A DNA stretch of 64,000 nucleotides from Aquiflexum gelatinilyticum. GTDB taxonomy: Bacteria > Bacteroidota > Bacteroidia > Cytophagales > Cyclobacteriaceae. The notes under the pieces are model-generated. The model saw only the letters and a program-made list of their open reading frames with translations, ran no database searches and was not told where the DNA came from. The position numbers and the translations under genes are program-made. Of the stretch, positions 1-64,000 are shown piece by piece (position 1 is the stretch's first letter; every line of letters begins with the position of its first letter). The DNA is taken from positions 62,001 to 126,000 of the forward strand of contig NZ_JANSUY010000014.1 of assembly GCF_024741135.1 (NCBI RefSeq), in the 5' to 3' direction.

Positions 1-731
1 ATATTCTTCTTTTCTGGTTTCCATACAAGTACCAGTATAAAGAAGATAGAAAAGCGGCTTTTTATCCTGATAACAATAAACTAGAGGTAATCTGGACTGT
101 CGTGCCTGCAATCGTATTGGCTTTGTTGGTAATTGGAGGTTGGAAAGCTTGGTCTGACATTACCAAACCTGCGCCCGAAAATGCGCATGTTGTAGAGTTG
201 TTGGGTTATCAGTTTGCTTGGGAAGTGAGATATCCAGGAATGGACAATGTGCTTGGGGCTAACGATTATAGATTAACCAATGCATCAAATGTTTCAGGTG
301 TGGATTTTTCTGACAAAAATGCACATGATGATTTTAATACACCAGTAGTTGTTATACCTAAAGGTGAACCTGTTCTTTTCAAAATCAGAGCGCGTGATGT
401 TCTTCATTCTGTTTTCGCACCTCACATGAGGTTGAAAATGGATGCTGTTCCTGGAATGCCGACGAAATTTTGGTTTGTCGCTACCAAAACTACTGAAGAA
501 ATGAGAGCGGAATTAAATGACCCTGAATTTGAATATGAGATTGCATGCACCGAAGTATGTGGAAAAGGACACTTTTCTATGCGAAGAGTCATCAACGTTG
601 TTGAGCCTGCGGAGTACAGAAAGTGGTTATCAGAACAAAAACCATATATTGTCAATAACCCTGCGCTTGTTGAGAATTTATCTCCTGAATTGAAAGAATT
701 AGCTGAAATAACCATCAGCGAATACAAGTAA
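1..731 (+). CDS. coxB: cytochrome c oxidase subunit II (5' end outside window)
   Basis: Subunit II of a heme-copper cytochrome c oxidase, which takes electrons from cytochrome c through the dinuclear CuA centre. The reading frame is open from the first bases (frame beginning at base 3) and continues upstream of the window, so the N-terminus is missing; an internal Met at 102 is not the start. The visible part has the second transmembrane helix (VIWTVVPAIVLALLVIGGW) followed by a cupredoxin domain. The CuA ligand set is visible: a His in DVLHSVFAPH and the block CTEVCGKGHFSM with two Cys, Glu, His and Met. It is the first visible gene of an oxidase operon and ends 15 bp before coxA. No heme c motif is seen in the visible part, so a caa3-type fusion is not supported. 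Identification is very secure. Confidence 0.96.
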   Translation, partial: ILLFWFPYKYQYKEDRKAAFYPDNNKLEVIWTVVPAIVLALLVIGGWKAWSDITKPAPENAHVVELLGYQFAWEVRYPGMDNVLGANDYRLTNASNVSGVDFSDKNAHDDFNTPVVVIPKGEPVLFKIRARDVLHSVFAPHMRLKMDAVPGMPTKFWFVATKTTEEMRAELNDPEFEYEIACTEVCGKGHFSMRRVINVVEPAEYRKWLSEQKPYIVNNPALVENLSPELKELAEITISEYK

Positions 732-746
732 TTAAACATTATAATT

Positions 747-2639
747 ATGGCAACAGCTCATACAGCTACTCACAGTGCTAGTACTCATGATCACCATGAT
801 GAACATGAGCATCACGATAATTTTATAACAAAATATATTTTCAGTACTGATCATAAAATGATCGGCAAGCAATTCCTTGTGACAGGTATATTCTGGGCAA
901 TTATTGGTGGCTTGTTATCAATCATTTTCAGGTTACAACTCGGATTTCCGGATATGGAATTGTATTGGTTAAAACCATTACTTGGAGGATGGATAGATGA
1001 TGCCGGTAAACTGGATCCTAATTTTTATTTGGCTCTCGTGACAATGCATGGTACCATCATGGTTTTCTTTGTATTGACTGCAGGTTTGAGTGGCACATTC
1101 TCCAACTTCTTGATTCCTCTTCAAATCGGAGCAAGAGATATGGCTTCAGGATTCATGAATATGCTATCTTACTGGTTCTTTTTTCTTTCCGGTGTAATCA
1201 TGTTCACCTCATTGTTCATAGAAACTGGTCCTGCATCAGGAGGTTGGGTTGTTTATCCTCCTTTATCAGCTCTAGAACAAGCTATGCCTGGTTCAGGGTT
1301 GGGAATGACATTATGGTTGATTGCAATGACATTCTTTATTGCGTCTTCTTTGTTGGGAGGTATAAATTACATAACCACAGTGATCAACCTGAGAACAAAA
1401 GGAATGTCATTTTCAAGACTTCCTTTGACAATATGGGCTTTCTTCTTGACGGCTGTAATTGGTCTACTTTCATTCCCTGTATTGTTTTCAGCTGCATTGC
1501 TTTTGGTGTTTGACAGGAGCTTTGGTACAAGTTTCTATTTGTCAGACATTTATATCGGGGGCGAAGCTCTTCCAAACACAGGCGGTAGCCCTGTGCTTTA
1601 CCAACACTTGTTTTGGTTCCTAGGCCATCCTGAAGTTTATATTGTATTGTTGCCTGCACTTGGTATTACCTCAGAAATTATTTCTGTAAATTCAAGAAAG
1701 CCTATTTTTGGTTACAAAGCAATGATTATATCTATGTTGGGCATCACGATTTTATCTTTTATCGTTTGGGCTCACCATATGTTCGTTTCAGGCATGAATC
1801 CTTTCTTGGGATCAATATTCATGTTCTTAACTTTGATTATTGCTATTCCTTCAGCTGTGAAGGTTTTCAATTACCTCACAACACTCTGGAGAGGTAACTT
1901 GATCTTTACTCCAGGAATGTTGTTTTCAATCGGTTTGGTGTCGTTCTTCATTTCAGGTGGTTTGACAGGGATTTTCCTTGGTAACTCTGCTATTGATATT
2001 CAATTGCATGATACCTATTTTGTTGTTGCCCACTTTCACTTGGTAATGGGTTCAGCATCTTTCTTTGGATTGATGGCAGGTGTTTATCATTGGTTCCCTA
2101 AAATGTTTGGAAGGATGATGGATGCTAGATTAGGGTATATCCACTTCTGGTTGACTTTTATCGGTGTTTATATGGTGTTTTTCCCAATGCATTATATCGG
2201 TATCGCAGGTTTCCCAAGAAGATATTATAGCTGGACTAACTTTGAGTTCTCCAATATGTATACTGACTTGAATATGTTTGTTTCAGTAGCCGCCATTATT
2301 ACTTTTGGTGCGCAATTGATCTTCTTGTTCAATTTCTTCTATTCTATGTATAGAGGAAGGGTAGCCTCTTTGAATCCTTGGAGATCCAATACTCTAGAGT
2401 GGACTACTCCTCTTCATCCAAAGCATGGAAACTGGCCTGGTGAAATACCAACTGTATACAGATGGCCATACGACTACTCAAAGCCTGGAGCTGCTGAGGA
2501 TTTTATACCACAGACTGTTCCGTTGTCTGCAACTCCTGAATCAAACCTACCTCATGAGCAGGAATTGGTGAAATTGGAAAAAGCAATCATTGCAGACGAA
2601 GAGGAAGTTCTAGTAGCCAATGAATCAAAAGAATCTTAA
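747..2639 (+). CDS. coxA: cytochrome c oxidase subunit I
   Basis: Catalytic heme-copper subunit of the A-type oxidase, reducing O2 to water at the heme a3-CuB site and pumping protons. The 630-residue protein has about 12 membrane helices. Visible signatures are HPEVY (His294 and Tyr298, the cross-linked CuB ligand pair), the CuB pair His343-His344 in WAHHMF, and the heme ligands His429 and His431 in VAHFHLVMG. The first 27 residues are unusually rich in His, Asp and Glu (for example HDHHDEHEHHDN) and could bind metal, but no role is known to me. It overlaps ctaA by 20 bp, indicating one transcript. The subunit is of the family's usual length with a short acidic C-terminal tail. Confidence 0.98.
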   Translation: MATAHTATHSASTHDHHDEHEHHDNFITKYIFSTDHKMIGKQFLVTGIFWAIIGGLLSIIFRLQLGFPDMELYWLKPLLGGWIDDAGKLDPNFYLALVTMHGTIMVFFVLTAGLSGTFSNFLIPLQIGARDMASGFMNMLSYWFFFLSGVIMFTSLFIETGPASGGWVVYPPLSALEQAMPGSGLGMTLWLIAMTFFIASSLLGGINYITTVINLRTKGMSFSRLPLTIWAFFLTAVIGLLSFPVLFSAALLLVFDRSFGTSFYLSDIYIGGEALPNTGGSPVLYQHLFWFLGHPEVYIVLLPALGITSEIISVNSRKPIFGYKAMIISMLGITILSFIVWAHHMFVSGMNPFLGSIFMFLTLIIAIPSAVKVFNYLTTLWRGNLIFTPGMLFSIGLVSFFISGGLTGIFLGNSAIDIQLHDTYFVVAHFHLVMGSASFFGLMAGVYHWFPKMFGRMMDARLGYIHFWLTFIGVYMVFFPMHYIGIAGFPRRYYSWTNFEFSNMYTDLNMFVSVAAIITFGAQLIFLFNFFYSMYRGRVASLNPWRSNTLEWTTPLHPKHGNWPGEIPTVYRWPYDYSKPGAAEDFIPQTVPLSATPESNLPHEQELVKLEKAIIADEEEVLVANESKES

Positions 2640-3702
2640 TCAAATAAACAGCTTCCGTAGTATCAGTTTGATTACTGTGGTAGCTGTTTATTTTCTGATA
2701 CTTGTCGGTGGGATAGTCAGAAGTACCGGGTCAGGTATGGGATGTCCTGATTGGCCTAAATGTTTTGGGAGCTGGGTTCCACCAACAAGTGTGGATCAGC
2801 TCCCATCTAATTATCAGGAAATCTATTCTAAAAAAAGAGTAGAAAAGAACAATAAGTTTGCCACCCAACTTGAGAAATTAGGTTTTCAAGAAAAAGCCTA
2901 CCGAATCAAAAATGACAGATCCATTTTGGTTGAGCAAGAATTTAACCCTGTAAAAACCTGGATCGAATATGTAAACAGGCTGATTGGTGCCATTATTGGT
3001 ATTTTGGTCCTTTTTACTGTAGTTAAATCAGTTCCTCTTTGGTCACTCAAAAAATCCATCCCGATCCTGTCTGTATTCAACCTGTTTTTGGTTTTGTTTC
3101 AAGCTTGGATTGGGTCTATAGTTGTTTCTACCAACTTATTGCCATGGATGATTACCCTTCATATGATGTTGGCTCTGGTAATAGTATGTATTCTGCTTTA
3201 TGTTCATTTCCAATCTTATAAATTGATCTATGATACTCAAGTGAATACAGAAAAACCAAGCCAGCTGTTTGGGATCTTGGTCATAGGGTTTTTATTGATG
3301 CTTGTCCAAATTGTGTTTGGAACACAGGTTAGAGAGGAAATGGATATTGTGGCATTTGAATTTGGTAATCTCTTAAGGGGTGAATGGGTTGAGCACCTTG
3401 GATTGGTATTTCTTGTTCACAGATCGTATTCAATTTTGTTATTGGTAGTACATCTTATTTTCTTTTACAAAGTATACAAATACACATTGAGACATGTTAG
3501 TATCTTTAAATGGTCTCAGGTTCTTATCTTTGTGATCTTATTGGAGATTCTGACAGGTGTTGGAATGGCTTATTTTGGCGTTCCAGCATTTTTGCAGCCT
3601 ATACATCTTTTGTTGGGAACCTTGATAATTGGGATACAGTTTGTCATTTTATTGCAACTTTATGCCCAAAGGAAGTTAAATCTAGAAAATGCAGGTTCAT
3701 GA
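2620..3702 (+). CDS. ctaA: heme A synthase (COX15/CtaA)
   Basis: Oxidises the C8 methyl group of heme O to the formyl group of heme A, the cofactor of the adjacent aa3-type oxidase. It is an integral membrane protein of 360 residues. The CtaA/COX15 signature RSTGSGMGCPDWPKCFG follows the first helix, and several further hydrophobic helices are visible, including a C-terminal half with a conserved His in LVHRSYSILLLVVH. The start lies 20 bp inside coxA; the next Met (in the GMGC motif) is too late, so this overlap is likely real. The stop overlaps the ctaB start as ATGA, which points to translational coupling of the two heme-modifying enzymes. Confidence 0.95.
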   Translation: MNQKNLNQINSFRSISLITVVAVYFLILVGGIVRSTGSGMGCPDWPKCFGSWVPPTSVDQLPSNYQEIYSKKRVEKNNKFATQLEKLGFQEKAYRIKNDRSILVEQEFNPVKTWIEYVNRLIGAIIGILVLFTVVKSVPLWSLKKSIPILSVFNLFLVLFQAWIGSIVVSTNLLPWMITLHMMLALVIVCILLYVHFQSYKLIYDTQVNTEKPSQLFGILVIGFLLMLVQIVFGTQVREEMDIVAFEFGNLLRGEWVEHLGLVFLVHRSYSILLLVVHLIFFYKVYKYTLRHVSIFKWSQVLIFVILLEILTGVGMAYFGVPAFLQPIHLLLGTLIIGIQFVILLQLYAQRKLNLENAGS

Positions 3703-4601
3703 GAACTATAAATATTTCTGAAAATTCTATAACCGATTTCCTTATGCTAAGGGTCGGTGCTTATAATGATTTGATCAAATTCAGATTATCCGCACTTGTT
3801 ACGTTTTCAGCAGTCTTTGGATTTATCCTTGGAGATTCTGGAGTTATATTTTCCTGGGGTAAGTTTTTTGCTCTAATGGTTGGTGGTTTTCTTATCAGTG
3901 GGGCTTCTGGGGCGGCAAATGAAATTTGGGAAAGGGATATAGATAAACTAATGAAAAGGACAGAAAATCGTCCTCTTCCTCTAAACCTTATTTCATTAAA
4001 AGAGGCATATTGGTTTACCTCAATCATTGCTTTAATTGGGATTTCAATTCTTTGGATTTTCACCAATCCTTTGACTACCCTGCTTGGTGTTTTAAGTATG
4101 GTACTTTATGTTTTTGTTTATACACCATTAAAAAGAGTCGGTCCCATTGCAGTTTTTGTAGGAGCAATTCCCGGCGCAATGCCTCCTTTATTGGGTTGGA
4201 CAGCTGCTACGGGAGTGATTTCCCATGAGGCCTTAATTATTTTTGGAATACAGTTTATTTGGCAATTTCCCCATTTTTGGGCGATAGCATGGGTGAGTGA
4301 TGAAGATTATAAAAAAGCAGGATTCAAATTGCTTCCAAGCGGAGGACAAAAAGATCTGAATACAGCCATCCAAATTATGATTTATACACTTTTCCTATTG
4401 CCTCTTGGCTTACTTCCAACATATTTTGGATTGACAGGAATCAATTCAGGTATTGTGGCTACCATATGTGGTGTATTGTTTTTGGCGCAGACTTTCTCAC
4501 TGATGAAAGATTGTTCCAGAAAATCAGCACTTAAAATAATGTTTGGGTCTTTTCTCTACTTGCCGATTGTTCAGATTGCCTATTTATTAGATAAAGTTTA
4601 A
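3699..4601 (+). CDS. ctaB: heme O synthase (protoheme IX farnesyltransferase)
   Basis: UbiA-family prenyltransferase that adds a farnesyl group to protoheme to make heme O, the substrate of CtaA. The 300-residue version starting at MRTINIS is chosen: its ATG overlaps the ctaA stop in an ATGA arrangement, whereas the extra upstream codons of the longer frame lie wholly inside ctaA and carry no homology-like pattern. The aspartate-rich prenyl-diphosphate site NEIWERDIDKLMKRTENRP is visible near residue 75, and about eight to nine membrane helices follow. Only 3 bp separate it from the next oxidase gene. Confidence 0.95.
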   Translation: MRTINISENSITDFLMLRVGAYNDLIKFRLSALVTFSAVFGFILGDSGVIFSWGKFFALMVGGFLISGASGAANEIWERDIDKLMKRTENRPLPLNLISLKEAYWFTSIIALIGISILWIFTNPLTTLLGVLSMVLYVFVYTPLKRVGPIAVFVGAIPGAMPPLLGWTAATGVISHEALIIFGIQFIWQFPHFWAIAWVSDEDYKKAGFKLLPSGGQKDLNTAIQIMIYTLFLLPLGLLPTYFGLTGINSGIVATICGVLFLAQTFSLMKDCSRKSALKIMFGSFLYLPIVQIAYLLDKV

Positions 4602-4604
4602 TCC

Positions 4605-5186
4605 ATGGAAGAGAAATTTGAATACATAGAAAATGCTGAGCAGCCGATTGCAATGCATCCTAAGAAATTCGCTTTGTGGCTATTTATAGTCACAGTCGTG
4701 ATGATTTTTGCTTCCCTTACCAGTGCCTACATTGTTAGACAATCAGAAGGTAATTGGTTGGAATTTGACCTCCCATCAATATTTTGGTACACATCAGGAA
4801 TTATCGTATTGAGTAGTATTACCCTGCATTGGGGATATTTATCTGCAAAAAAGGATGATTTGCAATCTCTTAGGACAGGAATGATAGTCACTTCCGCTCT
4901 TGGCTTTGCTTTTCTGGTGGGACAATGGTATAGCTGGGTAGCTTTGGTAGATAGGGATGTCTTTTTTGTAGGAAATCCGGCAGGTTCTTTTCTTTATGTT
5001 TTCACAGGATTACATGCATTACATTTAGTCAGTGGTGTGATATTTCTAATTATTGTATTAATTTCGTCCTTCAGGTATCAGGTCCATTCCAAAAACCTCG
5101 ACACTATGGAAATGTGCCTCACATATTGGCATTTCTTAGGGGGGCTTTGGTTATACCTGTTCATGTTTTTGTTATTGAATCATTAA
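4605..5186 (+). CDS. coxC: cytochrome c oxidase subunit III (first copy)
   Basis: Membrane subunit of the heme-copper oxidase, non-catalytic, associated with stability of the oxidase. The 193-residue protein has five hydrophobic helices and the family feature of a Trp/His-rich last pair (LTYWHFLGGLWLYLFMFLLL). The early helix segment (KKFALWLFIVTVVMIFASLTSAYIVRQ) is typical of bacterial subunit III-like proteins. It is followed 19 bp later by a second, longer subunit III gene, an arrangement common in Bacteroidetes oxidase operons. Which of the two occupies the classical subunit III position cannot be decided from sequence alone. Confidence 0.9.
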   Translation: MEEKFEYIENAEQPIAMHPKKFALWLFIVTVVMIFASLTSAYIVRQSEGNWLEFDLPSIFWYTSGIIVLSSITLHWGYLSAKKDDLQSLRTGMIVTSALGFAFLVGQWYSWVALVDRDVFFVGNPAGSFLYVFTGLHALHLVSGVIFLIIVLISSFRYQVHSKNLDTMEMCLTYWHFLGGLWLYLFMFLLLNH

Positions 5187-5205
5187 AAAGTAAACAATAT
5201 AATAT

Positions 5206-5982
5206 ATGTCAACGACTGCAACTGCAATTGGGGTAAGTCCCAAAAGAGGAGTCTGGGGTGGAGGAAATGAGCCCCTGAAAGCCAGTTATGGGAAACTCAT
5301 GATGTGGTTTTTCCTGCTATCTGATATCTTCACATTTGCCGCTTTATTGATCACTTACATTTCACTTCGTGTAAGTTTTCCTGCCTATGGAGGACCTGCC
5401 GACGCTTTTGTAGGGTCAAATGAATATTGGCCGGTACCTGAATTGGTATTTGATGCGATTCCTTTTTTCCACGGAGTTCATATTCCCTTGGCTTTTGTTG
5501 GTTTAATGACTTTCATTTTGATTTTGAGTTCTGTCACCATGGTATTAGCAGTGGAAGCAGGTCATCGAAATGATAAAAAGGATGTAGTCAAATGGTTGCT
5601 TTGGACTTTGCTTGGAGGTATCACTTTCTTAAGTTGTCAAGCTTGGGAATGGACCCACTTTATCCATGGCACACCAAATGGATCTTTGATTACATATGTT
5701 AATAATTTTGGACAAACAGTAACCGAAACCATATTTGGTGCAAACCTTTCAGTAAATGAATATGGTCCTTCCAATTTTGCTCAGCTGTTTTTCTTCATTA
5801 CAGGATTCCACGGTTTTCACGTGACACTTGGTGTTTTCTTGTTGTTCCTTGCTTTTTACCAGGCAGCAGTGGGAGTATACGAACAAAGAGGGCATTATGA
5901 AATGGTTGAAAAAATCGGTCTTTATTGGCACTTTGTTGACTTGGTTTGGGTGTTTGTATTTACCTTATTCTATTTGATCTAA
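5206..5982 (+). CDS. cytochrome c oxidase subunit III (second copy)
   Basis: A second member of the heme-copper oxidase subunit III family, 258 residues with about seven helices. The conserved ITGFHGFHVTLGVF segment and the C-terminal GLYWHFVDLVWVFVFTLFYL are the family hallmarks. Compared with its upstream neighbour it carries an insertion of roughly 60 residues around positions 50-80 and 140-185, including a periplasmic-type stretch (NGSLITYVNNFGQTVTETI). It lies in the same operon between the first subunit III gene and subunit IV. The pair probably arose by old duplication, because similarity between the two copies is restricted to helix motifs. Confidence 0.92.
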   Translation: MSTTATAIGVSPKRGVWGGGNEPLKASYGKLMMWFFLLSDIFTFAALLITYISLRVSFPAYGGPADAFVGSNEYWPVPELVFDAIPFFHGVHIPLAFVGLMTFILILSSVTMVLAVEAGHRNDKKDVVKWLLWTLLGGITFLSCQAWEWTHFIHGTPNGSLITYVNNFGQTVTETIFGANLSVNEYGPSNFAQLFFFITGFHGFHVTLGVFLLFLAFYQAAVGVYEQRGHYEMVEKIGLYWHFVDLVWVFVFTLFYLI

Positions 5983-6000
5983 ATTATAAAATTCTAAGAT

Positions 6001-6330
6001 ATGGCTTCCCTCCAAAATAAATCTGCGCTAGACGTAATGCCTCGGGATGAGGCAAAAATCAAAAAAATCTGGAAAACAGCAGGAATACTTCTTTTGTTGA
6101 CTCTTGTAGAATTTGTGTTTGCATTTACCCTTCCAAGAGGTTTAATCCTTTATGCGATATTTATTGCCTTGACTATTTGGAAAGCAAAATATATCATGAT
6201 GGAATTCATGCACTTGGGTGAGGAAGCAAAACCCCTTTTCTATTCCATTATTGTTCCATTGATTTTCCTTGTTTGGTTAGTTATTGCTTTGGTTAAGGAG
6301 GGTTCTGATATTTTCCTTATGAGATGGTGA
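6001..6330 (+). CDS. cytochrome c oxidase subunit IV family protein
   Basis: Small membrane subunit (109 residues) of the bacterial oxidase with three predicted helices, matching the COX4/prokaryotic subunit IV (CtaF/CyoD-like) pattern. The WKAKYIMMEFMHLGEEAKP segment after helix 2 is characteristic of the family. It is the last structural subunit in the operon; a strong hairpin with a T-run follows 20 bp later, so much of the transcription likely ends here before the SCO gene. Confidence 0.88.
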   Translation: MASLQNKSALDVMPRDEAKIKKIWKTAGILLLLTLVEFVFAFTLPRGLILYAIFIALTIWKAKYIMMEFMHLGEEAKPLFYSIIVPLIFLVWLVIALVKEGSDIFLMRW

Positions 6331-6350
6331 AAAATTAAAAATAATTCAAA

Positions 6351-6388
6351 AAAAGAAGGTTGGAGTGGGAACTTCAACCTCTTTTTTT
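6351..6388 (+). terminator. intrinsic terminator after the cox structural genes
   Basis: A 9-bp stem (AGGTTGGAG at 6357-6365, CTTCAACCT at 6372-6380, one G-U pair) with a 6-nt loop is followed by CTTTTTTTG. It lies between subunit IV and the SCO gene, so it would at least attenuate read-through. Confidence 0.75.
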
Positions 6389-6408
6389 GTTTAAGTAAAA
6401 AAACAATA

Positions 6409-7077
6409 ATGAAAAGATTGAGAATTCTTCAGGGTTTGGTTTTGGTTTGTATTCTACTGGTTCCCGTAGTGATTTTTTTGTTTTTGAAAACTTTCGGGAA
6501 TAACCAATATGATATTCCGGTGTTTTTCCAAAATGGAGTTGAGGATCCACTCAGTGAATGCAAAATGACAGATTCAGGTCAGCATTATATTCCTGGATTT
6601 ACCCTTTTGGACCAAAATGGCCAATCCCGAGGAAGCAAAGAAATGGCCGAAAAAATTACCATTGTGGATTTTTTCTTTACTTCCTGCCCAAGTATTTGCC
6701 CTGTCATGTCTACAGAGCTTGAAAGAGTTGATGATGCTTTCAGAAATGATGATCAAATCCGGATTTACTCTATTTCTATAGATCCGGAATATGATACTCC
6801 GGAGGTGTTAGCTGAATATGCCCAAACGCATATGGCTACAGCCGGTAAATGGTTTTTTTTGACAGGGGACAAATCCTTGATTTATAACCTGGCCCGCTGT
6901 GGATTTATACTTCCAACAATTGACGGAGAGGGTCAGCCTGAAGAGTTTGTTCACAGTGACAAATTCGTTTTGGTAGATGGACAAGGAAGAATTAGAGGAT
7001 ATTATAGTGGAACAAACCGCGAAGACGTTGATAAATTGATATTAGAGACAAAAATTCTATTACATGGAACAAAGTAG
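6409..7077 (+). CDS. SCO1/SenC family copper chaperone
   Basis: Membrane-anchored thioredoxin-fold protein that delivers copper to the CuA site of subunit II or keeps its cysteines reduced. A single N-terminal helix (residues about 8-28) anchors a periplasmic domain. The metal-binding residues are visible: Cys93 and Cys97 in TSCPSICPVM, and His182 in VHSDKF. Length (222 residues) is normal for the family. It follows the oxidase genes after a terminator-like hairpin and overlaps the DUF420 gene by 14 bp, placing the two in one unit devoted to oxidase assembly. Confidence 0.93.
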   Translation: MKRLRILQGLVLVCILLVPVVIFLFLKTFGNNQYDIPVFFQNGVEDPLSECKMTDSGQHYIPGFTLLDQNGQSRGSKEMAEKITIVDFFFTSCPSICPVMSTELERVDDAFRNDDQIRIYSISIDPEYDTPEVLAEYAQTHMATAGKWFFLTGDKSLIYNLARCGFILPTIDGEGQPEEFVHSDKFVLVDGQGRIRGYYSGTNREDVDKLILETKILLHGTK

Positions 7078-7612
7078 TGTTGTAAATTCCGAGAAAGGAA
7101 TAATCAGATGGATTTCTATTATAGCGGTGATTGTACCTGTTTTGGTGGCGATCCTTTTGTTTATGCCTACCAAAATAGACGTAGCAAGTGATTGGGTATA
7201 TTTTCTTCCCCATTTGAATGCTGTCATTAATTCAGCTGCTACATTGGCACTGATAGCAGGTGTGGTATTCATCAAAAAAGGGAATATTGAGTATCATAGA
7301 GCAGCAATGACCGCTGCATTTGGTTTGGGAGCTATTTTCTTGATTTCTTATGTTGTTTATCATGCAACAGCAGAAAGCACTACATTTGGAGGTGAAGGTT
7401 GGATCAGACCAGTATATTACTTTATCCTGATCACCCATATTGTATTGGCAGCGGTTGCATTATTTCCTATTCTATTGGCCTACTATTATGGTCATACGGA
7501 TCAAAGGGTAAAACATAGAAAGGTTGTTAAGTTTGCATTTCCAATATGGCTATATGTTACTGTCACCGGAGTGATCGTTTATCTAATGATTAGTCCATAT
7601 TATAACTTCTAA
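7064..7612 (+). CDS. DUF420 membrane protein (CtaM/YozB-like)
   Basis: A 182-residue protein with about five membrane helices, of the DUF420 family. In Firmicutes the DUF420 member CtaM (YozB) is needed for activity of heme A-containing oxidases; here the function is inferred from family and position beside SCO and the cox genes. Conserved His residues are seen in LPHLNAVINS, EYHRAAM, VVYHATAES, LITHIVLA and RVKHRKVVKF, a pattern compatible with heme or metal binding. The start overlaps the SCO stop by 14 bp, and the last helix ends near the C-terminus. Confidence 0.85.
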   Translation: MEQSSVVNSEKGIIRWISIIAVIVPVLVAILLFMPTKIDVASDWVYFLPHLNAVINSAATLALIAGVVFIKKGNIEYHRAAMTAAFGLGAIFLISYVVYHATAESTTFGGEGWIRPVYYFILITHIVLAAVALFPILLAYYYGHTDQRVKHRKVVKFAFPIWLYVTVTGVIVYLMISPYYNF

Positions 7613-7644
7613 ACTTATTTGTTTTACCTAGCGTTTGGAATTAT

Positions 7645-7908
7645 ATGAAACTCACTTATAGATATCTTTTGGTTTTTCTCTTTTTCATGATGTCACATGT
7701 TTCAACTTGGGCTCAATGTGCCATGTGCCGGGCAGGGATTGAAAATAATGTAAGCAATGGGGAAACTACTATTGGGGCAGGTTTGAATATGGGGATCCTC
7801 TACCTTTTGATCATGCCCTACACCTTGGCTGTCGTATTGGGATACCTTTGGTATAGGAATGCAAAAAAAAGAAAAAGTAAATTCCTTTTTCACGGAGAAA
7901 AATTTTAA
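7645..7908 (+). CDS. small CxxC membrane protein, function unknown
   Basis: An 87-residue protein with a clear signal peptide (MKLTYRYLLVFLFFMMSHVSTWAQ), then CAMCRAG at the start of the mature domain, a short linker with NGETTIGAGLN, one membrane helix (residues about 50-70) and a Lys/Arg-rich cytoplasmic tail. The CxxC placed just outside the membrane and the position directly after SCO and DUF420 suggest a redox or copper-handling role in oxidase assembly; this is inference from context. I do not recognise a named family. It is 32 bp from the DUF420 gene and likely co-transcribed. Confidence 0.8.
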   Translation: MKLTYRYLLVFLFFMMSHVSTWAQCAMCRAGIENNVSNGETTIGAGLNMGILYLLIMPYTLAVVLGYLWYRNAKKRKSKFLFHGEKF

Positions 7909-7953
7909 TTAATGGCCAAGATCTGGGTACAGATTTTGCTTTTTGCTTAACTT

Positions 7954-10900
7954 ATGGTTATGCGAAACACTCGGACGATTTTACTTTTTGTTACCCTCAT
8001 CAGTCTGGGTGTTTTGTTGGCGGTTAATTTTTTTTTAACTGAAAGAGATGAAGAGCAAAGACTGATTAAGCCAATTTCAAAAGAAATCCAAAGAATTGAC
8101 GGTGAGTTTGATGCTGACTTTCTACAACTTTTGTTGAAAAACCGACCTGAAGAGGAATTTTCTTTTACCAATCTGACAATAGATTCATTTCATTCCTATT
8201 ATCTGTTCAGTGAATCAGGAAAGTTGATATACTGGTCTGATTTTTCATTTATGCCTGATTTTGATTGGATAAACCCCAAAGCCAATCAAAGAATTATGGA
8301 AGATAAAAGGGGGATATTTTTTTCTAAGGTACGAAGGTTCTCACGCAATAATCAAGGATATTGGATCATCCAGTTATATCCACTGTATTTTAAAAGAGAT
8401 TTTCAAAATCAGTATCTAGAATCTGGTTTCAATTCTGAAATTTTCCCAAGTGGCCTTAAGAGTATTTCTGCTATTCAGGAAGAGGGATTATTGGATGTAA
8501 AAGGATCCAAAGGTGAGTTTTTGTTCTCTGTTTATTTTGATCCTGATCAAATCCCTACAGAACCTTCCAGTCGTTTCGCTTTGATGATTTTCTTTTTTTC
8601 ACTTTTTTTCCTTGTCCTATTGGTAACAAGAAACCTTATTTTGGGATTGTGGAGAAAAGGAAAGCAAGTAAAAGCATTTATTGCAGCCTCTGCTGTTTTG
8701 GTTACCATAAGAGCACTCATGCTCGCCTTCAGGTTTCCGAAGGATTATTTTGACTACAAGTTGTTTGATCCATCGGGTTATGCTTCTTCTTGGATCAATC
8801 CAAGTCTTGGTGACCTTTTTCTAAATATAACCTGCTTAGCTGTGCTCTTGGCTATGGTTCTGAGAATTATAGCGAGCAACGATTTTAAAAATTGGCTTGA
8901 AAAAAGAAAGATAAAAAAAGACAGCAGGTTGTTTTTGATCATCGCTTATTTATTTTCGACTCTTTTTTTGGTCCTTTTTTATGCTTTATACATTGATATT
9001 TTGAGCAATTCCCAATGGGACCTTAATATATTGAGTCTTCCTTCTTTGGATTGGTTCAAGGTTGTCAGTTTATCCATCGTATTTCTAGGTGGAGCGGGGT
9101 ATTTTTTATTTACAGTTTTGGCTTTGGAGCTGGTGTTTTACAATAGTCCTTTGAACAAGTCTAAGGCGCTTTACATCATCATTTATTTTTCTGTTCCCAT
9201 AGTCGCAGTTTTGGCCTACTTTAATTGGATATTGATGGTGGCCTATCTGGCGCACTTTATTTTTTTGGTGGCTGTCATCAACTTTAACCTTTACAGATAC
9301 ATTTTTACTATTGGATTGAATACTTTCCTGACATTTTTCTTTGGTTGCCTAATTGCTGCGATAATTACCGGAGTGGCTTCCCATCAGGTTTATTTGGATA
9401 GGAATTTTAAATCCAAAGCAAGTTTTGGAACCGAAATGTTGGTAGAAAATGATATCCTCGCGGAGTTTTTTCTATCTGATATTATCGAAAGAATCAGTCA
9501 GGATATTTTTATCAAAAACTCCATGACAGACCTATTGATGAGAAAGGAGCTCATTGAGCAAAAAATCAGGAAAATCCACATGATCAATTACTTTGATCAA
9601 TATGTTCTCAAAGTGAAGGTTTTCAATTATTTCGGTGAGAATCTTTTGGACCGGAATAATTCAAATACGTTGCAGGAAAATGAAATACAATTTGTAAAAA
9701 GCGATTTTGCCACTTCAGTCAAAGATTTATATTTTATCCATAAAGGGACAGAAGGGGACGGAAATCAATATTTTGCTTTTATCCCGATGTATAAGGATGA
9801 TGTGTTTATCGGAACAGTATTTTTGGAACTGAGACAGTTAAGGATTGTTCCCGGATCGGTTTTTCCAAAGCTTCTTATAGATGAAAAATATATGGCAGGG
9901 ATGAACGATAAAAAGTTTGACTATGCTGTTTATGAGGAAGGCGAGCTCAAATACGGTGTGGGTTTATTCAACTACCGGGCGGCGGGAATTGAGAAGTTAC
10001 TGGACCAATCCATCCTTTTTAGTTCAGGAATTTACAAAGGTAAATTCCATCATGTCGGTGTAAAGGAACAGGACAAGGTAGTGGTGGTTTCCTCTCCTGT
10101 ATATCCTATATATTACATTTTGGCAGATATTTCTCTTTTCTTTTTAGGTTTTATCATATTTACACTTGGTGCTTTGATCATAGGTGCTTTCTCAAAGAAA
10201 ATCGAATCTTTGAGATTTAACTATGCCACAAAGCTTCAATTATACCTAAATTTCGCCTTCTTTTTCCCAATACTGATTATCAGTATTATCATCGTAGGCT
10301 TGTTTACCAGCTCCTATCAGGAAGAACTGCATAGGCAATACCTTCAAAAAACCTCACTTGTTACAGACAACCTTTCCCCGGTAATCGAAAAGAGGAACAG
10401 TGGGTTGTTGGAAAAAGATGAGATCTTAGAAACGATAAACAACCTTTCCGGGAATGCGAATACGGATATAAATTTGTATAACAATGAAGGCATATTGGTC
10501 AGCACATCTCAACCCAACATTTTTGACAAAAAGGTTTTGACCAATTATATAAATCCAAATGCGATTGTTGAATTGGTAGAAGGACAGAACAACCTTGTGC
10601 TCTTGGAAGAGAAGATAGGCAACCTTACTTTCAAATCAGTATATTCTGCCATCAGGTCTAAGGATGGTCAGGAAGTGCAGGCGATTGTTGCTATCCCGTT
10701 TTTTGAGTCGGAGACTGAGTTGGATTTGTTGATTGCAGATGTATTGAGCAATATCATCAATATATTCGTTTTGGTTTTTGTTGTGTTTTTATTCATTTCC
10801 TATTTTGTCTCCAGGAATCTGACTTTTCCTTTCAAGTTACTTACCCAAAAACTAAAAGTCACGGGACTGGACAATAATGAACCTATGTTTTGGCCTACCC

Positions 10901-11676
10901 ATGATGAAATTGGGTTGCTGGTAAATGAATATAACAACATGCTTTTTAAGTTGGAAGCCAGTAAAAAGGACCTCGCAAGTTCTGAAAAAGAATCCGCTTG
11001 GAGAGAAATGGCCAAGCAGGTAGCCCATGAAATCAAAAATCCGCTCACCCCGATGAAGCTTACATTGCAGCATTTGTTGCGGTTGCAGTCTGAAGGAAAG
11101 CTTGACGATCCCAAAAAACTCAAACAGCCCTTGGAAACTTTGATCCATCAGGTAGATACATTGAGTGATATTGCCACTTCTTTTTCCAGTTTTGCAAAAA
11201 TGCCGAAGCCTAAAAAGGAACTTATGGATTTCAAACAGGTGGTATTGGGAACATTAGAATTATTTAAAAACAGGGAAAACGAAAAAATAATCTTTGGGGA
11301 TCTTACCGAAGAAGGCAATCTCCCGGTGATGGGCGACAAACAGCTATTTGGGAGAATCATTGCCAACTTGATCATCAATGGATTTCAGGCAACTGAACCT
11401 CACAAAAAATCCGTAATCCTCGTTTTTCTAAGGGTTATTGAGGACCAAGTTGTATTGGAAATAAAGGATAACGGCAAGGGCATACCCGTCGAATTGAGAA
11501 ATAAGATTTTTATGCCAAATTTCAGTACAAAATCAGAGGGTTCCGGTTTGGGCCTTGCAATTGCAAAAAGAGGGGTAGAAACAGAAGGTGGAAAAATATG
11601 GTTTGAAACAGAAGAAGGTAAAGGAACATCATTTTTTCTTTCTTTCAACTTGGTGGAGGAAATTCCTGTTCAGTGA
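7954..11676 (+). CDS. large multi-pass sensor histidine kinase (NtrY-like)
   Basis: A 1240-residue membrane histidine kinase. Order of parts: a first helix (about 8-28), an extracytoplasmic region to about 205, a block of six or more helices (about 208-470), a second extracytoplasmic sensor region (about 480-720), a helix near 725, a further sensor region, a helix near 930, a HAMP-like linker (FPFKLLTQKLKVTGLDNNEP), the dimerisation domain with phospho-accepting His1025 (AKQVAHEIKNPLTPMK), and a HATPase domain with N box (NLIINGFQAT), G1 (DNGKGIP) and G2 (GSGLGLAIAK). The H box EIKNPLTPMK is of the NtrY type. No response regulator gene is adjacent, so it is an orphan kinase downstream of oxidase assembly genes. 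A second in-frame ATG two codons later is equally possible. Confidence 0.92.
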   Translation: MVMRNTRTILLFVTLISLGVLLAVNFFLTERDEEQRLIKPISKEIQRIDGEFDADFLQLLLKNRPEEEFSFTNLTIDSFHSYYLFSESGKLIYWSDFSFMPDFDWINPKANQRIMEDKRGIFFSKVRRFSRNNQGYWIIQLYPLYFKRDFQNQYLESGFNSEIFPSGLKSISAIQEEGLLDVKGSKGEFLFSVYFDPDQIPTEPSSRFALMIFFFSLFFLVLLVTRNLILGLWRKGKQVKAFIAASAVLVTIRALMLAFRFPKDYFDYKLFDPSGYASSWINPSLGDLFLNITCLAVLLAMVLRIIASNDFKNWLEKRKIKKDSRLFLIIAYLFSTLFLVLFYALYIDILSNSQWDLNILSLPSLDWFKVVSLSIVFLGGAGYFLFTVLALELVFYNSPLNKSKALYIIIYFSVPIVAVLAYFNWILMVAYLAHFIFLVAVINFNLYRYIFTIGLNTFLTFFFGCLIAAIITGVASHQVYLDRNFKSKASFGTEMLVENDILAEFFLSDIIERISQDIFIKNSMTDLLMRKELIEQKIRKIHMINYFDQYVLKVKVFNYFGENLLDRNNSNTLQENEIQFVKSDFATSVKDLYFIHKGTEGDGNQYFAFIPMYKDDVFIGTVFLELRQLRIVPGSVFPKLLIDEKYMAGMNDKKFDYAVYEEGELKYGVGLFNYRAAGIEKLLDQSILFSSGIYKGKFHHVGVKEQDKVVVVSSPVYPIYYILADISLFFLGFIIFTLGALIIGAFSKKIESLRFNYATKLQLYLNFAFFFPILIISIIIVGLFTSSYQEELHRQYLQKTSLVTDNLSPVIEKRNSGLLEKDEILETINNLSGNANTDINLYNNEGILVSTSQPNIFDKKVLTNYINPNAIVELVEGQNNLVLLEEKIGNLTFKSVYSAIRSKDGQEVQAIVAIPFFESETELDLLIADVLSNIINIFVLVFVVFLFISYFVSRNLTFPFKLLTQKLKVTGLDNNEPMFWPTHDEIGLLVNEYNNMLFKLEASKKDLASSEKESAWREMAKQVAHEIKNPLTPMKLTLQHLLRLQSEGKLDDPKKLKQPLETLIHQVDTLSDIATSFSSFAKMPKPKKELMDFKQVVLGTLELFKNRENEKIIFGDLTEEGNLPVMGDKQLFGRIIANLIINGFQATEPHKKSVILVFLRVIEDQVVLEIKDNGKGIPVELRNKIFMPNFSTKSEGSGLGLAIAKRGVETEGGKIWFETEEGKGTSFFLSFNLVEEIPVQ

Positions 11677-11795
11677 AAAAATCGACTTGTTTGTTTCTTG
11701 TTCTGTCTGGATTTTTTGCTTTTAAATCGGAGAAAATGCTTTTAATCTGAGAGTTATCCATCTTTTTGATGAAAATATTACCTTAGCAAGGATAT

Positions 11796-14700
11796 ATGCA
11801 TAACAGTATGATTCGGGTAAGGTATTTTGTCTTGATTCTAATTTTGAATTTGGGATTCAGCACCTCCGTTTTTTCCCAAAATTCAGTCTGCAAGTGGGTT
11901 CCCTCCGAAAAATTTTCAAAATCGTTTTTGCTGGATTCGTTAAGTGTCTTGACGGAAAGTATCAATATAAAGGATAGGTCTGGTAAGGATTATCTTTTCA
12001 CTTATGATCTCAATACAGGCAATTTACAAATCCAATTGGATCGAGAAATTGAGGTTGACTCGCTTCTTATCTGTTACAAAACTTTTCCTTATGCCCTGAA
12101 TCAGACTTCTTCCAAAAGGACTTTGTTGGCAGATTATGATTCGACAGCCATGTTTAGAAACAACAGGGTTCAGGCAGCTCCAACATTTGACTTTCGTGAG
12201 GAATTATTCCCAAGTACCAATTTGAACAAATCTGGCAACCTTACCCGGGGGATTTCTTTTGGCAATACCCAAAACCTGTTTGTAAACTCATCTTTGAATC
12301 TTCAGATGAGTGGCCAGCTTACCGAAAACCTGAATATCAGGGCCAGTATCACTGACCAGAATGTGCCTTTTCAGCCGGAAGGAAATACCCAACAAGTTCA
12401 GGATTTTGACAATATCCTCGTGGAGCTTTACAATGACAAACTGAGTTTGGCTGCGGGGGATGTGGTGTTGCAACAGAGAAAATCTGAGTTTTTGAGATAC
12501 TATAAGAATGTGCAGGGAGCCCAATTTACCACCAATTATTTGGTAGGTGATAAGTGGCGGGCATCTACCCAAGCTGCCGCCTCTGTTGCAAAGGGTAAGT
12601 TTGCTTCCATTGTTTTGGAAGTAGCAGAAGGAACGCTTGGTCCATACAGGATTCAAGGACCTCAAAATGAAAGATTTGTCATCATCATGGCCAATTCTGA
12701 AAGGGTATTTTTGGACGGTGTCCAGCTTCAGAGAGGATTCAATTATGACTATGTCATCGACTATAATCAGGGTGAAATCACTTTTACGCCAAAAGTTTTG
12801 ATCACCCAATACACTAGAATCCGGGTAGATTTTGAATATGCAGAGCGAAATTATTCACGGTCAATCCTGACTGCCAACCATATTCAGGAATCCGATAAGG
12901 TTTCTTTTTACATGAATTTATATAGGGAGCAAGACAATAGAAACCGACCGCTGTTTTTTGAGCTGTCTGACCAAGACAAATCGCTTTTGGCATCTGTTGG
13001 CAATGATGTAGAATCTGCAGCTGTGCCAAGAGTAGATAGTGTTGTATTTGATCCCAACCGGATCCTGTATAGGAAAGTTACCGATATAGATGACCAAGGA
13101 AGGCCTTTTGAATATTTCGAATATTCCAATAATCCTGATGAAGCCTTCTTTGTGGTCTCATTCAGTGAAGTTGGCCAAGGAAATGGGGATTACATCAGGC
13201 AAAGCCAATTGTCCAATGGTCCTGTTTTTGCTTTTGTATCAAAGGTCAATGGAGTATCACAAGGAAATTATTCCATCTTTTCACCGCTTCCGGCTCCCAA
13301 TAAAAAACAGATGTTTACCACCGGGACAAGGATAAAACTCAATGCCTACGAGCAGGTATACAGTGAGATGGCTTTTTCAAATACAGACCAAAACCTCTTT
13401 TCTGATATCGATAATGAGACCAACCGAGGCTTTGGTGTCAAATCAGGAATCGTGTCAGATAACAGAGTTTTGGATGGCTTTAAAGGATATAAATTTAGGG
13501 CATTGGCTGAGTATGAATACAACTCTACACATTTCAGCTTTATAGACCGGTTGCGATATATCGAATTTGACAGGGATTGGAGTCTCAATCCGGAAGATGC
13601 CATGGAAGCAGGTCATGAGAGAATTTTCAACACCCAGATTGAATTGGTCAAGGACTTCAACAATGCCTTCAGCTATCGGTTCAACCTCAGAAATCGAGGT
13701 CAGGTTTTAGCCGGAACCCAGCATCTTGCAAAATGGGATCAACAATTAGGAAAGCGGTTTTTTGTCAAAAACAGTTTTTTCCTGTTAAATTCCAATGTCC
13801 GAAATCTGAATTCGGATTGGCTCAGATATACCGGTGATTTTCAATTCCGCTCCAAAGTTTTGGTTCCCGGGTATAGGATCATGGTCGACAGAAACGCTGT
13901 TCGAGATATCGAAAAGGATTCCGTGGTGAGTACAGCAATGAATTTTTTGGAACACCTTGTGTACCTCAAATCCAATGATACCTTGCCCTACTCTTTCTTT
14001 CTGAATGCCTCAATTAGAGAAGATAAATTTCCGGTCAATGGCGTGATTACCCCTGATACGGAGGCATTTCAAGGCATGTTTGGATTGAAAAGGAGATTCG
14101 GGGTCCATGATTTGACAGCGACATTTACCTATAGAGAACTTGAATTTCTCAGGCTCAATCAAGAAAAAGAAACCACTGTACTGAGCAAAGTCGATTATTT
14201 GGGAACACTGGCCAAAGGCAATCTCAGAAATGAGCTCAGTTATGCTTTAGGCAATGGGCGTGAGTTTAGACGTGAATTTATTTTTCTTCCTGTCCCGACC
14301 GGGGAAGGAACCCACGCATGGAGAGATGATAACAATGACGGAATCCAGCAGCTGAATGAATTCTACATCGCCATCAATCCTGAAGAAAAAAGTTTTATCA
14401 AGGTGTTTGTTCCCACGTCTGAGTTTGTACAGGCGTTTACCACCATTTTCAATTACCGACTCAATGCAAGATTTCCGGATACCTGGAAAACTAGCGGAGG
14501 GGTCCTGCAATTTCTTCAGAAATTTTCAAATACCACAAGCCTAAGCATTGAGAAGAAAATCACCTCCGATGAATTTTGGGATAGGGTCAATCCTTTTGTT
14601 GGCGGGTTTTCTCCTGAGGATTTGATTTCTGTCAGACAGGTGATCCGATCATCCTTTTTCTTCAACAGGTCTTCTGCCAAGTATGGATTTGATTTGTCGC

Positions 14701-15284
14701 TTTTTGATAGTCAAAACAAACAGTTGCTCTCAGGAGGTTTTGATGACCTGATCCAAAAAGATTGGAGATTAAATATGAGGTATAACTTCAGTCCAGTATT
14801 GAACCTCAGGATCTTGGCTCAGACAGGAAGCAGAATAGCCAATTCGGATTTTTTGAGCAACAGAAATTATTTCATTGAGCAAAAGGGAATAGGCCCTGAA
14901 TTAGCTTGGCAGCCAAGCAGTCTTTTCCGGTCAACGGTCATATATCAATACCTTGATAAACATAATCTCGCAAACCAAGAAATCGATGAAAGGTCAAGTA
15001 CCCATCAGATGGGTCTGGATTTTAGGTTTGCAAAGGCTGTTAAAACCACCATCAACGCCAATTTCAAATACACTTTTATTGAGTACAACGGTCAGCCAAA
15101 TTCACCTGCGGGATACGAAATGTTACAGGCTTTGACTCCGGGCAATAACCTGACCTGGACATTTAATTGGCTCCAAAAAATAGGAGAGGGTCTTCAGATG
15201 AATGTGGTTTACGAAGGAAGAAATTCACAAGGTCTTGAACGTTTGGTTCATATTGGAAGGATGCAGGTGACGGCATTATTTTGA
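11796..15284 (+). CDS. very large outer-membrane-like protein, function unknown
   Basis: A 1162-residue protein with a signal peptide (hydrophobic core LILILNLGFSTSVF, then SQ) and a mature sequence rich in alternating aromatic/polar strands, ending in MQVTALF with a terminal Phe, as is usual for outer-membrane barrels. An early region (LTRGISFGNTQNLFVNSSLN) is followed by long repeats of strand-like segments (RASITDQ, FRFNLRNRG, WDQQLGKRFFVK, NMRYNFSPVLNLRI). An EF-hand-like stretch DDNNDGIQQLNEFY lies near residue 850. No TonB box or plug domain was recognised. It is preceded by a 119-bp gap and ends 7 bp from the convergent DUF1080 gene. The family seems typical of Bacteroidetes, but I cannot name it; an alternative start is the ATG 12 bp downstream. 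Confidence 0.8.
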   Translation: MHNSMIRVRYFVLILILNLGFSTSVFSQNSVCKWVPSEKFSKSFLLDSLSVLTESINIKDRSGKDYLFTYDLNTGNLQIQLDREIEVDSLLICYKTFPYALNQTSSKRTLLADYDSTAMFRNNRVQAAPTFDFREELFPSTNLNKSGNLTRGISFGNTQNLFVNSSLNLQMSGQLTENLNIRASITDQNVPFQPEGNTQQVQDFDNILVELYNDKLSLAAGDVVLQQRKSEFLRYYKNVQGAQFTTNYLVGDKWRASTQAAASVAKGKFASIVLEVAEGTLGPYRIQGPQNERFVIIMANSERVFLDGVQLQRGFNYDYVIDYNQGEITFTPKVLITQYTRIRVDFEYAERNYSRSILTANHIQESDKVSFYMNLYREQDNRNRPLFFELSDQDKSLLASVGNDVESAAVPRVDSVVFDPNRILYRKVTDIDDQGRPFEYFEYSNNPDEAFFVVSFSEVGQGNGDYIRQSQLSNGPVFAFVSKVNGVSQGNYSIFSPLPAPNKKQMFTTGTRIKLNAYEQVYSEMAFSNTDQNLFSDIDNETNRGFGVKSGIVSDNRVLDGFKGYKFRALAEYEYNSTHFSFIDRLRYIEFDRDWSLNPEDAMEAGHERIFNTQIELVKDFNNAFSYRFNLRNRGQVLAGTQHLAKWDQQLGKRFFVKNSFFLLNSNVRNLNSDWLRYTGDFQFRSKVLVPGYRIMVDRNAVRDIEKDSVVSTAMNFLEHLVYLKSNDTLPYSFFLNASIREDKFPVNGVITPDTEAFQGMFGLKRRFGVHDLTATFTYRELEFLRLNQEKETTVLSKVDYLGTLAKGNLRNELSYALGNGREFRREFIFLPVPTGEGTHAWRDDNNDGIQQLNEFYIAINPEEKSFIKVFVPTSEFVQAFTTIFNYRLNARFPDTWKTSGGVLQFLQKFSNTTSLSIEKKITSDEFWDRVNPFVGGFSPEDLISVRQVIRSSFFFNRSSAKYGFDLSLFDSQNKQLLSGGFDDLIQKDWRLNMRYNFSPVLNLRILAQTGSRIANSDFLSNRNYFIEQKGIGPELAWQPSSLFRSTVIYQYLDKHNLANQEIDERSSTHQMGLDFRFAKAVKTTINANFKYTFIEYNGQPNSPAGYEMLQALTPGNNLTWTFNWLQKIGEGLQMNVVYEGRNSQGLERLVHIGRMQVTALF

Positions 15285-15291
15285 TGGATGA

Positions 15292-15963
15292 TCATTTTTC
15301 TAATGGAAACAATTCCACCCTTCTGAATTCCACTTCAGCCCCTTCGGCTTGAAGAGCGATTTTTCCCTTCTTTGCAGTGGCTCCGTAGCCTTGGTTTACC
15401 AAATCCCCATTCAGCCAAACAGTAATGGTATCAGCCTTACATTTGATTGTCATTTTGTTCCACTCGCCCAATGGCTTTTCTGATCCGTCTGTCAGATTGA
15501 GAATGCGCCTGCCTTTGCCTTCTGTGATTCCCCAGTTTTCCTTCGGGCCACGACGCGCTTCCATATCCGGAACTTTGATGTCTTCTACGATGCACCAAAA
15601 GTCTCCGGCGTTTTCATGCATCATCTGCACTTCGATAGATTTGGGAAACATATTGTATAAATTTCTTGATCCTGAGGCATGGACCAAAATACCGCAGTTT
15701 CCCGGTTCAGATGCAAACCTGTATTCGATTTCCAGTCTGTAATTTTCAAATTCCTTGTCAGTCAGCAAATGTCCGTTTGGTGTTCCCAAGCTCACGAGCA
15801 TTCCATTCCTGACAATAAAGGGAATTCTATTGCTACTGTCTTTTTGAAGGTCAGGGATATCCATGTACCAACCGTCCAGAGATTTTCCATCAAACAATCG
15901 GATAGACTGCGAAAAAAGGCTGAGGGAGCAAAATAGAAGAGGGATAATCAGAAGTCGTTTCAT
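15292..15963 (-). CDS. DUF1080 family secreted protein (3-keto-disaccharide hydrolase-like)
   Basis: A 223-residue secreted protein with a signal peptide (MKRLLIIPLLFCSLSLFSQ) followed by one concanavalin-like jelly-roll domain of the DUF1080 type. Family features visible are the opening LFDGKSLDGWYM, the strand FENYRLEIEYRF, GNCGILVHASG and the closing KGKIALQAEGAEVEFRRVELF. DUF1080 proteins are now linked to hydrolysis of 3-keto-disaccharides or glycosides; the substrate here is not known. It converges with the large outer-membrane gene and is not in an operon with any recognised sugar gene, so a catabolic pathway cannot be named. Confidence 0.88.
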   Translation of the reverse strand: MKRLLIIPLLFCSLSLFSQSIRLFDGKSLDGWYMDIPDLQKDSSNRIPFIVRNGMLVSLGTPNGHLLTDKEFENYRLEIEYRFASEPGNCGILVHASGSRNLYNMFPKSIEVQMMHENAGDFWCIVEDIKVPDMEARRGPKENWGITEGKGRRILNLTDGSEKPLGEWNKMTIKCKADTITVWLNGDLVNQGYGATAKKGKIALQAEGAEVEFRRVELFPLEK

Positions 15964-16147
15964 AGCTTGATTCTTTTATATATTAATTTGGGAAATCAAT
16001 CTGGGATTTCTCATATTATTATCCAAAATATGTCCGAATTGAACAAGAAGTAATTGTTTTTCAATGAAATAAAAAATGTGAGGCCTATGGTTATGATTGT
16101 CTTTGAGATCAGAAAAATTTTATAAAAATCATTTTTGACCAAAAACA

Positions 16148-16212
16148 TGATTTTAATCATGTTTGAACCTACTTAATGTCACCCTAAAAATTTGACCCTT
16201 ACTTTAGATTTG
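16148..16212 (+). promoter_or_regulatory. Crp/Fnr-type box with -7 element before the UspA-like gene
   Basis: TGATTTTAATCA at 16148-16159 is the core of a perfect inverted repeat (arms AAACATGATT 16143-16152 and AATCATGTTT 16155-16164). A perfect Bacteroidetes -7 box TAGATTTG lies at 16205-16212. The distance from palindrome centre to the first base of the -7 box is 51.5 bp, 22 bp more than in most other copies in this window, i.e. two helical turns, as expected for class I activation. The binding protein is inferred. Confidence 0.65.
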
Positions 16213-16233
16213 TAGCTTAGGATTGGAAAAGCT

Positions 16234-16869
16234 ATGGTTTCGAAAGTAGACAACACAGTAAATTTTGCAATTCCGGAGGAAATAATAAAGTCTCACTATT
16301 GTGAAAAACTACCTTCGGGATTCCCGGTAAACCTTACCAAAGGAGGAGCCGGAATGATGTGCAATCCTCATCAGGGGCCAACACTTTATACAGCTCATTT
16401 ACCGGAAGTACTTGACTGGCTTCATGGACTTGAAAAACCAAAAGCTTTGGAAAATGAGCCATGTGGAATCCCGGTGCTACTTTTTGACAGGGAAATGTCC
16501 ACTGAAAACCTGCTTTTTCATTACGATGGAACTCCAGCTTCTGCCAGATTAATCAAAAACTTTATTGAACTCTTTCAGGATAACATTAAAAGCAGCAAAG
16601 CCACCATCATTTCTCCAAGCTTTATCCCCAAATCAAAAATGAGAGAAGAGCAAGAGATCGTGCAATTAGTAACAGGCTCTACGGCTGAGACTTCTTTTAT
16701 TAAATTTAATTTCAACAGGATTGGTGATTTTTGGTCATATGCTGTCAAACACCACTGTACACTTTTGGTGACTACAAAAAATTACCAGTCCGATCTGGCC
16801 AAAGTCCTTTTTCATTTTTACAAAGGCGGTATGTGGTACGATCGTTTGTCATTTTACCTAGCCCTATAA
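16234..16869 (+). CDS. UspA-like protein, function unknown
   Basis: A 211-residue soluble protein without signal peptide. Its middle and end resemble a universal stress protein fold: a strand with LLFDREM, then HYDGTPASARLIKNFIELF (the Usp-type 'DGS' turn and following helix), a long variable part, and a strand-helix CTLLVTTKNYQSDLAKVLFHF near the end. The first 85 residues (with a KGGAGMMCNPHQGP segment) match nothing I recognise. It is transcribed alone from a promoter with a Crp/Fnr-type box and sits 62 bp upstream of the cbb3 block, which has its own box, so a role under low oxygen is inferred. Family assignment is tentative. Confidence 0.7.
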   Translation: MVSKVDNTVNFAIPEEIIKSHYCEKLPSGFPVNLTKGGAGMMCNPHQGPTLYTAHLPEVLDWLHGLEKPKALENEPCGIPVLLFDREMSTENLLFHYDGTPASARLIKNFIELFQDNIKSSKATIISPSFIPKSKMREEQEIVQLVTGSTAETSFIKFNFNRIGDFWSYAVKHHCTLLVTTKNYQSDLAKVLFHFYKGGMWYDRLSFYLAL

Positions 16870-16883
16870 ATCATTGAATTAGA

Positions 16884-16926
16884 TGATTTTTGTCATGTTT
16901 TTAAGGGTTTTATCTAGCTAAATTGT
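16884..16926 (+). promoter_or_regulatory. Crp/Fnr-type box upstream of the cbb3 oxidase block
   Basis: TGATTTTTGTCA at 16884-16895 (extended ATGAT-TTTT-GTCAT) matches TGAY-N4-RTCA. A weak -7 candidate TAAATTGT lies at 16919-16926, exactly the 29.5 bp from palindrome centre that other promoters in this window show. The predicted transcript start would be only a few bases from the ccoI ATG at 16932. Confidence 0.6.
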
Positions 16927-16931
16927 ACGAA

Positions 16932-19370
16932 ATGTCAAATCAGGTCAATACATCCATCCGACGGGAAACTTCCACTTGCTACCACTGCGGGGAAGAATGC
17001 AAAGATGAAATTCTCCATATCGGAGAAAAGGATTTTTGCTGCACCGGGTGCAAACTGGTCTATGAAGTGTTGAGCGAAAGTGACTTATGTACTTATTATG
17101 AAATAGCAGATAAGCCTGGATTAAGCCAAAAATCAGTTTCCGGAAGAGATAACAGATTTGATTACTTGGATGATGCAGACATTGTCAGGAAGTTGGTAGA
17201 CTTCCAAAACGCAGAGGAAACCCATATTACTTTTTCGATTCCTTTGATCCATTGCGCTTCCTGTATCTGGCTTCTTGAAAACCTCCATAAACTTCACCCC
17301 GGCATAATTTCCGGAAGGGTAGAATTCATCAAAAAGAAAGTCCAGGTCAAATACCTCCAAGACAAAATCAGCCTTAAAGAATTGGTCAGTCTGCTTTCCC
17401 GGATTGGATATGAACCCACGATCAACCTGGCAGATGCCGACAAAAAGACAGTCGTAGTCACTGATAAAAAACTGATTTACAAACTTGCCGTTGCCGGATT
17501 TTGCTTTGGCAACATGATGCTTTTCAGTTTGCCTGAATATTTTGCAGAAGTAGAATTGTTGGGAGAAGGGTTCAAAAAAACCTTCAATTATTTGAACGTC
17601 ATGCTCTCTCTTCCTGTATTTTTTTATGCTGCGACTGATTATTATCGTTCAGCATGGCTTTCGATCCGGAATAAGGCAGTCAATATGGATGTGCCGATAG
17701 CCATCGGGATTGTCACCTTATTTACTTATAGTCTTTTCGATATTTTCATGTTGGGAAATGAAGGCTATTTGGATACGATGGGTGGACTGCTTTTCTTCCT
17801 TTTGATCGGAAAATATTACCAGCAAAAGACCTACGACACACTTTCCTTTGACAGGGACTACAAATCTTATTTTCCGGTAGCCGTCACCAAAATAGTAAGA
17901 GATGAGGAAGATGTCATTCCGTTGATCAAGCTGAATGTCGGGGATATCATCAAAGTCAGAAATGAAGAACTGATACCGGCGGACAGCATTTTATTGGAAG
18001 GAGAAGCGTTTGTTGATTACAGTTTTGTTACCGGAGAGGAAGTTCCTGTTGCCAAAAGAAAAGGTGAGCTGATCTATGCGGGTGGAAGACAAAAAGGAAA
18101 GGCTTTGACTTTGGCGGTTCAAAAATCACCTTCTCAGGGGTATTTGACTGATTTGTGGAACAATGATTCCTTTGATAAAGAAAAAGTCAACAGTCTGGAA
18201 TCTTTGGCAAACAGGATTTCTGGAAAGTTTACTTTCATTGTCTTGGCAATAGCCTTTGGCGCTTTGATATATTGGGGGGTTACAGGTCAGCTATCTATGG
18301 GGGTTTTGGCCTTTACCTCAGTGTTGATCATAACATGCCCCTGTGCTTTGGCCATGTCCACTCCATTTACATTGGGAAATACCCTTCGGGTGTTTGGCCA
18401 AGGAAAATTCTTTCTCAAAAATTCACATGTCATTGAGAAGCTTGCCAAAGTCGATACAGTTGTTTTTGACAAAACAGGAACACTTACTTCCACTTCTGAA
18501 GCTTCTGTCAAATATTTCGGAGAGCCACTTTCGACAGAATCCAAGTCCATCATCAAATCATTGGTAAATCAGTCTACCCATGCCCTCAGCAACCGCATCA
18601 ATACCGCTCTTGATGGAGTGAAAGCCATCAAACTGGGAGAGGTTGAGGAGATTTCAGGAAAAGGCCTTAGGACAATTTACAAGACCCAAGAAATAAAGTT
18701 GGGTTCAGCGGACTTTGTCGGAGCTGGGACACAAGGATTGCCGGAAGGTGGAAATCTCGTGTTTTTTGCAGTGGAAGGTACGCTTCTGGGATATTTTTTC
18801 ATTCAGAGCGGTTTGCGCAAAGGTATAGAAAATGTGGTTTCTGATATCAATGAGAAATTTCCTGTTCATTTTCTTTCGGGCGATCAAGACCATGAGCGGG
18901 TGAATCTTGTCAAGGTTTTTGGAAATCAGATACTGATGAATTTCAACCAAAGCCCAAGTGACAAACTTGCCTATATCAAAAACCTGAATCAAAACAGCGC
19001 CCATACCCTCATGATAGGAGATGGCCTCAATGATGCCGGCGCTTTGAGAGAGAGCCAAGTTGGTATTGCCTTGACAGACAAAATCACGAATTTTTCGCCT
19101 GCCTCTGATGCCATCATGGATGCAGCAGTCATCCAAAAACTACCTGCCTTTTTGGATTTTACAAAAACCAGTAGAAAAATCATCAAAGCCAGTTTTGGAT
19201 TGAGCTTTACCTATAATATAGTCGGGGTATACTTTGCTGTACAAGGACTGGTAAGTCCTGTATTCTGTGCTATCCTGATGCCTATCAGCAGTATTTCGGT
19301 AGTTGTATTTACCACGCTGACCACCAATTATCTCGCCTACAGAAGGGGCTTAAAAGACAAAATCTGGTAA
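16932..19370 (+). CDS. ccoI: cbb3 oxidase-type copper P1B-ATPase
   Basis: Copper-exporting P-type ATPase of the CcoI/FixI group, supplying copper for cbb3 oxidase assembly. From the ATG at 16932 the protein has 812 residues; a TTG three codons upstream is ignored. Parts in order: an N-terminal zinc-finger-like cluster (CYHCGEEC and FCCTGCK), a heavy-metal domain with HCASCIW, eight membrane helices, the ion-path motif Cys469-Pro-Cys471 (ITCPCALAMSTP), the phosphorylation site Asp513 in DKTGT, and the hinge GDGLNDAGAL. The nucleotide-domain motif that is usually SxHP reads STHALS, so His550 is kept but Pro is Ala. It heads the cbb3 gene block. Confidence 0.94.
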   Translation: MSNQVNTSIRRETSTCYHCGEECKDEILHIGEKDFCCTGCKLVYEVLSESDLCTYYEIADKPGLSQKSVSGRDNRFDYLDDADIVRKLVDFQNAEETHITFSIPLIHCASCIWLLENLHKLHPGIISGRVEFIKKKVQVKYLQDKISLKELVSLLSRIGYEPTINLADADKKTVVVTDKKLIYKLAVAGFCFGNMMLFSLPEYFAEVELLGEGFKKTFNYLNVMLSLPVFFYAATDYYRSAWLSIRNKAVNMDVPIAIGIVTLFTYSLFDIFMLGNEGYLDTMGGLLFFLLIGKYYQQKTYDTLSFDRDYKSYFPVAVTKIVRDEEDVIPLIKLNVGDIIKVRNEELIPADSILLEGEAFVDYSFVTGEEVPVAKRKGELIYAGGRQKGKALTLAVQKSPSQGYLTDLWNNDSFDKEKVNSLESLANRISGKFTFIVLAIAFGALIYWGVTGQLSMGVLAFTSVLIITCPCALAMSTPFTLGNTLRVFGQGKFFLKNSHVIEKLAKVDTVVFDKTGTLTSTSEASVKYFGEPLSTESKSIIKSLVNQSTHALSNRINTALDGVKAIKLGEVEEISGKGLRTIYKTQEIKLGSADFVGAGTQGLPEGGNLVFFAVEGTLLGYFFIQSGLRKGIENVVSDINEKFPVHFLSGDQDHERVNLVKVFGNQILMNFNQSPSDKLAYIKNLNQNSAHTLMIGDGLNDAGALRESQVGIALTDKITNFSPASDAIMDAAVIQKLPAFLDFTKTSRKIIKASFGLSFTYNIVGVYFAVQGLVSPVFCAILMPISSISVVVFTTLTTNYLAYRRGLKDKIW

Positions 19371-19372
19371 CC

Positions 19373-19561
19373 ATGGAAGTCATATTTGTATTGATCGCAA
19401 TCAGTCTCATCCTCGCAGGATCTTTTCTTTTCCTGTTTTTCAGGGCGATGAAAGGAGGACAGTTTGATGACAACCATACTCCGGCTATCCGGATCCTATT
19501 TGATAATGAAACAAAATCCAAAGACAAAAAAGAACCATCACCATCAACAAAATCTAAGTAA
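19373..19561 (+). CDS. ccoS: cbb3 oxidase maturation protein CcoS
   Basis: A 62-residue protein with one N-terminal membrane helix (residues 2-22) and a charged tail, matching CcoS, which is needed for cofactor insertion into cbb3 oxidase. The FLFFRAMKGGQFDD segment right after the helix, with the conserved GQFDD, is the family signature. The C-terminal tail is Lys/Ser-rich (KSKDKKEPSPSTKSK). It starts 2 bp after ccoI and ends 2 bp before ccoNO, so translation is surely coupled. Confidence 0.92.
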   Translation: MEVIFVLIAISLILAGSFLFLFFRAMKGGQFDDNHTPAIRILFDNETKSKDKKEPSPSTKSK

Positions 19562-19563
19562 GT

Positions 19564-21696
19564 ATGCCAGGAACAACACTTGAACAGTTCAGTTACGACA
19601 ACAAGATCGTAAAGTACTTCGGCGTCGCCACCATAGCTTGGGGCCTTGTCGGAATGCTGGTCGGGGTTATAGCAGCCACCCAGCTGTTTTTGCCCGAGGC
19701 CAATTTGGGAAATCCCTACACCACTTTTGGAAGAATCAGACCGCTCCATACCAATGCGGTGATTTTTGCCTTTGTAGGAAATGCGATTTTCGCAGGGATT
19801 TATTATTCCATGCCTAGACTATTGAAAACACCCATGTGGAGCAAAGCCCTTAGCTGGTTCCACTTTTGGGGTTGGCAATTGATCATTCTATTGGCGGCTA
19901 TTACCCTTCCGCTGGGTTTGACGACCTCAAAGGAATATGCCGAATTAGAATGGCCGATTGACATTTTGATAGCCATAGTATGGGTTGCTTTTGGTGCCAA
20001 TATGATCGGTGCCTTGATCAAAAGAAGAGAAAAGCACATGTACGTCGCCATTTGGTTCTATTTGGCATCTTTCGTTACAGTAGCCGTTCTCCATATTTTC
20101 AATTCCCTTGCTTTGCCTGTATCCTTTTTCAAAAGCTACTCAGCCTATGCAGGTGTTCAGGATGCTTTGGTTCAGTGGTGGTACGGACACAATGCAGTAG
20201 CATTCTTCCTGACCACGCCTTTCTTGGGATTGATGTATTATTATCTGCCCAAAGCAGCCAATAGACCAGTCTATTCTTATAAGTTATCCATTGTTCACTT
20301 TTGGTCATTGATTTTCTTGTACATCTGGGCAGGTCCTCACCACTTGCTTTATACGGCATTACCGGAATGGGCGCAGGTATTGGGTACTGTTTTCTCAGTC
20401 ATGTTGATTGCTCCTTCATGGGGAGGTATGGTCAATGGTCTTTTGACATTGAGAGGTGCCTGGGACAAAGTAAGGGTTGATCCTGTTTTGAAATTCATGG
20501 TTGTCGCTGTCACAGCATACGGTATGTCCACATTTGAAGGACCTTTGCTTTCATTGAAAAATGTAAACGCCATAGCTCACTACACTGACTGGATCGTAGC
20601 ACACGTGCATATAGGAGGTTTGGGCTGGAATGGTTTCTTTACTTTTGCCATGTTGTATTGGTTATGGCCAAAAATGTGGAAAACAAACCTGTATTCAACA
20701 AAACTTGCCACCACCCACTTTTGGATGGGTACCATTGGTATCATATTCTACGCATTGCCAATGTATGTCGCAGCTTTGACTCAGTCATTGATGTGGAAGG
20801 AATTTACCGAAGCCGGTAGATTGGCATATCCAAACTTCTTGGAGACTGTCATCCAAATCAAACCTATGTATATGTTGAGGGCTTTTGGTGGTCTATTGTA
20901 TTTGGCAGGTGCATTCTTGTTGGTTTACAATATGGTAAAAACAGCACAGCAGGGTAAATTCATGGCTGAAGAGGCTGATGAAGCACCAGCATTGAAACCG
21001 CACGTACCTGTTGAGGGAGAATTCTGGCACAGGGCTTGGGAAAGAAAGCCTGTATTCTTTACAGTTTTGGCGACCATAGCCATCTTGATAGGTGGAGCCA
21101 TAGAGATCATTCCAACCATCTTGGTCAAATCCAATGTGCCGACGATATCAAGTGTAACTCCTTATACTCCTCTTGAGCTTCAGGGTAGAGATTTGTATAT
21201 CTCTCATGGTTGTGTGGGTTGTCACTCACAGATGATCAGACCATTCCGTTCGGAGACAGAACGATTTGGTGAATATTCCAAGGCAGGTGAATTTGTTTAT
21301 GACAGGCCATTCCTTTGGGGTTCCAAGCGTACCGGTCCGGATTTGCATAGAGAGGGAGGAAAATATCCAGATAGCTGGCATTACCACCACATGGTAGATC
21401 CTACATCCATGTCGCCGGGTTCATTGATGCCTCCATACCCGTGGTTGTCTACCAATATCATGGACCACTCTGATGTTCCTGCCAAAATCAGAACCTTGCA
21501 AAAATTGGGTGTTCCTTATCCTGAAGGATATGATGAGCAAGCCAATGCAGACCTGACTTTACAAGCCAATAAGATAGCTGCCAACCTGAAAACAGCAGGT
21601 GTAGAAGTAATGCCTGAATCCGAAATGGTCGCATTGATCGCCTATCTCCAACGCTTGGGTACAGATATCAAAAAAACAACAGCCTCTAACCCATAA
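19564..21696 (+). CDS. ccoNO: cbb3 oxidase fused subunits I and II (CcoN-CcoO)
   Basis: A fusion of the catalytic heme-copper subunit CcoN and the monoheme cytochrome c subunit CcoO, an arrangement usual in Bacteroidetes. Residues 1 to about 470 are CcoN with 12 or more helices and the His ligands in LHTNAVIFAF, GHNAVAFFL and VAHVHIGGLGWNG. After a linker and one more helix (about 500-525), the CcoO part carries one heme c site, Cys550, Cys553 and His554 (HGCVGCHSQMIRPF), and the downstream Met-containing YPWL segment. The protein reduces O2 with high affinity under microaerobic conditions. Total length 710 residues fits the fused family. Confidence 0.96.
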   Translation: MPGTTLEQFSYDNKIVKYFGVATIAWGLVGMLVGVIAATQLFLPEANLGNPYTTFGRIRPLHTNAVIFAFVGNAIFAGIYYSMPRLLKTPMWSKALSWFHFWGWQLIILLAAITLPLGLTTSKEYAELEWPIDILIAIVWVAFGANMIGALIKRREKHMYVAIWFYLASFVTVAVLHIFNSLALPVSFFKSYSAYAGVQDALVQWWYGHNAVAFFLTTPFLGLMYYYLPKAANRPVYSYKLSIVHFWSLIFLYIWAGPHHLLYTALPEWAQVLGTVFSVMLIAPSWGGMVNGLLTLRGAWDKVRVDPVLKFMVVAVTAYGMSTFEGPLLSLKNVNAIAHYTDWIVAHVHIGGLGWNGFFTFAMLYWLWPKMWKTNLYSTKLATTHFWMGTIGIIFYALPMYVAALTQSLMWKEFTEAGRLAYPNFLETVIQIKPMYMLRAFGGLLYLAGAFLLVYNMVKTAQQGKFMAEEADEAPALKPHVPVEGEFWHRAWERKPVFFTVLATIAILIGGAIEIIPTILVKSNVPTISSVTPYTPLELQGRDLYISHGCVGCHSQMIRPFRSETERFGEYSKAGEFVYDRPFLWGSKRTGPDLHREGGKYPDSWHYHHMVDPTSMSPGSLMPPYPWLSTNIMDHSDVPAKIRTLQKLGVPYPEGYDEQANADLTLQANKIAANLKTAGVEVMPESEMVALIAYLQRLGTDIKKTTASNP

Positions 21697-21708
21697 ATTT
21701 CAGGAACT

Positions 21709-21900
21709 ATGAAAAAGGACATATTAAGTTCCATCGAGAACATAGAAATCTACCCCATCATCTCCTTGTTGATCTTCGTGATTTTCTTTATAGGGATGTT
21801 TATATGGGTGATCAGTGTGGATAAAAAATACATCAACCATATGAAGGAAATGCCTTTCAATGACAAACCACAAAATTTAGAAGGCTATGAAAAAGTTTAA
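21709..21900 (+). CDS. ccoQ: cbb3 oxidase small subunit CcoQ-like
   Basis: A 63-residue protein with one membrane helix (residues about 16-36) and a short charged tail, in the usual CcoQ position between ccoNO and ccoP. The motif after the helix, VISVDKKYINHMKEMPF, resembles Bacteroidetes CcoQ-like proteins where an exit helix is followed by a Tyr and PF/PLD segment. CcoQ stabilises the complex. It overlaps ccoP by 14 bp. Confidence 0.8.
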   Translation: MKKDILSSIENIEIYPIISLLIFVIFFIGMFIWVISVDKKYINHMKEMPFNDKPQNLEGYEKV

Positions 21901-22831
21901 ATCCTTATTTCTAGTGATTGCAGGGATGTTTTTAGCACTTCCTTCATTTGCGCAGACAAGCGAATCAACCTGGTTTGCCAACCTTCAAAGTATGGACAGT
22001 ACCCAACTCACGCTTCTTGTGATTCTTGGAGTAGTGCTTGGTGTCATCGTCTTACTTCTGATATTGATGATTTATCTGATGACGTTTATGACGGCAGTAT
22101 TCAGAAAAGAAAATCCAGAAATGGCAAACCAACCTTCATGGTGGGATGAGTTTAAGATCAAATACGTCACAGGAAAAATGAAACCTGTGGGAGGTAAAGA
22201 AGAGAAAGAACTCATGAAGGAACATACTTTTGACGGTATTGTGGAACTTGATAACCATATGCCGCCTTGGTTGGCCAATGTATTCTACCTCACCATAGGA
22301 TTTGCTGTGATTTATTTCACCTACTTCACTGTTTTGGGCTTGGGCAAAACCCAACTCGAAGAATATGCAGAGGAGCAGAGAATTGCGGCTATTCAGATAG
22401 AGGAATATAAGGCACTTGCAGTAAGTAGCATTGATGAGAATTCTGTGGTATTTGATGAAACTCCCGCAGCCATTGCAGCAGGACTAAGTATCTTCAGTGC
22501 CAACTGTGTAGCTTGCCACGCACAAGATGGGGGTGGAGGCGTAGGTTCCAACCTCACAGATGAGTATTGGAAGCACGGAGGATCAATCAATGATATCTTC
22601 AAAGTGATCAAATATGGTGTTCCGGAAAAAGGAATGATTCCTTGGCAAGATCAATTGAGTCCTGAACAAATGCAGCAAGTTGCTAGCTTTATCTTGACAC
22701 TCCAAGGAACCACCCCTGCCAATCCCAAAGCAGCAGAAGGAGAAAGATATGTACCTGCAGGCGCTGAGCCTGCCAAGGCAGATTCAGTCGCAGCCCCTGT
22801 TGCTGTAGAAGCGGTAGCAGAAGCCAAATAA
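21887..22831 (+). CDS. ccoP: cbb3 oxidase subunit III, monoheme CcoP
   Basis: Cytochrome c subunit of cbb3 oxidase, 314 residues. Layout: a first hydrophobic segment with signal-peptide look (LFLVIAGMFLALPSFAQ), a long helix (about 42-70), a cytoplasmic linker, a second helix (about 128-150), then a single cytochrome c domain with Cys207, Cys210 and His211 (NCVACHAQDGGGGVG) and Met in KGMIPW. Proteobacterial CcoP has two heme c sites; only one CxxCH is present here. The C-terminus is a low-complexity Ala/Pro/Glu tail. The start overlaps ccoQ. Confidence 0.93.
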   Translation: MKKFKSLFLVIAGMFLALPSFAQTSESTWFANLQSMDSTQLTLLVILGVVLGVIVLLLILMIYLMTFMTAVFRKENPEMANQPSWWDEFKIKYVTGKMKPVGGKEEKELMKEHTFDGIVELDNHMPPWLANVFYLTIGFAVIYFTYFTVLGLGKTQLEEYAEEQRIAAIQIEEYKALAVSSIDENSVVFDETPAAIAAGLSIFSANCVACHAQDGGGGVGSNLTDEYWKHGGSINDIFKVIKYGVPEKGMIPWQDQLSPEQMQQVASFILTLQGTTPANPKAAEGERYVPAGAEPAKADSVAAPVAVEAVAEAK

Positions 22832-22836
22832 GTAAT

Positions 22837-22866
22837 AACCCCTGAGAGGACTATCTCTCAGGGGTT
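22837..22866 (+). terminator. 12-bp perfect hairpin between ccoP and ccoG
   Basis: AACCCCTGAGAG (22837-22848), loop GACTAT, CTCTCAGGGGTT (22855-22866). There is no good T-run after it, so it may be an attenuator or mRNA-stabilising end rather than a full terminator. Confidence 0.6.
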
Positions 22867-22887
22867 AAAATTTTCAACTCCAAGATT

Positions 22888-24309
22888 ATGAGTAAGATCA
22901 ATCCAAATTTAGACCCGGAGCATTTTAGGGATTCACTCGCGTCGGTAAGTTCAGAGGGAAAGCGAAACTGGATCTATCCCAAAAAGGTATCGGGCAAATT
23001 CTATAAATGGAGGACTTATTTATCATGGGTGCTCTTGGCAATACTATTTGCAGGACCATTTATCCAAGTGGGCGGAAGGCCCTACATGCTGTTTAATATC
23101 TTCGAAAGAAAGTTCATCATCTTTGGTGCTGCATTTTGGCCTCAGGATACCCATTTGCTGATTTTCTTATTGTTGATATTGTTTGTGTTTGTAATCCTGT
23201 TCACGGCAGTGTTTGGTAGGATTTTTTGTGGATGGGCTTGTCCTCAGACTTTGTTTTTGGAGATGGTTTTCCGCAAAATCGAATATGCCATCGAAGGCGA
23301 TGCCAACCAACAAAGAAAGCTGAATGAGATGCCATGGAACAGTGAGAAAATCTGGAAGAAAGGACTGAAAATGACCATTTTCGTAATCATTTCTTTGATG
23401 ATTTCCCATTTGGTCATGGCCTACCTGATAGGGGTAGACCAAGTGATGGAAATCGTCAGTCAGCCACCTTCAGCCCATATGGCTGGATTCATCGGTTTGA
23501 TGGCATTCACCGGAATATTTCTTTTTGTTTTTTCCTGGTTTCGAGAGCAGGCTTGTATTGTGGTATGTCCTTATGGAAGGCTACAGGGGGTATTGTTGGA
23601 TGCCAATTCGATCAATGTCACCTATGACCATGTCAGAGGAGAACCTCGCGGACCTATCCGAAAAAATAAAGTTGAGGAAGCGCCTAAGGGTGATTGCATC
23701 GACTGCGGACTATGTGTTCAGGTTTGTCCGACAGGGATTGATATCCGAAATGGTGTACAGATGGAATGCGTCAACTGTACTGCCTGCATCGATATCTGTG
23801 ATGAAGTCATGGTCAAGGTGGATAGGCCGGAGGGTTTGATCAGATATGCTTCTGACAACAGTGTGATGCACCGTACCCAAAAACTGATTACCACGAGGGT
23901 GAAAGTCTATTCAATCATGTTGGTGGTGTTGATGGGGGCATTTATCGCATTGATAGCTACAAGGGAAGATTTGGCAGCGACTGTGACCAGGTTTAGGGGG
24001 ATGACTTATCAGGCACGGGATACAGGACAGATCAGTAACCTTTACGAAGTAAGTTTTATCAATAAGACATTTGATGCCCAAAAAGTAGCTTTAGTTTCTG
24101 AAAATGAAAAATATACCGTAGAGGTAGTCGGAGACCAAAACTGGACTTTGGATGGTCAGGCGAAATTTAACGGAAGGTTCTTTTTGGTAAAAGACCAAAA
24201 GGACATGCTTGTTAATCAGGAAGATGTGACCTTACTGCTGATGCAAAACGGTGAGGTAATTGACAAAATCAGTACGAGTTTTGTTGGGCCGGTTTTTAGT
24301 AATCAGTGA
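22888..24309 (+). CDS. ccoG: cbb3 oxidase accessory iron-sulfur protein CcoG
   Basis: Membrane ferredoxin-like protein (RdxA/FixG/CcoG family) of 473 residues; CcoG acts as a cupric reductase during cbb3 maturation. Several helices flank the signature FCGWACPQTLFLEMVFRKIE near residue 115. Two 4Fe-4S clusters are indicated by CIDCGLCVQVCPTG and CVNCTACIDIC near residues 270-310. A C-terminal Ig-like FixG domain (about 370-473) is visible, with strands such as QISNLYEVSFINKT. It follows ccoP after a hairpin and its stop codon overlaps a run of CAGT heptads. Confidence 0.94.
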   Translation: MSKINPNLDPEHFRDSLASVSSEGKRNWIYPKKVSGKFYKWRTYLSWVLLAILFAGPFIQVGGRPYMLFNIFERKFIIFGAAFWPQDTHLLIFLLLILFVFVILFTAVFGRIFCGWACPQTLFLEMVFRKIEYAIEGDANQQRKLNEMPWNSEKIWKKGLKMTIFVIISLMISHLVMAYLIGVDQVMEIVSQPPSAHMAGFIGLMAFTGIFLFVFSWFREQACIVVCPYGRLQGVLLDANSINVTYDHVRGEPRGPIRKNKVEEAPKGDCIDCGLCVQVCPTGIDIRNGVQMECVNCTACIDICDEVMVKVDRPEGLIRYASDNSVMHRTQKLITTRVKVYSIMLVVLMGAFIALIATREDLAATVTRFRGMTYQARDTGQISNLYEVSFINKTFDAQKVALVSENEKYTVEVVGDQNWTLDGQAKFNGRFFLVKDQKDMLVNQEDVTLLLMQNGEVIDKISTSFVGPVFSNQ

Positions 24310-24360
24310 TCAGTTTACAGTAGTCAGTACTCAGTTAACCAAATAACCGAATAACCTTCC
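24304..24360. repeat. phased short repeats CAGTnnn (x5) and AACCnnnn (x3)
   Basis: CAGT occurs at 24304, 24311, 24318, 24325 and 24332, an exact 7-bp period, with variable 3-bp spacers. AACC then occurs at 24337, 24345 and 24353, an exact 8-bp period. The first copy overlaps the ccoG stop codon; the array fills the gap before ccoH. Confidence 0.75.
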
Positions 24361-24413
24361 AACATTTCAACTTTGAAACTTAAGAACCAAATAATCATTT
24401 AACCAAAAAAAAT

Positions 24414-24839
24414 ATGAACTGGGGAAAAGGAATAGTAATCACATTGATTGTCTTCATCAGTTTAATGGTAGGATTAGTCACGATCTGTGTAAAACAAGAT
24501 GATATCCATCTTGTCACCGAAGATTATTATGGAGAAGAGATCAGGTACCAAGATCAAATCGAAAAGATGATCAATGCAAATTCTCTTGATTACAAGGTGT
24601 TGGATTATGACGGTCAACTCAAAAAAGTGGATTTACATCTTCCTGCAGGGTCAAAAGGAACCATGCATTTGTTCAGGCCCTCGGATGCCAGGCTTGATCA
24701 AAAAATTGACTTTGAAATTACAGGTCAAAATGCAAATGCCTTTGACTTAAAAACTTTGAAACCGGGTTATTGGAAATTAAAATTGACTTGGTCTGAAAAT
24801 GGGGTGGATTATTTTCATGAAGAAAAAATCAATATTTAA
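24414..24839 (+). CDS. ccoH: FixH/CcoH-family protein
   Basis: A 141-residue protein with one N-terminal helix (WGKGIVITLIVFISLMVGLV) and a periplasmic immunoglobulin-like domain. The segment after the helix, VKQDDIHLVTEDYYGEEIRYQDQI, is the FixH signature. FixH/CcoH takes part in assembly and stability of cbb3 oxidase together with CcoG, CcoI and CcoS, all present here. It ends directly before the ATG of the next gene without a gap. Confidence 0.9.
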   Translation: MNWGKGIVITLIVFISLMVGLVTICVKQDDIHLVTEDYYGEEIRYQDQIEKMINANSLDYKVLDYDGQLKKVDLHLPAGSKGTMHLFRPSDARLDQKIDFEITGQNANAFDLKTLKPGYWKLKLTWSENGVDYFHEEKINI

Positions 24840-25544
24840 ATGATCTGGACGGCGTTTTTATTGGGGTTTTTGGGTTCGTTTCACTGCTTGGGCATGTGTG
24901 GACCCATTGCTTTGGCGGTGTCTGCCAAAGACAACTCCCGATTTTTACGAAATAAAATCATCTACAACCTAGGCCGAACTGTTACTTATTCTATTTTGGG
25001 TGCTTTGATCGGTCTAATCGGTTTTTCCCTTGCTTTGGCAGGAATCCAACAATGGATTTCCATTGTAATGGGTTCCCTTATTTTATTGATGGCATTTTTT
25101 TACAAAAGTTCTGAGAGACTTATTACCCAATCCGGTTTATACGGTGGGGTAAATAAATTGAAATCCAAGTTGGGCTATTTTCTTAAAAAAGGAGGGACAC
25201 CTGCCTTTTTTGCATCCGGATTGTTGAATGGATTACTTCCCTGTGGGATGGTGTATATTGCCTTGATTGCTTCTCTTGCTCTCCAAAGTCCGCTTGAAGG
25301 GGCGATGTATATGTTCTTTTTTGGTTTGGGGACAACACCTATGCTGATTGTGGTTATGATTTCAGGAAAAATCCTTTCGCTATCTATACGAACCAAATTG
25401 ACCAATGCACTTCCTTATTTCGCCATGTTTATCGGGATATTATTTATCGTAAGAGGAATGGGCTTGGGAATCAATTTCATCAGTCCAAAGCTTCCTGTAT
25501 TCAGTGAAGGAAATCTGACCACCGAAATCACAGTTTGCCATTGA
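24840..25544 (+). CDS. TauE/SafE-type membrane protein linked to cbb3 oxidase
   Basis: A 234-residue protein with about six helices of the UreH-like/TauE-SafE family (DUF2946-neighbour type found at the end of Bacteroidetes cco operons). The N-terminal FLGSFHCLGMCGPIALAV contains a His-Cys-x3-Cys pattern inside the first helix, and a similar NGLLPCGMVYIAL lies in the fourth; such Cys/His/Met residues suggest copper transport, as for the CcoA or CcoH-linked exporters. The start abuts the stop of ccoH, and this is the last gene of the block. Confidence 0.85.
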   Translation: MIWTAFLLGFLGSFHCLGMCGPIALAVSAKDNSRFLRNKIIYNLGRTVTYSILGALIGLIGFSLALAGIQQWISIVMGSLILLMAFFYKSSERLITQSGLYGGVNKLKSKLGYFLKKGGTPAFFASGLLNGLLPCGMVYIALIASLALQSPLEGAMYMFFFGLGTTPMLIVVMISGKILSLSIRTKLTNALPYFAMFIGILFIVRGMGLGINFISPKLPVFSEGNLTTEITVCH

Positions 25545-25661
25545 TTTTTTCTCTTTAATAGTTGGGCTAATGATTGACTAGACCTTCCAACTTCATTTTT
25601 TGTTTTTAAAATTAATTATATGACTTCGCATAGAGGTGTTTTGGCACCTTCAGGTAAAATA

Positions 25662-25690
25662 AAAGCCGATCTGAATTTCAGACCGGCTTT
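25662..25690 (-). terminator. intrinsic terminator of the htrA gene
   Basis: A 13-bp stem with one mismatch (AAAGCCGATCTGA 25662-25674, loop ATT, TCAGACCGGCTTT 25678-25690). Read on the minus strand it is followed by a T-rich run (TTTTATTTTA). It lies between the convergent TauE-like and htrA genes and may act in both directions. Confidence 0.75.
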
Positions 25691-25713
25691 GTTAATCAAA
25701 TCGACATTTAACC

Positions 25714-27210
25714 TTATTCTACTTTTATTTCAAAATAATATTCCTGACCATTAGGATACAGACCAAGGATTACGATCTCCTCGCCGATATTGTCTTTTAA
25801 TATATCTACCAATTGTTCAGAATTGCTGATTTTATTTCTTCCGTTGGAGCCGATTACTGAAGTGATGATAAAACCTGGCTTAGCACCTGATTTTTTCCAA
25901 TTTTCATCTTCAACAGCTGTGATTCCAGCACCGCCTTCTATGCTTAGTCTTTCTTTCATAGCAGGCTTGATGTCTTCAAAAGTCACGCCGTTGAAACTGA
26001 CGATTTTTGGGGGAATGACTTTGACGATGTTTGTATCCCCTGAAATGTTTTTAAGCGTTGCAGTAGCTTTTGCTTCTTTTCCTTTTCTCAGGTATTTGAT
26101 TTCTACTTTATCTCCCGGGCGTTTTCTGGCGACCATTTCCTGAAGCTTTGCGACATTGTTTGTTTCAACACCATCGATACCGATGATGACATCACCTGGT
26201 TTTAACCCTGCCTCTTCACCGCCACTGCCTTCATTGACTCCTGCTACATAGACACCTCTTGAAGTGAATAATTTCTCAGAAATTCTATCCTCTAATTCAG
26301 GGGATACATCTTGGATACTTACACCCAATAAGCCTCTCTGTACAGCGCCATATTCCAAAAGGTCATCCATTACTTTTTTGACAATAGAACTTGGAACAGC
26401 AAATGCGTAACCGTTAAATGTTCCTGTTCTTGAAGCAATGGCTGTATTCACACCAATCAGTTCTCCGGCAAGATTTACCAAGGCTCCTCCTGAGTTGCCC
26501 GGATTGACAACTGCATCAGTCTGAAGGAATGATTCGATCTGAAGGTTGTTTTCCAAATTCCTCAAAATGCCGATATTTCTCGCTTTGGCACTGATAATAC
26601 CTGCTGTAACTGTAGAAGTCAAATCAAATGGATTACCCACGGCCAATACCCATTCACCTACTTTCATTTTGTCTGAATCACCAAACTTTACAAACCGTAA
26701 ACCGTTTGCTTCGATTTTCAGCAAAGCCAAATCCGTAGTAGGATCTGTTCCAATGACACGGGCAGTATATCTTGAATTATCTTCCAAAGAAATCTCGATT
26801 TTGGAAGCATTGTCGATGACGTGGTTATTGGTAACGATATAGCCGTCTTCGGATATGATTACTCCCGATCCGGAACTCATCCCTTCTCTTGGCTGCATGT
26901 CCCTTTCTGGATTACGAAAGCCAAAAAATTCTTCAAATGGATCCGATCCTCTTTGGTTTTGGGAAACAGGGACGCTGCTTTTAACATGGACTACCGCGGG
27001 TGTGACAGCAGCTGCTGAGGCGACGAAATTGATACCATCAGGTACATTAAATTTTTCATCAGACAACCAATTGACTAAACTTGTGTCCTGTTTGTCTGTG
27101 AAATTGGAGGCTGAATTTGGTTTGATCAGGTAGCTTGCCCCCGCAAGAGCAATTACTCCACCTAAGAGGGAAGCAAGGATGATTCCCAGGAAAAACTGCT
27201 TTTTATTCAT
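25714..27210 (-). CDS. HtrA/Deg family serine protease
   Basis: Periplasmic, trypsin-like protease-chaperone of 498 residues that degrades misfolded envelope proteins. A signal anchor (about 5-28) is followed by a disordered linker and the protease domain. The triad is visible: His130 (TNNHVID), Asp160 (TTDLALL) and Ser240 (GNSGGALVN). Two PDZ domains follow, the first beginning near residue 290 (RGLLGVSIQDV), the second near residue 400 and ending with YYFEIKVE. It is a monocistronic gene with its own terminator. DegP versus DegQ type cannot be distinguished from this sequence. Confidence 0.95.
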   Translation of the reverse strand: MNKKQFFLGIILASLLGGVIALAGASYLIKPNSASNFTDKQDTSLVNWLSDEKFNVPDGINFVASAAAVTPAVVHVKSSVPVSQNQRGSDPFEEFFGFRNPERDMQPREGMSSGSGVIISEDGYIVTNNHVIDNASKIEISLEDNSRYTARVIGTDPTTDLALLKIEANGLRFVKFGDSDKMKVGEWVLAVGNPFDLTSTVTAGIISAKARNIGILRNLENNLQIESFLQTDAVVNPGNSGGALVNLAGELIGVNTAIASRTGTFNGYAFAVPSSIVKKVMDDLLEYGAVQRGLLGVSIQDVSPELEDRISEKLFTSRGVYVAGVNEGSGGEEAGLKPGDVIIGIDGVETNNVAKLQEMVARKRPGDKVEIKYLRKGKEAKATATLKNISGDTNIVKVIPPKIVSFNGVTFEDIKPAMKERLSIEGGAGITAVEDENWKKSGAKPGFIITSVIGSNGRNKISNSEQLVDILKDNIGEEIVILGLYPNGQEYYFEIKVE

Positions 27211-27353
27211 TTTTATAGTGGTTTAAGTTCTGGTTTGTACACGAAATTTACATTGTCCTGTTATCAAATACCAAGCTTATTTATAGAATAGGTATAAGTT
27301 TTTAACAAGGATTAACAGAAAAGAATTTGAAGTGGAAAGTTTCCACTATTGTA

Positions 27354-27391
27354 CAACAAAAAAAAAGGAAGTGGGTTTCCCCACTTGCCTT
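27354..27391 (-). terminator. intrinsic terminator of the hsp20 gene
   Basis: On the minus strand a hairpin with GC stem (AAGTGGG / CCCACTT extended by AAGG / CCTT with one bulge, 27365-27391) starts at the stop codon and is followed by a run of T (plus-strand A-run at 27356-27366). Confidence 0.75.
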
Positions 27392-27818
27392 ATTTTACTT
27401 CGATTTTTGCTTTGTTGACTTTCTTTTCCGCTTTTGGAAGGTTGATTTTGAGCAGTCCATCTTCATATACAGCTTCTATGCTGTCAGAATTAACATCATC
27501 TGGCAAATAGAATGACCTGCTAAAAGAACCATAGTGAGTTTCAAGTGAGTGGTAATTTTTCCCTTCTTTCTTCTCTTCCATTTTTCTTTCTCCTGATACA
27601 GTAAGTCTTCCCTCAGTCAAATCAAGATTGAAATCTGTTTTTTTCATCCCGGGGACGGAAACATGGAGCTCATATTTGCTCTCATCTTCAGAGATGTCTA
27701 CAGCGGGAGTAAACTGCTTGAGGTTTTGTCCGATAGAGTCATTGAAGAATCTATCCAAAAGGGTGCTAAAGGTAGCCGGATAGGCCGGGTCAAGTTGGTT
27801 GTATTTTACGAGTTTCAT
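27390..27818 (-). CDS. Hsp20/alpha-crystallin family small heat-shock protein
   Basis: ATP-independent holdase of 142 residues. The N-terminal arm (NQLDPAYPATFSTLLDRFFNDS) precedes the alpha-crystallin domain (about 37-130) with the PAVDISEDESKYELHVSVPGM opening, the inserted KMEEKKEGKNYHSLETHYGSF loop and the conserved DGLLKINLPKAE near the end. The C-terminal IxI/V-like anchor is degenerate (KIEVK). It lies upstream of and in the same direction as htrA but with a terminator between, so the two stress genes are separately transcribed. Confidence 0.93.
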   Translation of the reverse strand: MKLVKYNQLDPAYPATFSTLLDRFFNDSIGQNLKQFTPAVDISEDESKYELHVSVPGMKKTDFNLDLTEGRLTVSGERKMEEKKEGKNYHSLETHYGSFSRSFYLPDDVNSDSIEAVYEDGLLKINLPKAEKKVNKAKIEVK

Positions 27819-28071
27819 GGTTTGATATTTTTTGGTTTAATCAATTTTATCCTCACCGTTACATTTATTAAATTTTGTACCAACTGAATAATCAAGCCAT
27901 TTTGACATTAATTCCTTTAATTTACTCATTAATTCGGTCATTATGACGCGATTTGTTGCTTTAAAAGGTTTTCCTATCTTAGCTTATACATGAAAAGAGA
28001 GGATTTGAAAAAGTGCCCCACCTTGGCCGAATTCCCCAATCTCCTTACATTTAGATTGTAAAAATATACCC

Positions 28072-30573
28072 ATGGGCTATAAAATCTTTTTTCTTTTTGC
28101 TTTTGTTTTTCTGACCTCCCATTTTGGATTTGCTCAGGAAATCCCCGTTGTAAGTTCCATCGACAGTCTTCTTGAACTGAATTTGGAAGAACAAATGAAG
28201 GAAGTTGTTGTAGACAAAAAACCTTCTTTGGAAGGAAGTATCAAAAAGGTCCAACAATATACCACGACGCTAAATGGCATGAATCAGGTTTTGAAAAAAG
28301 AACTTGATACGACTGAAATCATGCAGATTGTTCCTAATGCCCAGGGAGTTTTGGACAGGATTACCGAGACACTTTCCCCTGAGAATACTAAGATTAACCT
28401 GAGATACCTCACTGCATTAGAAAACCTACTGGCTTATAACGAAAGGAAAATAAGGGATAAGGATAAGGTGATTTATGATAGGATGGAAGAATTGGTCGGG
28501 CTCAAAGAAAAAATGGACAGTATCCAGAACGATGACCTGCTCAAATACAGCTTTAGGGATACAACTATGCTTGTCGAATATCAGGTTTCTATCAAGTCAT
28601 TGAAAACTTTGGTTCATGAAACGGACAGTTTACTTAATTCCCAGAGGATTTTGACTGCAGTTATCCAATCAAGAGTTTCCACTATTTTGAATGATATTGA
28701 TTTGAGGGTGGAAGATTTGAGACAGGCGCGGATCCAATTGGAAAGAACCCTATTTGAAAAAGAAAACAATTATATCTGGGAACCAAAGGATTTTCCAAAT
28801 ACAGACAGGCTTGTCGACATTTTTTTTGATGCACTCAGGATCAATAGGTGGATAATTGGGAATTATTTGTCTAGGAATATCCCTCTTACCCTTTTTCTTT
28901 TTGGTCTGGTTTATCTCCTTTATTTCTACATCAACTCAAACATCAAAAAGATAACGCTTGAAAAAGAGTTTTCGGGAATCATATTTGGGAGGTTAAAATA
29001 CCTAAACAAGCATCCCTTTCTTGCGGCTTTGGTAGTTGTATTAGCCGTTTCTCCATTTTTTTATCCTTATCCGCCGGCAGTGTTTTTCGCCCTGCTTATG
29101 TTTATTTTGGTCACTATAGCTACTATTCTACTAAGAAGCCGATTGTCATCAAAGGCATACAGACTCTGGCTATTGGTGTATTTCCTGTTTTTCATAAGTG
29201 TGATCAGCAACCTTTATTGGGAGGTTGCCTATCAGGAAAGATGGCATTTGATATTATTCAATTTTTTAGGGATTATCCTTGGTTGGAAAATGATCAAACT
29301 TCAGCAGAAAAAGGAAGAAAACCTGCCTTCTTATATTAAAACCATCGTGATCATCTATATGATTTTCGAATCGGTTTCTTTTTTGACAAATATCTTTGGA
29401 AGGTTTAGTTTGTCAAAAATGATTGGAATTGTTGGTTCTATCAGTTTGTTGCATGCCGTTAGTTTGATAATTTTTGTAATCATACTCAAGGAAATTATCT
29501 ATATCCAAATTGAAGTCAGCAAAAAGAACGGAGATGGTTTTACTTCTGCTGTTGCATTTTATGATATTCAAAAAAGAGTAAATAAGTTCTTCACATACCT
29601 TGCTATTATCATTTGGGGGTATTATTTCTTAGAAAGTCTCCATTTGTTGGATACCTTTTTGGAAATGGTTTTTAATTTCTTTGATAAGCCACGACAAATC
29701 CTCAATGCTTCTTTTACATATTCTCAGATTGCCGTCTTTATTCTGATCATTTATCTGTCCTCTTTTCTGGCAAATACCATTGGCTATTTTGCTTCCATAA
29801 AAGATGAGCAGCATGGGAATGAGAGAAGCAAAAGATTGGGCTCTTCCATTCTATTGATCAAATTGGCGGTATTTACTTTAGGATTTCTAATTGCTATCGC
29901 TGCCTCAGGCATTCCAATTGATAAAATCACCATCATACTTGGTGCTTTGTCTGTTGGTATAGGTTTTGGATTACAGACGATTGTTAATAACCTTGTTTCA
30001 GGGATTATTCTTGCTTTTGAAAGACCCATTCAGATTGGAGATACCATCCAAGTAGGGACTGTGGAAGGCGTTGTCAAGGATATTGGAATCCGTGCAAGCA
30101 AAATCAGAAATTGGGATGGCGCTGAGGTGATAATCCCTAATGGTGATCTTTTGGCGCACCACTTGACCAATTGGACACTTTCTGATAAATCCCGAAGGGT
30201 GGAATTGACAATTGGCGTGGCTTATGATTCCGACATGGATTTGGTGACAGAACTGATTCAAAAGCAATTGGTGGCAGAAGAAATTATGAATTTGCCTTCG
30301 CCAAAGGTTTTTTTACAGACTTTTGGGGACAATTCGGTAAATTTCCGGGTGCTCTTTTGGGTCAATGACGTGGATATCTGGGTATTGATCAGAGATCAGG
30401 TCATGCGTGGAATTTTCAAATCATTTAAAGAAAATGGAATCGAAATTCCTTTTCCTCAAAGGGATCTTTATGTGAAAAGCTTTCCGGGTCTAATTGGAGA
30501 AAAGGTCATGAAACCAGGAGAAATAAGTCCTGAGGAAAAGCCAAAAGGGAAATCTGATTCTGATCCAAAATAG
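28072..30573 (+). CDS. MscS-type mechanosensitive channel, large form
   Basis: An 833-residue mechanosensitive ion channel that releases solutes on hypo-osmotic shock. A signal peptide (FLFAFVFLTSHFGFAQ) precedes a periplasmic coiled region (about 25-250) like that of MscK/YbdG-type large channels. About ten membrane helices follow. The pore helix and beta domain are recognised by GALSVGIGFGLQTIVNNLVSG near residue 630, FERPIQIGDTIQVG, GIRASKIRNWDGAEVIIPNG and the C-terminal alpha/beta part ending in PFPQRDLYVKSF. It is monocistronic and converges with rlmB. Confidence 0.93.
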   Translation: MGYKIFFLFAFVFLTSHFGFAQEIPVVSSIDSLLELNLEEQMKEVVVDKKPSLEGSIKKVQQYTTTLNGMNQVLKKELDTTEIMQIVPNAQGVLDRITETLSPENTKINLRYLTALENLLAYNERKIRDKDKVIYDRMEELVGLKEKMDSIQNDDLLKYSFRDTTMLVEYQVSIKSLKTLVHETDSLLNSQRILTAVIQSRVSTILNDIDLRVEDLRQARIQLERTLFEKENNYIWEPKDFPNTDRLVDIFFDALRINRWIIGNYLSRNIPLTLFLFGLVYLLYFYINSNIKKITLEKEFSGIIFGRLKYLNKHPFLAALVVVLAVSPFFYPYPPAVFFALLMFILVTIATILLRSRLSSKAYRLWLLVYFLFFISVISNLYWEVAYQERWHLILFNFLGIILGWKMIKLQQKKEENLPSYIKTIVIIYMIFESVSFLTNIFGRFSLSKMIGIVGSISLLHAVSLIIFVIILKEIIYIQIEVSKKNGDGFTSAVAFYDIQKRVNKFFTYLAIIIWGYYFLESLHLLDTFLEMVFNFFDKPRQILNASFTYSQIAVFILIIYLSSFLANTIGYFASIKDEQHGNERSKRLGSSILLIKLAVFTLGFLIAIAASGIPIDKITIILGALSVGIGFGLQTIVNNLVSGIILAFERPIQIGDTIQVGTVEGVVKDIGIRASKIRNWDGAEVIIPNGDLLAHHLTNWTLSDKSRRVELTIGVAYDSDMDLVTELIQKQLVAEEIMNLPSPKVFLQTFGDNSVNFRVLFWVNDVDIWVLIRDQVMRGIFKSFKENGIEIPFPQRDLYVKSFPGLIGEKVMKPGEISPEEKPKGKSDSDPK

Positions 30574-30582
30574 ACTTAACGC

Positions 30583-31359
30583 TTATTTGGATCGCTGTCG
30601 GATAGCTTCATAAATCACCACACCCGCTGAGACGGAGACATTGAGACTTCCGATGTTTCCCGACATGGGGATTTTAACGAATTCATCGCTCAGTCCGATT
30701 AGCTCAGGGGAAATTCCGTCTTCTTCAGAACCCAAGATCAAAGCGGTAGGAATAGAAAAATCAGCTTCGTACATCAATCTGTCAGTTTTTTCACTGACAC
30801 TGATGACATTAAGCCCCATTTTTTTCAGGTCTTTTACTGTATAATATAGGTTTTTTACCCGACAGATCGGAAGGTGGTTCAGTGCTCCTGCAGAGGTTTT
30901 GACTGCATCTGAGTTGATCTGCGCAGCTCCTTTTTCGGGGATGACGATGGCATGTACTCCTGCACAATCTGCTGTCCGGGCAATGGCGCCGAAGTTTCTC
31001 ACATCTGTAATTCTATCCAAAACCAAAATAAGGGGGGAAATCCCTTTTGAAAAACATTCTTCAATGACATTGTCCAAAGATGCATATTCGATGGAGGACA
31101 TATGGGCTACTACTCCCTGATGGTTTTTTCTTGTAATTCTGTTGAGCTTGGCGTCAGGGACACGGACAACGGGGATTTTCTCGTCTTTTGCCAGTTTGAG
31201 GAGTTCTTTGATAAGTTCATTGTTGACTTCTTTGTCAATCAAAATCTTGTCTATTTCCTTGTGGGCTAGGATTGCTTCTATGACAGCCCTAGTACCGAAT
31301 ATAAAATCCTTATCCTGCTCGCCTTTGTTGATCAGAAAACCATCTGCGCGTTTCTCCAT
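30583..31359 (-). CDS. rlmB: 23S rRNA 2'-O-methyltransferase, TrmH family (RlmB-like)
   Basis: SPOUT-fold RNA methyltransferase of 258 residues that uses SAM to methylate the 2'-O of a guanosine in 23S rRNA. The N-terminal substrate-binding domain begins with FIFGTRAVIEAIL, and the catalytic domain shows the three SPOUT motifs: LDRITDVRNFGAIARTAD, LILGSEEDGIS and IPMSGNIGSLNVSVSAGV. The ATG at 31359 is preferred; an upstream ATG at 31380 would add seven residues. Either start lies inside the 3' end of the GWxTD gene (28 to 49 bp overlap), so the two are probably co-transcribed. Confidence 0.92.
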   Translation of the reverse strand: MEKRADGFLINKGEQDKDFIFGTRAVIEAILAHKEIDKILIDKEVNNELIKELLKLAKDEKIPVVRVPDAKLNRITRKNHQGVVAHMSSIEYASLDNVIEECFSKGISPLILVLDRITDVRNFGAIARTADCAGVHAIVIPEKGAAQINSDAVKTSAGALNHLPICRVKNLYYTVKDLKKMGLNVISVSEKTDRLMYEADFSIPTALILGSEEDGISPELIGLSDEFVKIPMSGNIGSLNVSVSAGVVIYEAIRQRSK

Positions 31360-32582
31360 AATGTAATGCTTTTGAACCATTCGGGCTGTAAGGCCCTTGA
31401 CCTATTGAGTGTGTAAAAACTAGGGGTCAGAATATTTTTGACCCGCGCAAAGGTAAAGGTTATTTTTGAAATTGAGTCAGGTGTTCCATAAGACCAACTT
31501 TCACTGTCCTGCCTGAAGTACACTTCGTTTGGAGGCCCCATGACTGTATAGACCATTCCACGGTCTGTTTTCCAACCTTCTTTGAAATCCGTAAATAGGA
31601 TATTGGCAAACTCTATCTGCTTGAAATATTCTTTGATGAGTTTTTTGGCAGACACAGTGTCTTTGGTCAAGGTGTACCAATATTGGTCCAAAGCGATTTT
31701 TTTATCTGCGGCTTCTTTTAGGAGTTCATGCTCCCTTCTTGTGGAAATGTAAGTGACCATATCCACCATTTCATCGTAATCCTTTACCCTTGGGAAAATG
31801 TCATGCACAGTTTTTAACATTACCCCTTGGGTAGAATTGGTATCAGACTGTATGAAGTAATATCCCTCGCCTGCAAAGGCCTTTGGGAGATTTGCCAAAA
31901 AACTGCCTTGATATTCTACTTTTACCTCCCTTGGGACAGGTGCAGGCCGGATTTCCATCGGTGGCATCGGGACATCAAAGGTGTTGGGATAAAAGAAAGT
32001 ATGGAGGTTGACAATCCCTCTGCCTTTAAATTCTATCGGTTCATTTTGAATCAAAAAGTTTTGATCAAAAGGAATCTTGTCTTCATAATAAACACCAAAA
32101 TTAGATTGGCCGAATATAAAAGGACTAATCAGATCCATGTGGTAAAAATATTCATCCCCCTGTCTTGTATCTACCGCTTTTATCAGGGCAATCGCCATTT
32201 GCTGACTTTCAGGCACAGTCACTCTTTTCTCAAAATAATAGTGGTAGTCTGTATCACGGATAATGTCCTGACTGTTGAGCCTGATCAAATTTTGGTCAGT
32301 CAGGGGTTCCTGAAAACTTGAAACCACACCATAATAAAATTCATAGCTGCCAAACTCTATATCTTCCTCGATCTTTTCGACAGTCATCTGGAGCAGGAAA
32401 GTCCTGTTTGATTCTTCGACAGGGATGATTTTTAAAGATATCCTTGAGTAACGAGAATACCTCAGTGCCTGATTGGCCGTTTCGAGATTTTGTTGTGCTA
32501 AAATGATTGAGGGAATGCAAAAGAGGAATAATACCAGGCCTATAATTGGCTTTATTTTGTCGCTGATTTTTTGTCCTATCAT
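31332..32582 (-). CDS. GWxTD domain-containing protein
   Basis: A 416-residue exported protein of a Bacteroidetes family of unknown function. An N-terminal hydrophobic segment (PIIGLVLFLFCIPSIILAQQ) is a signal peptide. The central part looks like beta-sandwich, and the diagnostic motif GWKTDRGMVYTVMGPPNEVYF (G-W-x-T-D) lies near residue 340, followed by a W/Y-rich strand (SWSYGTPDS). No catalytic residues are known to me. It is transcribed just upstream of rlmB with an overlap. Confidence 0.88.
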   Translation of the reverse strand: MIGQKISDKIKPIIGLVLFLFCIPSIILAQQNLETANQALRYSRYSRISLKIIPVEESNRTFLLQMTVEKIEEDIEFGSYEFYYGVVSSFQEPLTDQNLIRLNSQDIIRDTDYHYYFEKRVTVPESQQMAIALIKAVDTRQGDEYFYHMDLISPFIFGQSNFGVYYEDKIPFDQNFLIQNEPIEFKGRGIVNLHTFFYPNTFDVPMPPMEIRPAPVPREVKVEYQGSFLANLPKAFAGEGYYFIQSDTNSTQGVMLKTVHDIFPRVKDYDEMVDMVTYISTRREHELLKEAADKKIALDQYWYTLTKDTVSAKKLIKEYFKQIEFANILFTDFKEGWKTDRGMVYTVMGPPNEVYFRQDSESWSYGTPDSISKITFTFARVKNILTPSFYTLNRSRALQPEWFKSITLWRNAQMVF

Positions 32583-32631
32583 CTTGTATTAAAAATTAAC
32601 CTTATTTTTGCCCAAATTAATGAAAATTTGA

Positions 32632-33408
32632 ATGGCTACCTATACAACGGAAATCGCTTCGGATAAGTTGGTGAGTGACAATCCCATCCATCAGCGTCTG
32701 CTCAAAGCGTACATTGCTGCCAAACCTTTGGTCAGCGGAAAGCTCCTCGAAGTGGGTTGTGGTGAGGGAAGAGGGGTAGAGGTTTTGTTGGAAAATGTAG
32801 ACAGCTACCTCGGGATCGACAAAATCCAAGAGGTGATTGAGAACCTTAAAGTCAAATTTCCAGGAATCCAATTTGAACAAGCCGTGATTCCGCCTTTTTC
32901 CGGTTTGAAGGACAATACCTATGATACCGTGGTCAGCTTTCAGGTCATCGAGCATATCCAAAATGACAGGCTTTTTTTGCAGGAAATATATCGTGTGCTG
33001 AAGCCCGGCGGCAAAGCGATCATTTCCACGCCCAATATTAAGCATACCCTTTCGCGAAACCCTTGGCATATAAGGGAATACACAGGCACGCAACTGACAG
33101 ATCTGTGCAAGGGGATTTTTGATAAAGTGGAATCTCTGGGAATCGGGGGGAATGAAAAAGTATGGAATTACCATGAAGCCAACAGGGCCTCAGTCCGCAA
33201 AATCATGCGATTTGATATTTTGGATCTTCAATACAGGCTTCCGGCTTTTGCGCTGCGGTGGCCATACGAAATCCTGAACAGGATGAACCGAAACAAACTC
33301 CACCAACAGCAAGGCACTTCCGTCACCGAAATCAGCCATGAAGACTATCTCCTTGTCGACCACACGGATAAAGGTTTGGATTTGTTTTATGTGTTGTTTA
33401 AGAAGTAA
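32632..33408 (+). CDS. class I SAM-dependent methyltransferase
   Basis: A 258-residue soluble methyltransferase. The SAM-binding motif I is LLEVGCGEGRGVEVLL (near residue 40), with the acidic residue of motif II in YLGIDKI, motif for the substrate edge YDTVVSFQVIEHIQND, and motif LKPGGKAIISTPN. The C-terminal part (about 180-258) is not shared with the general family and ends DLFYVLFKK. It is divergent from the GWxTD gene with about 50 bp between. The substrate cannot be predicted; small-molecule and lipid or sugar substrates are all possible. Confidence 0.85.
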   Translation: MATYTTEIASDKLVSDNPIHQRLLKAYIAAKPLVSGKLLEVGCGEGRGVEVLLENVDSYLGIDKIQEVIENLKVKFPGIQFEQAVIPPFSGLKDNTYDTVVSFQVIEHIQNDRLFLQEIYRVLKPGGKAIISTPNIKHTLSRNPWHIREYTGTQLTDLCKGIFDKVESLGIGGNEKVWNYHEANRASVRKIMRFDILDLQYRLPAFALRWPYEILNRMNRNKLHQQQGTSVTEISHEDYLLVDHTDKGLDLFYVLFKK

Positions 33409-33505
33409 TGGGAGTATTGAATTGCCTATTTCTAGCTCAAGGGAAATTTTCAATGATTCTCGTATTTTTATCTTCCCTATTTTAAGATTATAAAAATAGA
33501 TTAAA

Positions 33506-34237
33506 ATGAAGGACATATTTATTGAAATTAAAAATAGAATAGATAAATATGGCTATCATAGATATCTTATTAAACCGCATAAAACGCCTAGATATTCATA
33601 CACTATTGGATTATTAAATAGCCTAGGATTTGAGCTTTTATTTGGTGGTGGGATTTTTTATGAAAATAATTATGACTTAGAATTGATTTTTAAAGGAATT
33701 ATTAACGTTTTATTGAAAGATAAAAAGTCAAGAAAAATTCATTTAAAAGATTTAGGTAATTTTGAAATAAAGGAAGTTGATTCATCATGGAGTTCACTAA
33801 TGATGTTTGGAGCACTTGATTATTACAATCTCGATAAAATAAACACATTCCAAATTTTTCCTGTTGACAACGAGAAATCCACACTTGATACACCTGATAT
33901 GACCAAACCTTGGGTTCAAGATAACAAGGCTTGGAAATACCTTGATGATACAATATCTTGGAATTATGATGTTCCGGAAAGGTCACTGGTGTTTACTAAT
34001 TTAAATGCATTAAGAGGATGTCGGTTAACAGAGTATTTTCGTTTTGAACTTAATGAATGGGAAATTTTTTCAGGGAATGGTGCTAAGGAACCTAAAGAAT
34101 CAATAAGAATAGTCCCCTTATTTGTACTAATTGGTATTGATCCATCAATTGAAAATTTTCTAAATGACCCGGTAGGCAAAGGAAAATTTAGAGATTCTTC
34201 TAATGAAAATAATATGATTTGGTACAATTGGGAATAG
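33506..34237 (+). CDS. DUF4262-like protein
   Basis: A 243-residue soluble protein of unknown function. The beginning, DKYGYHRYLIKPHKTPRYSYTIGLLNSLGFELLF, resembles the DUF4262 pattern (an 'xxYTxGL' core followed by a short helix and 'PEL'-like segment). The rest is acidic and Trp-rich with no recognised motif. The gene is visibly more AT-rich than its neighbours (many TTA, AAA and ATT codons) and stands next to a repeat-rich non-coding patch, which hints at recent acquisition. Nothing in the sequence indicates a substrate. Confidence 0.7.
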   Translation: MKDIFIEIKNRIDKYGYHRYLIKPHKTPRYSYTIGLLNSLGFELLFGGGIFYENNYDLELIFKGIINVLLKDKKSRKIHLKDLGNFEIKEVDSSWSSLMMFGALDYYNLDKINTFQIFPVDNEKSTLDTPDMTKPWVQDNKAWKYLDDTISWNYDVPERSLVFTNLNALRGCRLTEYFRFELNEWEIFSGNGAKEPKESIRIVPLFVLIGIDPSIENFLNDPVGKGKFRDSSNENNMIWYNWE

Positions 34238-34666
34238 TTAAATTATTCCCTTTCTGGGAGTAGAATTGTGTGTCTGCTAGGCGTAATTTTAAATTGCGCC
34301 TTCGTATTTTTCGGAATTTGTAATTCCATTACGATCAGTCTTTATTTTGCATTTACTGTTACCCGGTTGTTATAAATCTATATTAAAGAATCAACCTTCC
34401 CTGTTTTTGGTGTAAACCCTATTCCTTACTTTACCTTTTTGATTCCAAAAACCGGCAACATCGCATTTCCATTACCCCGAGCTACGGTGCATTGAGATTG
34501 GTGAAGGTATTAGAATCAGATAAGCACCTTGCACGGGGCTACCAAGATTTCACCCCAATGGGGCGGCCTGATAGTCGAAGAGGATCTGGGAATAATAATA
34601 TAAAAGGGCATTATATCAGAATCTTATGCCTAAGAAAAATTTTATATTGGAAACGCCGTGGGGAGG

Positions 34667-34720
34667 AAGAAATTTTACCGGGCCGGCGTGGCACAGCGCG
34701 GGGGAGGATTAAAATTTCTT
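34667..34720. repeat. GC-rich core flanked by 11-bp inverted repeats
   Basis: AAGAAATTTTA (34667-34677) and its perfect reverse complement TAAAATTTCTT (34710-34720) flank 32 bp that is about three-quarters G+C in an otherwise AT-rich genome. The structure could be a palindromic mobile unit remnant or a folded RNA element. Confidence 0.65.
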
Positions 34721-34730
34721 GAACTTTTTG

Positions 34731-34760
34731 GTCACTTTTTGTTTCAAGACAAAAAGTGAC
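34731..34760. repeat. 11-bp hairpin GTCACTTTTTG / CAAAAAGTGAC
   Basis: Perfect arms at 34731-34741 and 34750-34760 with an 8-nt loop. From memory, strings of this type recur in Bacteroidetes genomes next to coding regions; this is recollection, not a search result. Confidence 0.65.
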
Positions 34761-34875
34761 ACGAGGGGGAAACGTAAAGAAAAATGCCATATGGTTTAAT
34801 TGAGAATCATCATTAAAATCCTTCAAGATAAGCTTGATTAAAATTTTAAGTACTCTACAATAGATAATTTATAAA

Positions 34876-34911
34876 CAAAAAAATCCGAGACCTTAGCAGG
34901 ACCCGGATTTT
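34876..34911 (-). terminator. intrinsic terminator of the DUF2723 gene
   Basis: Read on the minus strand: ATCCGGGTCC, loop, complementary CGGAT and a run of seven T. The stem is AAATCCG (34881-34887) with CGGATTT (34904-34910) plus internal pairs; the plus-strand A-run at 34877-34883 supplies the T-tract. Confidence 0.8.
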
Positions 34912-34932
34912 GGATTCAAAAAACCAAACAAA

Positions 34933-37920
34933 TTATCTTCTATCCAACAGGCTTCCTCCGGCTGAACCAGGCCCAAGGATTTTTTCCAATTCCGCTTTGA
35001 GATTTCCGGCAATCTCAGAATACCCTCTTTCATCCAACAACGGGATAAAAAACTTCAGCATTTCGATCGAAATCATTGCTTCCCGGTCATAATCCCGACC
35101 TGTCTTTTTGTAAAACTCCAACATCTGAATAGACTTATGGGAAATTTTATCTACCACATCTAAAGCAAGGTCATCTTCCCCAACCTCAAACAACAAAGGC
35201 ACCGACTGACCACTTGCCAAATCATAGGCAACAGCCTCATGCGGCATGACCTTCATACTGAATTTCAACAATTCCGCAGCCCTTTCCATATCCTCTTCGT
35301 CTAACAACGCAATGGCAATACTGTTTACCGCAGAGCGGTGATTGGAGGTAAATCTCCTGAATTCATCATCGAAATAATTGTCAGGATTGTCCATTCCCCT
35401 GAAAGCAAACTTCTCCATCATATTGGTATAAGCTAGGTCGGTATTCACCAATTCGGTTCTCATCCCCTCAGGTTTTCTCACAGGAAGTAGTCTATATGTC
35501 ATGCCTTCCATCACCACATAATCTTCAATATCCAAGGTAATGGTTGACAGAGAAGTATTGTTGAAGTAAATCGGTCTTTCCCAATTATTTGTGGTAATCA
35601 GGTCGATCAGCATCAGGTTACCTTTTGTGAGGTAATTCCCTTTGATCCTGAGGTTGATTTGCTCGGTCATCAGACCTTCCATTGACTCGGGGATTAGGCC
35701 TTGGTTATAGACATTTTCCAGGTCGACATCTAAGATCAGGTTCCTCGAAGGCACCATGTTATAGGTATTTTTGCTTCCTGACGCTGCCAATTTCAAAAGA
35801 TCACTGCCGTTGTTGAGGAGTTTGAGGTATTCTGAAGCTGAGATGGCTTGAAGGTTCTCTCTTTCCATTACATAAAGGACATCATTGGTGCCTTTTTTAT
35901 AATTTTTTGGATCCAAAGAAAATGGCAAAGCAGCCGATTCATTGACCGGACGGGCCATTTGCTCCACATACCAATCTGTATCAAAGTAACTCAATACCAC
36001 CACCCGCACATCAGTTCTGAAGCCTTCAACCTCCTGTACATACCAAAGCGGGAAAGTGTCATTGTCACCACCGGTAAACAAAATTGCATTTGGAGCACAT
36101 GAAGCAAGGAAGTTTCTGGCTGAATCAACAGAGAAAAATCTTCCCTGTCTGTTGTGGTCGTCCCAGTTTTGGTTGGCCATCAATACCGCCACCGGCACAG
36201 TCGCGAGCGTGGCGATGATACCTGCCACGACGAGATTCTTGTTCAATCTTTCTATATAGTATGCCAAGGCCATCACGCCAAGACCTATCCAAATCGCAAA
36301 AGCATAGAAAGAACCCACATAGATATAATCCCTTTCTCGAGGCTCAACAGGCGGAGAATTGAGGTATAATACCAATACAACACCCATCATCAGAAACAAC
36401 ATGGCTGAGATAAAGAAAGACTTGTTGTCTTTTTTTGCCTGAAAGACCAAACCGATCAAACCCAAAATCAAAGGCAGCATCAGGTAGTTGTTATGCGCTT
36501 TGTTTTCTTTGATATAATCAGGATAGATATCTGAGAAAAAATCTGTGATTCCCATCCAAGGCGCATCTGCAAAATCACTTTCCCTTCCTGAGAAATTCCA
36601 CATAAAATACCTCCAATACATATGCCCAAGCTGATGGGTAAACATAAAATAGAGGTTGTCTCCGAAAGTTGGTTTTTGACCTTCTCTCAATCCAAGCTTC
36701 GATTGGTAGATTTGTTTGTGGCGGTCTTGGGTGGAATAAATCCTTGGTAGGATGGTTGTCCTCGCAGGATCATATTCATTGACTGTAGAATAATCCACGA
36801 TTTCATACCTGTCTGTTCCTTTCATATAAATTGGGGCACCCTCTTTTTGATCAACCAATTCGGCATCAAAATACTGACCATGGATCAAAGGACGATAACC
36901 ATATTGCTCCCTTTTCAAGTAAGAAACATAGCTGATGATATCCTTTGGCGCATTTTCATTGATGACAGGATCTTGGTTGGCACGGATGACAATAAGCGCG
37001 TATGACCCATAACCAATCAGAATAAATACAAGGGAAACCAAAACAGTATTGAGAATGACTTTTCCTTTTTTGATGGAATAGAGAATTCCATAAATCACGG
37101 AACCCAAAAACAAAGCGGAAAAGAAAACTATTCCAGATCCAAATGGCAACCCAATGCTGTTGACAAAGAAAATCTCCATGGAACCTGCAAGACTTGGAAG
37201 CCCGGGGATGATCAAATTGTTGATGATAATCAATGCAACGCCACCCAATAAAAGGGCAATGATACCTCCTTTGAGATTTGGATTAGGATATTTTTTGAAA
37301 TACACCACCAAAGCCAAAGCCGGTAAAGTAACAAGGTTCAGCAAGTGGACACCAATCGATAATCCCACCAAATAGGCGATAAATATCATCCATCTGTTTT
37401 CTTCCTTTTGGTCTTCGATCACATCCCACTTCAGAAATGCCCAAATGACTATCGCTGTAAAGAAGGAAGACATGGCATACACTTCTGCTTCCACGGCAGA
37501 GAACCAAAAACTGTCTGTAAAAGTATAGATGAGAGAACCCACCACACCTGCACCCATCAGGGTGATGATTTGGCCTTTGGTTTCTGTTCCTTTTTGAATC
37601 TGGAAAAGTCTACGACCGAATAAGGTAATGGTCCAAAACAGGAAAAGCACTGTAAATCCTGAGAAAACAGCACTTCCGACATTCATCCAATAGGCTACAG
37701 CTAATCCGTCTCCGAATGCCAGAAATCCGAACATTCTATAAATCAACAGGAAAAACGGCGCTCCCGGAGGATGTGGTACCTGCAGTTTGTAGGATACAGC
37801 TATGAATTCTCCCGGATCCCAAAAACTGGCGGTCTGTTCCACTGTCAATATAAAGACGGTAGTTGATAGAAGAAAAACCAGCCATCCTGTGAGGTTATTG
37901 GCCTTTTGATAGTCAAGCAT
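34933..37920 (-). CDS. DUF2723 family membrane protein (glycosyltransferase-like)
   Basis: A 995-residue multi-pass membrane protein of the DUF2723 family, related to the eukaryotic TMEM260 O-mannosyltransferase and GT-C fold enzymes. The diagnostic opening is FWDPGEFIAVSYKLQVPHPPGAP (Asp-Pro-Gly-Glu and the His-Pro-Pro-Gly block) in the first extracytoplasmic loop. About 12 helices extend to residue 590. A large soluble C-terminal part includes FTGGDNDTFPLWYVQEV and ends in helical repeat-like segments (DMERAAELLKFSMKVMP). The likely role is transfer of a sugar to secreted proteins, by inference from the family. It is monocistronic, with an intrinsic terminator. Confidence 0.9.
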   Translation of the reverse strand: MLDYQKANNLTGWLVFLLSTTVFILTVEQTASFWDPGEFIAVSYKLQVPHPPGAPFFLLIYRMFGFLAFGDGLAVAYWMNVGSAVFSGFTVLFLFWTITLFGRRLFQIQKGTETKGQIITLMGAGVVGSLIYTFTDSFWFSAVEAEVYAMSSFFTAIVIWAFLKWDVIEDQKEENRWMIFIAYLVGLSIGVHLLNLVTLPALALVVYFKKYPNPNLKGGIIALLLGGVALIIINNLIIPGLPSLAGSMEIFFVNSIGLPFGSGIVFFSALFLGSVIYGILYSIKKGKVILNTVLVSLVFILIGYGSYALIVIRANQDPVINENAPKDIISYVSYLKREQYGYRPLIHGQYFDAELVDQKEGAPIYMKGTDRYEIVDYSTVNEYDPARTTILPRIYSTQDRHKQIYQSKLGLREGQKPTFGDNLYFMFTHQLGHMYWRYFMWNFSGRESDFADAPWMGITDFFSDIYPDYIKENKAHNNYLMLPLILGLIGLVFQAKKDNKSFFISAMLFLMMGVVLVLYLNSPPVEPRERDYIYVGSFYAFAIWIGLGVMALAYYIERLNKNLVVAGIIATLATVPVAVLMANQNWDDHNRQGRFFSVDSARNFLASCAPNAILFTGGDNDTFPLWYVQEVEGFRTDVRVVVLSYFDTDWYVEQMARPVNESAALPFSLDPKNYKKGTNDVLYVMERENLQAISASEYLKLLNNGSDLLKLAASGSKNTYNMVPSRNLILDVDLENVYNQGLIPESMEGLMTEQINLRIKGNYLTKGNLMLIDLITTNNWERPIYFNNTSLSTITLDIEDYVVMEGMTYRLLPVRKPEGMRTELVNTDLAYTNMMEKFAFRGMDNPDNYFDDEFRRFTSNHRSAVNSIAIALLDEEDMERAAELLKFSMKVMPHEAVAYDLASGQSVPLLFEVGEDDLALDVVDKISHKSIQMLEFYKKTGRDYDREAMISIEMLKFFIPLLDERGYSEIAGNLKAELEKILGPGSAGGSLLDRR

Positions 37921-38000
37921 TGTTTTTGAAATAATAGTTTCGGGCGAAAATAATCAATAAATCCTAATCCATCTGTTTTTTAACAGCATTTAAGGTATTG

Positions 38001-38043
38001 TGATAAAAATTACTGTTCAACATTGGCCCTGTCTGTAGCTTTG
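38001..38043 (+). promoter_or_regulatory. trxA promoter with Crp/Fnr-like box
   Basis: TGATAAAAATTA (38001-38012, one mismatch to TGAY-N4-RTCA, preceded by TTG) and a perfect -7 box TAGCTTTG (38036-38043). Palindrome centre to first base of the -7 box is 29.5 bp. Confidence 0.6.
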
Positions 38044-38065
38044 TATCATCTAAATAATAATAACC

Positions 38066-38386
38066 ATGAGTGCACAACCAAAAACATTCAGCGAATTGAT
38101 TTCAGGCGACCAACCTGTTTTGGTGGATTTCTTTGCCACCTGGTGCGGTCCCTGCAAAATGATGCAACCTATACTAGAAGATACAGCCCGTCAGGTGGGT
38201 GATAAAGTCAAAATCATCAAAGTGGATGTGGACCGAAATCCCTATGCCGCCAGTGCGTATCAGGTTAGAGGTGTTCCGACTTTGATTTTGTTCCAAAACG
38301 GTAAACCCCTTTGGAGACAATCAGGCGTCGTTCCTGCCAATCAATTGGTCAAAGTAATAGAGGACAACTTGAGTCAGAAAGTGTAA
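38066..38386 (+). CDS. trxA: thioredoxin
   Basis: Cytoplasmic dithiol-disulfide oxidoreductase of 106 residues with the classical active site Cys27-Gly-Pro-Cys30 (ATWCGPCKMM), the conserved cis-Pro in VRGVPTLILF and the Gly near the end (WRQSGVVPANQL). Length and fold are standard for TrxA. It is transcribed from a promoter with a Crp/Fnr-like box and lies 86 bp upstream of a persulfide-handling enzyme that also has its own box. Reduced thioredoxin is a plausible sulfur acceptor for a rhodanese, by general knowledge of these enzymes. Confidence 0.94.
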   Translation: MSAQPKTFSELISGDQPVLVDFFATWCGPCKMMQPILEDTARQVGDKVKIIKVDVDRNPYAASAYQVRGVPTLILFQNGKPLWRQSGVVPANQLVKVIEDNLSQKV

Positions 38387-38396
38387 TTTGAAAATG

Positions 38397-38439
38397 TGAC
38401 AAAAGTCATTTTAAAGAAAAATACAGAAAGATAATTTTA
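38397..38439 (+). promoter_or_regulatory. Crp/Fnr-type promoter of the CstB-like gene
   Basis: Perfect palindrome TGACAAAAGTCA at 38397-38408, and -7 box TAATTTTA (one mismatch) at 38432-38439. Centre to first base of the -7 box: 29.5 bp, the same spacing as at trxA and the first porin gene. Confidence 0.7.
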
Positions 38440-38472
38440 CATATCATTCAACTGAAAAAATAAAAAAAGCAT

Positions 38473-39891
38473 ATGACAATTGAACAGATCTATACCGGAT
38501 GTTTGGCTCAGGGAGCCTACTATATCGAGTCTGATGGCGAAGCTGCTGTCATTGACCCTTTGAGAGAGGTACAGCCATATATAGAAAAGGCAGAAAGAAG
38601 GGGAGATACCATCAAGTATGTGTTTGAAACCCACTTTCACGCTGACTTTGTTTCAGGTCACAAGGATTTATCCATCAAAACCGGTGCACCGATTGTATTC
38701 GGACCTACCGGGATGAAGATGGGATTTGATGCCATCGTAGCCAAAGACGGTCAGGAATTTCCGCTTGGCAAAGCAAAAATCAGGGTAATCCATACTCCCG
38801 GACATACCATGGAAAGTACCTGCTTCCTTTTGATCAATGAGGAAGGAAAAGAGGAAGCCTTGTTTACAGGTGATACTTTGTTTATCGGAGATGTGGGAAG
38901 ACCTGACCTTGCGCAGAAAGTCATTGCTGACTTGACCCAAGACAAGCTTGCAGCCCATCTCTATGATTCATTGAGAGATAAAATCATGCCCTTGGCTGAT
39001 GATATTATCGTCTATCCAGCACACGGTGCGGGAAGTGCATGTGGCAAAAACATGAGCAAAGAGACTACCGACACTTTGGGCAATCAGAAGAAGACCAACT
39101 ATGCACTTCAGGAGATGACCAAAGAGGAATTTATCAAGGAAGTGACTACAGGACTTACACCTCCTCCCGCTTATTTCCCTCAAAATGTTATGATGAATAT
39201 CCAAGGATATGAGTCTATTGATACAGTTTTGAACAGAGGATTCAATCCACTAAGTCCTGCGGCATTTGAGGCTGCAGCCAACGAAACAGGTGCGGTTGTT
39301 ATCGATACAAGAGATGCGCAGGTTTTTGCAAAAGGTTTTATCCCCAACTCTATCAACATCGGTATCGATGGAAGTTTTGCGGTATGGGTAGGAGCATTGG
39401 TTCCGGACCTCAAGCAGGAAATCCTGATCGTAGCTGAGGAGGGAAGAGAAGAAGAAGTCATCACAAGATTGGCTAGAGTTGGATATGACTTCTGTATTGG
39501 ATACCTCAAGGGTGGTTTTGAAGCTTGGAAGGCCGATGGCAGAGAAGTAGATTCTATCAAAACTGTAACTACTGACGAGCTATCCCACATCATCGAAAAA
39601 GAAGGTGCAAATATCCTGGATGTAAGGAAAAACAGTGAATACCTTAGCGAACATGTGATTGATGCAGAAAACGCGCCGTTGGATTATATCAATGACAGCA
39701 TGGCTCAGATCAATAAAGACAAGACCTACTATGTCCACTGTGCAGGAGGTTATAGATCAATGGTGTTCATTTCCATACTGAAAGCAAGAGGTTTTGACAA
39801 TCTCGTGGATATCAAAGGAGGATTTGACGCCATCAAGGATTCCGCTTTGTTCAAAGTAAGCGACTATGTATGTCCTACTACCTTGCTCTAA
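38473..39891 (+). CDS. CstB-like persulfide dioxygenase-sulfurtransferase
   Basis: A 472-residue three-domain protein. Residues 1 to about 240 are a metallo-beta-lactamase fold of the ETHE1 type with metal ligands in THFHADFVSGH (His54, His56, Asp58). Then comes a rhodanese-like domain (about 265-355) in which the active-site loop reads AEEGREEE, without Cys, and an active rhodanese (about 365-470) with Cys423 in VHCAGGYRSM. This order, dioxygenase, inactive rhodanese, active rhodanese, is that of Staphylococcus aureus CstB, which converts persulfides to thiosulfate. It has its own Crp/Fnr-type promoter and a strong terminator, and lies between thioredoxin and a sulfur transport unit. Confidence 0.85.
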   Translation: MTIEQIYTGCLAQGAYYIESDGEAAVIDPLREVQPYIEKAERRGDTIKYVFETHFHADFVSGHKDLSIKTGAPIVFGPTGMKMGFDAIVAKDGQEFPLGKAKIRVIHTPGHTMESTCFLLINEEGKEEALFTGDTLFIGDVGRPDLAQKVIADLTQDKLAAHLYDSLRDKIMPLADDIIVYPAHGAGSACGKNMSKETTDTLGNQKKTNYALQEMTKEEFIKEVTTGLTPPPAYFPQNVMMNIQGYESIDTVLNRGFNPLSPAAFEAAANETGAVVIDTRDAQVFAKGFIPNSINIGIDGSFAVWVGALVPDLKQEILIVAEEGREEEVITRLARVGYDFCIGYLKGGFEAWKADGREVDSIKTVTTDELSHIIEKEGANILDVRKNSEYLSEHVIDAENAPLDYINDSMAQINKDKTYYVHCAGGYRSMVFISILKARGFDNLVDIKGGFDAIKDSALFKVSDYVCPTTLL

Positions 39892-39925
39892 AAAGTAATT
39901 ACAGAAGAGTTGTGTTTTACCCCAC

Positions 39926-39953
39926 ATGGCAAGACTTCGGTCTTGCCATTTTC
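39926..39953 (+). terminator. intrinsic terminator of the CstB-like gene
   Basis: A 10-bp perfect stem ATGGCAAGAC / GTCTTGCCAT (39926-39935, 39940-39949) with a TTCG tetraloop and TTTTC after it. Confidence 0.9.
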
Positions 39954-39971
39954 ATTTCGAATCAAAAAAAG

Positions 39972-40014
39972 TGATAAATGTCACTGTAATTGGATGGAAA
40001 TCTGGGCAATTTTG
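39972..40014 (+). promoter_or_regulatory. Crp/Fnr-type promoter of the porin/YeeE unit
   Basis: TGATAAATGTCA at 39972-39983 (extended GTGAT-AAAT-GTCAC) and -7 box CAATTTTG (one mismatch) at 40007-40014. Spacing centre to -7 box is again 29.5 bp. A start site just after the -7 box would leave almost no leader before the ATG at 40021. Confidence 0.7.
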
Positions 40015-40020
40015 AATACA

Positions 40021-41409
40021 ATGCGATTGATCAGTTTGATGCTGTTTTTGGGGTTAATTTTCCCAACAGTAGCGCAGGAAAATCACATAGATTCACTTTC
40101 GGGCCATGAAGAATCCGGCAGGAAATTGGGACATGATCTTGAAAAAGGAAAATTTGATTTCCACATCAGGTCATTTCTTATGTCTACCCATAACAGGGGA
40201 GACTTGCTTGATTATTCAGCACTGGGAGTTGGTGCGGGATTGGGTTACCTCAGCCCGGTATATAAAGGATTCCAAGTAGGGTTCAGTGGCTTTTTTGTGT
40301 TTCAGTTGTTTGAAAACAATCTTGCTGTAGCTGATCCAACTACCGGTGCAGGCAATAGGTATGAAATCCTGCTGTTTGACATGCACGATCCTGAGAATAT
40401 GACGGATCTTGACAGATTGGAAGAGTTCTTTATTTCTTACAAAAGAGGAAATTTTAGAACGGTCTTTGGAAGACAAAAGATCAATTCGCCTTTTCTCAAT
40501 GAACAGGACAACAGGATGAGGCCCAATATATTTAGTGGACTTACTGTCAATTACCAAAAGTCCAAATGGGAAACAACAGCTTCTTGGTTGAGTGCAGTAA
40601 CCATAAGGGGGACTGTGGATTGGTTTAGTATGGAAGAATCGTTTGGGGTGTATCCTTTTGGGAGAAATCCATTTGGAAAACCATCCAATTATTCCCATAA
40701 CATTTCTTCAAAAGGAATGGGTATGATCGGACTGAAGTATCGAAAAGATGGTTTTTCCGCTCAGGGATGGAATTATTTTGCAGAAAATGTCTTTAACATG
40801 AGTTTTTTGCAAGGTGATTATGTTCTTGATCTTGGACATGCCTCGGTCGACTTGGGCGGTCAGGGTTTCTTTCAGACAGCTGTCAATGGCGGAGGAAACT
40901 CAGAAATTGAAAAGACCTACATGCTTCCGGATGAAAAGTCATTTGGATTTGGTGCAAAAATCGGACTGAACTCAGGACGGCATCACATTTCAGCCAATTT
41001 TCTTGGAATAAATGACAGGGGTAGATTCCTTTTCCCACGAGAATGGGGCAGGGAAAACTTCTATGCAAGTATGTCACGGGAGAGGTATGAGGGAAGTGGT
41101 GATATGGATGCGTTGGTCTTCAAATATGCTTATGATACGCCTATCAATGGTTTGAATGCGCAGTTTGGAGCAGGCAAAGTCAATCATGGAGGGTTGGATT
41201 CATTCAAAACAAACAAATACGGAATCCCATCTTATTACCACTTTACAGGTCTATTGGACTACAGATTCAGCAATTACCTAGAAGGATTGGATATTCAGTT
41301 TATGGTAGCCCAAAAAACTGCCCAAAACCAGGACGAAGTTCCCGACAAGTATAGGATCAATAGGGTAGATATGTGGAATTTAAACTTTATTATTGATTAC
41401 AGATTTTAA
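40021..41409 (+). CDS. OprD-like outer-membrane porin (first copy)
   Basis: A 462-residue outer-membrane protein. The start at 40021 gives a proper signal peptide (MRLISLMLFLGLIFPTVAQ); an in-frame ATG at 39994 lies upstream of the predicted -7 box and is rejected. Mature strands are typical of a porin and the line FGRQKINSPFLNEQDNRMRP followed by a 'GLTVNY' strand matches the OprD-type 'QDNRM' signature. Shared blocks with the second copy at 55049 include NRYEILLFD, SFGVYPFGRNPFGKPSNY and RFLFPREWGR. The gene shares a transcript with the YeeE/YedE pair (24 bp gap), so it probably admits a sulfur oxyanion; substrate is inferred. Confidence 0.82.
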   Translation: MRLISLMLFLGLIFPTVAQENHIDSLSGHEESGRKLGHDLEKGKFDFHIRSFLMSTHNRGDLLDYSALGVGAGLGYLSPVYKGFQVGFSGFFVFQLFENNLAVADPTTGAGNRYEILLFDMHDPENMTDLDRLEEFFISYKRGNFRTVFGRQKINSPFLNEQDNRMRPNIFSGLTVNYQKSKWETTASWLSAVTIRGTVDWFSMEESFGVYPFGRNPFGKPSNYSHNISSKGMGMIGLKYRKDGFSAQGWNYFAENVFNMSFLQGDYVLDLGHASVDLGGQGFFQTAVNGGGNSEIEKTYMLPDEKSFGFGAKIGLNSGRHHISANFLGINDRGRFLFPREWGRENFYASMSRERYEGSGDMDALVFKYAYDTPINGLNAQFGAGKVNHGGLDSFKTNKYGIPSYYHFTGLLDYRFSNYLEGLDIQFMVAQKTAQNQDEVPDKYRINRVDMWNLNFIIDYRF

Positions 41410-41433
41410 AACTAAACAAACAAAAAGAATACA

Positions 41434-42015
41434 ATGGAACAGTTTATTGAATGGATTAAGCAGCCTTGGCCTTGGTGGATAGCTGGTCCGATGATCGGGC
41501 TTATCGTCCCTACTTTGTTGATTGTCGGAGGCAAAGCCTTCGGGATATCTTCCTCCTTGAGGCACGTCTGCGCTATGTGTGTGCCGGCTAATATTCCTTT
41601 CTTTACCTATGATTGGAAAAAGGAATTGTGGAACATCGCATTTGTCATCGGTGTCGCCATCGGAGGCTTTATTGGCCATAACTTACTTGCAAATCCTGAA
41701 ATGATAGAAGTTGCCGAGTCCACACAGCGTGATTTGGCTGCTCTTGGTATCACGGATTACAGAAGCATCATGCCTCACGAGATTTTCACTTGGGAGAATT
41801 TATTTACCGCTAAAGGCTTACTGTTCTTCGTAATAGGTGGATTCTTGGTAGGATTCGGTACCAGGTACGCAGGAGGATGTACTTCAGGACACGCGATCAT
41901 GGGTATCAGTTCGTTGCAGTGGCCGTCAGTCGTCGCCACGATCTTCTTCATGGCAGGAGGATTCTTGATGACGCATCTCTTTCTTGGTCCTTTGATGAAA
42001 TTAGTAGGCTTTTAA
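41434..42015 (+). CDS. YeeE/YedE family sulfur transporter, first half
   Basis: A 193-residue membrane protein of the YeeE/YedE (DUF395) family with about five helices. The signature GFGTRYAGGCTSGHAIMGISSLQWPSVVATI contains the functionally important Cys of the thiosulfate transporter TsuA and PmpA proteins. In this family one protein or a pair of half-size proteins moves thiosulfate or reduced sulfur; here the pair is completed by the next gene 13 bp downstream. The N-terminal segment carries a short periplasmic CAMCVPANIPF. It is the second gene of the porin operon. Confidence 0.92.
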   Translation: MEQFIEWIKQPWPWWIAGPMIGLIVPTLLIVGGKAFGISSSLRHVCAMCVPANIPFFTYDWKKELWNIAFVIGVAIGGFIGHNLLANPEMIEVAESTQRDLAALGITDYRSIMPHEIFTWENLFTAKGLLFFVIGGFLVGFGTRYAGGCTSGHAIMGISSLQWPSVVATIFFMAGGFLMTHLFLGPLMKLVGF

Positions 42016-42028
42016 TCTTTAGAAAAAA

Positions 42029-42517
42029 ATGGGAACAGCAGTAAAAAAGGGAGAAAAACCGAATGCCGGAACAACTCCAAATAAAGAGCAAAAAGGCGAA
42101 AGTCCTTTGGAGTTATTGATGTACTTGATCATCGGAGTTGGTTTCGGTATTATTTTCATAAAAGCCGAAATTGTATCCTGGTTTAGGATCCAAGAGATGT
42201 TCAGGTTACAGTCATTCTTTATGTATGGCGTAATCGGATCAGCCATTGTGGTAGGTGCGCTTTCGATTCAGGTTATCAAATGGTTTAATATTAAGACTAT
42301 CAAAGGCGATAAAATCGTCATAACCGATAAGGAATTTAGAAAAGGACAGATCATCGGAGGATTTATCTTCGGATTGGGTTGGGCGCTGACAGGAGCGTGT
42401 CCGGGACCTCTTTTTGCACAAATAGGAAGTGGGTTCACTGTTATTCTGGTGACCTTAGTCAGCGCAGTAGCAGGCACTTGGGTTTATGGAAGGTTTTCCC
42501 ATAAATTACCAAATTAA
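42029..42517 (+). CDS. YeeE/YedE family sulfur transporter, second half
   Basis: A 162-residue membrane protein (DUF6691/YeeE-like) with four or five helices, the PmpB-type partner of the upstream gene. The conserved block IFGLGWALTGACPGPLFAQIGSG holds the second essential Cys. The N-terminus is hydrophilic (VKKGEKPNAGTTPNKEQKG), the remainder hydrophobic. Together the two genes form a split thiosulfate/sulfur transporter. A strong terminator lies 70 bp after the stop, closing the operon. Confidence 0.92.
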   Translation: MGTAVKKGEKPNAGTTPNKEQKGESPLELLMYLIIGVGFGIIFIKAEIVSWFRIQEMFRLQSFFMYGVIGSAIVVGALSIQVIKWFNIKTIKGDKIVITDKEFRKGQIIGGFIFGLGWALTGACPGPLFAQIGSGFTVILVTLVSAVAGTWVYGRFSHKLPN

Positions 42518-42990
42518 AAATACCCTATGTCTCTATTGGTATAGTATTTGTAGTTCAAAAACCTATAAATTGAACTTAAACACTGAGCCGCTTCCGAAGG
42601 GAAGTGGCTTTTTTTTTCAACTGCTAAAGAACCTTTTTTATGGACCTGAAAATATAATTCAGGGTTTTTCTTCAATTTTTTTTAGCGAATTGCAAAAAAA
42701 AAGATACCGAAATAGGTTAATCAAGGAAAATCACAAAGGGACATATTTATTTTAATATTTAACTATTTCTCTAAGGGTATTTTCATCTTTTTACTTTTTA
42801 CTGAATTGTTTTAATTCGCATTTTTTTAAAAATCATATCAATTTAAGTGTATATAATTATTGTTTTTATTATAAATAATGGTTTGTAATAAAAATTATCC
42901 TTTTTTTTTCTATAAAAGATGCTAAATTTAAAAACAAATTTCACCGTTTTTCTCTCTTTTTCTCAATCACCATAATCTATATTCTGACCA
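42518..42990. other. 473-bp gene-free region, strongly AT-rich
   Basis: Holds the terminator at 42586-42618 and then 370 bp of very AT-rich sequence with long T runs. A 20-nt string TTTTTTTAAAAATCATATCA at 42821-42840 is found again at 62480-62499. No gene, RNA or promoter was recognised with confidence; the AraC-type gene starts at its end. Confidence 0.7.
42586..42618 (+). terminator. intrinsic terminator of the porin/YeeE operon
   Basis: A 10-bp stem AGCCGCTTCC / GGAAGTGGCT (42586-42595, 42600-42609, one G-U pair), GAAG loop, and nine T (42609-42617). Confidence 0.9.
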
Positions 42991-44232
42991 ATGAATTTCC
43001 AGATTCTCTTTGTGGTAATGCTTCTCGCCACCGCCACTTTCAGCAGCCTGATTCTAATTTTCAACAAGGACAAAAGCATTCAGCCGATTAAGCTCCTTTA
43101 CACCTCTTTATTTTTTTATAACTTTTGTTTGCTTATCTATTATATATGGTTTGAAGCGGGTTTTATCAAAGAAGCTCCGTATTTACTACGGACAGTCAGC
43201 CCTTTTATGTACCTCTGTGCTCCTTTCTTTTTCTTGTTTTTCAGAAATTCACTTATTGGAAAGAGTGGTTTTAAAACCTTGGATGCCCTCCATTTTTTGC
43301 CATTTTTGATACATTTTATAGATCTGATTCCTTTTTACATTCAATCACAAGAAGTAAAATTGGCTTTGTCGGAAACTTTGACCTTAGATCCGGCCAAAAT
43401 CAATGTTGAAGCTAGCGGATTGATTCCTATCCAATTTCATTTCATCTTCAGGATAATTTTGCAGACAGTTTATTTTGGCTATTCAATCTATTTAGCCTTT
43501 AAGCACCGACCTGAAGTGTTTGATTTTTTTGGTGGAAAAAAGATTTGCAACGATTTTATGATTGCATTTATAGTATTGGGCTGGCTGGTGGTATTTCAGC
43601 TTGCTTATGCAGTGATTGAAAATTTAAACCTTTTGCATATTGTTGATTGGACTGCGGAGAATTATCTGATCAGAAGGATGTCTCTTCTTGGGCTGTTTTT
43701 TTTAAATCTTTTTGTGAATTTCAAGCCGGGGTTCCTTGTGGGTTTCCTTTCTGAAAAAGAAAGCAAGATGGAAGTGGAGGAAGAAATGCAAGTCAAGGTT
43801 ACCGACACAATTGCATTCCATATCCCAAATCTGCCTTCCAAAACTGCCAACGAAATACCTGATTTTATTTCCCAAATTGATACCGAACTGATCAAATCAC
43901 AGATTTTGAATGTAATTGAGGAAGAAAAGATTTTCGTGAAAAATGGAATTACTTTGAATCAGTTTGCCGGCAGGATCAATGTTTCACCAAAATCAGTGTC
44001 ATACATCATCAACAGGGAGTTTGGAAAAGGTTTTAATGAATTTTTAAATCAATACAGGGTAGAATACGCCATCTCAAAAATAGAGCAAGGCTACCTTGAT
44101 GATTATACACTGGAAGCTCTAGGAGAGATTTCTGGGTTTAATTCCCGGACTACTTTTTTCAATGCTTTTAAAAAAGAGATGGGGTTTAGTCCTTCTGAAT
44201 TCTGGAAAAAATTCCAAGAAATTCCCACTTGA
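42991..44232 (+). CDS. membrane-anchored AraC-family transcriptional regulator
   Basis: A 413-residue protein whose N-terminal 250 residues form seven hydrophobic helices, and whose C-terminal 100 residues are an AraC-type double helix-turn-helix (GITLNQFAGRINVSPKSVSYIINREF and TLEALGEISGFNSRTTFFNAFKKEMGFSPSEF). A charged linker (about 255-300) joins them. This 7TM-AraC architecture is common in Bacteroidetes; the ligand is unknown. It lies 600 bp upstream of the collagen-like gene, in the same orientation, so it may regulate that gene (inference only). The spacing to the previous operon argues for an independent transcript. Confidence 0.87.
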   Translation: MNFQILFVVMLLATATFSSLILIFNKDKSIQPIKLLYTSLFFYNFCLLIYYIWFEAGFIKEAPYLLRTVSPFMYLCAPFFFLFFRNSLIGKSGFKTLDALHFLPFLIHFIDLIPFYIQSQEVKLALSETLTLDPAKINVEASGLIPIQFHFIFRIILQTVYFGYSIYLAFKHRPEVFDFFGGKKICNDFMIAFIVLGWLVVFQLAYAVIENLNLLHIVDWTAENYLIRRMSLLGLFFLNLFVNFKPGFLVGFLSEKESKMEVEEEMQVKVTDTIAFHIPNLPSKTANEIPDFISQIDTELIKSQILNVIEEEKIFVKNGITLNQFAGRINVSPKSVSYIINREFGKGFNEFLNQYRVEYAISKIEQGYLDDYTLEALGEISGFNSRTTFFNAFKKEMGFSPSEFWKKFQEIPT

Positions 44233-44831
44233 TTAAATTCCAAGTAAAATAACCTAGTTCTAAATTTTTTTATCAATTCTTATTCCTTCGAAACCTATCC
44301 GGTTAATCAAAAAGGTATGATGGATACCCTCTCTGCTTCTTAATAGGCTTGAATTAACCCGTATTTATTGTTAGCATTTAACAATAATCACTATCTTTTT
44401 TTCTTAGGTAATCTAAAAAATAATCTATTCTCCCGGTTTCATTTTTTTGGGGCGCATAGGAAAAACCTTCCATCAATTCTAATATGAACGGTGTATTTTC
44501 TGTTTTTTCAAAAAATTTCTTACCTGCATAGATAAATGCCGATTTGATTTTAATACGAGAATTTTGGATTTCAAATCTGGGTAAATCCTGTTAAATGGAA
44601 GCATGTTTCAAAATCCGATTTTGAAACATACAAAAGTTGAATCCTGCCTGGGTATTGGTTTGCTTTACAATACAATACGAAGGAACAACTCATCACCCAT
44701 AAGAAAATTCCTCCACTCTATCCTAGGATTACCTATTCGTCAATCATGCAGAGACCTTCTCTATTTGATTTTTGTAAAAGTCAATTATAAAATTAAATAA
44801 ACTAAGTATTTCAAAAAAAAACACCTCTAAA
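44233..44831. other. 599-bp gene-free region before the collagen-like gene
   Basis: No convincing gene. A possible frame of 65 codons at 44603-44800 uses a start inside a hairpin and has no family-like pattern, so it is not called. The main structure is a perfect 12-bp inverted repeat at 44603-44629. Confidence 0.65.
44603..44629. repeat. 12-bp perfect inverted repeat
   Basis: ATGTTTCAAAAT (44603-44614), CCG, ATTTTGAAACAT (44618-44629). It lies about 200 bp before the collagen-like gene and about 370 bp after the AraC gene; it could be an operator or an RNA hairpin. No T-run follows. Confidence 0.65.
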
Positions 44832-46007
44832 ATGAAGAAGAATTTCCTTTTTATTTTCCTATTCCTTTCCACTTTGGTCGGTTATGGCCAAGTAGGTATT
44901 GGAACCGAAAAGCCAAATGCCTCGGCGGCTTTAGAAATCCTTTCAACTGAAAAAGGATTGCTTATTTCCAGAATGTCAGAATCCCAAAAGCTTGCTATTC
45001 CTTCACCGGTAGCTGGACTTTTAATCTATCAACTAGATAAAGAAGATGGCTTTTATTATTTCGATGGAAATGCTTGGATACTACTTAATACCTTAATCCC
45101 TGGTCCTGTTGGCCCCCAAGGTCCTGCAGGATTGGACGGTGCTGACGGAATTAATGGATTAAATGGTGCAATTGGACCAATGGGACCACAGGGCCCAGCG
45201 GGTTTAAATGGTATAGACGGAGCGACCGGCCCCCAAGGTCCCGCAGGATTGAACGGTATTGACGGTATCAATGGATTAGACGGAGCGACCGGCCCCCAAG
45301 GCCCGGCAGGTTTGAATGGAATTGACGGTATTAATGGTGTAAATGGATTAGACGGAGCAACAGGACCAATGGGACCTCAAGGACCTCAAGGCCCGGCAGG
45401 TTTGAACGGTGCTGAGGGAATCAATGGATTGGACGGAGCAACCGGACCATTGGGACCACAGGGCCCGGTAGGTTTAAATGGTGCAGAGGGAGCGACTGGC
45501 CCCCAAGGCCCGGCAGGTTTGAATGGAATTGACGGTATTAATGGTGTAAATGGATTAGACGGAGCAACAGGACCAATGGGACCTCAAGGACCTCAAGGCC
45601 CGGCAGGTTTGAACGGTGCTGATGGAATCAATGGATTGGACGGAGCAACCGGACCAATGGGACCACAGGGCCCGGTAGGTGTAAATGGGGCAGATGGAGC
45701 GACTGGCCCCCAAGGCCCGGCAGGTTTGAATGGTGCTGATGGAATCAATGGATTCGCCGGAGCAACAGGACCGATGGGACCCCATGGACCAGCAGGTACC
45801 GATGGTTTGGACGGGGCAAATGGACCAATGGGACCCCAAGGCCCGGCAGGTTTGAATGGTGCTGATGGAATCAATGGATTGGACGGAGCAACCGGACCAA
45901 TGGGACCACAGGGCCCGGCAGGTTTAAATGGTGCAGATGGAGCGACCGGCCCCCAAGGCCCGGCAGGTTTGAATGGAATTGACGGAATTAATGGAATCAA
46001 TGGATAG
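44832..46007 (+). CDS. collagen-like surface protein, N-terminal part up to amber stop
   Basis: The 391-codon 5' part of a giant collagen-like gene. It has a signal peptide (MKKNFLFIFLFLSTLVGYG), an 80-residue head (VGIGTEKPNASAALEILST) typical of Bacteroidetes tail-fibre-like surface proteins, and then continuous G-x-y triplets from base 45102. The frame ends with TAG at 46005-46007, which stands where neighbouring repeat copies have TTG (Leu in GLDG). The same frame continues without any other stop to 48941. The protein as encoded would lack the C-terminal globular domain. Either this is a nonsense mutation, a sequencing error, or read-through. Confidence 0.85.
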   Translation: MKKNFLFIFLFLSTLVGYGQVGIGTEKPNASAALEILSTEKGLLISRMSESQKLAIPSPVAGLLIYQLDKEDGFYYFDGNAWILLNTLIPGPVGPQGPAGLDGADGINGLNGAIGPMGPQGPAGLNGIDGATGPQGPAGLNGIDGINGLDGATGPQGPAGLNGIDGINGVNGLDGATGPMGPQGPQGPAGLNGAEGINGLDGATGPLGPQGPVGLNGAEGATGPQGPAGLNGIDGINGVNGLDGATGPMGPQGPQGPAGLNGADGINGLDGATGPMGPQGPVGVNGADGATGPQGPAGLNGADGINGFAGATGPMGPHGPAGTDGLDGANGPMGPQGPAGLNGADGINGLDGATGPMGPQGPAGLNGADGATGPQGPAGLNGIDGINGING

Positions 46008-48479
46008 GACGGAGCAACCGGACCAATGGGACCACAGGGCCCGGTAGGTTTAAATGGTGCAGATGGAGCGACTGGCCCCCAAGGCCCGGCAGGTTTGAAT
46101 GGACTTGACGGTATAAATGGTGTAAATGGATTAGACGGAGCAACAGGACCACTGGGACCTCAAGGACCTCAAGGCCCGGCAGGTTTGAACGGTGCTGATG
46201 GAATCAATGGATTGGACGGAGCAACCGGACCAATGGGACCACAGGGCCCTGCAGGTTTAAATGGTGCAGATGGAGCGACCGGACCCCAAGGCCCGGCAGG
46301 TTTGAATGGTGCTGATGGAATAAATGGATTAGACGGAGCAACAGGACCGATGGGACCCCAGGGACCAGCAGGTAACGATGGATTGGACGGGGCAACTGGA
46401 CCAATGGGCCCCCAAGGTCCGGCAGGTTTAAATGGTGCTGATGGAATCAATGGATTGGACGGAGCAACTGGACCGATGGGACCACAGGGCCCGGCAGGTT
46501 TAAATGGTGCAGATGGAGCGACCGGACCCCAAGGCCCGGCAGGTTTGAATGGTGCTGATGGAATAAATGGATTAGACGGAGCAACAGGACCGATGGGACC
46601 CCAGGGACCAGCAGGTAACGATGGATTGGACGGGGCAACTGGACCAATGGGACCCCAAGGCCCGGCAGGTTTAAATGGTGCTGATGGTATCAATGGATTG
46701 GACGGAGCAACTGGACCGATGGGACCACAGGGCCCGGCAGGTAAATACGGTATAGACGGAGCGACAGGGCCCCAAGGTCCCGCAGGTTTAAATGGTGCTG
46801 ATGGAATAAATGGATTAGACGGAGCAACTGGACCGATGGGACCCCAGGGACCAGCAGGTAACGATGGATTGGACGGGGCAACTGGACCAATGGGACCCCA
46901 AGGCCCGGCAGGTTTAAATGGTGCTGATGGTATCAATGGATTGGACGGAGCAACTGGACCGATGGGACCACAGGGCCCGGCAGGTTTAAACGGTATAGAC
47001 GGAGCGACAGGGCCCCAAGGTCCCGCAGGTTTAAATGGTGCTGATGGAATAAATGGATTAGACGGAGCAACTGGACCGATGGGACCCCAGGGACCAGCAG
47101 GTAACGATGGATTGGACGGGGCAACTGGACCAATGGGCCCCCAAGGTCCGGCAGGTTTAAATGGTGCTGATGGAATAAATGGATTAGACGGAGCAACTGG
47201 GCCGGTGGGACCGCAAGGTACTGCAGGTTTGAACGGAGTTGATGGATTAGACGGAGCAACTGGACCAATGGAACCCCAAGGCCCGGCAGGTAACGATGGA
47301 TTAGACGGAGCAACTGGACCGATGGGACCCCAGGGACCAGCAGGTAACGATGGATTGGACGGGGCAACCGGACCAATGGGCCCCCCAGGTCCGGCAGGTT
47401 TAAATGGTGCTGATGGAATAAATGGATTAGACGGAGCAACTGGGCCGATGGGACCGCAAGGTACTGCAGGTTTGAACGGAGTTGATGGATTAGACGGAGC
47501 AACTGGACCAATGGGACCCCAAGGCCCGGCAGGTAACGATGGATTAGACGGAGCAACTGGACCTATGGGACCACAAGGCCCGGCAGGTTTGAATGGAGCG
47601 GATGGATTAGACGGAGCAACAGGACCAATGGGACCCCAAGGACCTGCAGGAAACGATGGATTAGACGGAGCAACCGGACCAATGGGACCACAGGGACCGG
47701 CAGGTAACGATGGATTAGACGGAGCAACTGGACCAATGGAACCCCAAGGCCCGGCAGGTAACGATGGATTAGACGGAGCAACCGGACCAATGGGACCACA
47801 GGGACCGGCAGGTAACGATGGATTAGACGGAGCAACTGGACCAATGGGACCACAAGGCCCGGCAGGTTTGAATGGAGCTGATGGATTAGACGGAGCAACA
47901 GGACCAATGGGACCCCAAGGACCTGCAGGAAACGATGGATTAGACGGAGCACCCGGACCAATGGGACCACAGGGACCGGCTGGTGGAAATGGTGCTGAGG
48001 GTATCAATGGATTGGACGGAGCAACTGGACCAATGGGACCACCAGGACCGGCAGGTAACGATGGATTGGACGGGGCAACTGGACCGATGGGACCCCAAGG
48101 CCCGGCAGGTACCGATGGATTAGACGGAGCAACCGGACCAATGGGACCACAGGGACCGGCTGGTTTAAATGGTGCTGATGGTATCAATGGATTGGACGGA
48201 GCAACTGGACCAATGGGACCACAAGGACCGGCAGGTAACGATGGATTGGACGGGGCAACTGGACCGATGGGACCCCAAGGCCCGGCAGGTAACGATGGAT
48301 TAGACGGAGCAACCGGACCAATGGGACCACAGGGACCGGCAGGTAACGATGGATTAGACGGAGCAACAGGACCAATGGGACCCCAAGGACCTGCAGGAAA
48401 CGATGGATTAGACGGAGCAACAGGTCCAATGGGACCTCAAGGCCCGGCAGGTGCAACAGGAGCTACCGGACCAGCGGGT
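45102..48479 (+). repeat. collagen-type G-x-y coding repeat array
   Basis: About 3.4 kb of tandem repeats encoding Gly at every third residue with frequent Pro, Asn, Asp and Leu. Short unit GPMGPQGPAGNDGLDGAT (54 bp) and longer units with GLNGADGINGLDGAT alternate. Because of the repeats, the antisense strand has long spurious open frames (one of 672 codons). The Gly period is broken by two Gly-to-Glu changes (codons at 47271 and 47739). Confidence 0.95.
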
Positions 48480-48941
48480 ACCTATACTGCAGGCACAGGG
48501 ATTGATATTTCAGGTGGTGTCATTAGCGCAACTGGTGGTTCATCATCAATGCCGGACTTTGCTTATGCTTACATCGGAAACGCAAGTACTTTAGGAGCTC
48601 AAACGCTGACATCAATGTTTCCTGCAGCTACCTATGTGAATGGAGTTACAATGAATGGATCATCAATAACTTTGAATGCAGGTAAAATGTACGAAGTAAC
48701 AGTAGCATTTTATATCTACAACGCTACGGGTGGTCATACATTCAGAATGAAAGATGCTACGAACAGTGCATACCTCGGAACAGAAATTTATTTTGGACAA
48801 GGTGGTTCAGATGTTTCTTACAACATTTCAACAACAAACTTCTTATACAAAGCAGAAACGGATGTTGTTTTGGAACTTGAGAAAACACAAGGAACAGATG
48901 TAAACCTGATTGGTAAGATTGTGGTAAAAGAAATCAAATAA
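46008..48941 (+). pseudogene. collagen-like surface protein, C-terminal part after the stop
   Basis: The continuation of the same reading frame, beginning right after the amber codon; the first ATG is at 46026. It contains several hundred more G-x-y triplets (mostly GPMGPQGPAGNDGLDGAT type units) to about base 48479 and then a 150-residue globular domain (about 48480-48938) starting YTAGTGIDISGG and ending KIVVKEIK, similar in style to the C1q/TNF-like end domains of BclA-type proteins. Taken with the 5' part it would make one protein of 1369 codons. Expression from the internal ATG would give a protein without signal peptide, hence the pseudogene label is provisional. Confidence 0.7.
46204..47175 (+). 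repeat. four tandem copies of a 243-bp higher-order unit
   Basis: Blocks at 46204-46446, 46447-46689, 46690-46932 and 46933-47175 have the same order of sub-units (18 + 21 + 18 + 24 residues, 81 in all), so the array has grown by tandem duplication of a large block. Divergence between copies is small. Confidence 0.85.
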
Positions 48942-49056
48942 AAAGGTTGAATAAAAGGCAGGTCATAAAATTGGTTTTTGCCGCATTAGATTCAATCCTT
49001 TAATACCCGATTTTTATTTGGATAGGCTTGAAAAAGCTTACATACACAAAAATGAT

Positions 49057-50691
49057 ATGAAAAATAGGTTAATACTCTCAGTAGGGATTTTTCTTCTTAC
49101 TATTATTTCAACAGAGCTCTTTTCCCAAAGCCTCACCTTGGTTGGAGATGCTAAGTTAAGCTTGACGGGAGAAGGCACGATATTTTCCGCGCCTTCAATA
49201 AAACTCAGGGACAACAGCCAAATCATCCAAGCGGAGGCGATAAAATTGCCTTTTGGAAGATTTATTGAGTTATTAAGTCCAGATGCTTTATTGAAGACCC
49301 GGATGATGCAAAAAGGTGATATTGCTACCATAAAGGTAGGTATCGGTACTAAAACAGGTATAAGCATTATCAACCGATCCACGGCCACTGCTTATTCAAT
49401 CGGCATGGAATCGGGGAGCGAACCGGAATCTTTACCATATTTCTGGAAAGTCACTCCCCTAAATGAGGATGGAATTGCGGACTTGCAGTTTTCGTGGACT
49501 AAAGAAGCTGAGCCGGAGGATTTTGAGTTGAAATCTTTGGTTAGAAAGGAAGGTTTGGATTGGCTTTTTGAGGATAGCCAGGAAATACAGGATACTTCTG
49601 TCCAAATTAAAAACCATGCTCTTTATAGAGCCTCAGCTTCTGCATTTACCATCTCAACAGTCAGAATGGATGCTGATGAGGATGGGGTTCCGGATATCCA
49701 GGAGATAAAGGAAGGATCTGACAAAACTGATCCTACCGATTACCTGGATACAGATGGGGATCTGGTGCCGGATTATATTGAAGGCATCCAAAGCACTAAT
49801 CCATTGGATCCTATCAGCTACCTGAGTTCAAACCAGGATGGGGTTCCGGATTATGTCAGGGACAGATCACCGATTATGTTTATCAATATCAATGATTTCG
49901 ATATTCCATGGGGATTCACCGGAGTAGATACCATGTTGCCGGATTCTTTGGTGGCAGTATTGGGTTCGGGCATGATCGTCAACCTTGGCGTCAAATGGGA
50001 TAAGTCAAACCTGGATATTTACAGAAGAGGTGCTTACCAGATCATCGGAGACTACACAGCTTATCCGGGACTTTTTGATGCCTATGAACTGCCATCCAAT
50101 ATTTCAGTAACAGTCCTTCCAAAACCAGCTCCCCAGGATGTAAGTCTGGATGTCGCGGAATTCGAAGGCAAACTTGACAATTCTGAAATCCTGATCGGAC
50201 AATTCCTCATCGTGGATCCGGCGGACAATATCCATGAAGTCACATTTATCGGAGATGGCTATGACAACAAATATTTTGAAATCAGGGGAAATACGCTGTA
50301 CTGGATCAGCGAGGATAAAGCGGAAGGCAAAACAGTCTTTACGGTCATCGTCAGGGTAACCGACAGGGACGGAAATACCTTTGACAAATTCCTTGAAATC
50401 ACCCGGATCCGTGAGTCTGTCAAAGACATTACAGTCTACAATGTATTCTCACCCAACGGAGACAATATAAACGATACATGGGGAGTGCCTGAAATGCGCT
50501 TCTATGAGGGAGTCAGGATCCAGGTATTTGACAGAGGAGGAGTAAGGATGTTCATCACCACCGATCCGGATCAGAAATGGGACGGAACAGAAAATGGCAA
50601 TCCTGTACCTGTCGGAACCTACTTCTGGACAATCGAAGTCCAAGAAACAGGTGAGATCCGAAAAGGAATGCTCAACGTCCTCAAGCAATAA
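49057..50691 (+). CDS. T9SS-exported surface protein with CHU_C domain
   Basis: A 544-residue secreted protein. The start is the ATG at 49057, giving MKNRLILSVGIFLLTIISTELFS as signal peptide; a TTG frame extension upstream is ignored. The middle (about 200-275) holds calcium-binding thrombospondin type 3-like repeats (DEDGVPDIQEIKEGSDKTDP, DTDGDLVPDYIEG, NQDGVPDY), then a cadherin-like region (about 350-450). The last 85 residues are the gliding-motility/type B T9SS sorting domain CHU_C (VFSPNGDNINDTW, VQVFDRGG-like, WDGTENGNPVPVGTYFWTIEV). The next gene is a SprF/PorP-like protein, the usual partner for export of such proteins. A calcium-stabilised adhesin role is inferred. Confidence 0.87.
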   Translation: MKNRLILSVGIFLLTIISTELFSQSLTLVGDAKLSLTGEGTIFSAPSIKLRDNSQIIQAEAIKLPFGRFIELLSPDALLKTRMMQKGDIATIKVGIGTKTGISIINRSTATAYSIGMESGSEPESLPYFWKVTPLNEDGIADLQFSWTKEAEPEDFELKSLVRKEGLDWLFEDSQEIQDTSVQIKNHALYRASASAFTISTVRMDADEDGVPDIQEIKEGSDKTDPTDYLDTDGDLVPDYIEGIQSTNPLDPISYLSSNQDGVPDYVRDRSPIMFININDFDIPWGFTGVDTMLPDSLVAVLGSGMIVNLGVKWDKSNLDIYRRGAYQIIGDYTAYPGLFDAYELPSNISVTVLPKPAPQDVSLDVAEFEGKLDNSEILIGQFLIVDPADNIHEVTFIGDGYDNKYFEIRGNTLYWISEDKAEGKTVFTVIVRVTDRDGNTFDKFLEITRIRESVKDITVYNVFSPNGDNINDTWGVPEMRFYEGVRIQVFDRGGVRMFITTDPDQKWDGTENGNPVPVGTYFWTIEVQETGEIRKGMLNVLKQ

Positions 50692-50790
50692 GTATCTCAC
50701 AAAATCAAATCCTGCTGCCTGTCCAAATCACATCAATCCGGAACAGGCAGCAGGATTCTAAAACTCCAGGAACTCTTTATTTGAAAAGTC

Positions 50791-51744
50791 ATGAAAAAAA
50801 TAATAATACTCTCCACTTTTTTTGCGCTGCTCTCCTTTATTACCACTGCTCAGACCAGAAAATATATTGCACAATTCAGTCATATGCAGGGTTATTTTAA
50901 TCCCGCATTGACAGGATATGAAGGTTCTGCGGTCAGAGGTTTGGTAAGAAACCAATGGGTTGGTTTTGAAGGAGCACCAAAAACTTACTTTGCTTCCGTT
51001 GAGCTTGATTTGATGGAACTATCCGGAAAAAAGGACCTAATGGATGCAAACAAAAATACCTTTGGATTCAATTTTATGAATGACCAATACGGTGTGTTTT
51101 CTGAAACAGAAATGATGGGCAACTACAGCTCAAGAATTCAGTTGAATGAAGTCACAGGACTCCGTCTTGGAGCAGGTGTAAGTTATAAAAACATCAGTTT
51201 GGATGGAACACGTCTGTCTCCTGATCAACCTGCGGATCCAAAAATCATGCAATACCTGAATGGTTTTGCAAATATGCAAATCCTTGATTTCAACCTAGGG
51301 ATAGCGGTCACTCATCCCAATTACTATCTTTCTTATGCTGTCCAAAATGTCAACAGAGGAATGATCAATTCTGGGGATGTGTTTATGGAAAGGAGTCCAA
51401 GAATTGGCATTTTTCAGGGAGGATTTAGAAATACTGTTACAGAGGACATGTCTTTATCTTTTAACATTTTTTACCGGCATCAGAAAAATCTTCCTTCCAA
51501 TACAGAATTCAATTTTAAAGTATTGATGATGGATAAGATTTGGTTGGGATTAGGGCATCGGGTAGGATATGCCCATAATTTTCAGCTAGGTTTTGTATTT
51601 CCAATGGTCCGTTTAGGATATGTATATGAAATACCTATGTCCAAATCTTATTTGCTGCCCAACACTACCCATGAATTTTTAGCAATAATTCCGCTATTTA
51701 GAAAAAATTTTAAGGAATCTTCCAATGAGGTACTCATCTGGTAA
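50791..51744 (+). CDS. PorP/SprF family T9SS outer-membrane protein
   Basis: A 317-residue outer-membrane beta-barrel of the PorP/SprF family. Signal peptide MKKIIILSTFFALLSFITTAQ, then the family opening YIAQFSHMQGYFNPALTGYEG with conserved NPA, RNQWVGFEGAPKTYF, and strand-rich body ending in FRKNFKESSNEVLIW. In Flavobacterium johnsoniae SprF is needed for secretion or surface presentation of the CHU_C protein SprB; here the adjacent CHU_C protein 100 bp upstream is the likely cargo. A strong terminator follows. Confidence 0.92.
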   Translation: MKKIIILSTFFALLSFITTAQTRKYIAQFSHMQGYFNPALTGYEGSAVRGLVRNQWVGFEGAPKTYFASVELDLMELSGKKDLMDANKNTFGFNFMNDQYGVFSETEMMGNYSSRIQLNEVTGLRLGAGVSYKNISLDGTRLSPDQPADPKIMQYLNGFANMQILDFNLGIAVTHPNYYLSYAVQNVNRGMINSGDVFMERSPRIGIFQGGFRNTVTEDMSLSFNIFYRHQKNLPSNTEFNFKVLMMDKIWLGLGHRVGYAHNFQLGFVFPMVRLGYVYEIPMSKSYLLPNTTHEFLAIIPLFRKNFKESSNEVLIW

Positions 51745-51757
51745 TTCCAAATCCACA

Positions 51758-51787
51758 AAAGCCAACTCTTAACAGAGTTGGCTTTTT
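51758..51787. terminator. bidirectional intrinsic terminator
   Basis: An 11-bp perfect stem AAAGCCAACTC / GAGTTGGCTTT (51758-51768, 51775-51785) with a TTAACA loop, T-run after it on the plus strand, A-run before it that becomes a T-run on the minus strand. It serves the SprF-like gene and the small minus-strand gene. Confidence 0.88.
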
Positions 51788-51873
51788 TATTGTCCATCAA
51801 AAACCCTTTTGATAATAAACCTGATCATGAGGATGATCACAGCTATGATTGAGCCTACGATTATGAATTCCAT
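51787..51873 (-). CDS. possible 28-residue single-helix membrane peptide
   Basis: A 29-codon frame on the minus strand reads MEFIIVGSIIAVIILMIRF followed by IIKRVFDGQ and TAA. It is one membrane helix with a basic, then acidic, C-terminus, as in many bacterial membrane micro-proteins. Support comes from the end of the frame coinciding with a terminator and from its isolated, convergent position with no other gene in the gap. No family is recognised, and a frame this short can occur by chance. Confidence 0.45.
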   Translation of the reverse strand: MEFIIVGSIIAVIILMIRFIIKRVFDGQ

Positions 51874-52005
51874 TTTTTTTGTTTTTTGTTTAACCTTGAT
51901 TCCATGTGATGGTTTATCGAATTGCCATTTAATTTGACCAAAACCAAAATTAATTTTGACAAAGTCCTTTACTTTGCAGCCAAGAACCTAACCCTATTGA
52001 AATTC

Positions 52006-53172
52006 ATGACTTTGCTTCAAAAAAGGAGGATTGCCCTCGGAAGTTTGTTTTTTATTGCAGGACTTTGTTTTTCTTCTTGGGCTGCAAGAATTCCTGATAT
52101 TCAATTAAAATTTTCCCTTTCTGAGTCTCAGCTTGGGACGCTTCTTTTGGGTTTACCATTAGGGTCTTTGGTAGCCTTACCTGTAGCCGGATGGGCAGTA
52201 CACCATTTTGGAAGCCGGATTGTGATTTTAATCAGTGTGGTGGGTTACATGACTTTCCTCCCTTTGATAGGGTTCAGCAATTCCCTTTGGATGTTGGTGC
52301 CCGTAGTGGTGGTTTTTGGGATGATTGGAAACATGATGAATATCTCCCTGAATACTCAGGCATTGTCGTTGGAAGATAATTATGGAAGGAGCATTTTGGC
52401 TTCATTTCATGGTTTGTGGAGTTTGGCGGGATTTACAGGTGCCGGGGTGGGTGCAGTCATGATTTATATGGAAGTTTTGCCAAAATATCATTACCTGATT
52501 GTATCCTCCGGAGTACTTATGGCATTATTGATTGCACAGAGGTATTTGATCAATGAAAAAAAACCATCAGACGGAGGAGGAGGACTGGTGATCAGAAAGC
52601 CGGACGATTTGTTATTGAGAATTGCAGGAATTGCTTTTTTGGGTATGCTCTGTGAAGGTTGTATGTTTGATTGGAGCGGTGTTTATTTCAAAAAAGTTGT
52701 CGAGATAGAACCTGGCTTGGTGGCTTTGGGCTATGTATCATTTATGGGAGCAATGGCGACAGGCAGGTTTATATCAGACAGGATGAACAATAAATTTGGT
52801 AGGGTTCTTATCCTTAGGATGAGTGGTCTTTTGATTTTCAGTGGATTGATATTATCTGTGCTTTTTCCAGTTCCGGTGATAGCTACAGTTGGATTTTTGT
52901 TGGTGGGCCTTGGCGTAGCGGCGATTATTCCCATATCCTACAGTATTGCAGGGAGGTCAAAGCTCTATTCGCCTGGAGTATCTCTGGCTATGGTTTCGAC
53001 TATTTCTTTTTTTGGTTTTTTGATCGGGCCGCCGATGATCGGATTTATCGCAGATTTATTGAGCTTGAAAGCCTCATTTGCCATAGTCGCAGTGGCAGGT
53101 CTCGGAATCGCAGTTTTAAGCTCCATTAGATTGGAAGTCTTCGAATCAGTAGATGAGGTGACTAAACATTGA
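52006..53172 (+). CDS. MFS transporter
   Basis: Major facilitator superfamily protein of 388 residues with 12 hydrophobic helices, starting at the ATG at 52006 (MTLLQKRRIALGSLFFIAG); the 28 codons upstream begin with TTG and are not membrane-like. The FSLSESQLGTLLLGLPLGSLVALPVAGW region after helix 1 and the FISDRMNNKFGRVLILR A-like motif between helices 6 and 7 are typical of the FucP/YbjJ-type subgroup. The substrate is unknown. It ends 3 bp before the thioesterase gene, so the two are co-transcribed. Confidence 0.85.
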   Translation: MTLLQKRRIALGSLFFIAGLCFSSWAARIPDIQLKFSLSESQLGTLLLGLPLGSLVALPVAGWAVHHFGSRIVILISVVGYMTFLPLIGFSNSLWMLVPVVVVFGMIGNMMNISLNTQALSLEDNYGRSILASFHGLWSLAGFTGAGVGAVMIYMEVLPKYHYLIVSSGVLMALLIAQRYLINEKKPSDGGGGLVIRKPDDLLLRIAGIAFLGMLCEGCMFDWSGVYFKKVVEIEPGLVALGYVSFMGAMATGRFISDRMNNKFGRVLILRMSGLLIFSGLILSVLFPVPVIATVGFLLVGLGVAAIIPISYSIAGRSKLYSPGVSLAMVSTISFFGFLIGPPMIGFIADLLSLKASFAIVAVAGLGIAVLSSIRLEVFESVDEVTKH

Positions 53173-53175
53173 TAT

Positions 53176-53892
53176 ATGGAACCCAAAAAAGCCTTTCAAT
53201 ATGAGAAAACATTTGAAGTCCTGTCCTATCAGATAGATCCTTTCGGAAAACTGAGGTGGTCAGCTTTAGGTGATCTGATGCAGGAAGTGGCGTGGAAGCA
53301 TGCTGATAGCAGGGATTTTGGTCAGGCACTTTTTGATAAGGGATATATGTGGGTGCTGTCAAGAATGCAGATCAAAGTTCATAAAATGCCTTCTTGGGGG
53401 GATCATATTGTAGTCAAAACTGCCGGTAGGGGAATCCATAAACTTTTTGCATTGAGGGAATTTTTGGTGGAAGATGCCAATGGGAATACAATAGCAGAAT
53501 CCATGTCTGCATGGCTTTTGTTGGATGTCAAGTCAAAAAGACCCCAAAGACCAAATCAAGTCCTTCCTTCAGAATTGTTTTCCGAAAATGTTGACCAAGA
53601 GAATTTGCCAAGTAAGTTAGCGGATTTTGAAGCAGTTGAAAATTGTTCGGAACTGAAAGTCAGGCCTTTTGACCTTGATATGAACAACCATGTCAATAAC
53701 GTCAGCTATATCCGTTGGGTGGAGGATTTTTGCATTTCTGATTCAATAGCATTTTCGGAATTAATCATCAATTACATTTCAGAGGCAATACTTCATGAAC
53801 AAATAGTAATTTCATCAATCAAATCTGATGGAGGATTTTTGCTTTCAGGAAAGAGTAATCATAAACCGGTTTTTCTGGTTTCGGTCAGGTAG
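53176..53892 (+). CDS. acyl-ACP thioesterase (hotdog fold)
   Basis: A 238-residue protein of the FatA-like acyl-ACP thioesterase family, which releases free fatty acids from acyl carrier protein. Two hotdog domains: the first (to about 130) with the conserved YMWVLSRMQIKVHKMPSWGD, the second with the catalytic block DLDMNNHVNNVSYIRW (Asp-x-Asn-x-His and Asn). It follows the MFS gene after 3 bp. The role of the pairing is not obvious; a lipid or acid exporter is possible. Confidence 0.9.
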   Translation: MEPKKAFQYEKTFEVLSYQIDPFGKLRWSALGDLMQEVAWKHADSRDFGQALFDKGYMWVLSRMQIKVHKMPSWGDHIVVKTAGRGIHKLFALREFLVEDANGNTIAESMSAWLLLDVKSKRPQRPNQVLPSELFSENVDQENLPSKLADFEAVENCSELKVRPFDLDMNNHVNNVSYIRWVEDFCISDSIAFSELIINYISEAILHEQIVISSIKSDGGFLLSGKSNHKPVFLVSVR

Positions 53893-53915
53893 TCACATTC
53901 TAAATTTTTAGATTG

Positions 53916-53959
53916 TGATCTATATCACAATTTTTACGGGCAAAATGTAGGCAAATTTG
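53916..53959 (+). promoter_or_regulatory. Crp/Fnr-type promoter of the tsdA unit
   Basis: Perfect palindrome with core TGATCTATATCA at 53916-53927 inside TTGTGAT-CTAT-ATCACAA (53913-53930), and -7 box CAAATTTG (one mismatch) at 53952-53959. Centre to -7 box is 30.5 bp, one more than the other copies. Confidence 0.72.
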
Positions 53960-53981
53960 TAACTGTTATATTTACCCTACT

Positions 53982-55052
53982 ATGAAAGATTCATTCCAGC
54001 CTATACTCAAAATGCTGACGCTAATGGTCGGATTGTTATTGAGTGTGACCCTGCTTACTGCCGTACTGATTGGTGCTATAGTAATGGTTTTTAGTGGAGG
54101 AAGCCTTACACCGTTAAACCAAATCAATACAAGTGAGGTGCAGAACCTGACCGTCGCTGTGTCAGAAACATACAGAGGTGTTGTTCCAAAAGAAGGCCTT
54201 TGGATGGCTCCTGAATGGAGTTCTGTCGATCAGGAACCCAATGCAGAGGATATCAAATATGGCAAAGAACTTGTCGCCAATACAGCCGCTTATCTTGGAC
54301 CTAACGGAAAAGTGAAGAAAATTTCCAATGGTATGAATTGTCAGAATTGCCACCTCAATGCAGGCACCGCCCCTTTGGGCAATAATTACAGTGCAGTGGC
54401 CTCTACCTATCCTAAAGTCCGTGCAAGATCCGGGCAGATGGAGGATGTGGAGAAAAGGATCAATGATTGCTTTGAAAGGAGTCTCAACGGCAAAGCCCTG
54501 GAAAACAACAGCAAAGAAATGGTAGCCATGGTAGCCTATATGAAATGGCTTGGTAAAGACGTCCCAAAAGGCGAATCACCAAAAGGTGTTGGGATCTATG
54601 AAGTACCGTTTTTGGACAGGGCAGCTGATCCGGTAAAGGGAAAAGCAGTTTACGACCGACAGTGCCAAAGCTGTCACATGGCTGATGGACAGGGCATGCC
54701 AAAACCAGACAAATCAGGACATATCTACCCGCCGCTATGGGGAGATAACAGCTATAATGATGGGGCAGGATTATTCAGAATGTCCCGCTTTGCCGGATAT
54801 GTAAAAACCAATATGCCTCTAGGTGCGACTTTTGAAAGACCCATTCTTACAGATGAGGAAGCTTGGGATGTGGCAGCCTATGTCAATTCACTTCCAAGAC
54901 CTAAGAAAGACATCAGAAAAGATTGGCCAGATATTTCCAAAAAACCAATTGACCACCCATTTGGTCCATTCTCAGATGATTTTACGGAAGAGCAACACAA
55001 ATTCGGTCCATTCAAACCAATAAAAGAAGCTAGAGCTAGCGCATCCAAATGA
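53982..55052 (+). CDS. TsdA-like diheme thiosulfate dehydrogenase
   Basis: A 356-residue periplasmic diheme cytochrome c anchored by an N-terminal helix (about 10-38). Heme 1 site Cys120, Cys123, His124 (NCQNCHLNAG) is followed by RSGQMEDVEKRINDCFERSLNGK, where Cys163 corresponds to the cysteine axial ligand of heme 1 in characterised TsdA. Heme 2 site is Cys228, Cys231, His232 (CQSCHMADGQG). The end (FGPFSDDFTEEQHKFGPFKPI) is a TsdA hallmark. The enzyme oxidises thiosulfate to tetrathionate or runs in reverse; direction is not set by sequence. Its stop overlaps the porin start as ATGA and the promoter carries a Crp/Fnr-type box. Confidence 0.88.
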   Translation: MKDSFQPILKMLTLMVGLLLSVTLLTAVLIGAIVMVFSGGSLTPLNQINTSEVQNLTVAVSETYRGVVPKEGLWMAPEWSSVDQEPNAEDIKYGKELVANTAAYLGPNGKVKKISNGMNCQNCHLNAGTAPLGNNYSAVASTYPKVRARSGQMEDVEKRINDCFERSLNGKALENNSKEMVAMVAYMKWLGKDVPKGESPKGVGIYEVPFLDRAADPVKGKAVYDRQCQSCHMADGQGMPKPDKSGHIYPPLWGDNSYNDGAGLFRMSRFAGYVKTNMPLGATFERPILTDEEAWDVAAYVNSLPRPKKDIRKDWPDISKKPIDHPFGPFSDDFTEEQHKFGPFKPIKEARASASK

Positions 55053-56425
55053 AAGCTTTCACTTTACTTATTTTTTTATTCCCATTGAGTCAGTACAGCT
55101 TAGCACAAGAAAAGGATTCCACCGAGTCCAATAAACCTTCCTTCATTCAGGGATCTGTTGGTTTGCGTTCATTTTGGATGTCGACTAGCTATTGGGAGGA
55201 CTTTAAGGATGATTATGCTTTGGGTCAAAGTGCCTTTATCCAACTTAGAACCAAAGATTATAAAGGTTTCTCTTTGATGGGAAGGTATACTGTATTTGGC
55301 AATTTGATAAGTTCGGAACTGACGGAAAGAGATCCGGTTACAGGAAATTTCAATAGATACGAGGTCGGCTTGTTTGATGTAAATGACCCTAAGGACAAGT
55401 TTTTCGGGAAATTAGAAGAGTTACAACTTCGCTACACCTCAAAAAAGTTTTCTGCCATAGCAGGGAGAATGGTCATCAACACTCCATTTGTGAATCCGCA
55501 GGATGGAAGACTTTCCCCAACCTTCGTAGAGGGCCTCAGCCTTAACTTTAAACCGGATTCCAAAAATCAATTTTCAGGAGATTTTATAGGAAAAATAAGT
55601 CCGAGGTCGACCTCCGGCTGGTATGCTGTGGGAGAATCTATCGGTGTTTATCCTGAAGGACAAAGCGTATTGGGAAAACCCTCAGGCTACACAGGAAATA
55701 CGAGCAGTGACTTTGTGACCATATTGGACTGGAAGCACAAGGTGACCAAAGACATGCTGATTCAAATCAACCATACTTATGTGGATAATATTTCCTCCAC
55801 TTTGCTGTCTCAGGCCAACAACGATTGGGATTTGGAAGGGACCCCCAACAAACTGGTAACGGGTCTGCAGTTTATCTTGCAGCATGGGCTGGGAGAGGGT
55901 GGAAATCCGGATCCCTTGAAGCAATACAAAGATCCCGATGACCTCAATTTTGTATTCAGTGGAAGGATTGGCTTAAAAAATCCCAAGATGATCTGGTGGG
56001 CAAATTATACACGGATCGACGGACAAGGCCGGTTTCTCAGTCCGAGGGAATGGGGAAGAGATCCTTTTTTCACTTTTATCCCAAGGGAAAGAAATGAAGG
56101 GTATAATCAGGTAGATGCACTGACTACTTACTACCAAAGGAATTTCCCAAAGTCCGGATTTCAGGTTTATGGCTATGCAGGGCTCCATTTTCTCCCCGAA
56201 CCCTCAAGAGTGGAATTCAATAAATATGGCTTTCCTTCCTATGCCCAACTTAATTTTGGAGGAAAATATATTCCTTCCCAATGGGGAAAAGGACTGGATT
56301 TTCACATGATTCTGATGAGTAAAATCAATTTGCTCTCAGGGGAATTAAAGCCTCAATGGATTTATAACAAGGTCAACATGGTCCATGTCAATTTTATAGT
56401 AAACTATACGATCCAATGGAAGTAA
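55049..56425 (+). CDS. OprD-like outer-membrane porin (second copy)
   Basis: A 458-residue outer-membrane protein with signal peptide MKAFTLLIFLFPLSQYSLAQ, a porin-like strand pattern and clear paralogy to the gene at 40021: NRYEVGLFD, NTPFVNPQDGRLSPTFVEG, SIGVYPEGQSVLGKPSGYTGN and RFLSPREWGRDPFFTF all have matching blocks in the first copy. It overlaps tsdA (ATGA) and the next gene by 10 bp. The likely role is passage of thiosulfate or tetrathionate through the outer membrane to TsdA, inferred from the operon. Confidence 0.85.
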   Translation: MKAFTLLIFLFPLSQYSLAQEKDSTESNKPSFIQGSVGLRSFWMSTSYWEDFKDDYALGQSAFIQLRTKDYKGFSLMGRYTVFGNLISSELTERDPVTGNFNRYEVGLFDVNDPKDKFFGKLEELQLRYTSKKFSAIAGRMVINTPFVNPQDGRLSPTFVEGLSLNFKPDSKNQFSGDFIGKISPRSTSGWYAVGESIGVYPEGQSVLGKPSGYTGNTSSDFVTILDWKHKVTKDMLIQINHTYVDNISSTLLSQANNDWDLEGTPNKLVTGLQFILQHGLGEGGNPDPLKQYKDPDDLNFVFSGRIGLKNPKMIWWANYTRIDGQGRFLSPREWGRDPFFTFIPRERNEGYNQVDALTTYYQRNFPKSGFQVYGYAGLHFLPEPSRVEFNKYGFPSYAQLNFGGKYIPSQWGKGLDFHMILMSKINLLSGELKPQWIYNKVNMVHVNFIVNYTIQWK

Positions 56426-56751
56426 CTGAAAAAATAGATTTGACCCAATTCGAAGCCTTGTTAAAATCCGAACTTGCCTTGTTGGTATATTTCTACCAGG
56501 AGAAGTGTGGGGTATGCACAGGTCTTTTCCCCAAAGTCCGGGACATGGTAAGGTCGGAATTCCCTGAAATGGAACTTCTAGTATTGGAGGCCCATCAAAA
56601 CAGGGAATTGGCAGCACAGCTAAGAATGATGTCTGTTCCCGGGATTTTAGTGTATTTTGAAGGAAAGGAGTTTTTTAGAACCAATGGTTTGGTTGCCATG
56701 ATAGAATTAAACACAAAAATTTCGAGGTACTACAACCTGATGTTTGATTGA
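56416..56751 (+). CDS. thioredoxin-like protein
   Basis: A 111-residue soluble thioredoxin-fold protein without signal peptide, with active site Cys31-Gly-Val-Cys34 (YQEKCGVCTGLFPK) in place of the classic CGPC, and the cis-Pro in MMSVPGILVYF. The Gly-Val spacer shifts redox potential relative to thioredoxin in known examples, so a specialised partner is likely. It is the third gene of the tsdA-porin unit (10-bp overlap). It could reduce a cytoplasmic disulfide produced during tetrathionate or peroxide handling; the peroxiredoxin gene follows from its own promoter. Confidence 0.88.
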   Translation: MEVTEKIDLTQFEALLKSELALLVYFYQEKCGVCTGLFPKVRDMVRSEFPEMELLVLEAHQNRELAAQLRMMSVPGILVYFEGKEFFRTNGLVAMIELNTKISRYYNLMFD

Positions 56752-56811
56752 TTTGAAAAGGGAAGATAAAACATCTCATAGATTTTTTCAATTGAATTCC
56801 AAAACCCCTAG

Positions 56812-56854
56812 TAACATTGGTCACATGATTTGGCCGTGATTCTTTGGAAATTTG
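56812..56854 (+). promoter_or_regulatory. Crp/Fnr-like promoter of the peroxiredoxin gene
   Basis: TAACATTGGTCA at 56812-56823 (one mismatch in the left half; extended GTAAC-ATTG-GTCAC) and -7 box GAAATTTG (one mismatch) at 56847-56854. Centre to first base of the -7 box is 29.5 bp. Confidence 0.55.
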
Positions 56855-56884
56855 AATATTCAATAAAAACAAAACAATAAAATT

Positions 56885-57532
56885 ATGAGCAATCAAGAAA
56901 TATATTCTATGCCAAGGATAGGGGACATGGCCCCTGATTTTTCGGCAATGACCACCACAGGTCCGATGAGATTTTCTGACTATATCAAAGGAAAATGGAC
57001 GATTCTATTTTCACATCCTGCTGACTTCACCCCGGTGTGCACCACAGAGATGTCAGGTTTTGCGTTGGAAAAAAACTTCTTTGAAGAAAATGACACCAAG
57101 CTTGTTGGTCTGAGCATTGACTCTATTCACTCACATATTGCCTGGGTCAATAACGTAAGAAAAAATACCGGAGTGCTTTTCGAGTTTCCGATCATTGCTG
57201 ATATTGACATGAAAGTGTCCAAATTATATGGTATGCTTCAACCTGGAGAAAGCGAAACTGCTGCCGTCAGGGCTGTGTTTTTCATTGATCCAAATGGTAA
57301 AATCCGTCTGATTATGTATTACCCATTGAATGTCGGACGAAATATGGACGAAATCAAAAGAGTATTGATTGCACTCCAAACTGCCGACAAGCACAAAGTT
57401 GCTATGCCTTTGGATTGGAGACCTGGACAAAAAGTAATCGTCCCACCACCAAAAACAGTCGCTGAAATGCAGGAGCGGGAGGCAAGCGATTACGAAATGG
57501 TAGACTTCTATCTGGCCAAAAAAAGTATTTAA
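56885..57532 (+). CDS. 1-Cys peroxiredoxin (Prx6 type)
   Basis: A 215-residue peroxidase that reduces H2O2 and organic peroxides. The peroxidatic Cys52 is in HPADFTPVCTTEMSGFA, and no other Cys occurs in the protein, which defines the 1-Cys group. The Prx6-type second half is seen in PLDWRPGQKVIVPPPKTVAEM near the end. It needs an external reductant; the thioredoxin-like gene next door is a candidate. A Crp/Fnr-like box precedes it and a strong terminator follows. Confidence 0.95.
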   Translation: MSNQEIYSMPRIGDMAPDFSAMTTTGPMRFSDYIKGKWTILFSHPADFTPVCTTEMSGFALEKNFFEENDTKLVGLSIDSIHSHIAWVNNVRKNTGVLFEFPIIADIDMKVSKLYGMLQPGESETAAVRAVFFIDPNGKIRLIMYYPLNVGRNMDEIKRVLIALQTADKHKVAMPLDWRPGQKVIVPPPKTVAEMQEREASDYEMVDFYLAKKSI

Positions 57533-57545
57533 ATATCTTGATTAC

Positions 57546-57578
57546 AAAAAAAGCTACCTGATAAGGGTAGCTTTTTTT
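57546..57578. terminator. intrinsic terminator after the peroxiredoxin gene
   Basis: Stem AAGCTACC / GGTAGCTT with flanking A and T runs (A-run from 57546, T-run to 57578). Because both flanks are A/T runs it can end transcripts from either side, including the LytTR gene on the minus strand. Confidence 0.85.
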
Positions 57579-57631
57579 ATTTCTTATTAAGGGGCTGAAA
57601 GAAATTTTTTGTTTATGGTAATAACTCAAAA

Positions 57632-58339
57632 TCAGTTGGTTTCAAATTGAATCAGGTTTTTGATTTCTTTCAAAGAGCCTCTTCTCAAAGGAATGGTGTA
57701 GTCTCCTATATGGATTTCTTTGGCGTTAAAAGACGTTACTTCCTTGTAATTGATTGTGTAAGATTTGTGAACGCGCACAAAAGTATCCTCTGGAAGATCT
57801 TGGATCATGTCTTTAAGTATATTTCTTGCTATATAAGACTTGGTTTTTGTCTGGATTTTGGTGTAAAGTCCATCAGCTTTGAAAAATAAAATTTCATCAA
57901 ATTGAAGTGGAATGGTATTACCCTTGTCCCTTACTATAAACACATTCTTTTTGTTTCCGGTATTTATTTTTTCAGGTTGGATTTTTAGTCCAAGGTAAGC
58001 TGCGGATTGGAGTTCCTGCAAGGAAAATGGTTTCAGGATGTATCCCTCATATTCTGTGGTTGCAATCTTATCAAGAATAGATTTGTCAGAAAAAGCTGTC
58101 AGATAGACTACAGGGATGTTTTTTATTGCTTTTATCTTTCTGCATAATTCAACACCATCTATGGCCCCTTTGATCTGAATGTCCATAAATATCAGATCAA
58201 CATGATGGTGTTTCAAAAATTCAATAACCTCTGGGCCATTGTCTAAAATACCCACAACATCATAGCCTATAAATTCAAGGATATCTTTGATATTCAACGC
58301 AAGTTCTTGTTCGTCTTCTACTATCAGTATTTTTTCCAT
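57632..58339 (-). CDS. LytTR-type response regulator
   Basis: A 235-residue response regulator, starting at the ATG at 58339 (the three codons before it begin with TTG). Receiver domain residues 1-120: acidic pocket Glu8/Asp9, phospho-acceptor Asp53 (LIFMDIQIKG), Thr in LTAFSDK and Lys in YILKPFS. The C-terminal LytTR DNA-binding domain (about 135-235) shows KGNTIPLQFDEILFFKADG and EDTFVRVHKSYTINYKEV. The next gene, divergent, is a large PAS/GAF histidine kinase and may be its partner. This regulator class usually binds imperfect direct repeats. Confidence 0.92.
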   Translation of the reverse strand: MEKILIVEDEQELALNIKDILEFIGYDVVGILDNGPEVIEFLKHHHVDLIFMDIQIKGAIDGVELCRKIKAIKNIPVVYLTAFSDKSILDKIATTEYEGYILKPFSLQELQSAAYLGLKIQPEKINTGNKKNVFIVRDKGNTIPLQFDEILFFKADGLYTKIQTKTKSYIARNILKDMIQDLPEDTFVRVHKSYTINYKEVTSFNAKEIHIGDYTIPLRRGSLKEIKNLIQFETN

Positions 58340-58468
58340 GGGGTCCAATATATTATACCAAAATCTTTTGTTTTAATAAATCTAAACAAAAGGTTCTTTT
58401 ATGTTAATTAAGTGGATTGAAATTAAAATATATTGAATTTTATTTACATTCTCACAATTATTGGGTTT

Positions 58469-61400
58469 ATGAATAGAAGTGCAAATATCCTTGGTGCGAT
58501 CGGAGAATCATATTATTTGTTGCAGTCCAATACAAATTTGAAGGAAGCAATTCCTTATATTCTTTATTTTTTGGGAAGTTCCTCCGAGGTGGATAGGATA
58601 TACATATTTAAAAACCATTTTGGCGAAAATGGAGAGGCATTGTTCTCTTATAAGTTTGAATGGTGCGCTGAAGGGGTGGAACCTCAGATAGATGCTGAGT
58701 TTCTCCAAAATGCCCCTTGGTCCATGTATCCGGAAACTGTAAACAAGTTGAGCAAGAATCAGGTGATCAATGAACTGGTAAAAGATACGGCAGATCCGGA
58801 TTTTTATGAGGCGATGACCGAGCAGGGGATATTATCTTATCTGTTTGTTCCGATATTTTCGGGAGATTATTTTTGGGGATTTATCGGTTTTGATAACTGT
58901 AAATCCGAAGAGCTTTTCAGTACTGAACAGGCCTCTGCATTACATGCTTTCGCATCGACTTTGGGGAATACTTTTCTTGTCAGGAAGCAGCAAAAAAAAA
59001 TACTCAAAAGCCAAAAGCATTATCGTTTTTTGGTAAACAACATCAATGATGTCGTTTTCAAGTATGATTTAAAAGGAAATCTTCATTTTCTGAACAGCAC
59101 TTGGGAAAGGACCACTGGATTTAATATTGAAGAATCAATTGGAAAATCATTTTTTGATTTTGTAGAAGCACCATGTTCGGAAGCTTTGGAAAAAAAGATG
59201 GATCACATCGTATCCAAAAAAATCACAAAATTTGAAAAAGAACTTCAATTAAAAACTTCCAAAAAGGGCCCAATCTGGGTCAAAATGGAGGGAATTTTAA
59301 TGTTGGATAGGAAAGGAAGTGCCGCTGGGGTTTTCGGTACACTGATTGACATTGACAAGGAAAAAAAGGGTTTGGAAGCGCTGATCGAAAGCGACAAGAG
59401 AAATCAGGCCATTATCAATACCGTTAAAGATGCGCTTTATACCTTTGATGCCTTTACAGGAAAATGCATATTTCTTTCTGACAACATAGTTCTACTTGGA
59501 TTTGAAAAATCTCAATACATTAACGATAAGGATTTTCGTAAAAAGGCCATTCATCCCCATGACAGGGCCATGTTGGAAAAAGCCGATTCCAAACTTTTGA
59601 AGACCGGATCGCTGGATCTGATATACCGCATCATCAACAATCAAGGAGAACTTAAATGGGTACAGGAAAAATCCTGGATGGAAAAAGATGCCCATGGCAA
59701 CAACCTTAGGATTCACGGGAGGTTTACTGATGTGACTGAGCTCAAAACGAAAGAACTCAAACTACAGAAAAGTGAAGAGAGATTCAGGACTATTACAGAA
59801 AACATTCCTTTTCCGCTGATTATCTGTTCGGTAGAAAACGGGAATATTTTTTACCTCAACAAAGATTTTCGTGACATATTGGGTTTTACCAGAAGTGATT
59901 CAATAATTGACCTTAATCTTGATGAGATTTTTGTCTTGCAGCACCAAAAGGTCCCTCTTTCAGAATATTTTTTACATTACGGAGATGTAAAGAACCTCGA
60001 AGTGAAACTAGAGTTTAAGGGAAATAAAACGGAATTATGGTATAGCCTTTCTTCACAAAGGATTCCATTTATGGGGGAGGAGGCTATGGTGGTGGTCTTG
60101 TTTGATATCAATGACAGAAAGAAGGCTGAAGAAAGTGCTTTTAGCCTCAATGAATTGCTAAAGGCCGTCAATGAAACCCAAATCAGCTTTTTCCTTCAGG
60201 AAGACTTTATATCTCCTCTAGAAACTTTGCTCGACAAGATGCTTCACCTTACAGATAGTAAGTTTGGATTTATTGGGGAGGTTCTTTATGATAGGCATAA
60301 TCAGCCTTATCTGAAATCCCATACCCTTACAAATATTGCTTGGTCGGAGGAGACACAGCAATTCTACAAGCAAAATTACAGTACGGGATTAGAGTTTAGG
60401 AACTTGAATACGCTTTTTGGAGAATCGCTTCGAACCGGACAAATTGTAATAGCTAACAAAGCTTACGCAGATCCAAGGGCAGGGGGAACCCCCAATGGGC
60501 ATCCAAGACTTGACAGATATCTTGGCATTCCGGTATATAAAGGGGAGGAATTTGTAGGATTGATGGGACTTGCAAACAAATCCCAAGATTATTTAATGTC
60601 GGATGTTGAATTTCTGGAGCCGCTGGTCTCAAGTTATGCAAACCTGATTCAGGCCATCAGGATCAATCGGAAAAAGAAGGAATCCGACAAAATGAGAAAA
60701 CAGGCAGACGAAATGTACCGCCTACTCTCAGAAAACACGGGGGATATTATCGCTCTTCATGATCCGGAGATGGTGTTTCAGTACGTGTCTCCTTCGATAG
60801 AAAAAGTTTTAGGATATACGCCTCCTGAATTGATCGGAAAAACGCCTGCGGAAGCATTTAATGTCATTGATGTCAAAAACCAAATTGACAGTCAGACCAA
60901 AGTGGTATTGCCTCACAAACATAAAACCAATGGATCCTTAGTATTTCTTGAGGTGTTGCTCAAGCCTTTGAAGGATGAGGATGGCAAGACTTTTTCGATT
61001 CTTGCCACCTCAAGGGATGTGACCGAAAGGGAATTGGGAGTAAAGGAATTGAAAAAGGCGATTTTGAGGGAAAGGGAATTAAATCAGTTGAAATCACGAT
61101 TTATTTCAATGACGTCTCATGAGTTCCGCACACCATTATCTACAATATTGAGCAGCACGGATTTGCTTTTGATGATGTCTCAAAAGGATAACGGCATCAT
61201 CTCCAAAGTGCAGCTTGACGAGCACCTAAATAGGATTATCAACCAAATCAAGAGACTCAATAATGTGATCAACGATGTTTTGATCTTAGAAAAAAATGAG
61301 CATGAAAAAATTACCTATGTCTTGCAGCCTATGTATATCATCGGTTTTATTTCTTCCTTGATTGCCGATTTCAATGACCAAAAGGATCCCTCAAAAGCGA

Positions 61401-61777
61401 TTAAGCTATATTTTCCGGAAAAAGAAAAACTGATTTATTCAGATCCAGTTTGGCTCACACATGTTTTCAGAAACATAATCGAAAATGCCTTGAAGTATTC
61501 ATTGCCTGAAAGTAAAGCTCCTGAGCTGACCCTTGAATACTTGGCAAAATCATTTGAGATTACAGTCAAAGATTATGGCATGGGGATTCCCAAGGAGGAC
61601 CAAAAATACATTTTCAATTCCTTTTTCAGGTCCCGAAACGTCTCCAACATCAAGGGAACAGGACTTGGTTTAAATATTGTCAACGAATTTGTCAAAAAAC
61701 TTGGAGGGAAAATCAAATTCAAAAGCGAACTCGGCAAAGGTTCCGAATTTATTGTCAAACTTCCCTATAAATCATAG
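58469..61777 (+). CDS. PAS/GAF sensor histidine kinase
   Basis: A 1102-residue soluble histidine kinase from the ATG at 58469 (the TTG-started extension is ignored). Domains in order: GAF (about 10-165), PAS (about 180-300), PAS (about 305-430), PAS (about 435-560), GAF (about 575-735), PAS (about 745-865), then HisKA with His884 (MTSHEFRTPLSTIL) and HATPase with N box (NIIENALKYS), G1 (DYGMGIP) and G2 (GTGLGLNIV). There are no membrane helices, so it senses cytoplasmic signals such as redox, oxygen or light; the first GAF resembles those of two-component sensors in Bacteroidetes. It converges and overlaps by 23 bp with a receiver gene. Confidence 0.92.
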   Translation: MNRSANILGAIGESYYLLQSNTNLKEAIPYILYFLGSSSEVDRIYIFKNHFGENGEALFSYKFEWCAEGVEPQIDAEFLQNAPWSMYPETVNKLSKNQVINELVKDTADPDFYEAMTEQGILSYLFVPIFSGDYFWGFIGFDNCKSEELFSTEQASALHAFASTLGNTFLVRKQQKKILKSQKHYRFLVNNINDVVFKYDLKGNLHFLNSTWERTTGFNIEESIGKSFFDFVEAPCSEALEKKMDHIVSKKITKFEKELQLKTSKKGPIWVKMEGILMLDRKGSAAGVFGTLIDIDKEKKGLEALIESDKRNQAIINTVKDALYTFDAFTGKCIFLSDNIVLLGFEKSQYINDKDFRKKAIHPHDRAMLEKADSKLLKTGSLDLIYRIINNQGELKWVQEKSWMEKDAHGNNLRIHGRFTDVTELKTKELKLQKSEERFRTITENIPFPLIICSVENGNIFYLNKDFRDILGFTRSDSIIDLNLDEIFVLQHQKVPLSEYFLHYGDVKNLEVKLEFKGNKTELWYSLSSQRIPFMGEEAMVVVLFDINDRKKAEESAFSLNELLKAVNETQISFFLQEDFISPLETLLDKMLHLTDSKFGFIGEVLYDRHNQPYLKSHTLTNIAWSEETQQFYKQNYSTGLEFRNLNTLFGESLRTGQIVIANKAYADPRAGGTPNGHPRLDRYLGIPVYKGEEFVGLMGLANKSQDYLMSDVEFLEPLVSSYANLIQAIRINRKKKESDKMRKQADEMYRLLSENTGDIIALHDPEMVFQYVSPSIEKVLGYTPPELIGKTPAEAFNVIDVKNQIDSQTKVVLPHKHKTNGSLVFLEVLLKPLKDEDGKTFSILATSRDVTERELGVKELKKAILRERELNQLKSRFISMTSHEFRTPLSTILSSTDLLLMMSQKDNGIISKVQLDEHLNRIINQIKRLNNVINDVLILEKNEHEKITYVLQPMYIIGFISSLIADFNDQKDPSKAIKLYFPEKEKLIYSDPVWLTHVFRNIIENALKYSLPESKAPELTLEYLAKSFEITVKDYGMGIPKEDQKYIFNSFFRSRNVSNIKGTGLGLNIVNEFVKKLGGKIKFKSELGKGSEFIVKLPYKS

Positions 61778-62153
61778 GTGATCTTTTCCTCTTGGCCATC
61801 AAAAGACAAAAGTCAAGAAGTTTTGAATTGCTCAAGTCTTTGGGTAGGATCAGATTGAAAGGGGATTCATTGTCGACCCTATAATCATTTTCAAAATCTG
61901 AGGTCATGGCCACTATAGGTATTCGGCTTCCTAAATAGCTGTTTTTTATTCTGTCAGCCATGTCTATACCTGATAGAGTAGGGAGTACGGTTTCAGTAAC
62001 TATGATATCGAAATAGGTCGAGCCTATGGTATAAAACTTTACCAGACCCTCCCTACCGTTTTCGGCTTCCACTACATCATGGCCGCATTCTGAAAAAAAC
62101 CTGGACAATTCAGACCTCCCCAAACAGTCCTTATCAACAAGAAGAATATTCAT
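61755..62153 (-). CDS. single-domain receiver protein with Glu at the phospho-site
   Basis: A 132-residue stand-alone receiver starting at the ATG at 62153. The fold residues are kept: Asp7 and Asp9 acidic pocket (LLVDKD), Thr84 (VAMTSD) and Lys105 (LILPKDLS). The residue at the phospho-acceptor position is Glu54 (DIIVTETVLPTLSG) rather than Asp, which would mimic a permanently active state or abolish phosphorylation. There is no output domain, only a short basic tail (KRKRSPMIYREV). It overlaps the 3' end of the kinase gene in convergent orientation by 23 bp. Confidence 0.85.
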   Translation of the reverse strand: MNILLVDKDCLGRSELSRFFSECGHDVVEAENGREGLVKFYTIGSTYFDIIVTETVLPTLSGIDMADRIKNSYLGSRIPIVAMTSDFENDYRVDNESPFNLILPKDLSNSKLLDFCLLMAKRKRSPMIYREV

Positions 62154-63216
62154 ACAAGTAAATTTTAAAGAATTTACCATGAAAACAGCCTATTTGGTAC
62201 CTCTGTGATGTTTTTTGTAAATTAAAAGTCTTGGAAGGATTAAATTTTAAATGAACAAACCAGCGTAAATTCTTCTAAAACCAAAGAATATTCTTTTTCT
62301 CAACATTTAAAATCTTGGATTATAAGTGCAATCTAAATTTTATAAAAATTAGGCGGCCTTTAATTCGGTTATTTATTTCTAGATATTTAAGGGTTAAAAT
62401 TAAATTATTCTAATAATTTAATGAATAAAAACCATTCAAATTGCGTATTTTAAGCTGTTTTCAGAAATTATCGTTTCATTTTTTTTAAAAATCATATCAT
62501 TATTTTTTTTATACATTTCATTATCAAAATAAGTCGAAAACAGCAGTTTTTTTTTGAATCAAAGTGGTGAATTTTACGTCATTTTCGGGTCGAAAAACTT
62601 TTTTAAAAAAAAAATATACATGTTTTTGGTAATTTTTTTTCAAAAGGCATTCCTGTCAAAAATCCGCTTTAAAATGCAGATATGTAATTTGAAGATGCAA
62701 AAATCAATACATTTAAAAAAGTATGTTTTCTATGAAATAACCTATAAAATCATAGGTAATCTATTTATTTTATTATAAAATGTTTTGTTTTTAATATTTG
62801 TATTTATATTGCATCACATTTATAACCAAAAACAATCTCGCAAGAACAACTTTTTGGTATTAAAGACTCTTCGATTAAAGCATAGTGAAAATTAGATTAT
62901 CAGTCTTTGGAGGAATAGGAAACCAAGAAGTTCCTCCTTAGAAATTTCAAAAAGCGAAGAATAATTACCCAACGCCCTAGTTTCTGTTATTGCTTCTCTG
63001 AATACAAAATCACCTCATTTTTATTTGCGAAGGAATGTGAAATGTCACCCTGACAACAAAACCCTGTTATTCTGAGGCACTGACGTCAAATCAGGAGCCT
63101 TATTCAAGAAAATAGTTCTTGTGCTCCTTTGGTATTTTGCCAATAGACGGAAGAGGTATGTTTTGGAAAAAATGAAACTTAATATTAAAAATAGACTCTA
63201 GACATTGTTTTGATAA
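62154..63216. other. 1.06-kb gene-free, very AT-rich region
   Basis: No gene is recognised. The block 62400-62800 is mostly A and T with long T runs; a frame at 62554-62778 begins with TTG and encodes only Lys/Phe/Ile-rich sequence, so it is not called. TTTTTTTAAAAATCATATCA recurs here (62480-62499; other copy at 42821). A short inverted repeat TGTCA-CCC-TGACA lies near 63043-63055. The region probably holds the promoter of the surface-protein gene. Confidence 0.65.
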
Positions 63217-64000
63217 ATGCAACCTGATAGTAACATATCGTTTTTTAACAGCGTACCGGCAGCAAAAATTTGCTGTCTGGTACTGCTTGCATTTATGCCT
63301 TTGATATCTTGGGGTCAGACTACATATACCTGGATTGGTGCTGACAATGCCCCTTGGACAAATAGATTTAATTGGTCTCCTACACGGACAACACCTGCAG
63401 CCACCGATATTCTTCAATTTAATTCAGGGGAGACACTTACCATTACAGCTGTACCGTCACAGACCATCAGGGGATTGATCGTTACCAACAATTCAAACAT
63501 CACTTTAGCTTCTACAGTAAGCAATCAGAATTTTAATATAAACAACGGAACAGGTGTTGATTGGATCGTTGACTCCGGAGCTACACTTACCATTAGCGGA
63601 ACAAGTAGACTCAGGATCACTTTGGCTGCAAGCGCTTCTGCGGTGATTGACGGAGAATTGGTTTTGGGCACAAACGGGAATATAAATACCGCCAATGGTG
63701 GAACTTTAGTCACAGTCAACGGAAAAATCACCAATACAGGTGGAAGTTTTTCCAGTTCGGCTACAGCAAAAATCGTTTTTGGACCTAATTCTGAATACAA
63801 CCATGCAAGAAATGGATCTTCTCTTCCTTTGGCAACATGGAACCCGACTTCAACGGTAAGGTTGACTGGAGTTTTGAATACTACCGTCGGCAATGCAAAC
63901 CAAAACTTTGGAAATTTCATTTTTCAGTCCCCGGCACAAACTGTTAACATGTCTTTTCTTCCTCTGAGTATTGCCGGTGATTTGATTATCGACAACGGAA
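63217..64000 (+). CDS. large secreted surface protein (3' end outside window)
   Basis: A reading frame open from the ATG at 63217 to the end of the window (261 codons seen). It has a long N-terminal region with a hydrophobic segment (AAKICCLVLLAFMPLISWG, then Q) typical of a Bacteroidetes signal peptide, followed by TYTWIGADNAPWTNRFNWSPTRTTPA, an opening shared by T9SS-secreted repeat proteins, and then strands rich in Thr, Asn, Ser and Gly (LTITAVPSQTIRGLIVTNNSN, ATLTISGTSRLRITLAA), which look like a right-handed beta-helix or filamentous repeat. A C-terminal sorting domain would be expected beyond the window. Confidence 0.85.
   Translation, partial: MQPDSNISFFNSVPAAKICCLVLLAFMPLISWGQTTYTWIGADNAPWTNRFNWSPTRTTPAATDILQFNSGETLTITAVPSQTIRGLIVTNNSNITLASTVSNQNFNINNGTGVDWIVDSGATLTISGTSRLRITLAASASAVIDGELVLGTNGNINTANGGTLVTVNGKITNTGGSFSSSATAKIVFGPNSEYNHARNGSSLPLATWNPTSTVRLTGVLNTTVGNANQNFGNFIFQSPAQTVNMSFLPLSIAGDLIIDNG

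Follow-up and report, generated by a model that had tools for sequence, protein, structure and literature searches.

The window, i.e., the whole 64-kb stretch of DNA analysed, comes from an aquatic bacterium and carries a cbb3 oxidase cluster and a series of sulfur and redox genes, with Crp/Fnr-type palindromes upstream of both (Table 1). The cbb3 genes were recognized by Pfam matches to COX1 plus FixO, FixP_N, FixG_C, FixH and DsbD_2; in F. psychrophilum, another member of the Bacteroidota, cbb3 is reported to be induced at low oxygen (PMC9723704). The first gene of the cluster, usp, owes its name to a preliminary description of this DNA, and neither Pfam nor NCBIfam gave a match to its 211-aa product at E 0.001; the second porin-like protein, also labelled there, has no Pfam match. 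CstB membership was judged by a persulfide dioxygenase of MBL fold fused to rhodanese domains, and the CstB-like protein has this fusion (best PDB matches 3tp9, 1.4e-71, and 3r2u, 1.4e-63), and no NCBIfam equivalog cut-off was exceeded by the transporters, the cytochrome or the dioxygenase-rhodanese of the window.

Table 1. Promoter elements, genes and candidate regulators (gap, bases between palindrome and box; positions refer to the window unless a contig is given).
Feature	Position	Strand	Remarks
Class F palindrome TGATTTTAATCA before usp/cbb3 cluster	16148..16159	+	flanks A..T; perfect in 15/15 loci
Half-site GTCA	16178..16181	+	ends 23 bases before usp box; by eye in aligned sequences, no score
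-7-type box TAGATTTG	16205..16212	+	45 bases past palindrome; aligned usp loci
usp, 211-aa protein	16234..16869	+	first cbb3-cluster gene; labelled "UspA-like" in the preliminary description
Class F palindrome TGATTTTTGTCA before ccoI	16884..16895	+	present in 11/15 loci
Box TAAATTGT of ccoI promoter	16919..16926	+	23 bases past palindrome; 4/6 match
ccoI/fixI copper-type P-ATPase	16932..19370	+	Pfam E1-E2_ATPase, ATPase-cat_bd
cbb3 oxidase: ccoNO fusion, ccoP, ccoG, fixH, DsbD_2 protein	19564..25544	+	Pfam
Class S site TGATAAAAATTA before trx	38001..38012	+	flanks G..C; in 13/17 loci
Box TAGCTTTG of trx promoter	38036-38043	+	gap 23
Thioredoxin (trx)	38066..38386	+	Pfam Thioredoxin 5.7e-30
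Hybrid site TGACAAAAGTCA before cstB-like gene	38397..38408	+	flanks G..T; in 16/17 loci
Box TAATTTTA of cstB-like promoter	38432-38439	+	gap 23; mean 5.38/6 over loci
CstB-like persulfide dioxygenase-rhodanese	38473..39891	+	MBL fold and two rhodanese stretches
Class S site TGATAAATGTCA before porin-YeeE unit	39972..39983	+	in 14/17 loci
Box CAATTTTG of porin-YeeE promoter	40007-40014	+	gap 23; mean 5.0/6
Porin-like protein, two YeeE/YedE-type sulfur transporter halves	40021..42517	+	OprD match below cut-off
Class S site TGATCTATATCA before TsdA-like cytochrome	53916..53927	+	in 11/11 loci
Box CAAATTTG of tsdA promoter	53952-53959	+	gap 24, best gap over loci
SoxA/TsdA-type cytochrome c, second porin-like protein, thioredoxin-like protein	53982..56751	+	
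Class S site TAACATTGGTCA before peroxiredoxin	56812..56823	+	in 7/7 loci
Box GAAATTTG of prx promoter	56847-56854	+	gap 23
Peroxiredoxin (prx), PRK13189 type	56885..57532	+	NCBIfam NF009668 over cut-off
RegS, second Crp-like protein	G000:C23:136466-137119		outside window
FNR-like protein	G000:C24:33854-34567		outside window
RegS2, RegS paralogue	C1:75428-76075		

The preliminary description had listed seven TGAY-N4-RTCA palindromes and, at five of them, a fixed spacing to a TAnnTTTG-like box. All seven are where it had placed them, perfect at 16148, 16884, 38397, 39972 and 53916 and with one mismatch each at 38001 and 56812, and the spacing proved exact, with gaps of 23 at 38001 (6/6 fixed box bases), 38397, 39972 and 56812 (5/6 each) and of 24 at 53916 (5/6). 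Overlooked were a perfect box, TAGATTTG, 45 bases from the palindrome at 16148, i.e., 22 bp further, the box TAAATTGT (4/6) at exactly gap 23 from that at 16884, and a sixth perfect palindrome of the window at 19392. Six perfect palindromes occur in the 7,895 intergenic bases of the window; first-order Markov simulations averaged 0.49, and 0/300 reached 6. Allowing up to one mismatch yields 22 palindromes, the seven being a subset, against 10.3 expected (again 0/300 reached 22), so that one-mismatch palindromes alone are common. By itself the window gives a modest spacing signal: over 44 palindrome-strands, for which the mean is 0.62 boxes per gap, 4 boxes fall at gap 23 and 2 at gap 24. Proof of the spacing comes from other genomes.

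Two site classes in related loci

On the pattern of their outer bases, the sites at 16148 and 16884, upstream of the cbb3-cluster genes usp and ccoI, fall into a class F (A-TGAY-N4-RTCA-T), and those at 38001, 39972, 53916 and 56812 into a class S (G-TGAY-N4-RTYA-C), with 38397 classed as a hybrid. All five sites for which the preliminary description had claimed a spacing are sulfur sites (class S or hybrid). Across related loci (leaving out L120 and L150, whose promoters lie outside the fetched DNA), G on the left and C on the right were found at regS (10/10), porin (14/14), prx (7/7), sqr (11/11), trx (11/13) and tsdA (9/11), and A on the left with T on the right at usp (12/15) and ccoI (9/11). 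The cstB site is hybrid, with T on the right in 14/16 loci, and the fnr sites are mixed, with G on the left in 7/15. No site was present at trx in 4/17, at porin in 3/17 and at ccoI in 4/15 loci.

Pairwise identity (same two loci omitted) is 0.29-0.31 for the spacers of six of the seven S sets (0.42 for regS), against 0.57-0.85 for their boxes and 0.82-0.94 for their half-sites, the latter partly forced by how the sites were picked. This contrast is weaker at the cbb3 and fnr promoters because spacers there are fairly conserved (0.47-0.61). Boxes and flanks are kept in related loci while spacers diverge, which bears out the earlier suggestion that the spacing is under selection. The proposals of Crp/Fnr-type sites and of a link of the sites both to cbb3 and to sulfur and redox genes likewise stand, as does that of a putative class II-like position near -41.5, for which the 29.5 bp to the -7 box are conserved.

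Among the class F promoters, ccoI has its best gap at 23 across 11 loci (3.45/6), and usp keeps a gap of 45 in 14/15 genomes and 46 in the remaining one (box mean 5.73/6, median over gaps 1.6). The GTCA half-site seen by eye within the usp promoter may represent a second, degenerate site in class II position. The gap of 45 recurs near regS, between a universal-stress and an SDR gene, in 8/9 close genera or species.

Candidate regulators

Four genes of the genome exceed the cut-off for HTH_Crp_2 (PF13545), RegS and an FNR-like protein among them. RegS carries a C-x5-CC motif (Cys78, Cys84, Cys85) in the segment aligned with the cAMP cassette of CRP; the motif is found in 30/30 RegS-family proteins, and among 48 of them C78 and C84 are invariant and C85 is kept in at least 90%. 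The CRP of E. coli has an R-E-x3-R recognition helix, whose Arg180, Glu181 and Arg185 read the G of the GTGA half-site, a class II position near -41.5, and a cAMP cassette, GELGLFEEGQERSA, with Glu72, Arg82 and Ser83. RegS is like CRP in its Crp-type sequence over the full length, in its helix (TSREVISR) and in its predicted half-site and class II position, but differs in its predicted sulfur targets and in having CALSLTCC for the cassette, with Ala as the equivalent of Glu72; against the NCBIfam CRP model it missed the cut-off (54.2 of 266 bits needed). Crp/Fnr proteins in which cysteine chemistry controls a Crp-fold activator are known in the thiol-switch regulators FLP, CprK and FixK2, whose cysteine positions differ from those of RegS and whose regulons are not known to concern sulfide or persulfide.

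The recognition helix of 30 Fnr-like proteins, GTA[T/S]ET[V/L/I]IR, is without the Arg of the RegS/CRP type, and cysteines C10, C13, C59 and C112 are present in 30/30 aligned, candidate ligands of a [4Fe-4S] cluster although spaced unlike those of E. coli FNR. Likeness to E. coli FNR, FnrL and FixK lies in the N-terminal C-x2-C, in C112 (placed like C122 of FNR), in the E..R helix, the predicted cbb3 target and the linkage to cco genes, the fnr-like gene lying within 3 kb of ccoI in 6/18 genomes. In contrast to E. coli FNR, the third invariant cysteine is C59, not in C-x5-C spacing, and the site prefers A, not T, before TGA: the FNR operator is TTGAT-N4-ATCAA, and here its core TGAY-N4-RTCA is flanked by A..T, not T..A, in the 12/15 usp and 9/11 ccoI sites. 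The protein stays below the NCBIfam cut-offs for PRK11161 (88 of 228 bits) and FnrL (73.5 of 300). In the promoter of the fnr-like gene itself, a box is conserved at gap 10.

Distribution of sites over genomes

A genome-wide scan of the kind suggested earlier, for palindromes followed by NAnnTTTG at 21-25 bp, gave 29 matches vs 6 for a backward-read control. Within the 664 kb of 80 named RegS-family loci (partly chosen by the cysteine motif and an uneven sample with many Algoriphagus), an exact palindrome with an exact TAnnTTTG occurs 18 times at gap 23, 8 times at gap 45 and at most twice at every other gap; 16/18 of the gap-23 pairs have G..C flanks and lie upstream of regS or sulfur genes. 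That the peak at gap 45 is an artefact of related genomes was considered and rejected, as it corresponds to the usp geometry. Neighbours in these 80 loci include cstB-like genes (19), SulP (18), YeeE (10) and YedE (8). Chance palindromes in AT-rich intergenic DNA followed by ordinary -7 boxes might be suspected from the 22 one-mismatch palindromes in 7.9 kb, with some 10 expected; we regard this as wholly improbable given the conservation of boxes and flanks but not of spacers, the gap-23 peak, and control counts far below those of class S sites and palindrome-box pairs. Palindromes and fixed spacing are both genuine, exceeding chance in the window, in the genome and in 60 genera of the family.

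Exact class S promoters number 44 in 60 genomes (control 4), and 12/44 lie within 5 kb of a RegS-family gene vs 0.105 expected from 70 such genes, some of which may be RegS2-like (binomial P 6e-22, treating sites and genomes as independent); 0/44 lie near the best 50 Fnr-like genes. The backward-read control total was 34 against 264 strand counts, a comparison usable for the total alone, the class split of the control being unmatched. The genome itself holds 33 class S matches. The eight of these with at most one mismatch are at regS, SQR, a TlpA-type thioredoxin gene, a rhodanese gene, trx and porin-YeeE of the window, a fatty-acid hydroxylase gene and fnr, and outside the window class S sites stand before sulfide:quinone oxidoreductase, a second dioxygenase, rhodanese, DsrE, SulP and regS. 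At least 6/25 annotated class S matches lie inside long open frames and others before genes without a known sulfur role; class F matches were annotated in part (nine marked F). The site upstream of regS is absent in 6/16 genomes (orthologues 64-76% identical) and present in four Algoriphagus with 74-79% identity.

The earlier claim that all seven sites form one regulon fails: flanking bases, recognition helices, gene linkage and regulator identity split cbb3 from the sulfur set, and flanks, linkage and co-location reject the single-regulon model. Its best version, in which one FNR-like protein serves all seven sites and the flank differences are affinity variants, could draw on the core and 23-base spacing common to the ccoI and sulfur promoters, on the hybrid or mixed cstB and fnr sites and on the one-mismatch match of the fnr site to the S pattern. 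We judge it improbable, since 0/44 class S promoters lie near the 50 Fnr-like genes examined and 12/44 near RegS genes, the flanks separate consistently over genera, regS has a class S site of its own and the recognition helices differ.

Another contender for the class S sites is the paralogue RegS2, which has C-x5-C only and shares the SRE..R helix with RegS, or an HcpR-like NO regulator with a similar motif (that of HcpR, which regulates hcp and NO-detoxifying genes, is GTGA-N6-TCAC). A RegS2-like paralogue adjoins prx in one genome (G020), and the possibly mixed composition of the 70 RegS-family genes also leaves room for it. Yet the genes that come after regS2 here are DnaJ-like and CbpM-like (labels by eye), 0/33 class S matches of the genome are near it and the named targets are sulfur genes; with these neighbours, RegS2 as controller of the sulfur genes was kept as a rival only, and we give either candidate little chance of being the main regulator.

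A proposal of two switches

We consider it likely that the region is served by two Crp/Fnr regulators whose operators overlap, the FNR-like protein for cbb3 and RegS for sulfur; the second switch, for sulfide and reactive sulfur detoxification genes, is apparently undescribed before. The FNR-like protein would read ATGAY-N4-RTCAT and serve the cbb3 cluster, at ccoI from a class II position with its box at gap 23, and at usp from a tandem of the perfect site (gap 45) and the half-site (gap 23). It may also repress its own gene, because protein bound at the gap-10 site would cover the promoter. RegS would read GTGAY-N4-RTYAC at about -41.5 relative to the Bacteroidota -7 box and activate its own gene and those for sulfide:quinone oxidoreductase, two persulfide dioxygenase-rhodaneses, rhodanese, DsrE, thioredoxins, peroxiredoxin, YeeE/YedE and SulP carriers and the TsdA-like cytochrome, with TauE/SafE-like carriers as predicted targets in relatives. 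As the cstB site is hybrid and the fnr sites are mixed, the two regulators may cross-talk at some promoters.

RegS is probably a sulfide/persulfide-responsive activator of Bacteroidota, and modification of its Cys78 and Cys84-85 thiols by persulfide or polysulfide would switch it on. Its targets predicted by site match the sqr, persulfide dioxygenase, rhodanese and transporter genes of persulfide-responsive regulators. Cysteines of such regulators form di- to tetrasulfide links with persulfide, a role for which the conserved C-x5-CC of RegS is a candidate. Several known sulfane-sulfur sensors (CstR/CsoR, SqrR/BigR, FisR, OxyR, MarR) are described as controlling sqr, persulfide dioxygenase or rhodanese and, as proposed for RegS, use two or three cysteines; none named in those accounts belongs to the Crp/Fnr family, and several are repressors (PMC9774590, PMC11211675), whereas the RegS sites are at a putative activator position. 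RegS might instead sense through heme, as CooA or PgRsp, a metal centre or peroxide oxidation of thiols. PgRsp of P. gingivalis, a 207-aa Crp/Fnr protein of the same phylum, is reported as a heme-binding redox regulator modelled on 3DV8 (PMC6955866), and its Cys76-x-Met78 resembles C78-A-M80 of RegS. The RegS profile likewise finds its best PDB match in 3DV8, which has C-x5-C, and a peroxiredoxin and thioredoxin are among the predicted targets. Against this, C84 and C85 would have no obvious heme-binding role, single Ala changes of Cys76, Met78 or His85 are reported to leave the heme spectra of PgRsp unchanged (PMC6955866), and the predicted targets include persulfide-making and persulfide-consuming enzymes, so that we hold such sensing to be rather unlikely.

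In the literature searched, by titles and the beginnings of abstracts, we found no Crp/Fnr sensor of persulfide or sulfide and no description of sulfide sensing in Bacteroidota. Some Crp/Fnr proteins of Flavobacteriales and Saprospiraceae are assigned to MalR (PMC8510549), and the main text of the RedB paper does not contain the words cysteine or Bacteroid- (PMC9603854). It is conceivable, if a little short of an even chance, that Crp-fold activators whose cyclic-nucleotide cassette has turned into a C-x5-CC persulfide sensor form a family across the phylum, with RegS as its founding member, the first such sensor of the Crp/Fnr type and the master switch of sulfide oxidation and sulfur export in Bacteroidota, alongside an FNR whose operator is shifted. 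What emerges is a candidate regulator together with its operator, a target list and residues to mutate, with Algoriphagus and Belliella as cultivable relatives. Nature also seems to provide here a pair of paralogous Crp/Fnr regulators that a single flanking base pair separates. On the phylum-wide reading, one base pair in each half-site and an Arg of the helix would separate oxygen from sulfide control, in a phylum that is abundant in sediments, sea and gut.

Palindromes and box position

All seven intergenic palindromes (TGAY-N4-RTCA) of the preliminary description are present at their positions, and the distance of 29.5 or 30.5 bp that it had proposed between palindrome centre and -7-type box (TAnnTTTG) proved exact on recheck. 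Perfect palindromes number 6 in 7,895 intergenic bases vs. 0.49 expected, and 22 vs. 10.3 with one mismatch allowed, counts not reached in any of 300 simulations. The palindrome followed by NAnnTTTG at 21-25 bp was also enriched genome-wide (5.0 Mb, 57 contigs), with 29 matches vs. six for the pattern read backwards; nine of the 29 have a spacing of exactly 23 bp, and two of these nine lie directly upstream of Crp/Fnr genes. An additional perfect palindrome, TGATCGCAATCA, absent from the original list, is found between ccoI and ccoNO. Elsewhere in the window, a collagen-like repeat protein is split into two open frames, perhaps by a frameshift or an assembly error within the repeats.

Orthologous promoters were fetched and oriented from 18 genomes of the family, one per genus, and the box was scored over six fixed bases. 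Its best position in the sulfur gene sets was a gap of 23 bases from the palindrome (24 for tsdA). Among 80 named loci of the family of RegS, a Crp-type protein encoded outside the window, gap 23 accounts for 18 combinations of an exact palindrome with an exact box and gap 45 for eight, no other gap having more than two. Sixteen of the 18 precede regS (6), persulfide dioxygenase-rhodanese (4), TauE/SafE-like carriers (4, assigned by eye), YeeE (1) and rhodanese (1) genes. The remaining two, both in one Aequorivita locus, lack the G..C flanks (left C or A, right T), precede unrelated-looking genes (one ABC-permease-like, one unknown protein) and possibly represent an FNR-type class in Flavobacteriia.

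Upstream of usp, the first gene of the cbb3 cluster, 14 of 15 genomes have the box at gap 45, and a GTCA half-site occupies the gap-23 position, i.e., the arrangement is a tandem, two helical turns apart. The box of fnr, which encodes an FNR-like protein, is conserved at gap 10 (4.47 of 6 matches vs. 3.93 at gap 23), a placement which suggests that this protein may repress its own gene. Another palindrome sits between a universal-stress gene and one for an SDR. Its TAnnTTTG box falls precisely at gap 45 in eight of nine close relatives, the opposite strand carries a box-like sequence at gap 23, and the palindrome may serve both genes.

Locations of regulators, sites and other features
Feature	Location	Remark
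RegS	G000:C23:136466-137119	own genome
FNR-like protein	G000:C24:33854-34567	own genome
fnr upstream box	L034 about 9785-9855; relatives L072-L087	TATNTTTA-like, 10 bases past palindrome
Universal-stress/SDR palindrome	L035 around 8471-8564 (G000:C23:135470); L175-L183	
Aequorivita gap-23 sites	L245: 1362, 7321	
Additional palindrome	window 19392-19403	
cstB site	window 38397	hybrid flanks
Collagen-like repeat protein	window 44832-48941	first frame ends 46007, second begins 46026
Hydroxylase/rhodanese sites	G000:C1:678686-680158	class S, 1.4 kb apart
RegS2	L036:9429-10076	RegS paralogue

Two site classes across genera

In final counts that leave out two loci without promoter DNA, G and C on both flanks (class S, GTGAY-N4-RTYAC) were found for regS (10/10), porin-YeeE (14/14), prx (7/7), sqr (11/11), trx (11/13) and tsdA (9/11), some deviant sites, e.g., of tsdA, being adjacent palindromes picked automatically. 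Of 12 genomes, 11 have a class S site at sqr, and the twelfth has only a weak match. A and T on both flanks (class F, ATGAY-N4-RTCAT) mark usp (12/15) and ccoI (9/11). The cstB site is a hybrid (left G 16/16, right T 14/16), and the flanks at fnr vary (G 7, A 4 and C 4 on the left; T in 12/15 on the right). Sites are absent from some loci (regS 6/16, trx 4/17, cstB 1/17, porin 3/17, fnr 1/16, ccoI 4/15).

Pairwise identity of the spacers in the seven sulfur sets was 0.29-0.31, except for regS (0.42), compared to 0.57-0.85 for the boxes and 0.82-0.94 for the half-sites, the latter value being partly forced by site picking. This contrast is weaker in the cbb3 and fnr sets because their spacers are more alike (0.47-0.61).

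RegS and the FNR-like protein

Four genes of the genome exceed the HTH_Crp_2 cut-off. The FNR-like protein keeps cysteines 10, 13, 59 and 112 in 30 of 30 relatives. RegS carries CALSLTCC at the place of the CRP cAMP cassette in a profile alignment. It is 99% identical to a C. aquatile protein, and the host probably belongs to the Cyclobacteriaceae near Cognataquiflexum. The C-x5-CC motif is kept in all 30 RegS-family proteins (40 to 100% identity to RegS) extracted from a 60-genome search, mostly the top-scoring of 70 matches. C78 and C84 never vary among 48 proteins from named genomes, and C85 is at least 90% conserved there, but this set was found in part by the cysteine motif itself, and the 30 proteins are therefore the fairer test. 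The paralogue RegS2 has C-x5-C with the second Cys replaced by Ser and is followed by DnaJ/CbpA-like and then CbpM-like genes; in genome G020 a related paralogue adjoins the peroxiredoxin gene.

The recognition helix of RegS (TSREVISR) contains an Arg that is missing from that of the FNR-like protein (GTATETVIR). In CRP, the corresponding Arg reads this flanking G, and the flank difference between the site classes thus fits the difference between the helices.

Genomic proximity also links class S to RegS. The exact class S promoter occurs 44 times (4 in the control) in 22 genomes of the 60-genome search. Twelve have one of 70 RegS-family genes within 5 kb vs. 0.105 expected (binomial P 6e-22, assuming independence; two of the twelve adjoin the same gene), and none lies within 5 kb of an Fnr-like gene among the best 50 rows of a longer table. 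Within 4 kb either side of the 80 RegS loci, which are non-independent, we find cstB-like (19), SulP (18, nine of them in close relatives sharing one inherited arrangement), rhodanese (11), YeeE (10) and YedE (8) genes. Among the 18 genomes, six have fnr no more than 3 kb from ccoI (in one of the six, G045, as a more distant homologue), and three (G023, G045, G047) have a RegS-family gene at most 3 kb from a cstB-like gene.

Predicted regulon and proposed pathway

A fixed-gap class S search of the genome gave 33 matches with up to two mismatches vs. 8 in the control. Eight have at most one: regS, sulfide:quinone oxidoreductase (top PDB match 6mp5, E 3e-99), TlpA-type thioredoxin, fatty-acid hydroxylase (start 200 bases past its box), rhodanese, fnr, and trx and porin of the window. 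Two-mismatch matches include DsrE, a second dioxygenase-rhodanese, SulP, DUF302, and cstB and prx of the window. At least six of the 25 annotated matches outside the window (fnr excluded) fall inside long open frames, and several lie upstream of genes without known sulfur role. The hydroxylase, whose site neighbors that of the rhodanese, is a puzzling candidate for a sulfide regulon. An analogous class F search, sorted in part, gave 40 matches vs. 9, many coding or common to class S.

The passages on sulfane-sulfur sensors in two reviews name CstR/CsoR, SqrR/BigR, FisR, OxyR and MarR proteins and no Crp/Fnr protein (PMC9774590, PMC11211675), and searches of the open-access literature listed none with a RegS-like role. 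PgRsp of P. gingivalis (PMC6955866) may be a relative.

What the sequences show is the sites, predicted targets and cysteines; binding, the direction of control and the signal are our inference, the best reading being that sulfide or persulfide acts through RegS on the sulfur genes. Sulfide entering the cell would be converted to persulfide by SQR, and the persulfide would modify Cys78 and Cys84-85 of RegS. The modified protein would then bind near -41.5 and activate genes for consumption (dioxygenase-rhodanese, thioredoxin, peroxiredoxin) and transport (YeeE/YedE, SulP; TauE/SafE-like in relatives) and, in many genera, its own gene. The FNR-like protein would serve usp-cco and probably limit its own synthesis; in F. 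psychrophilum, another member of the Bacteroidota, cbb3 is reported to be up-regulated at low oxygen (PMC9723704). The hybrid operators of cstB and fnr are a possible point of joint control by oxygen and sulfide.
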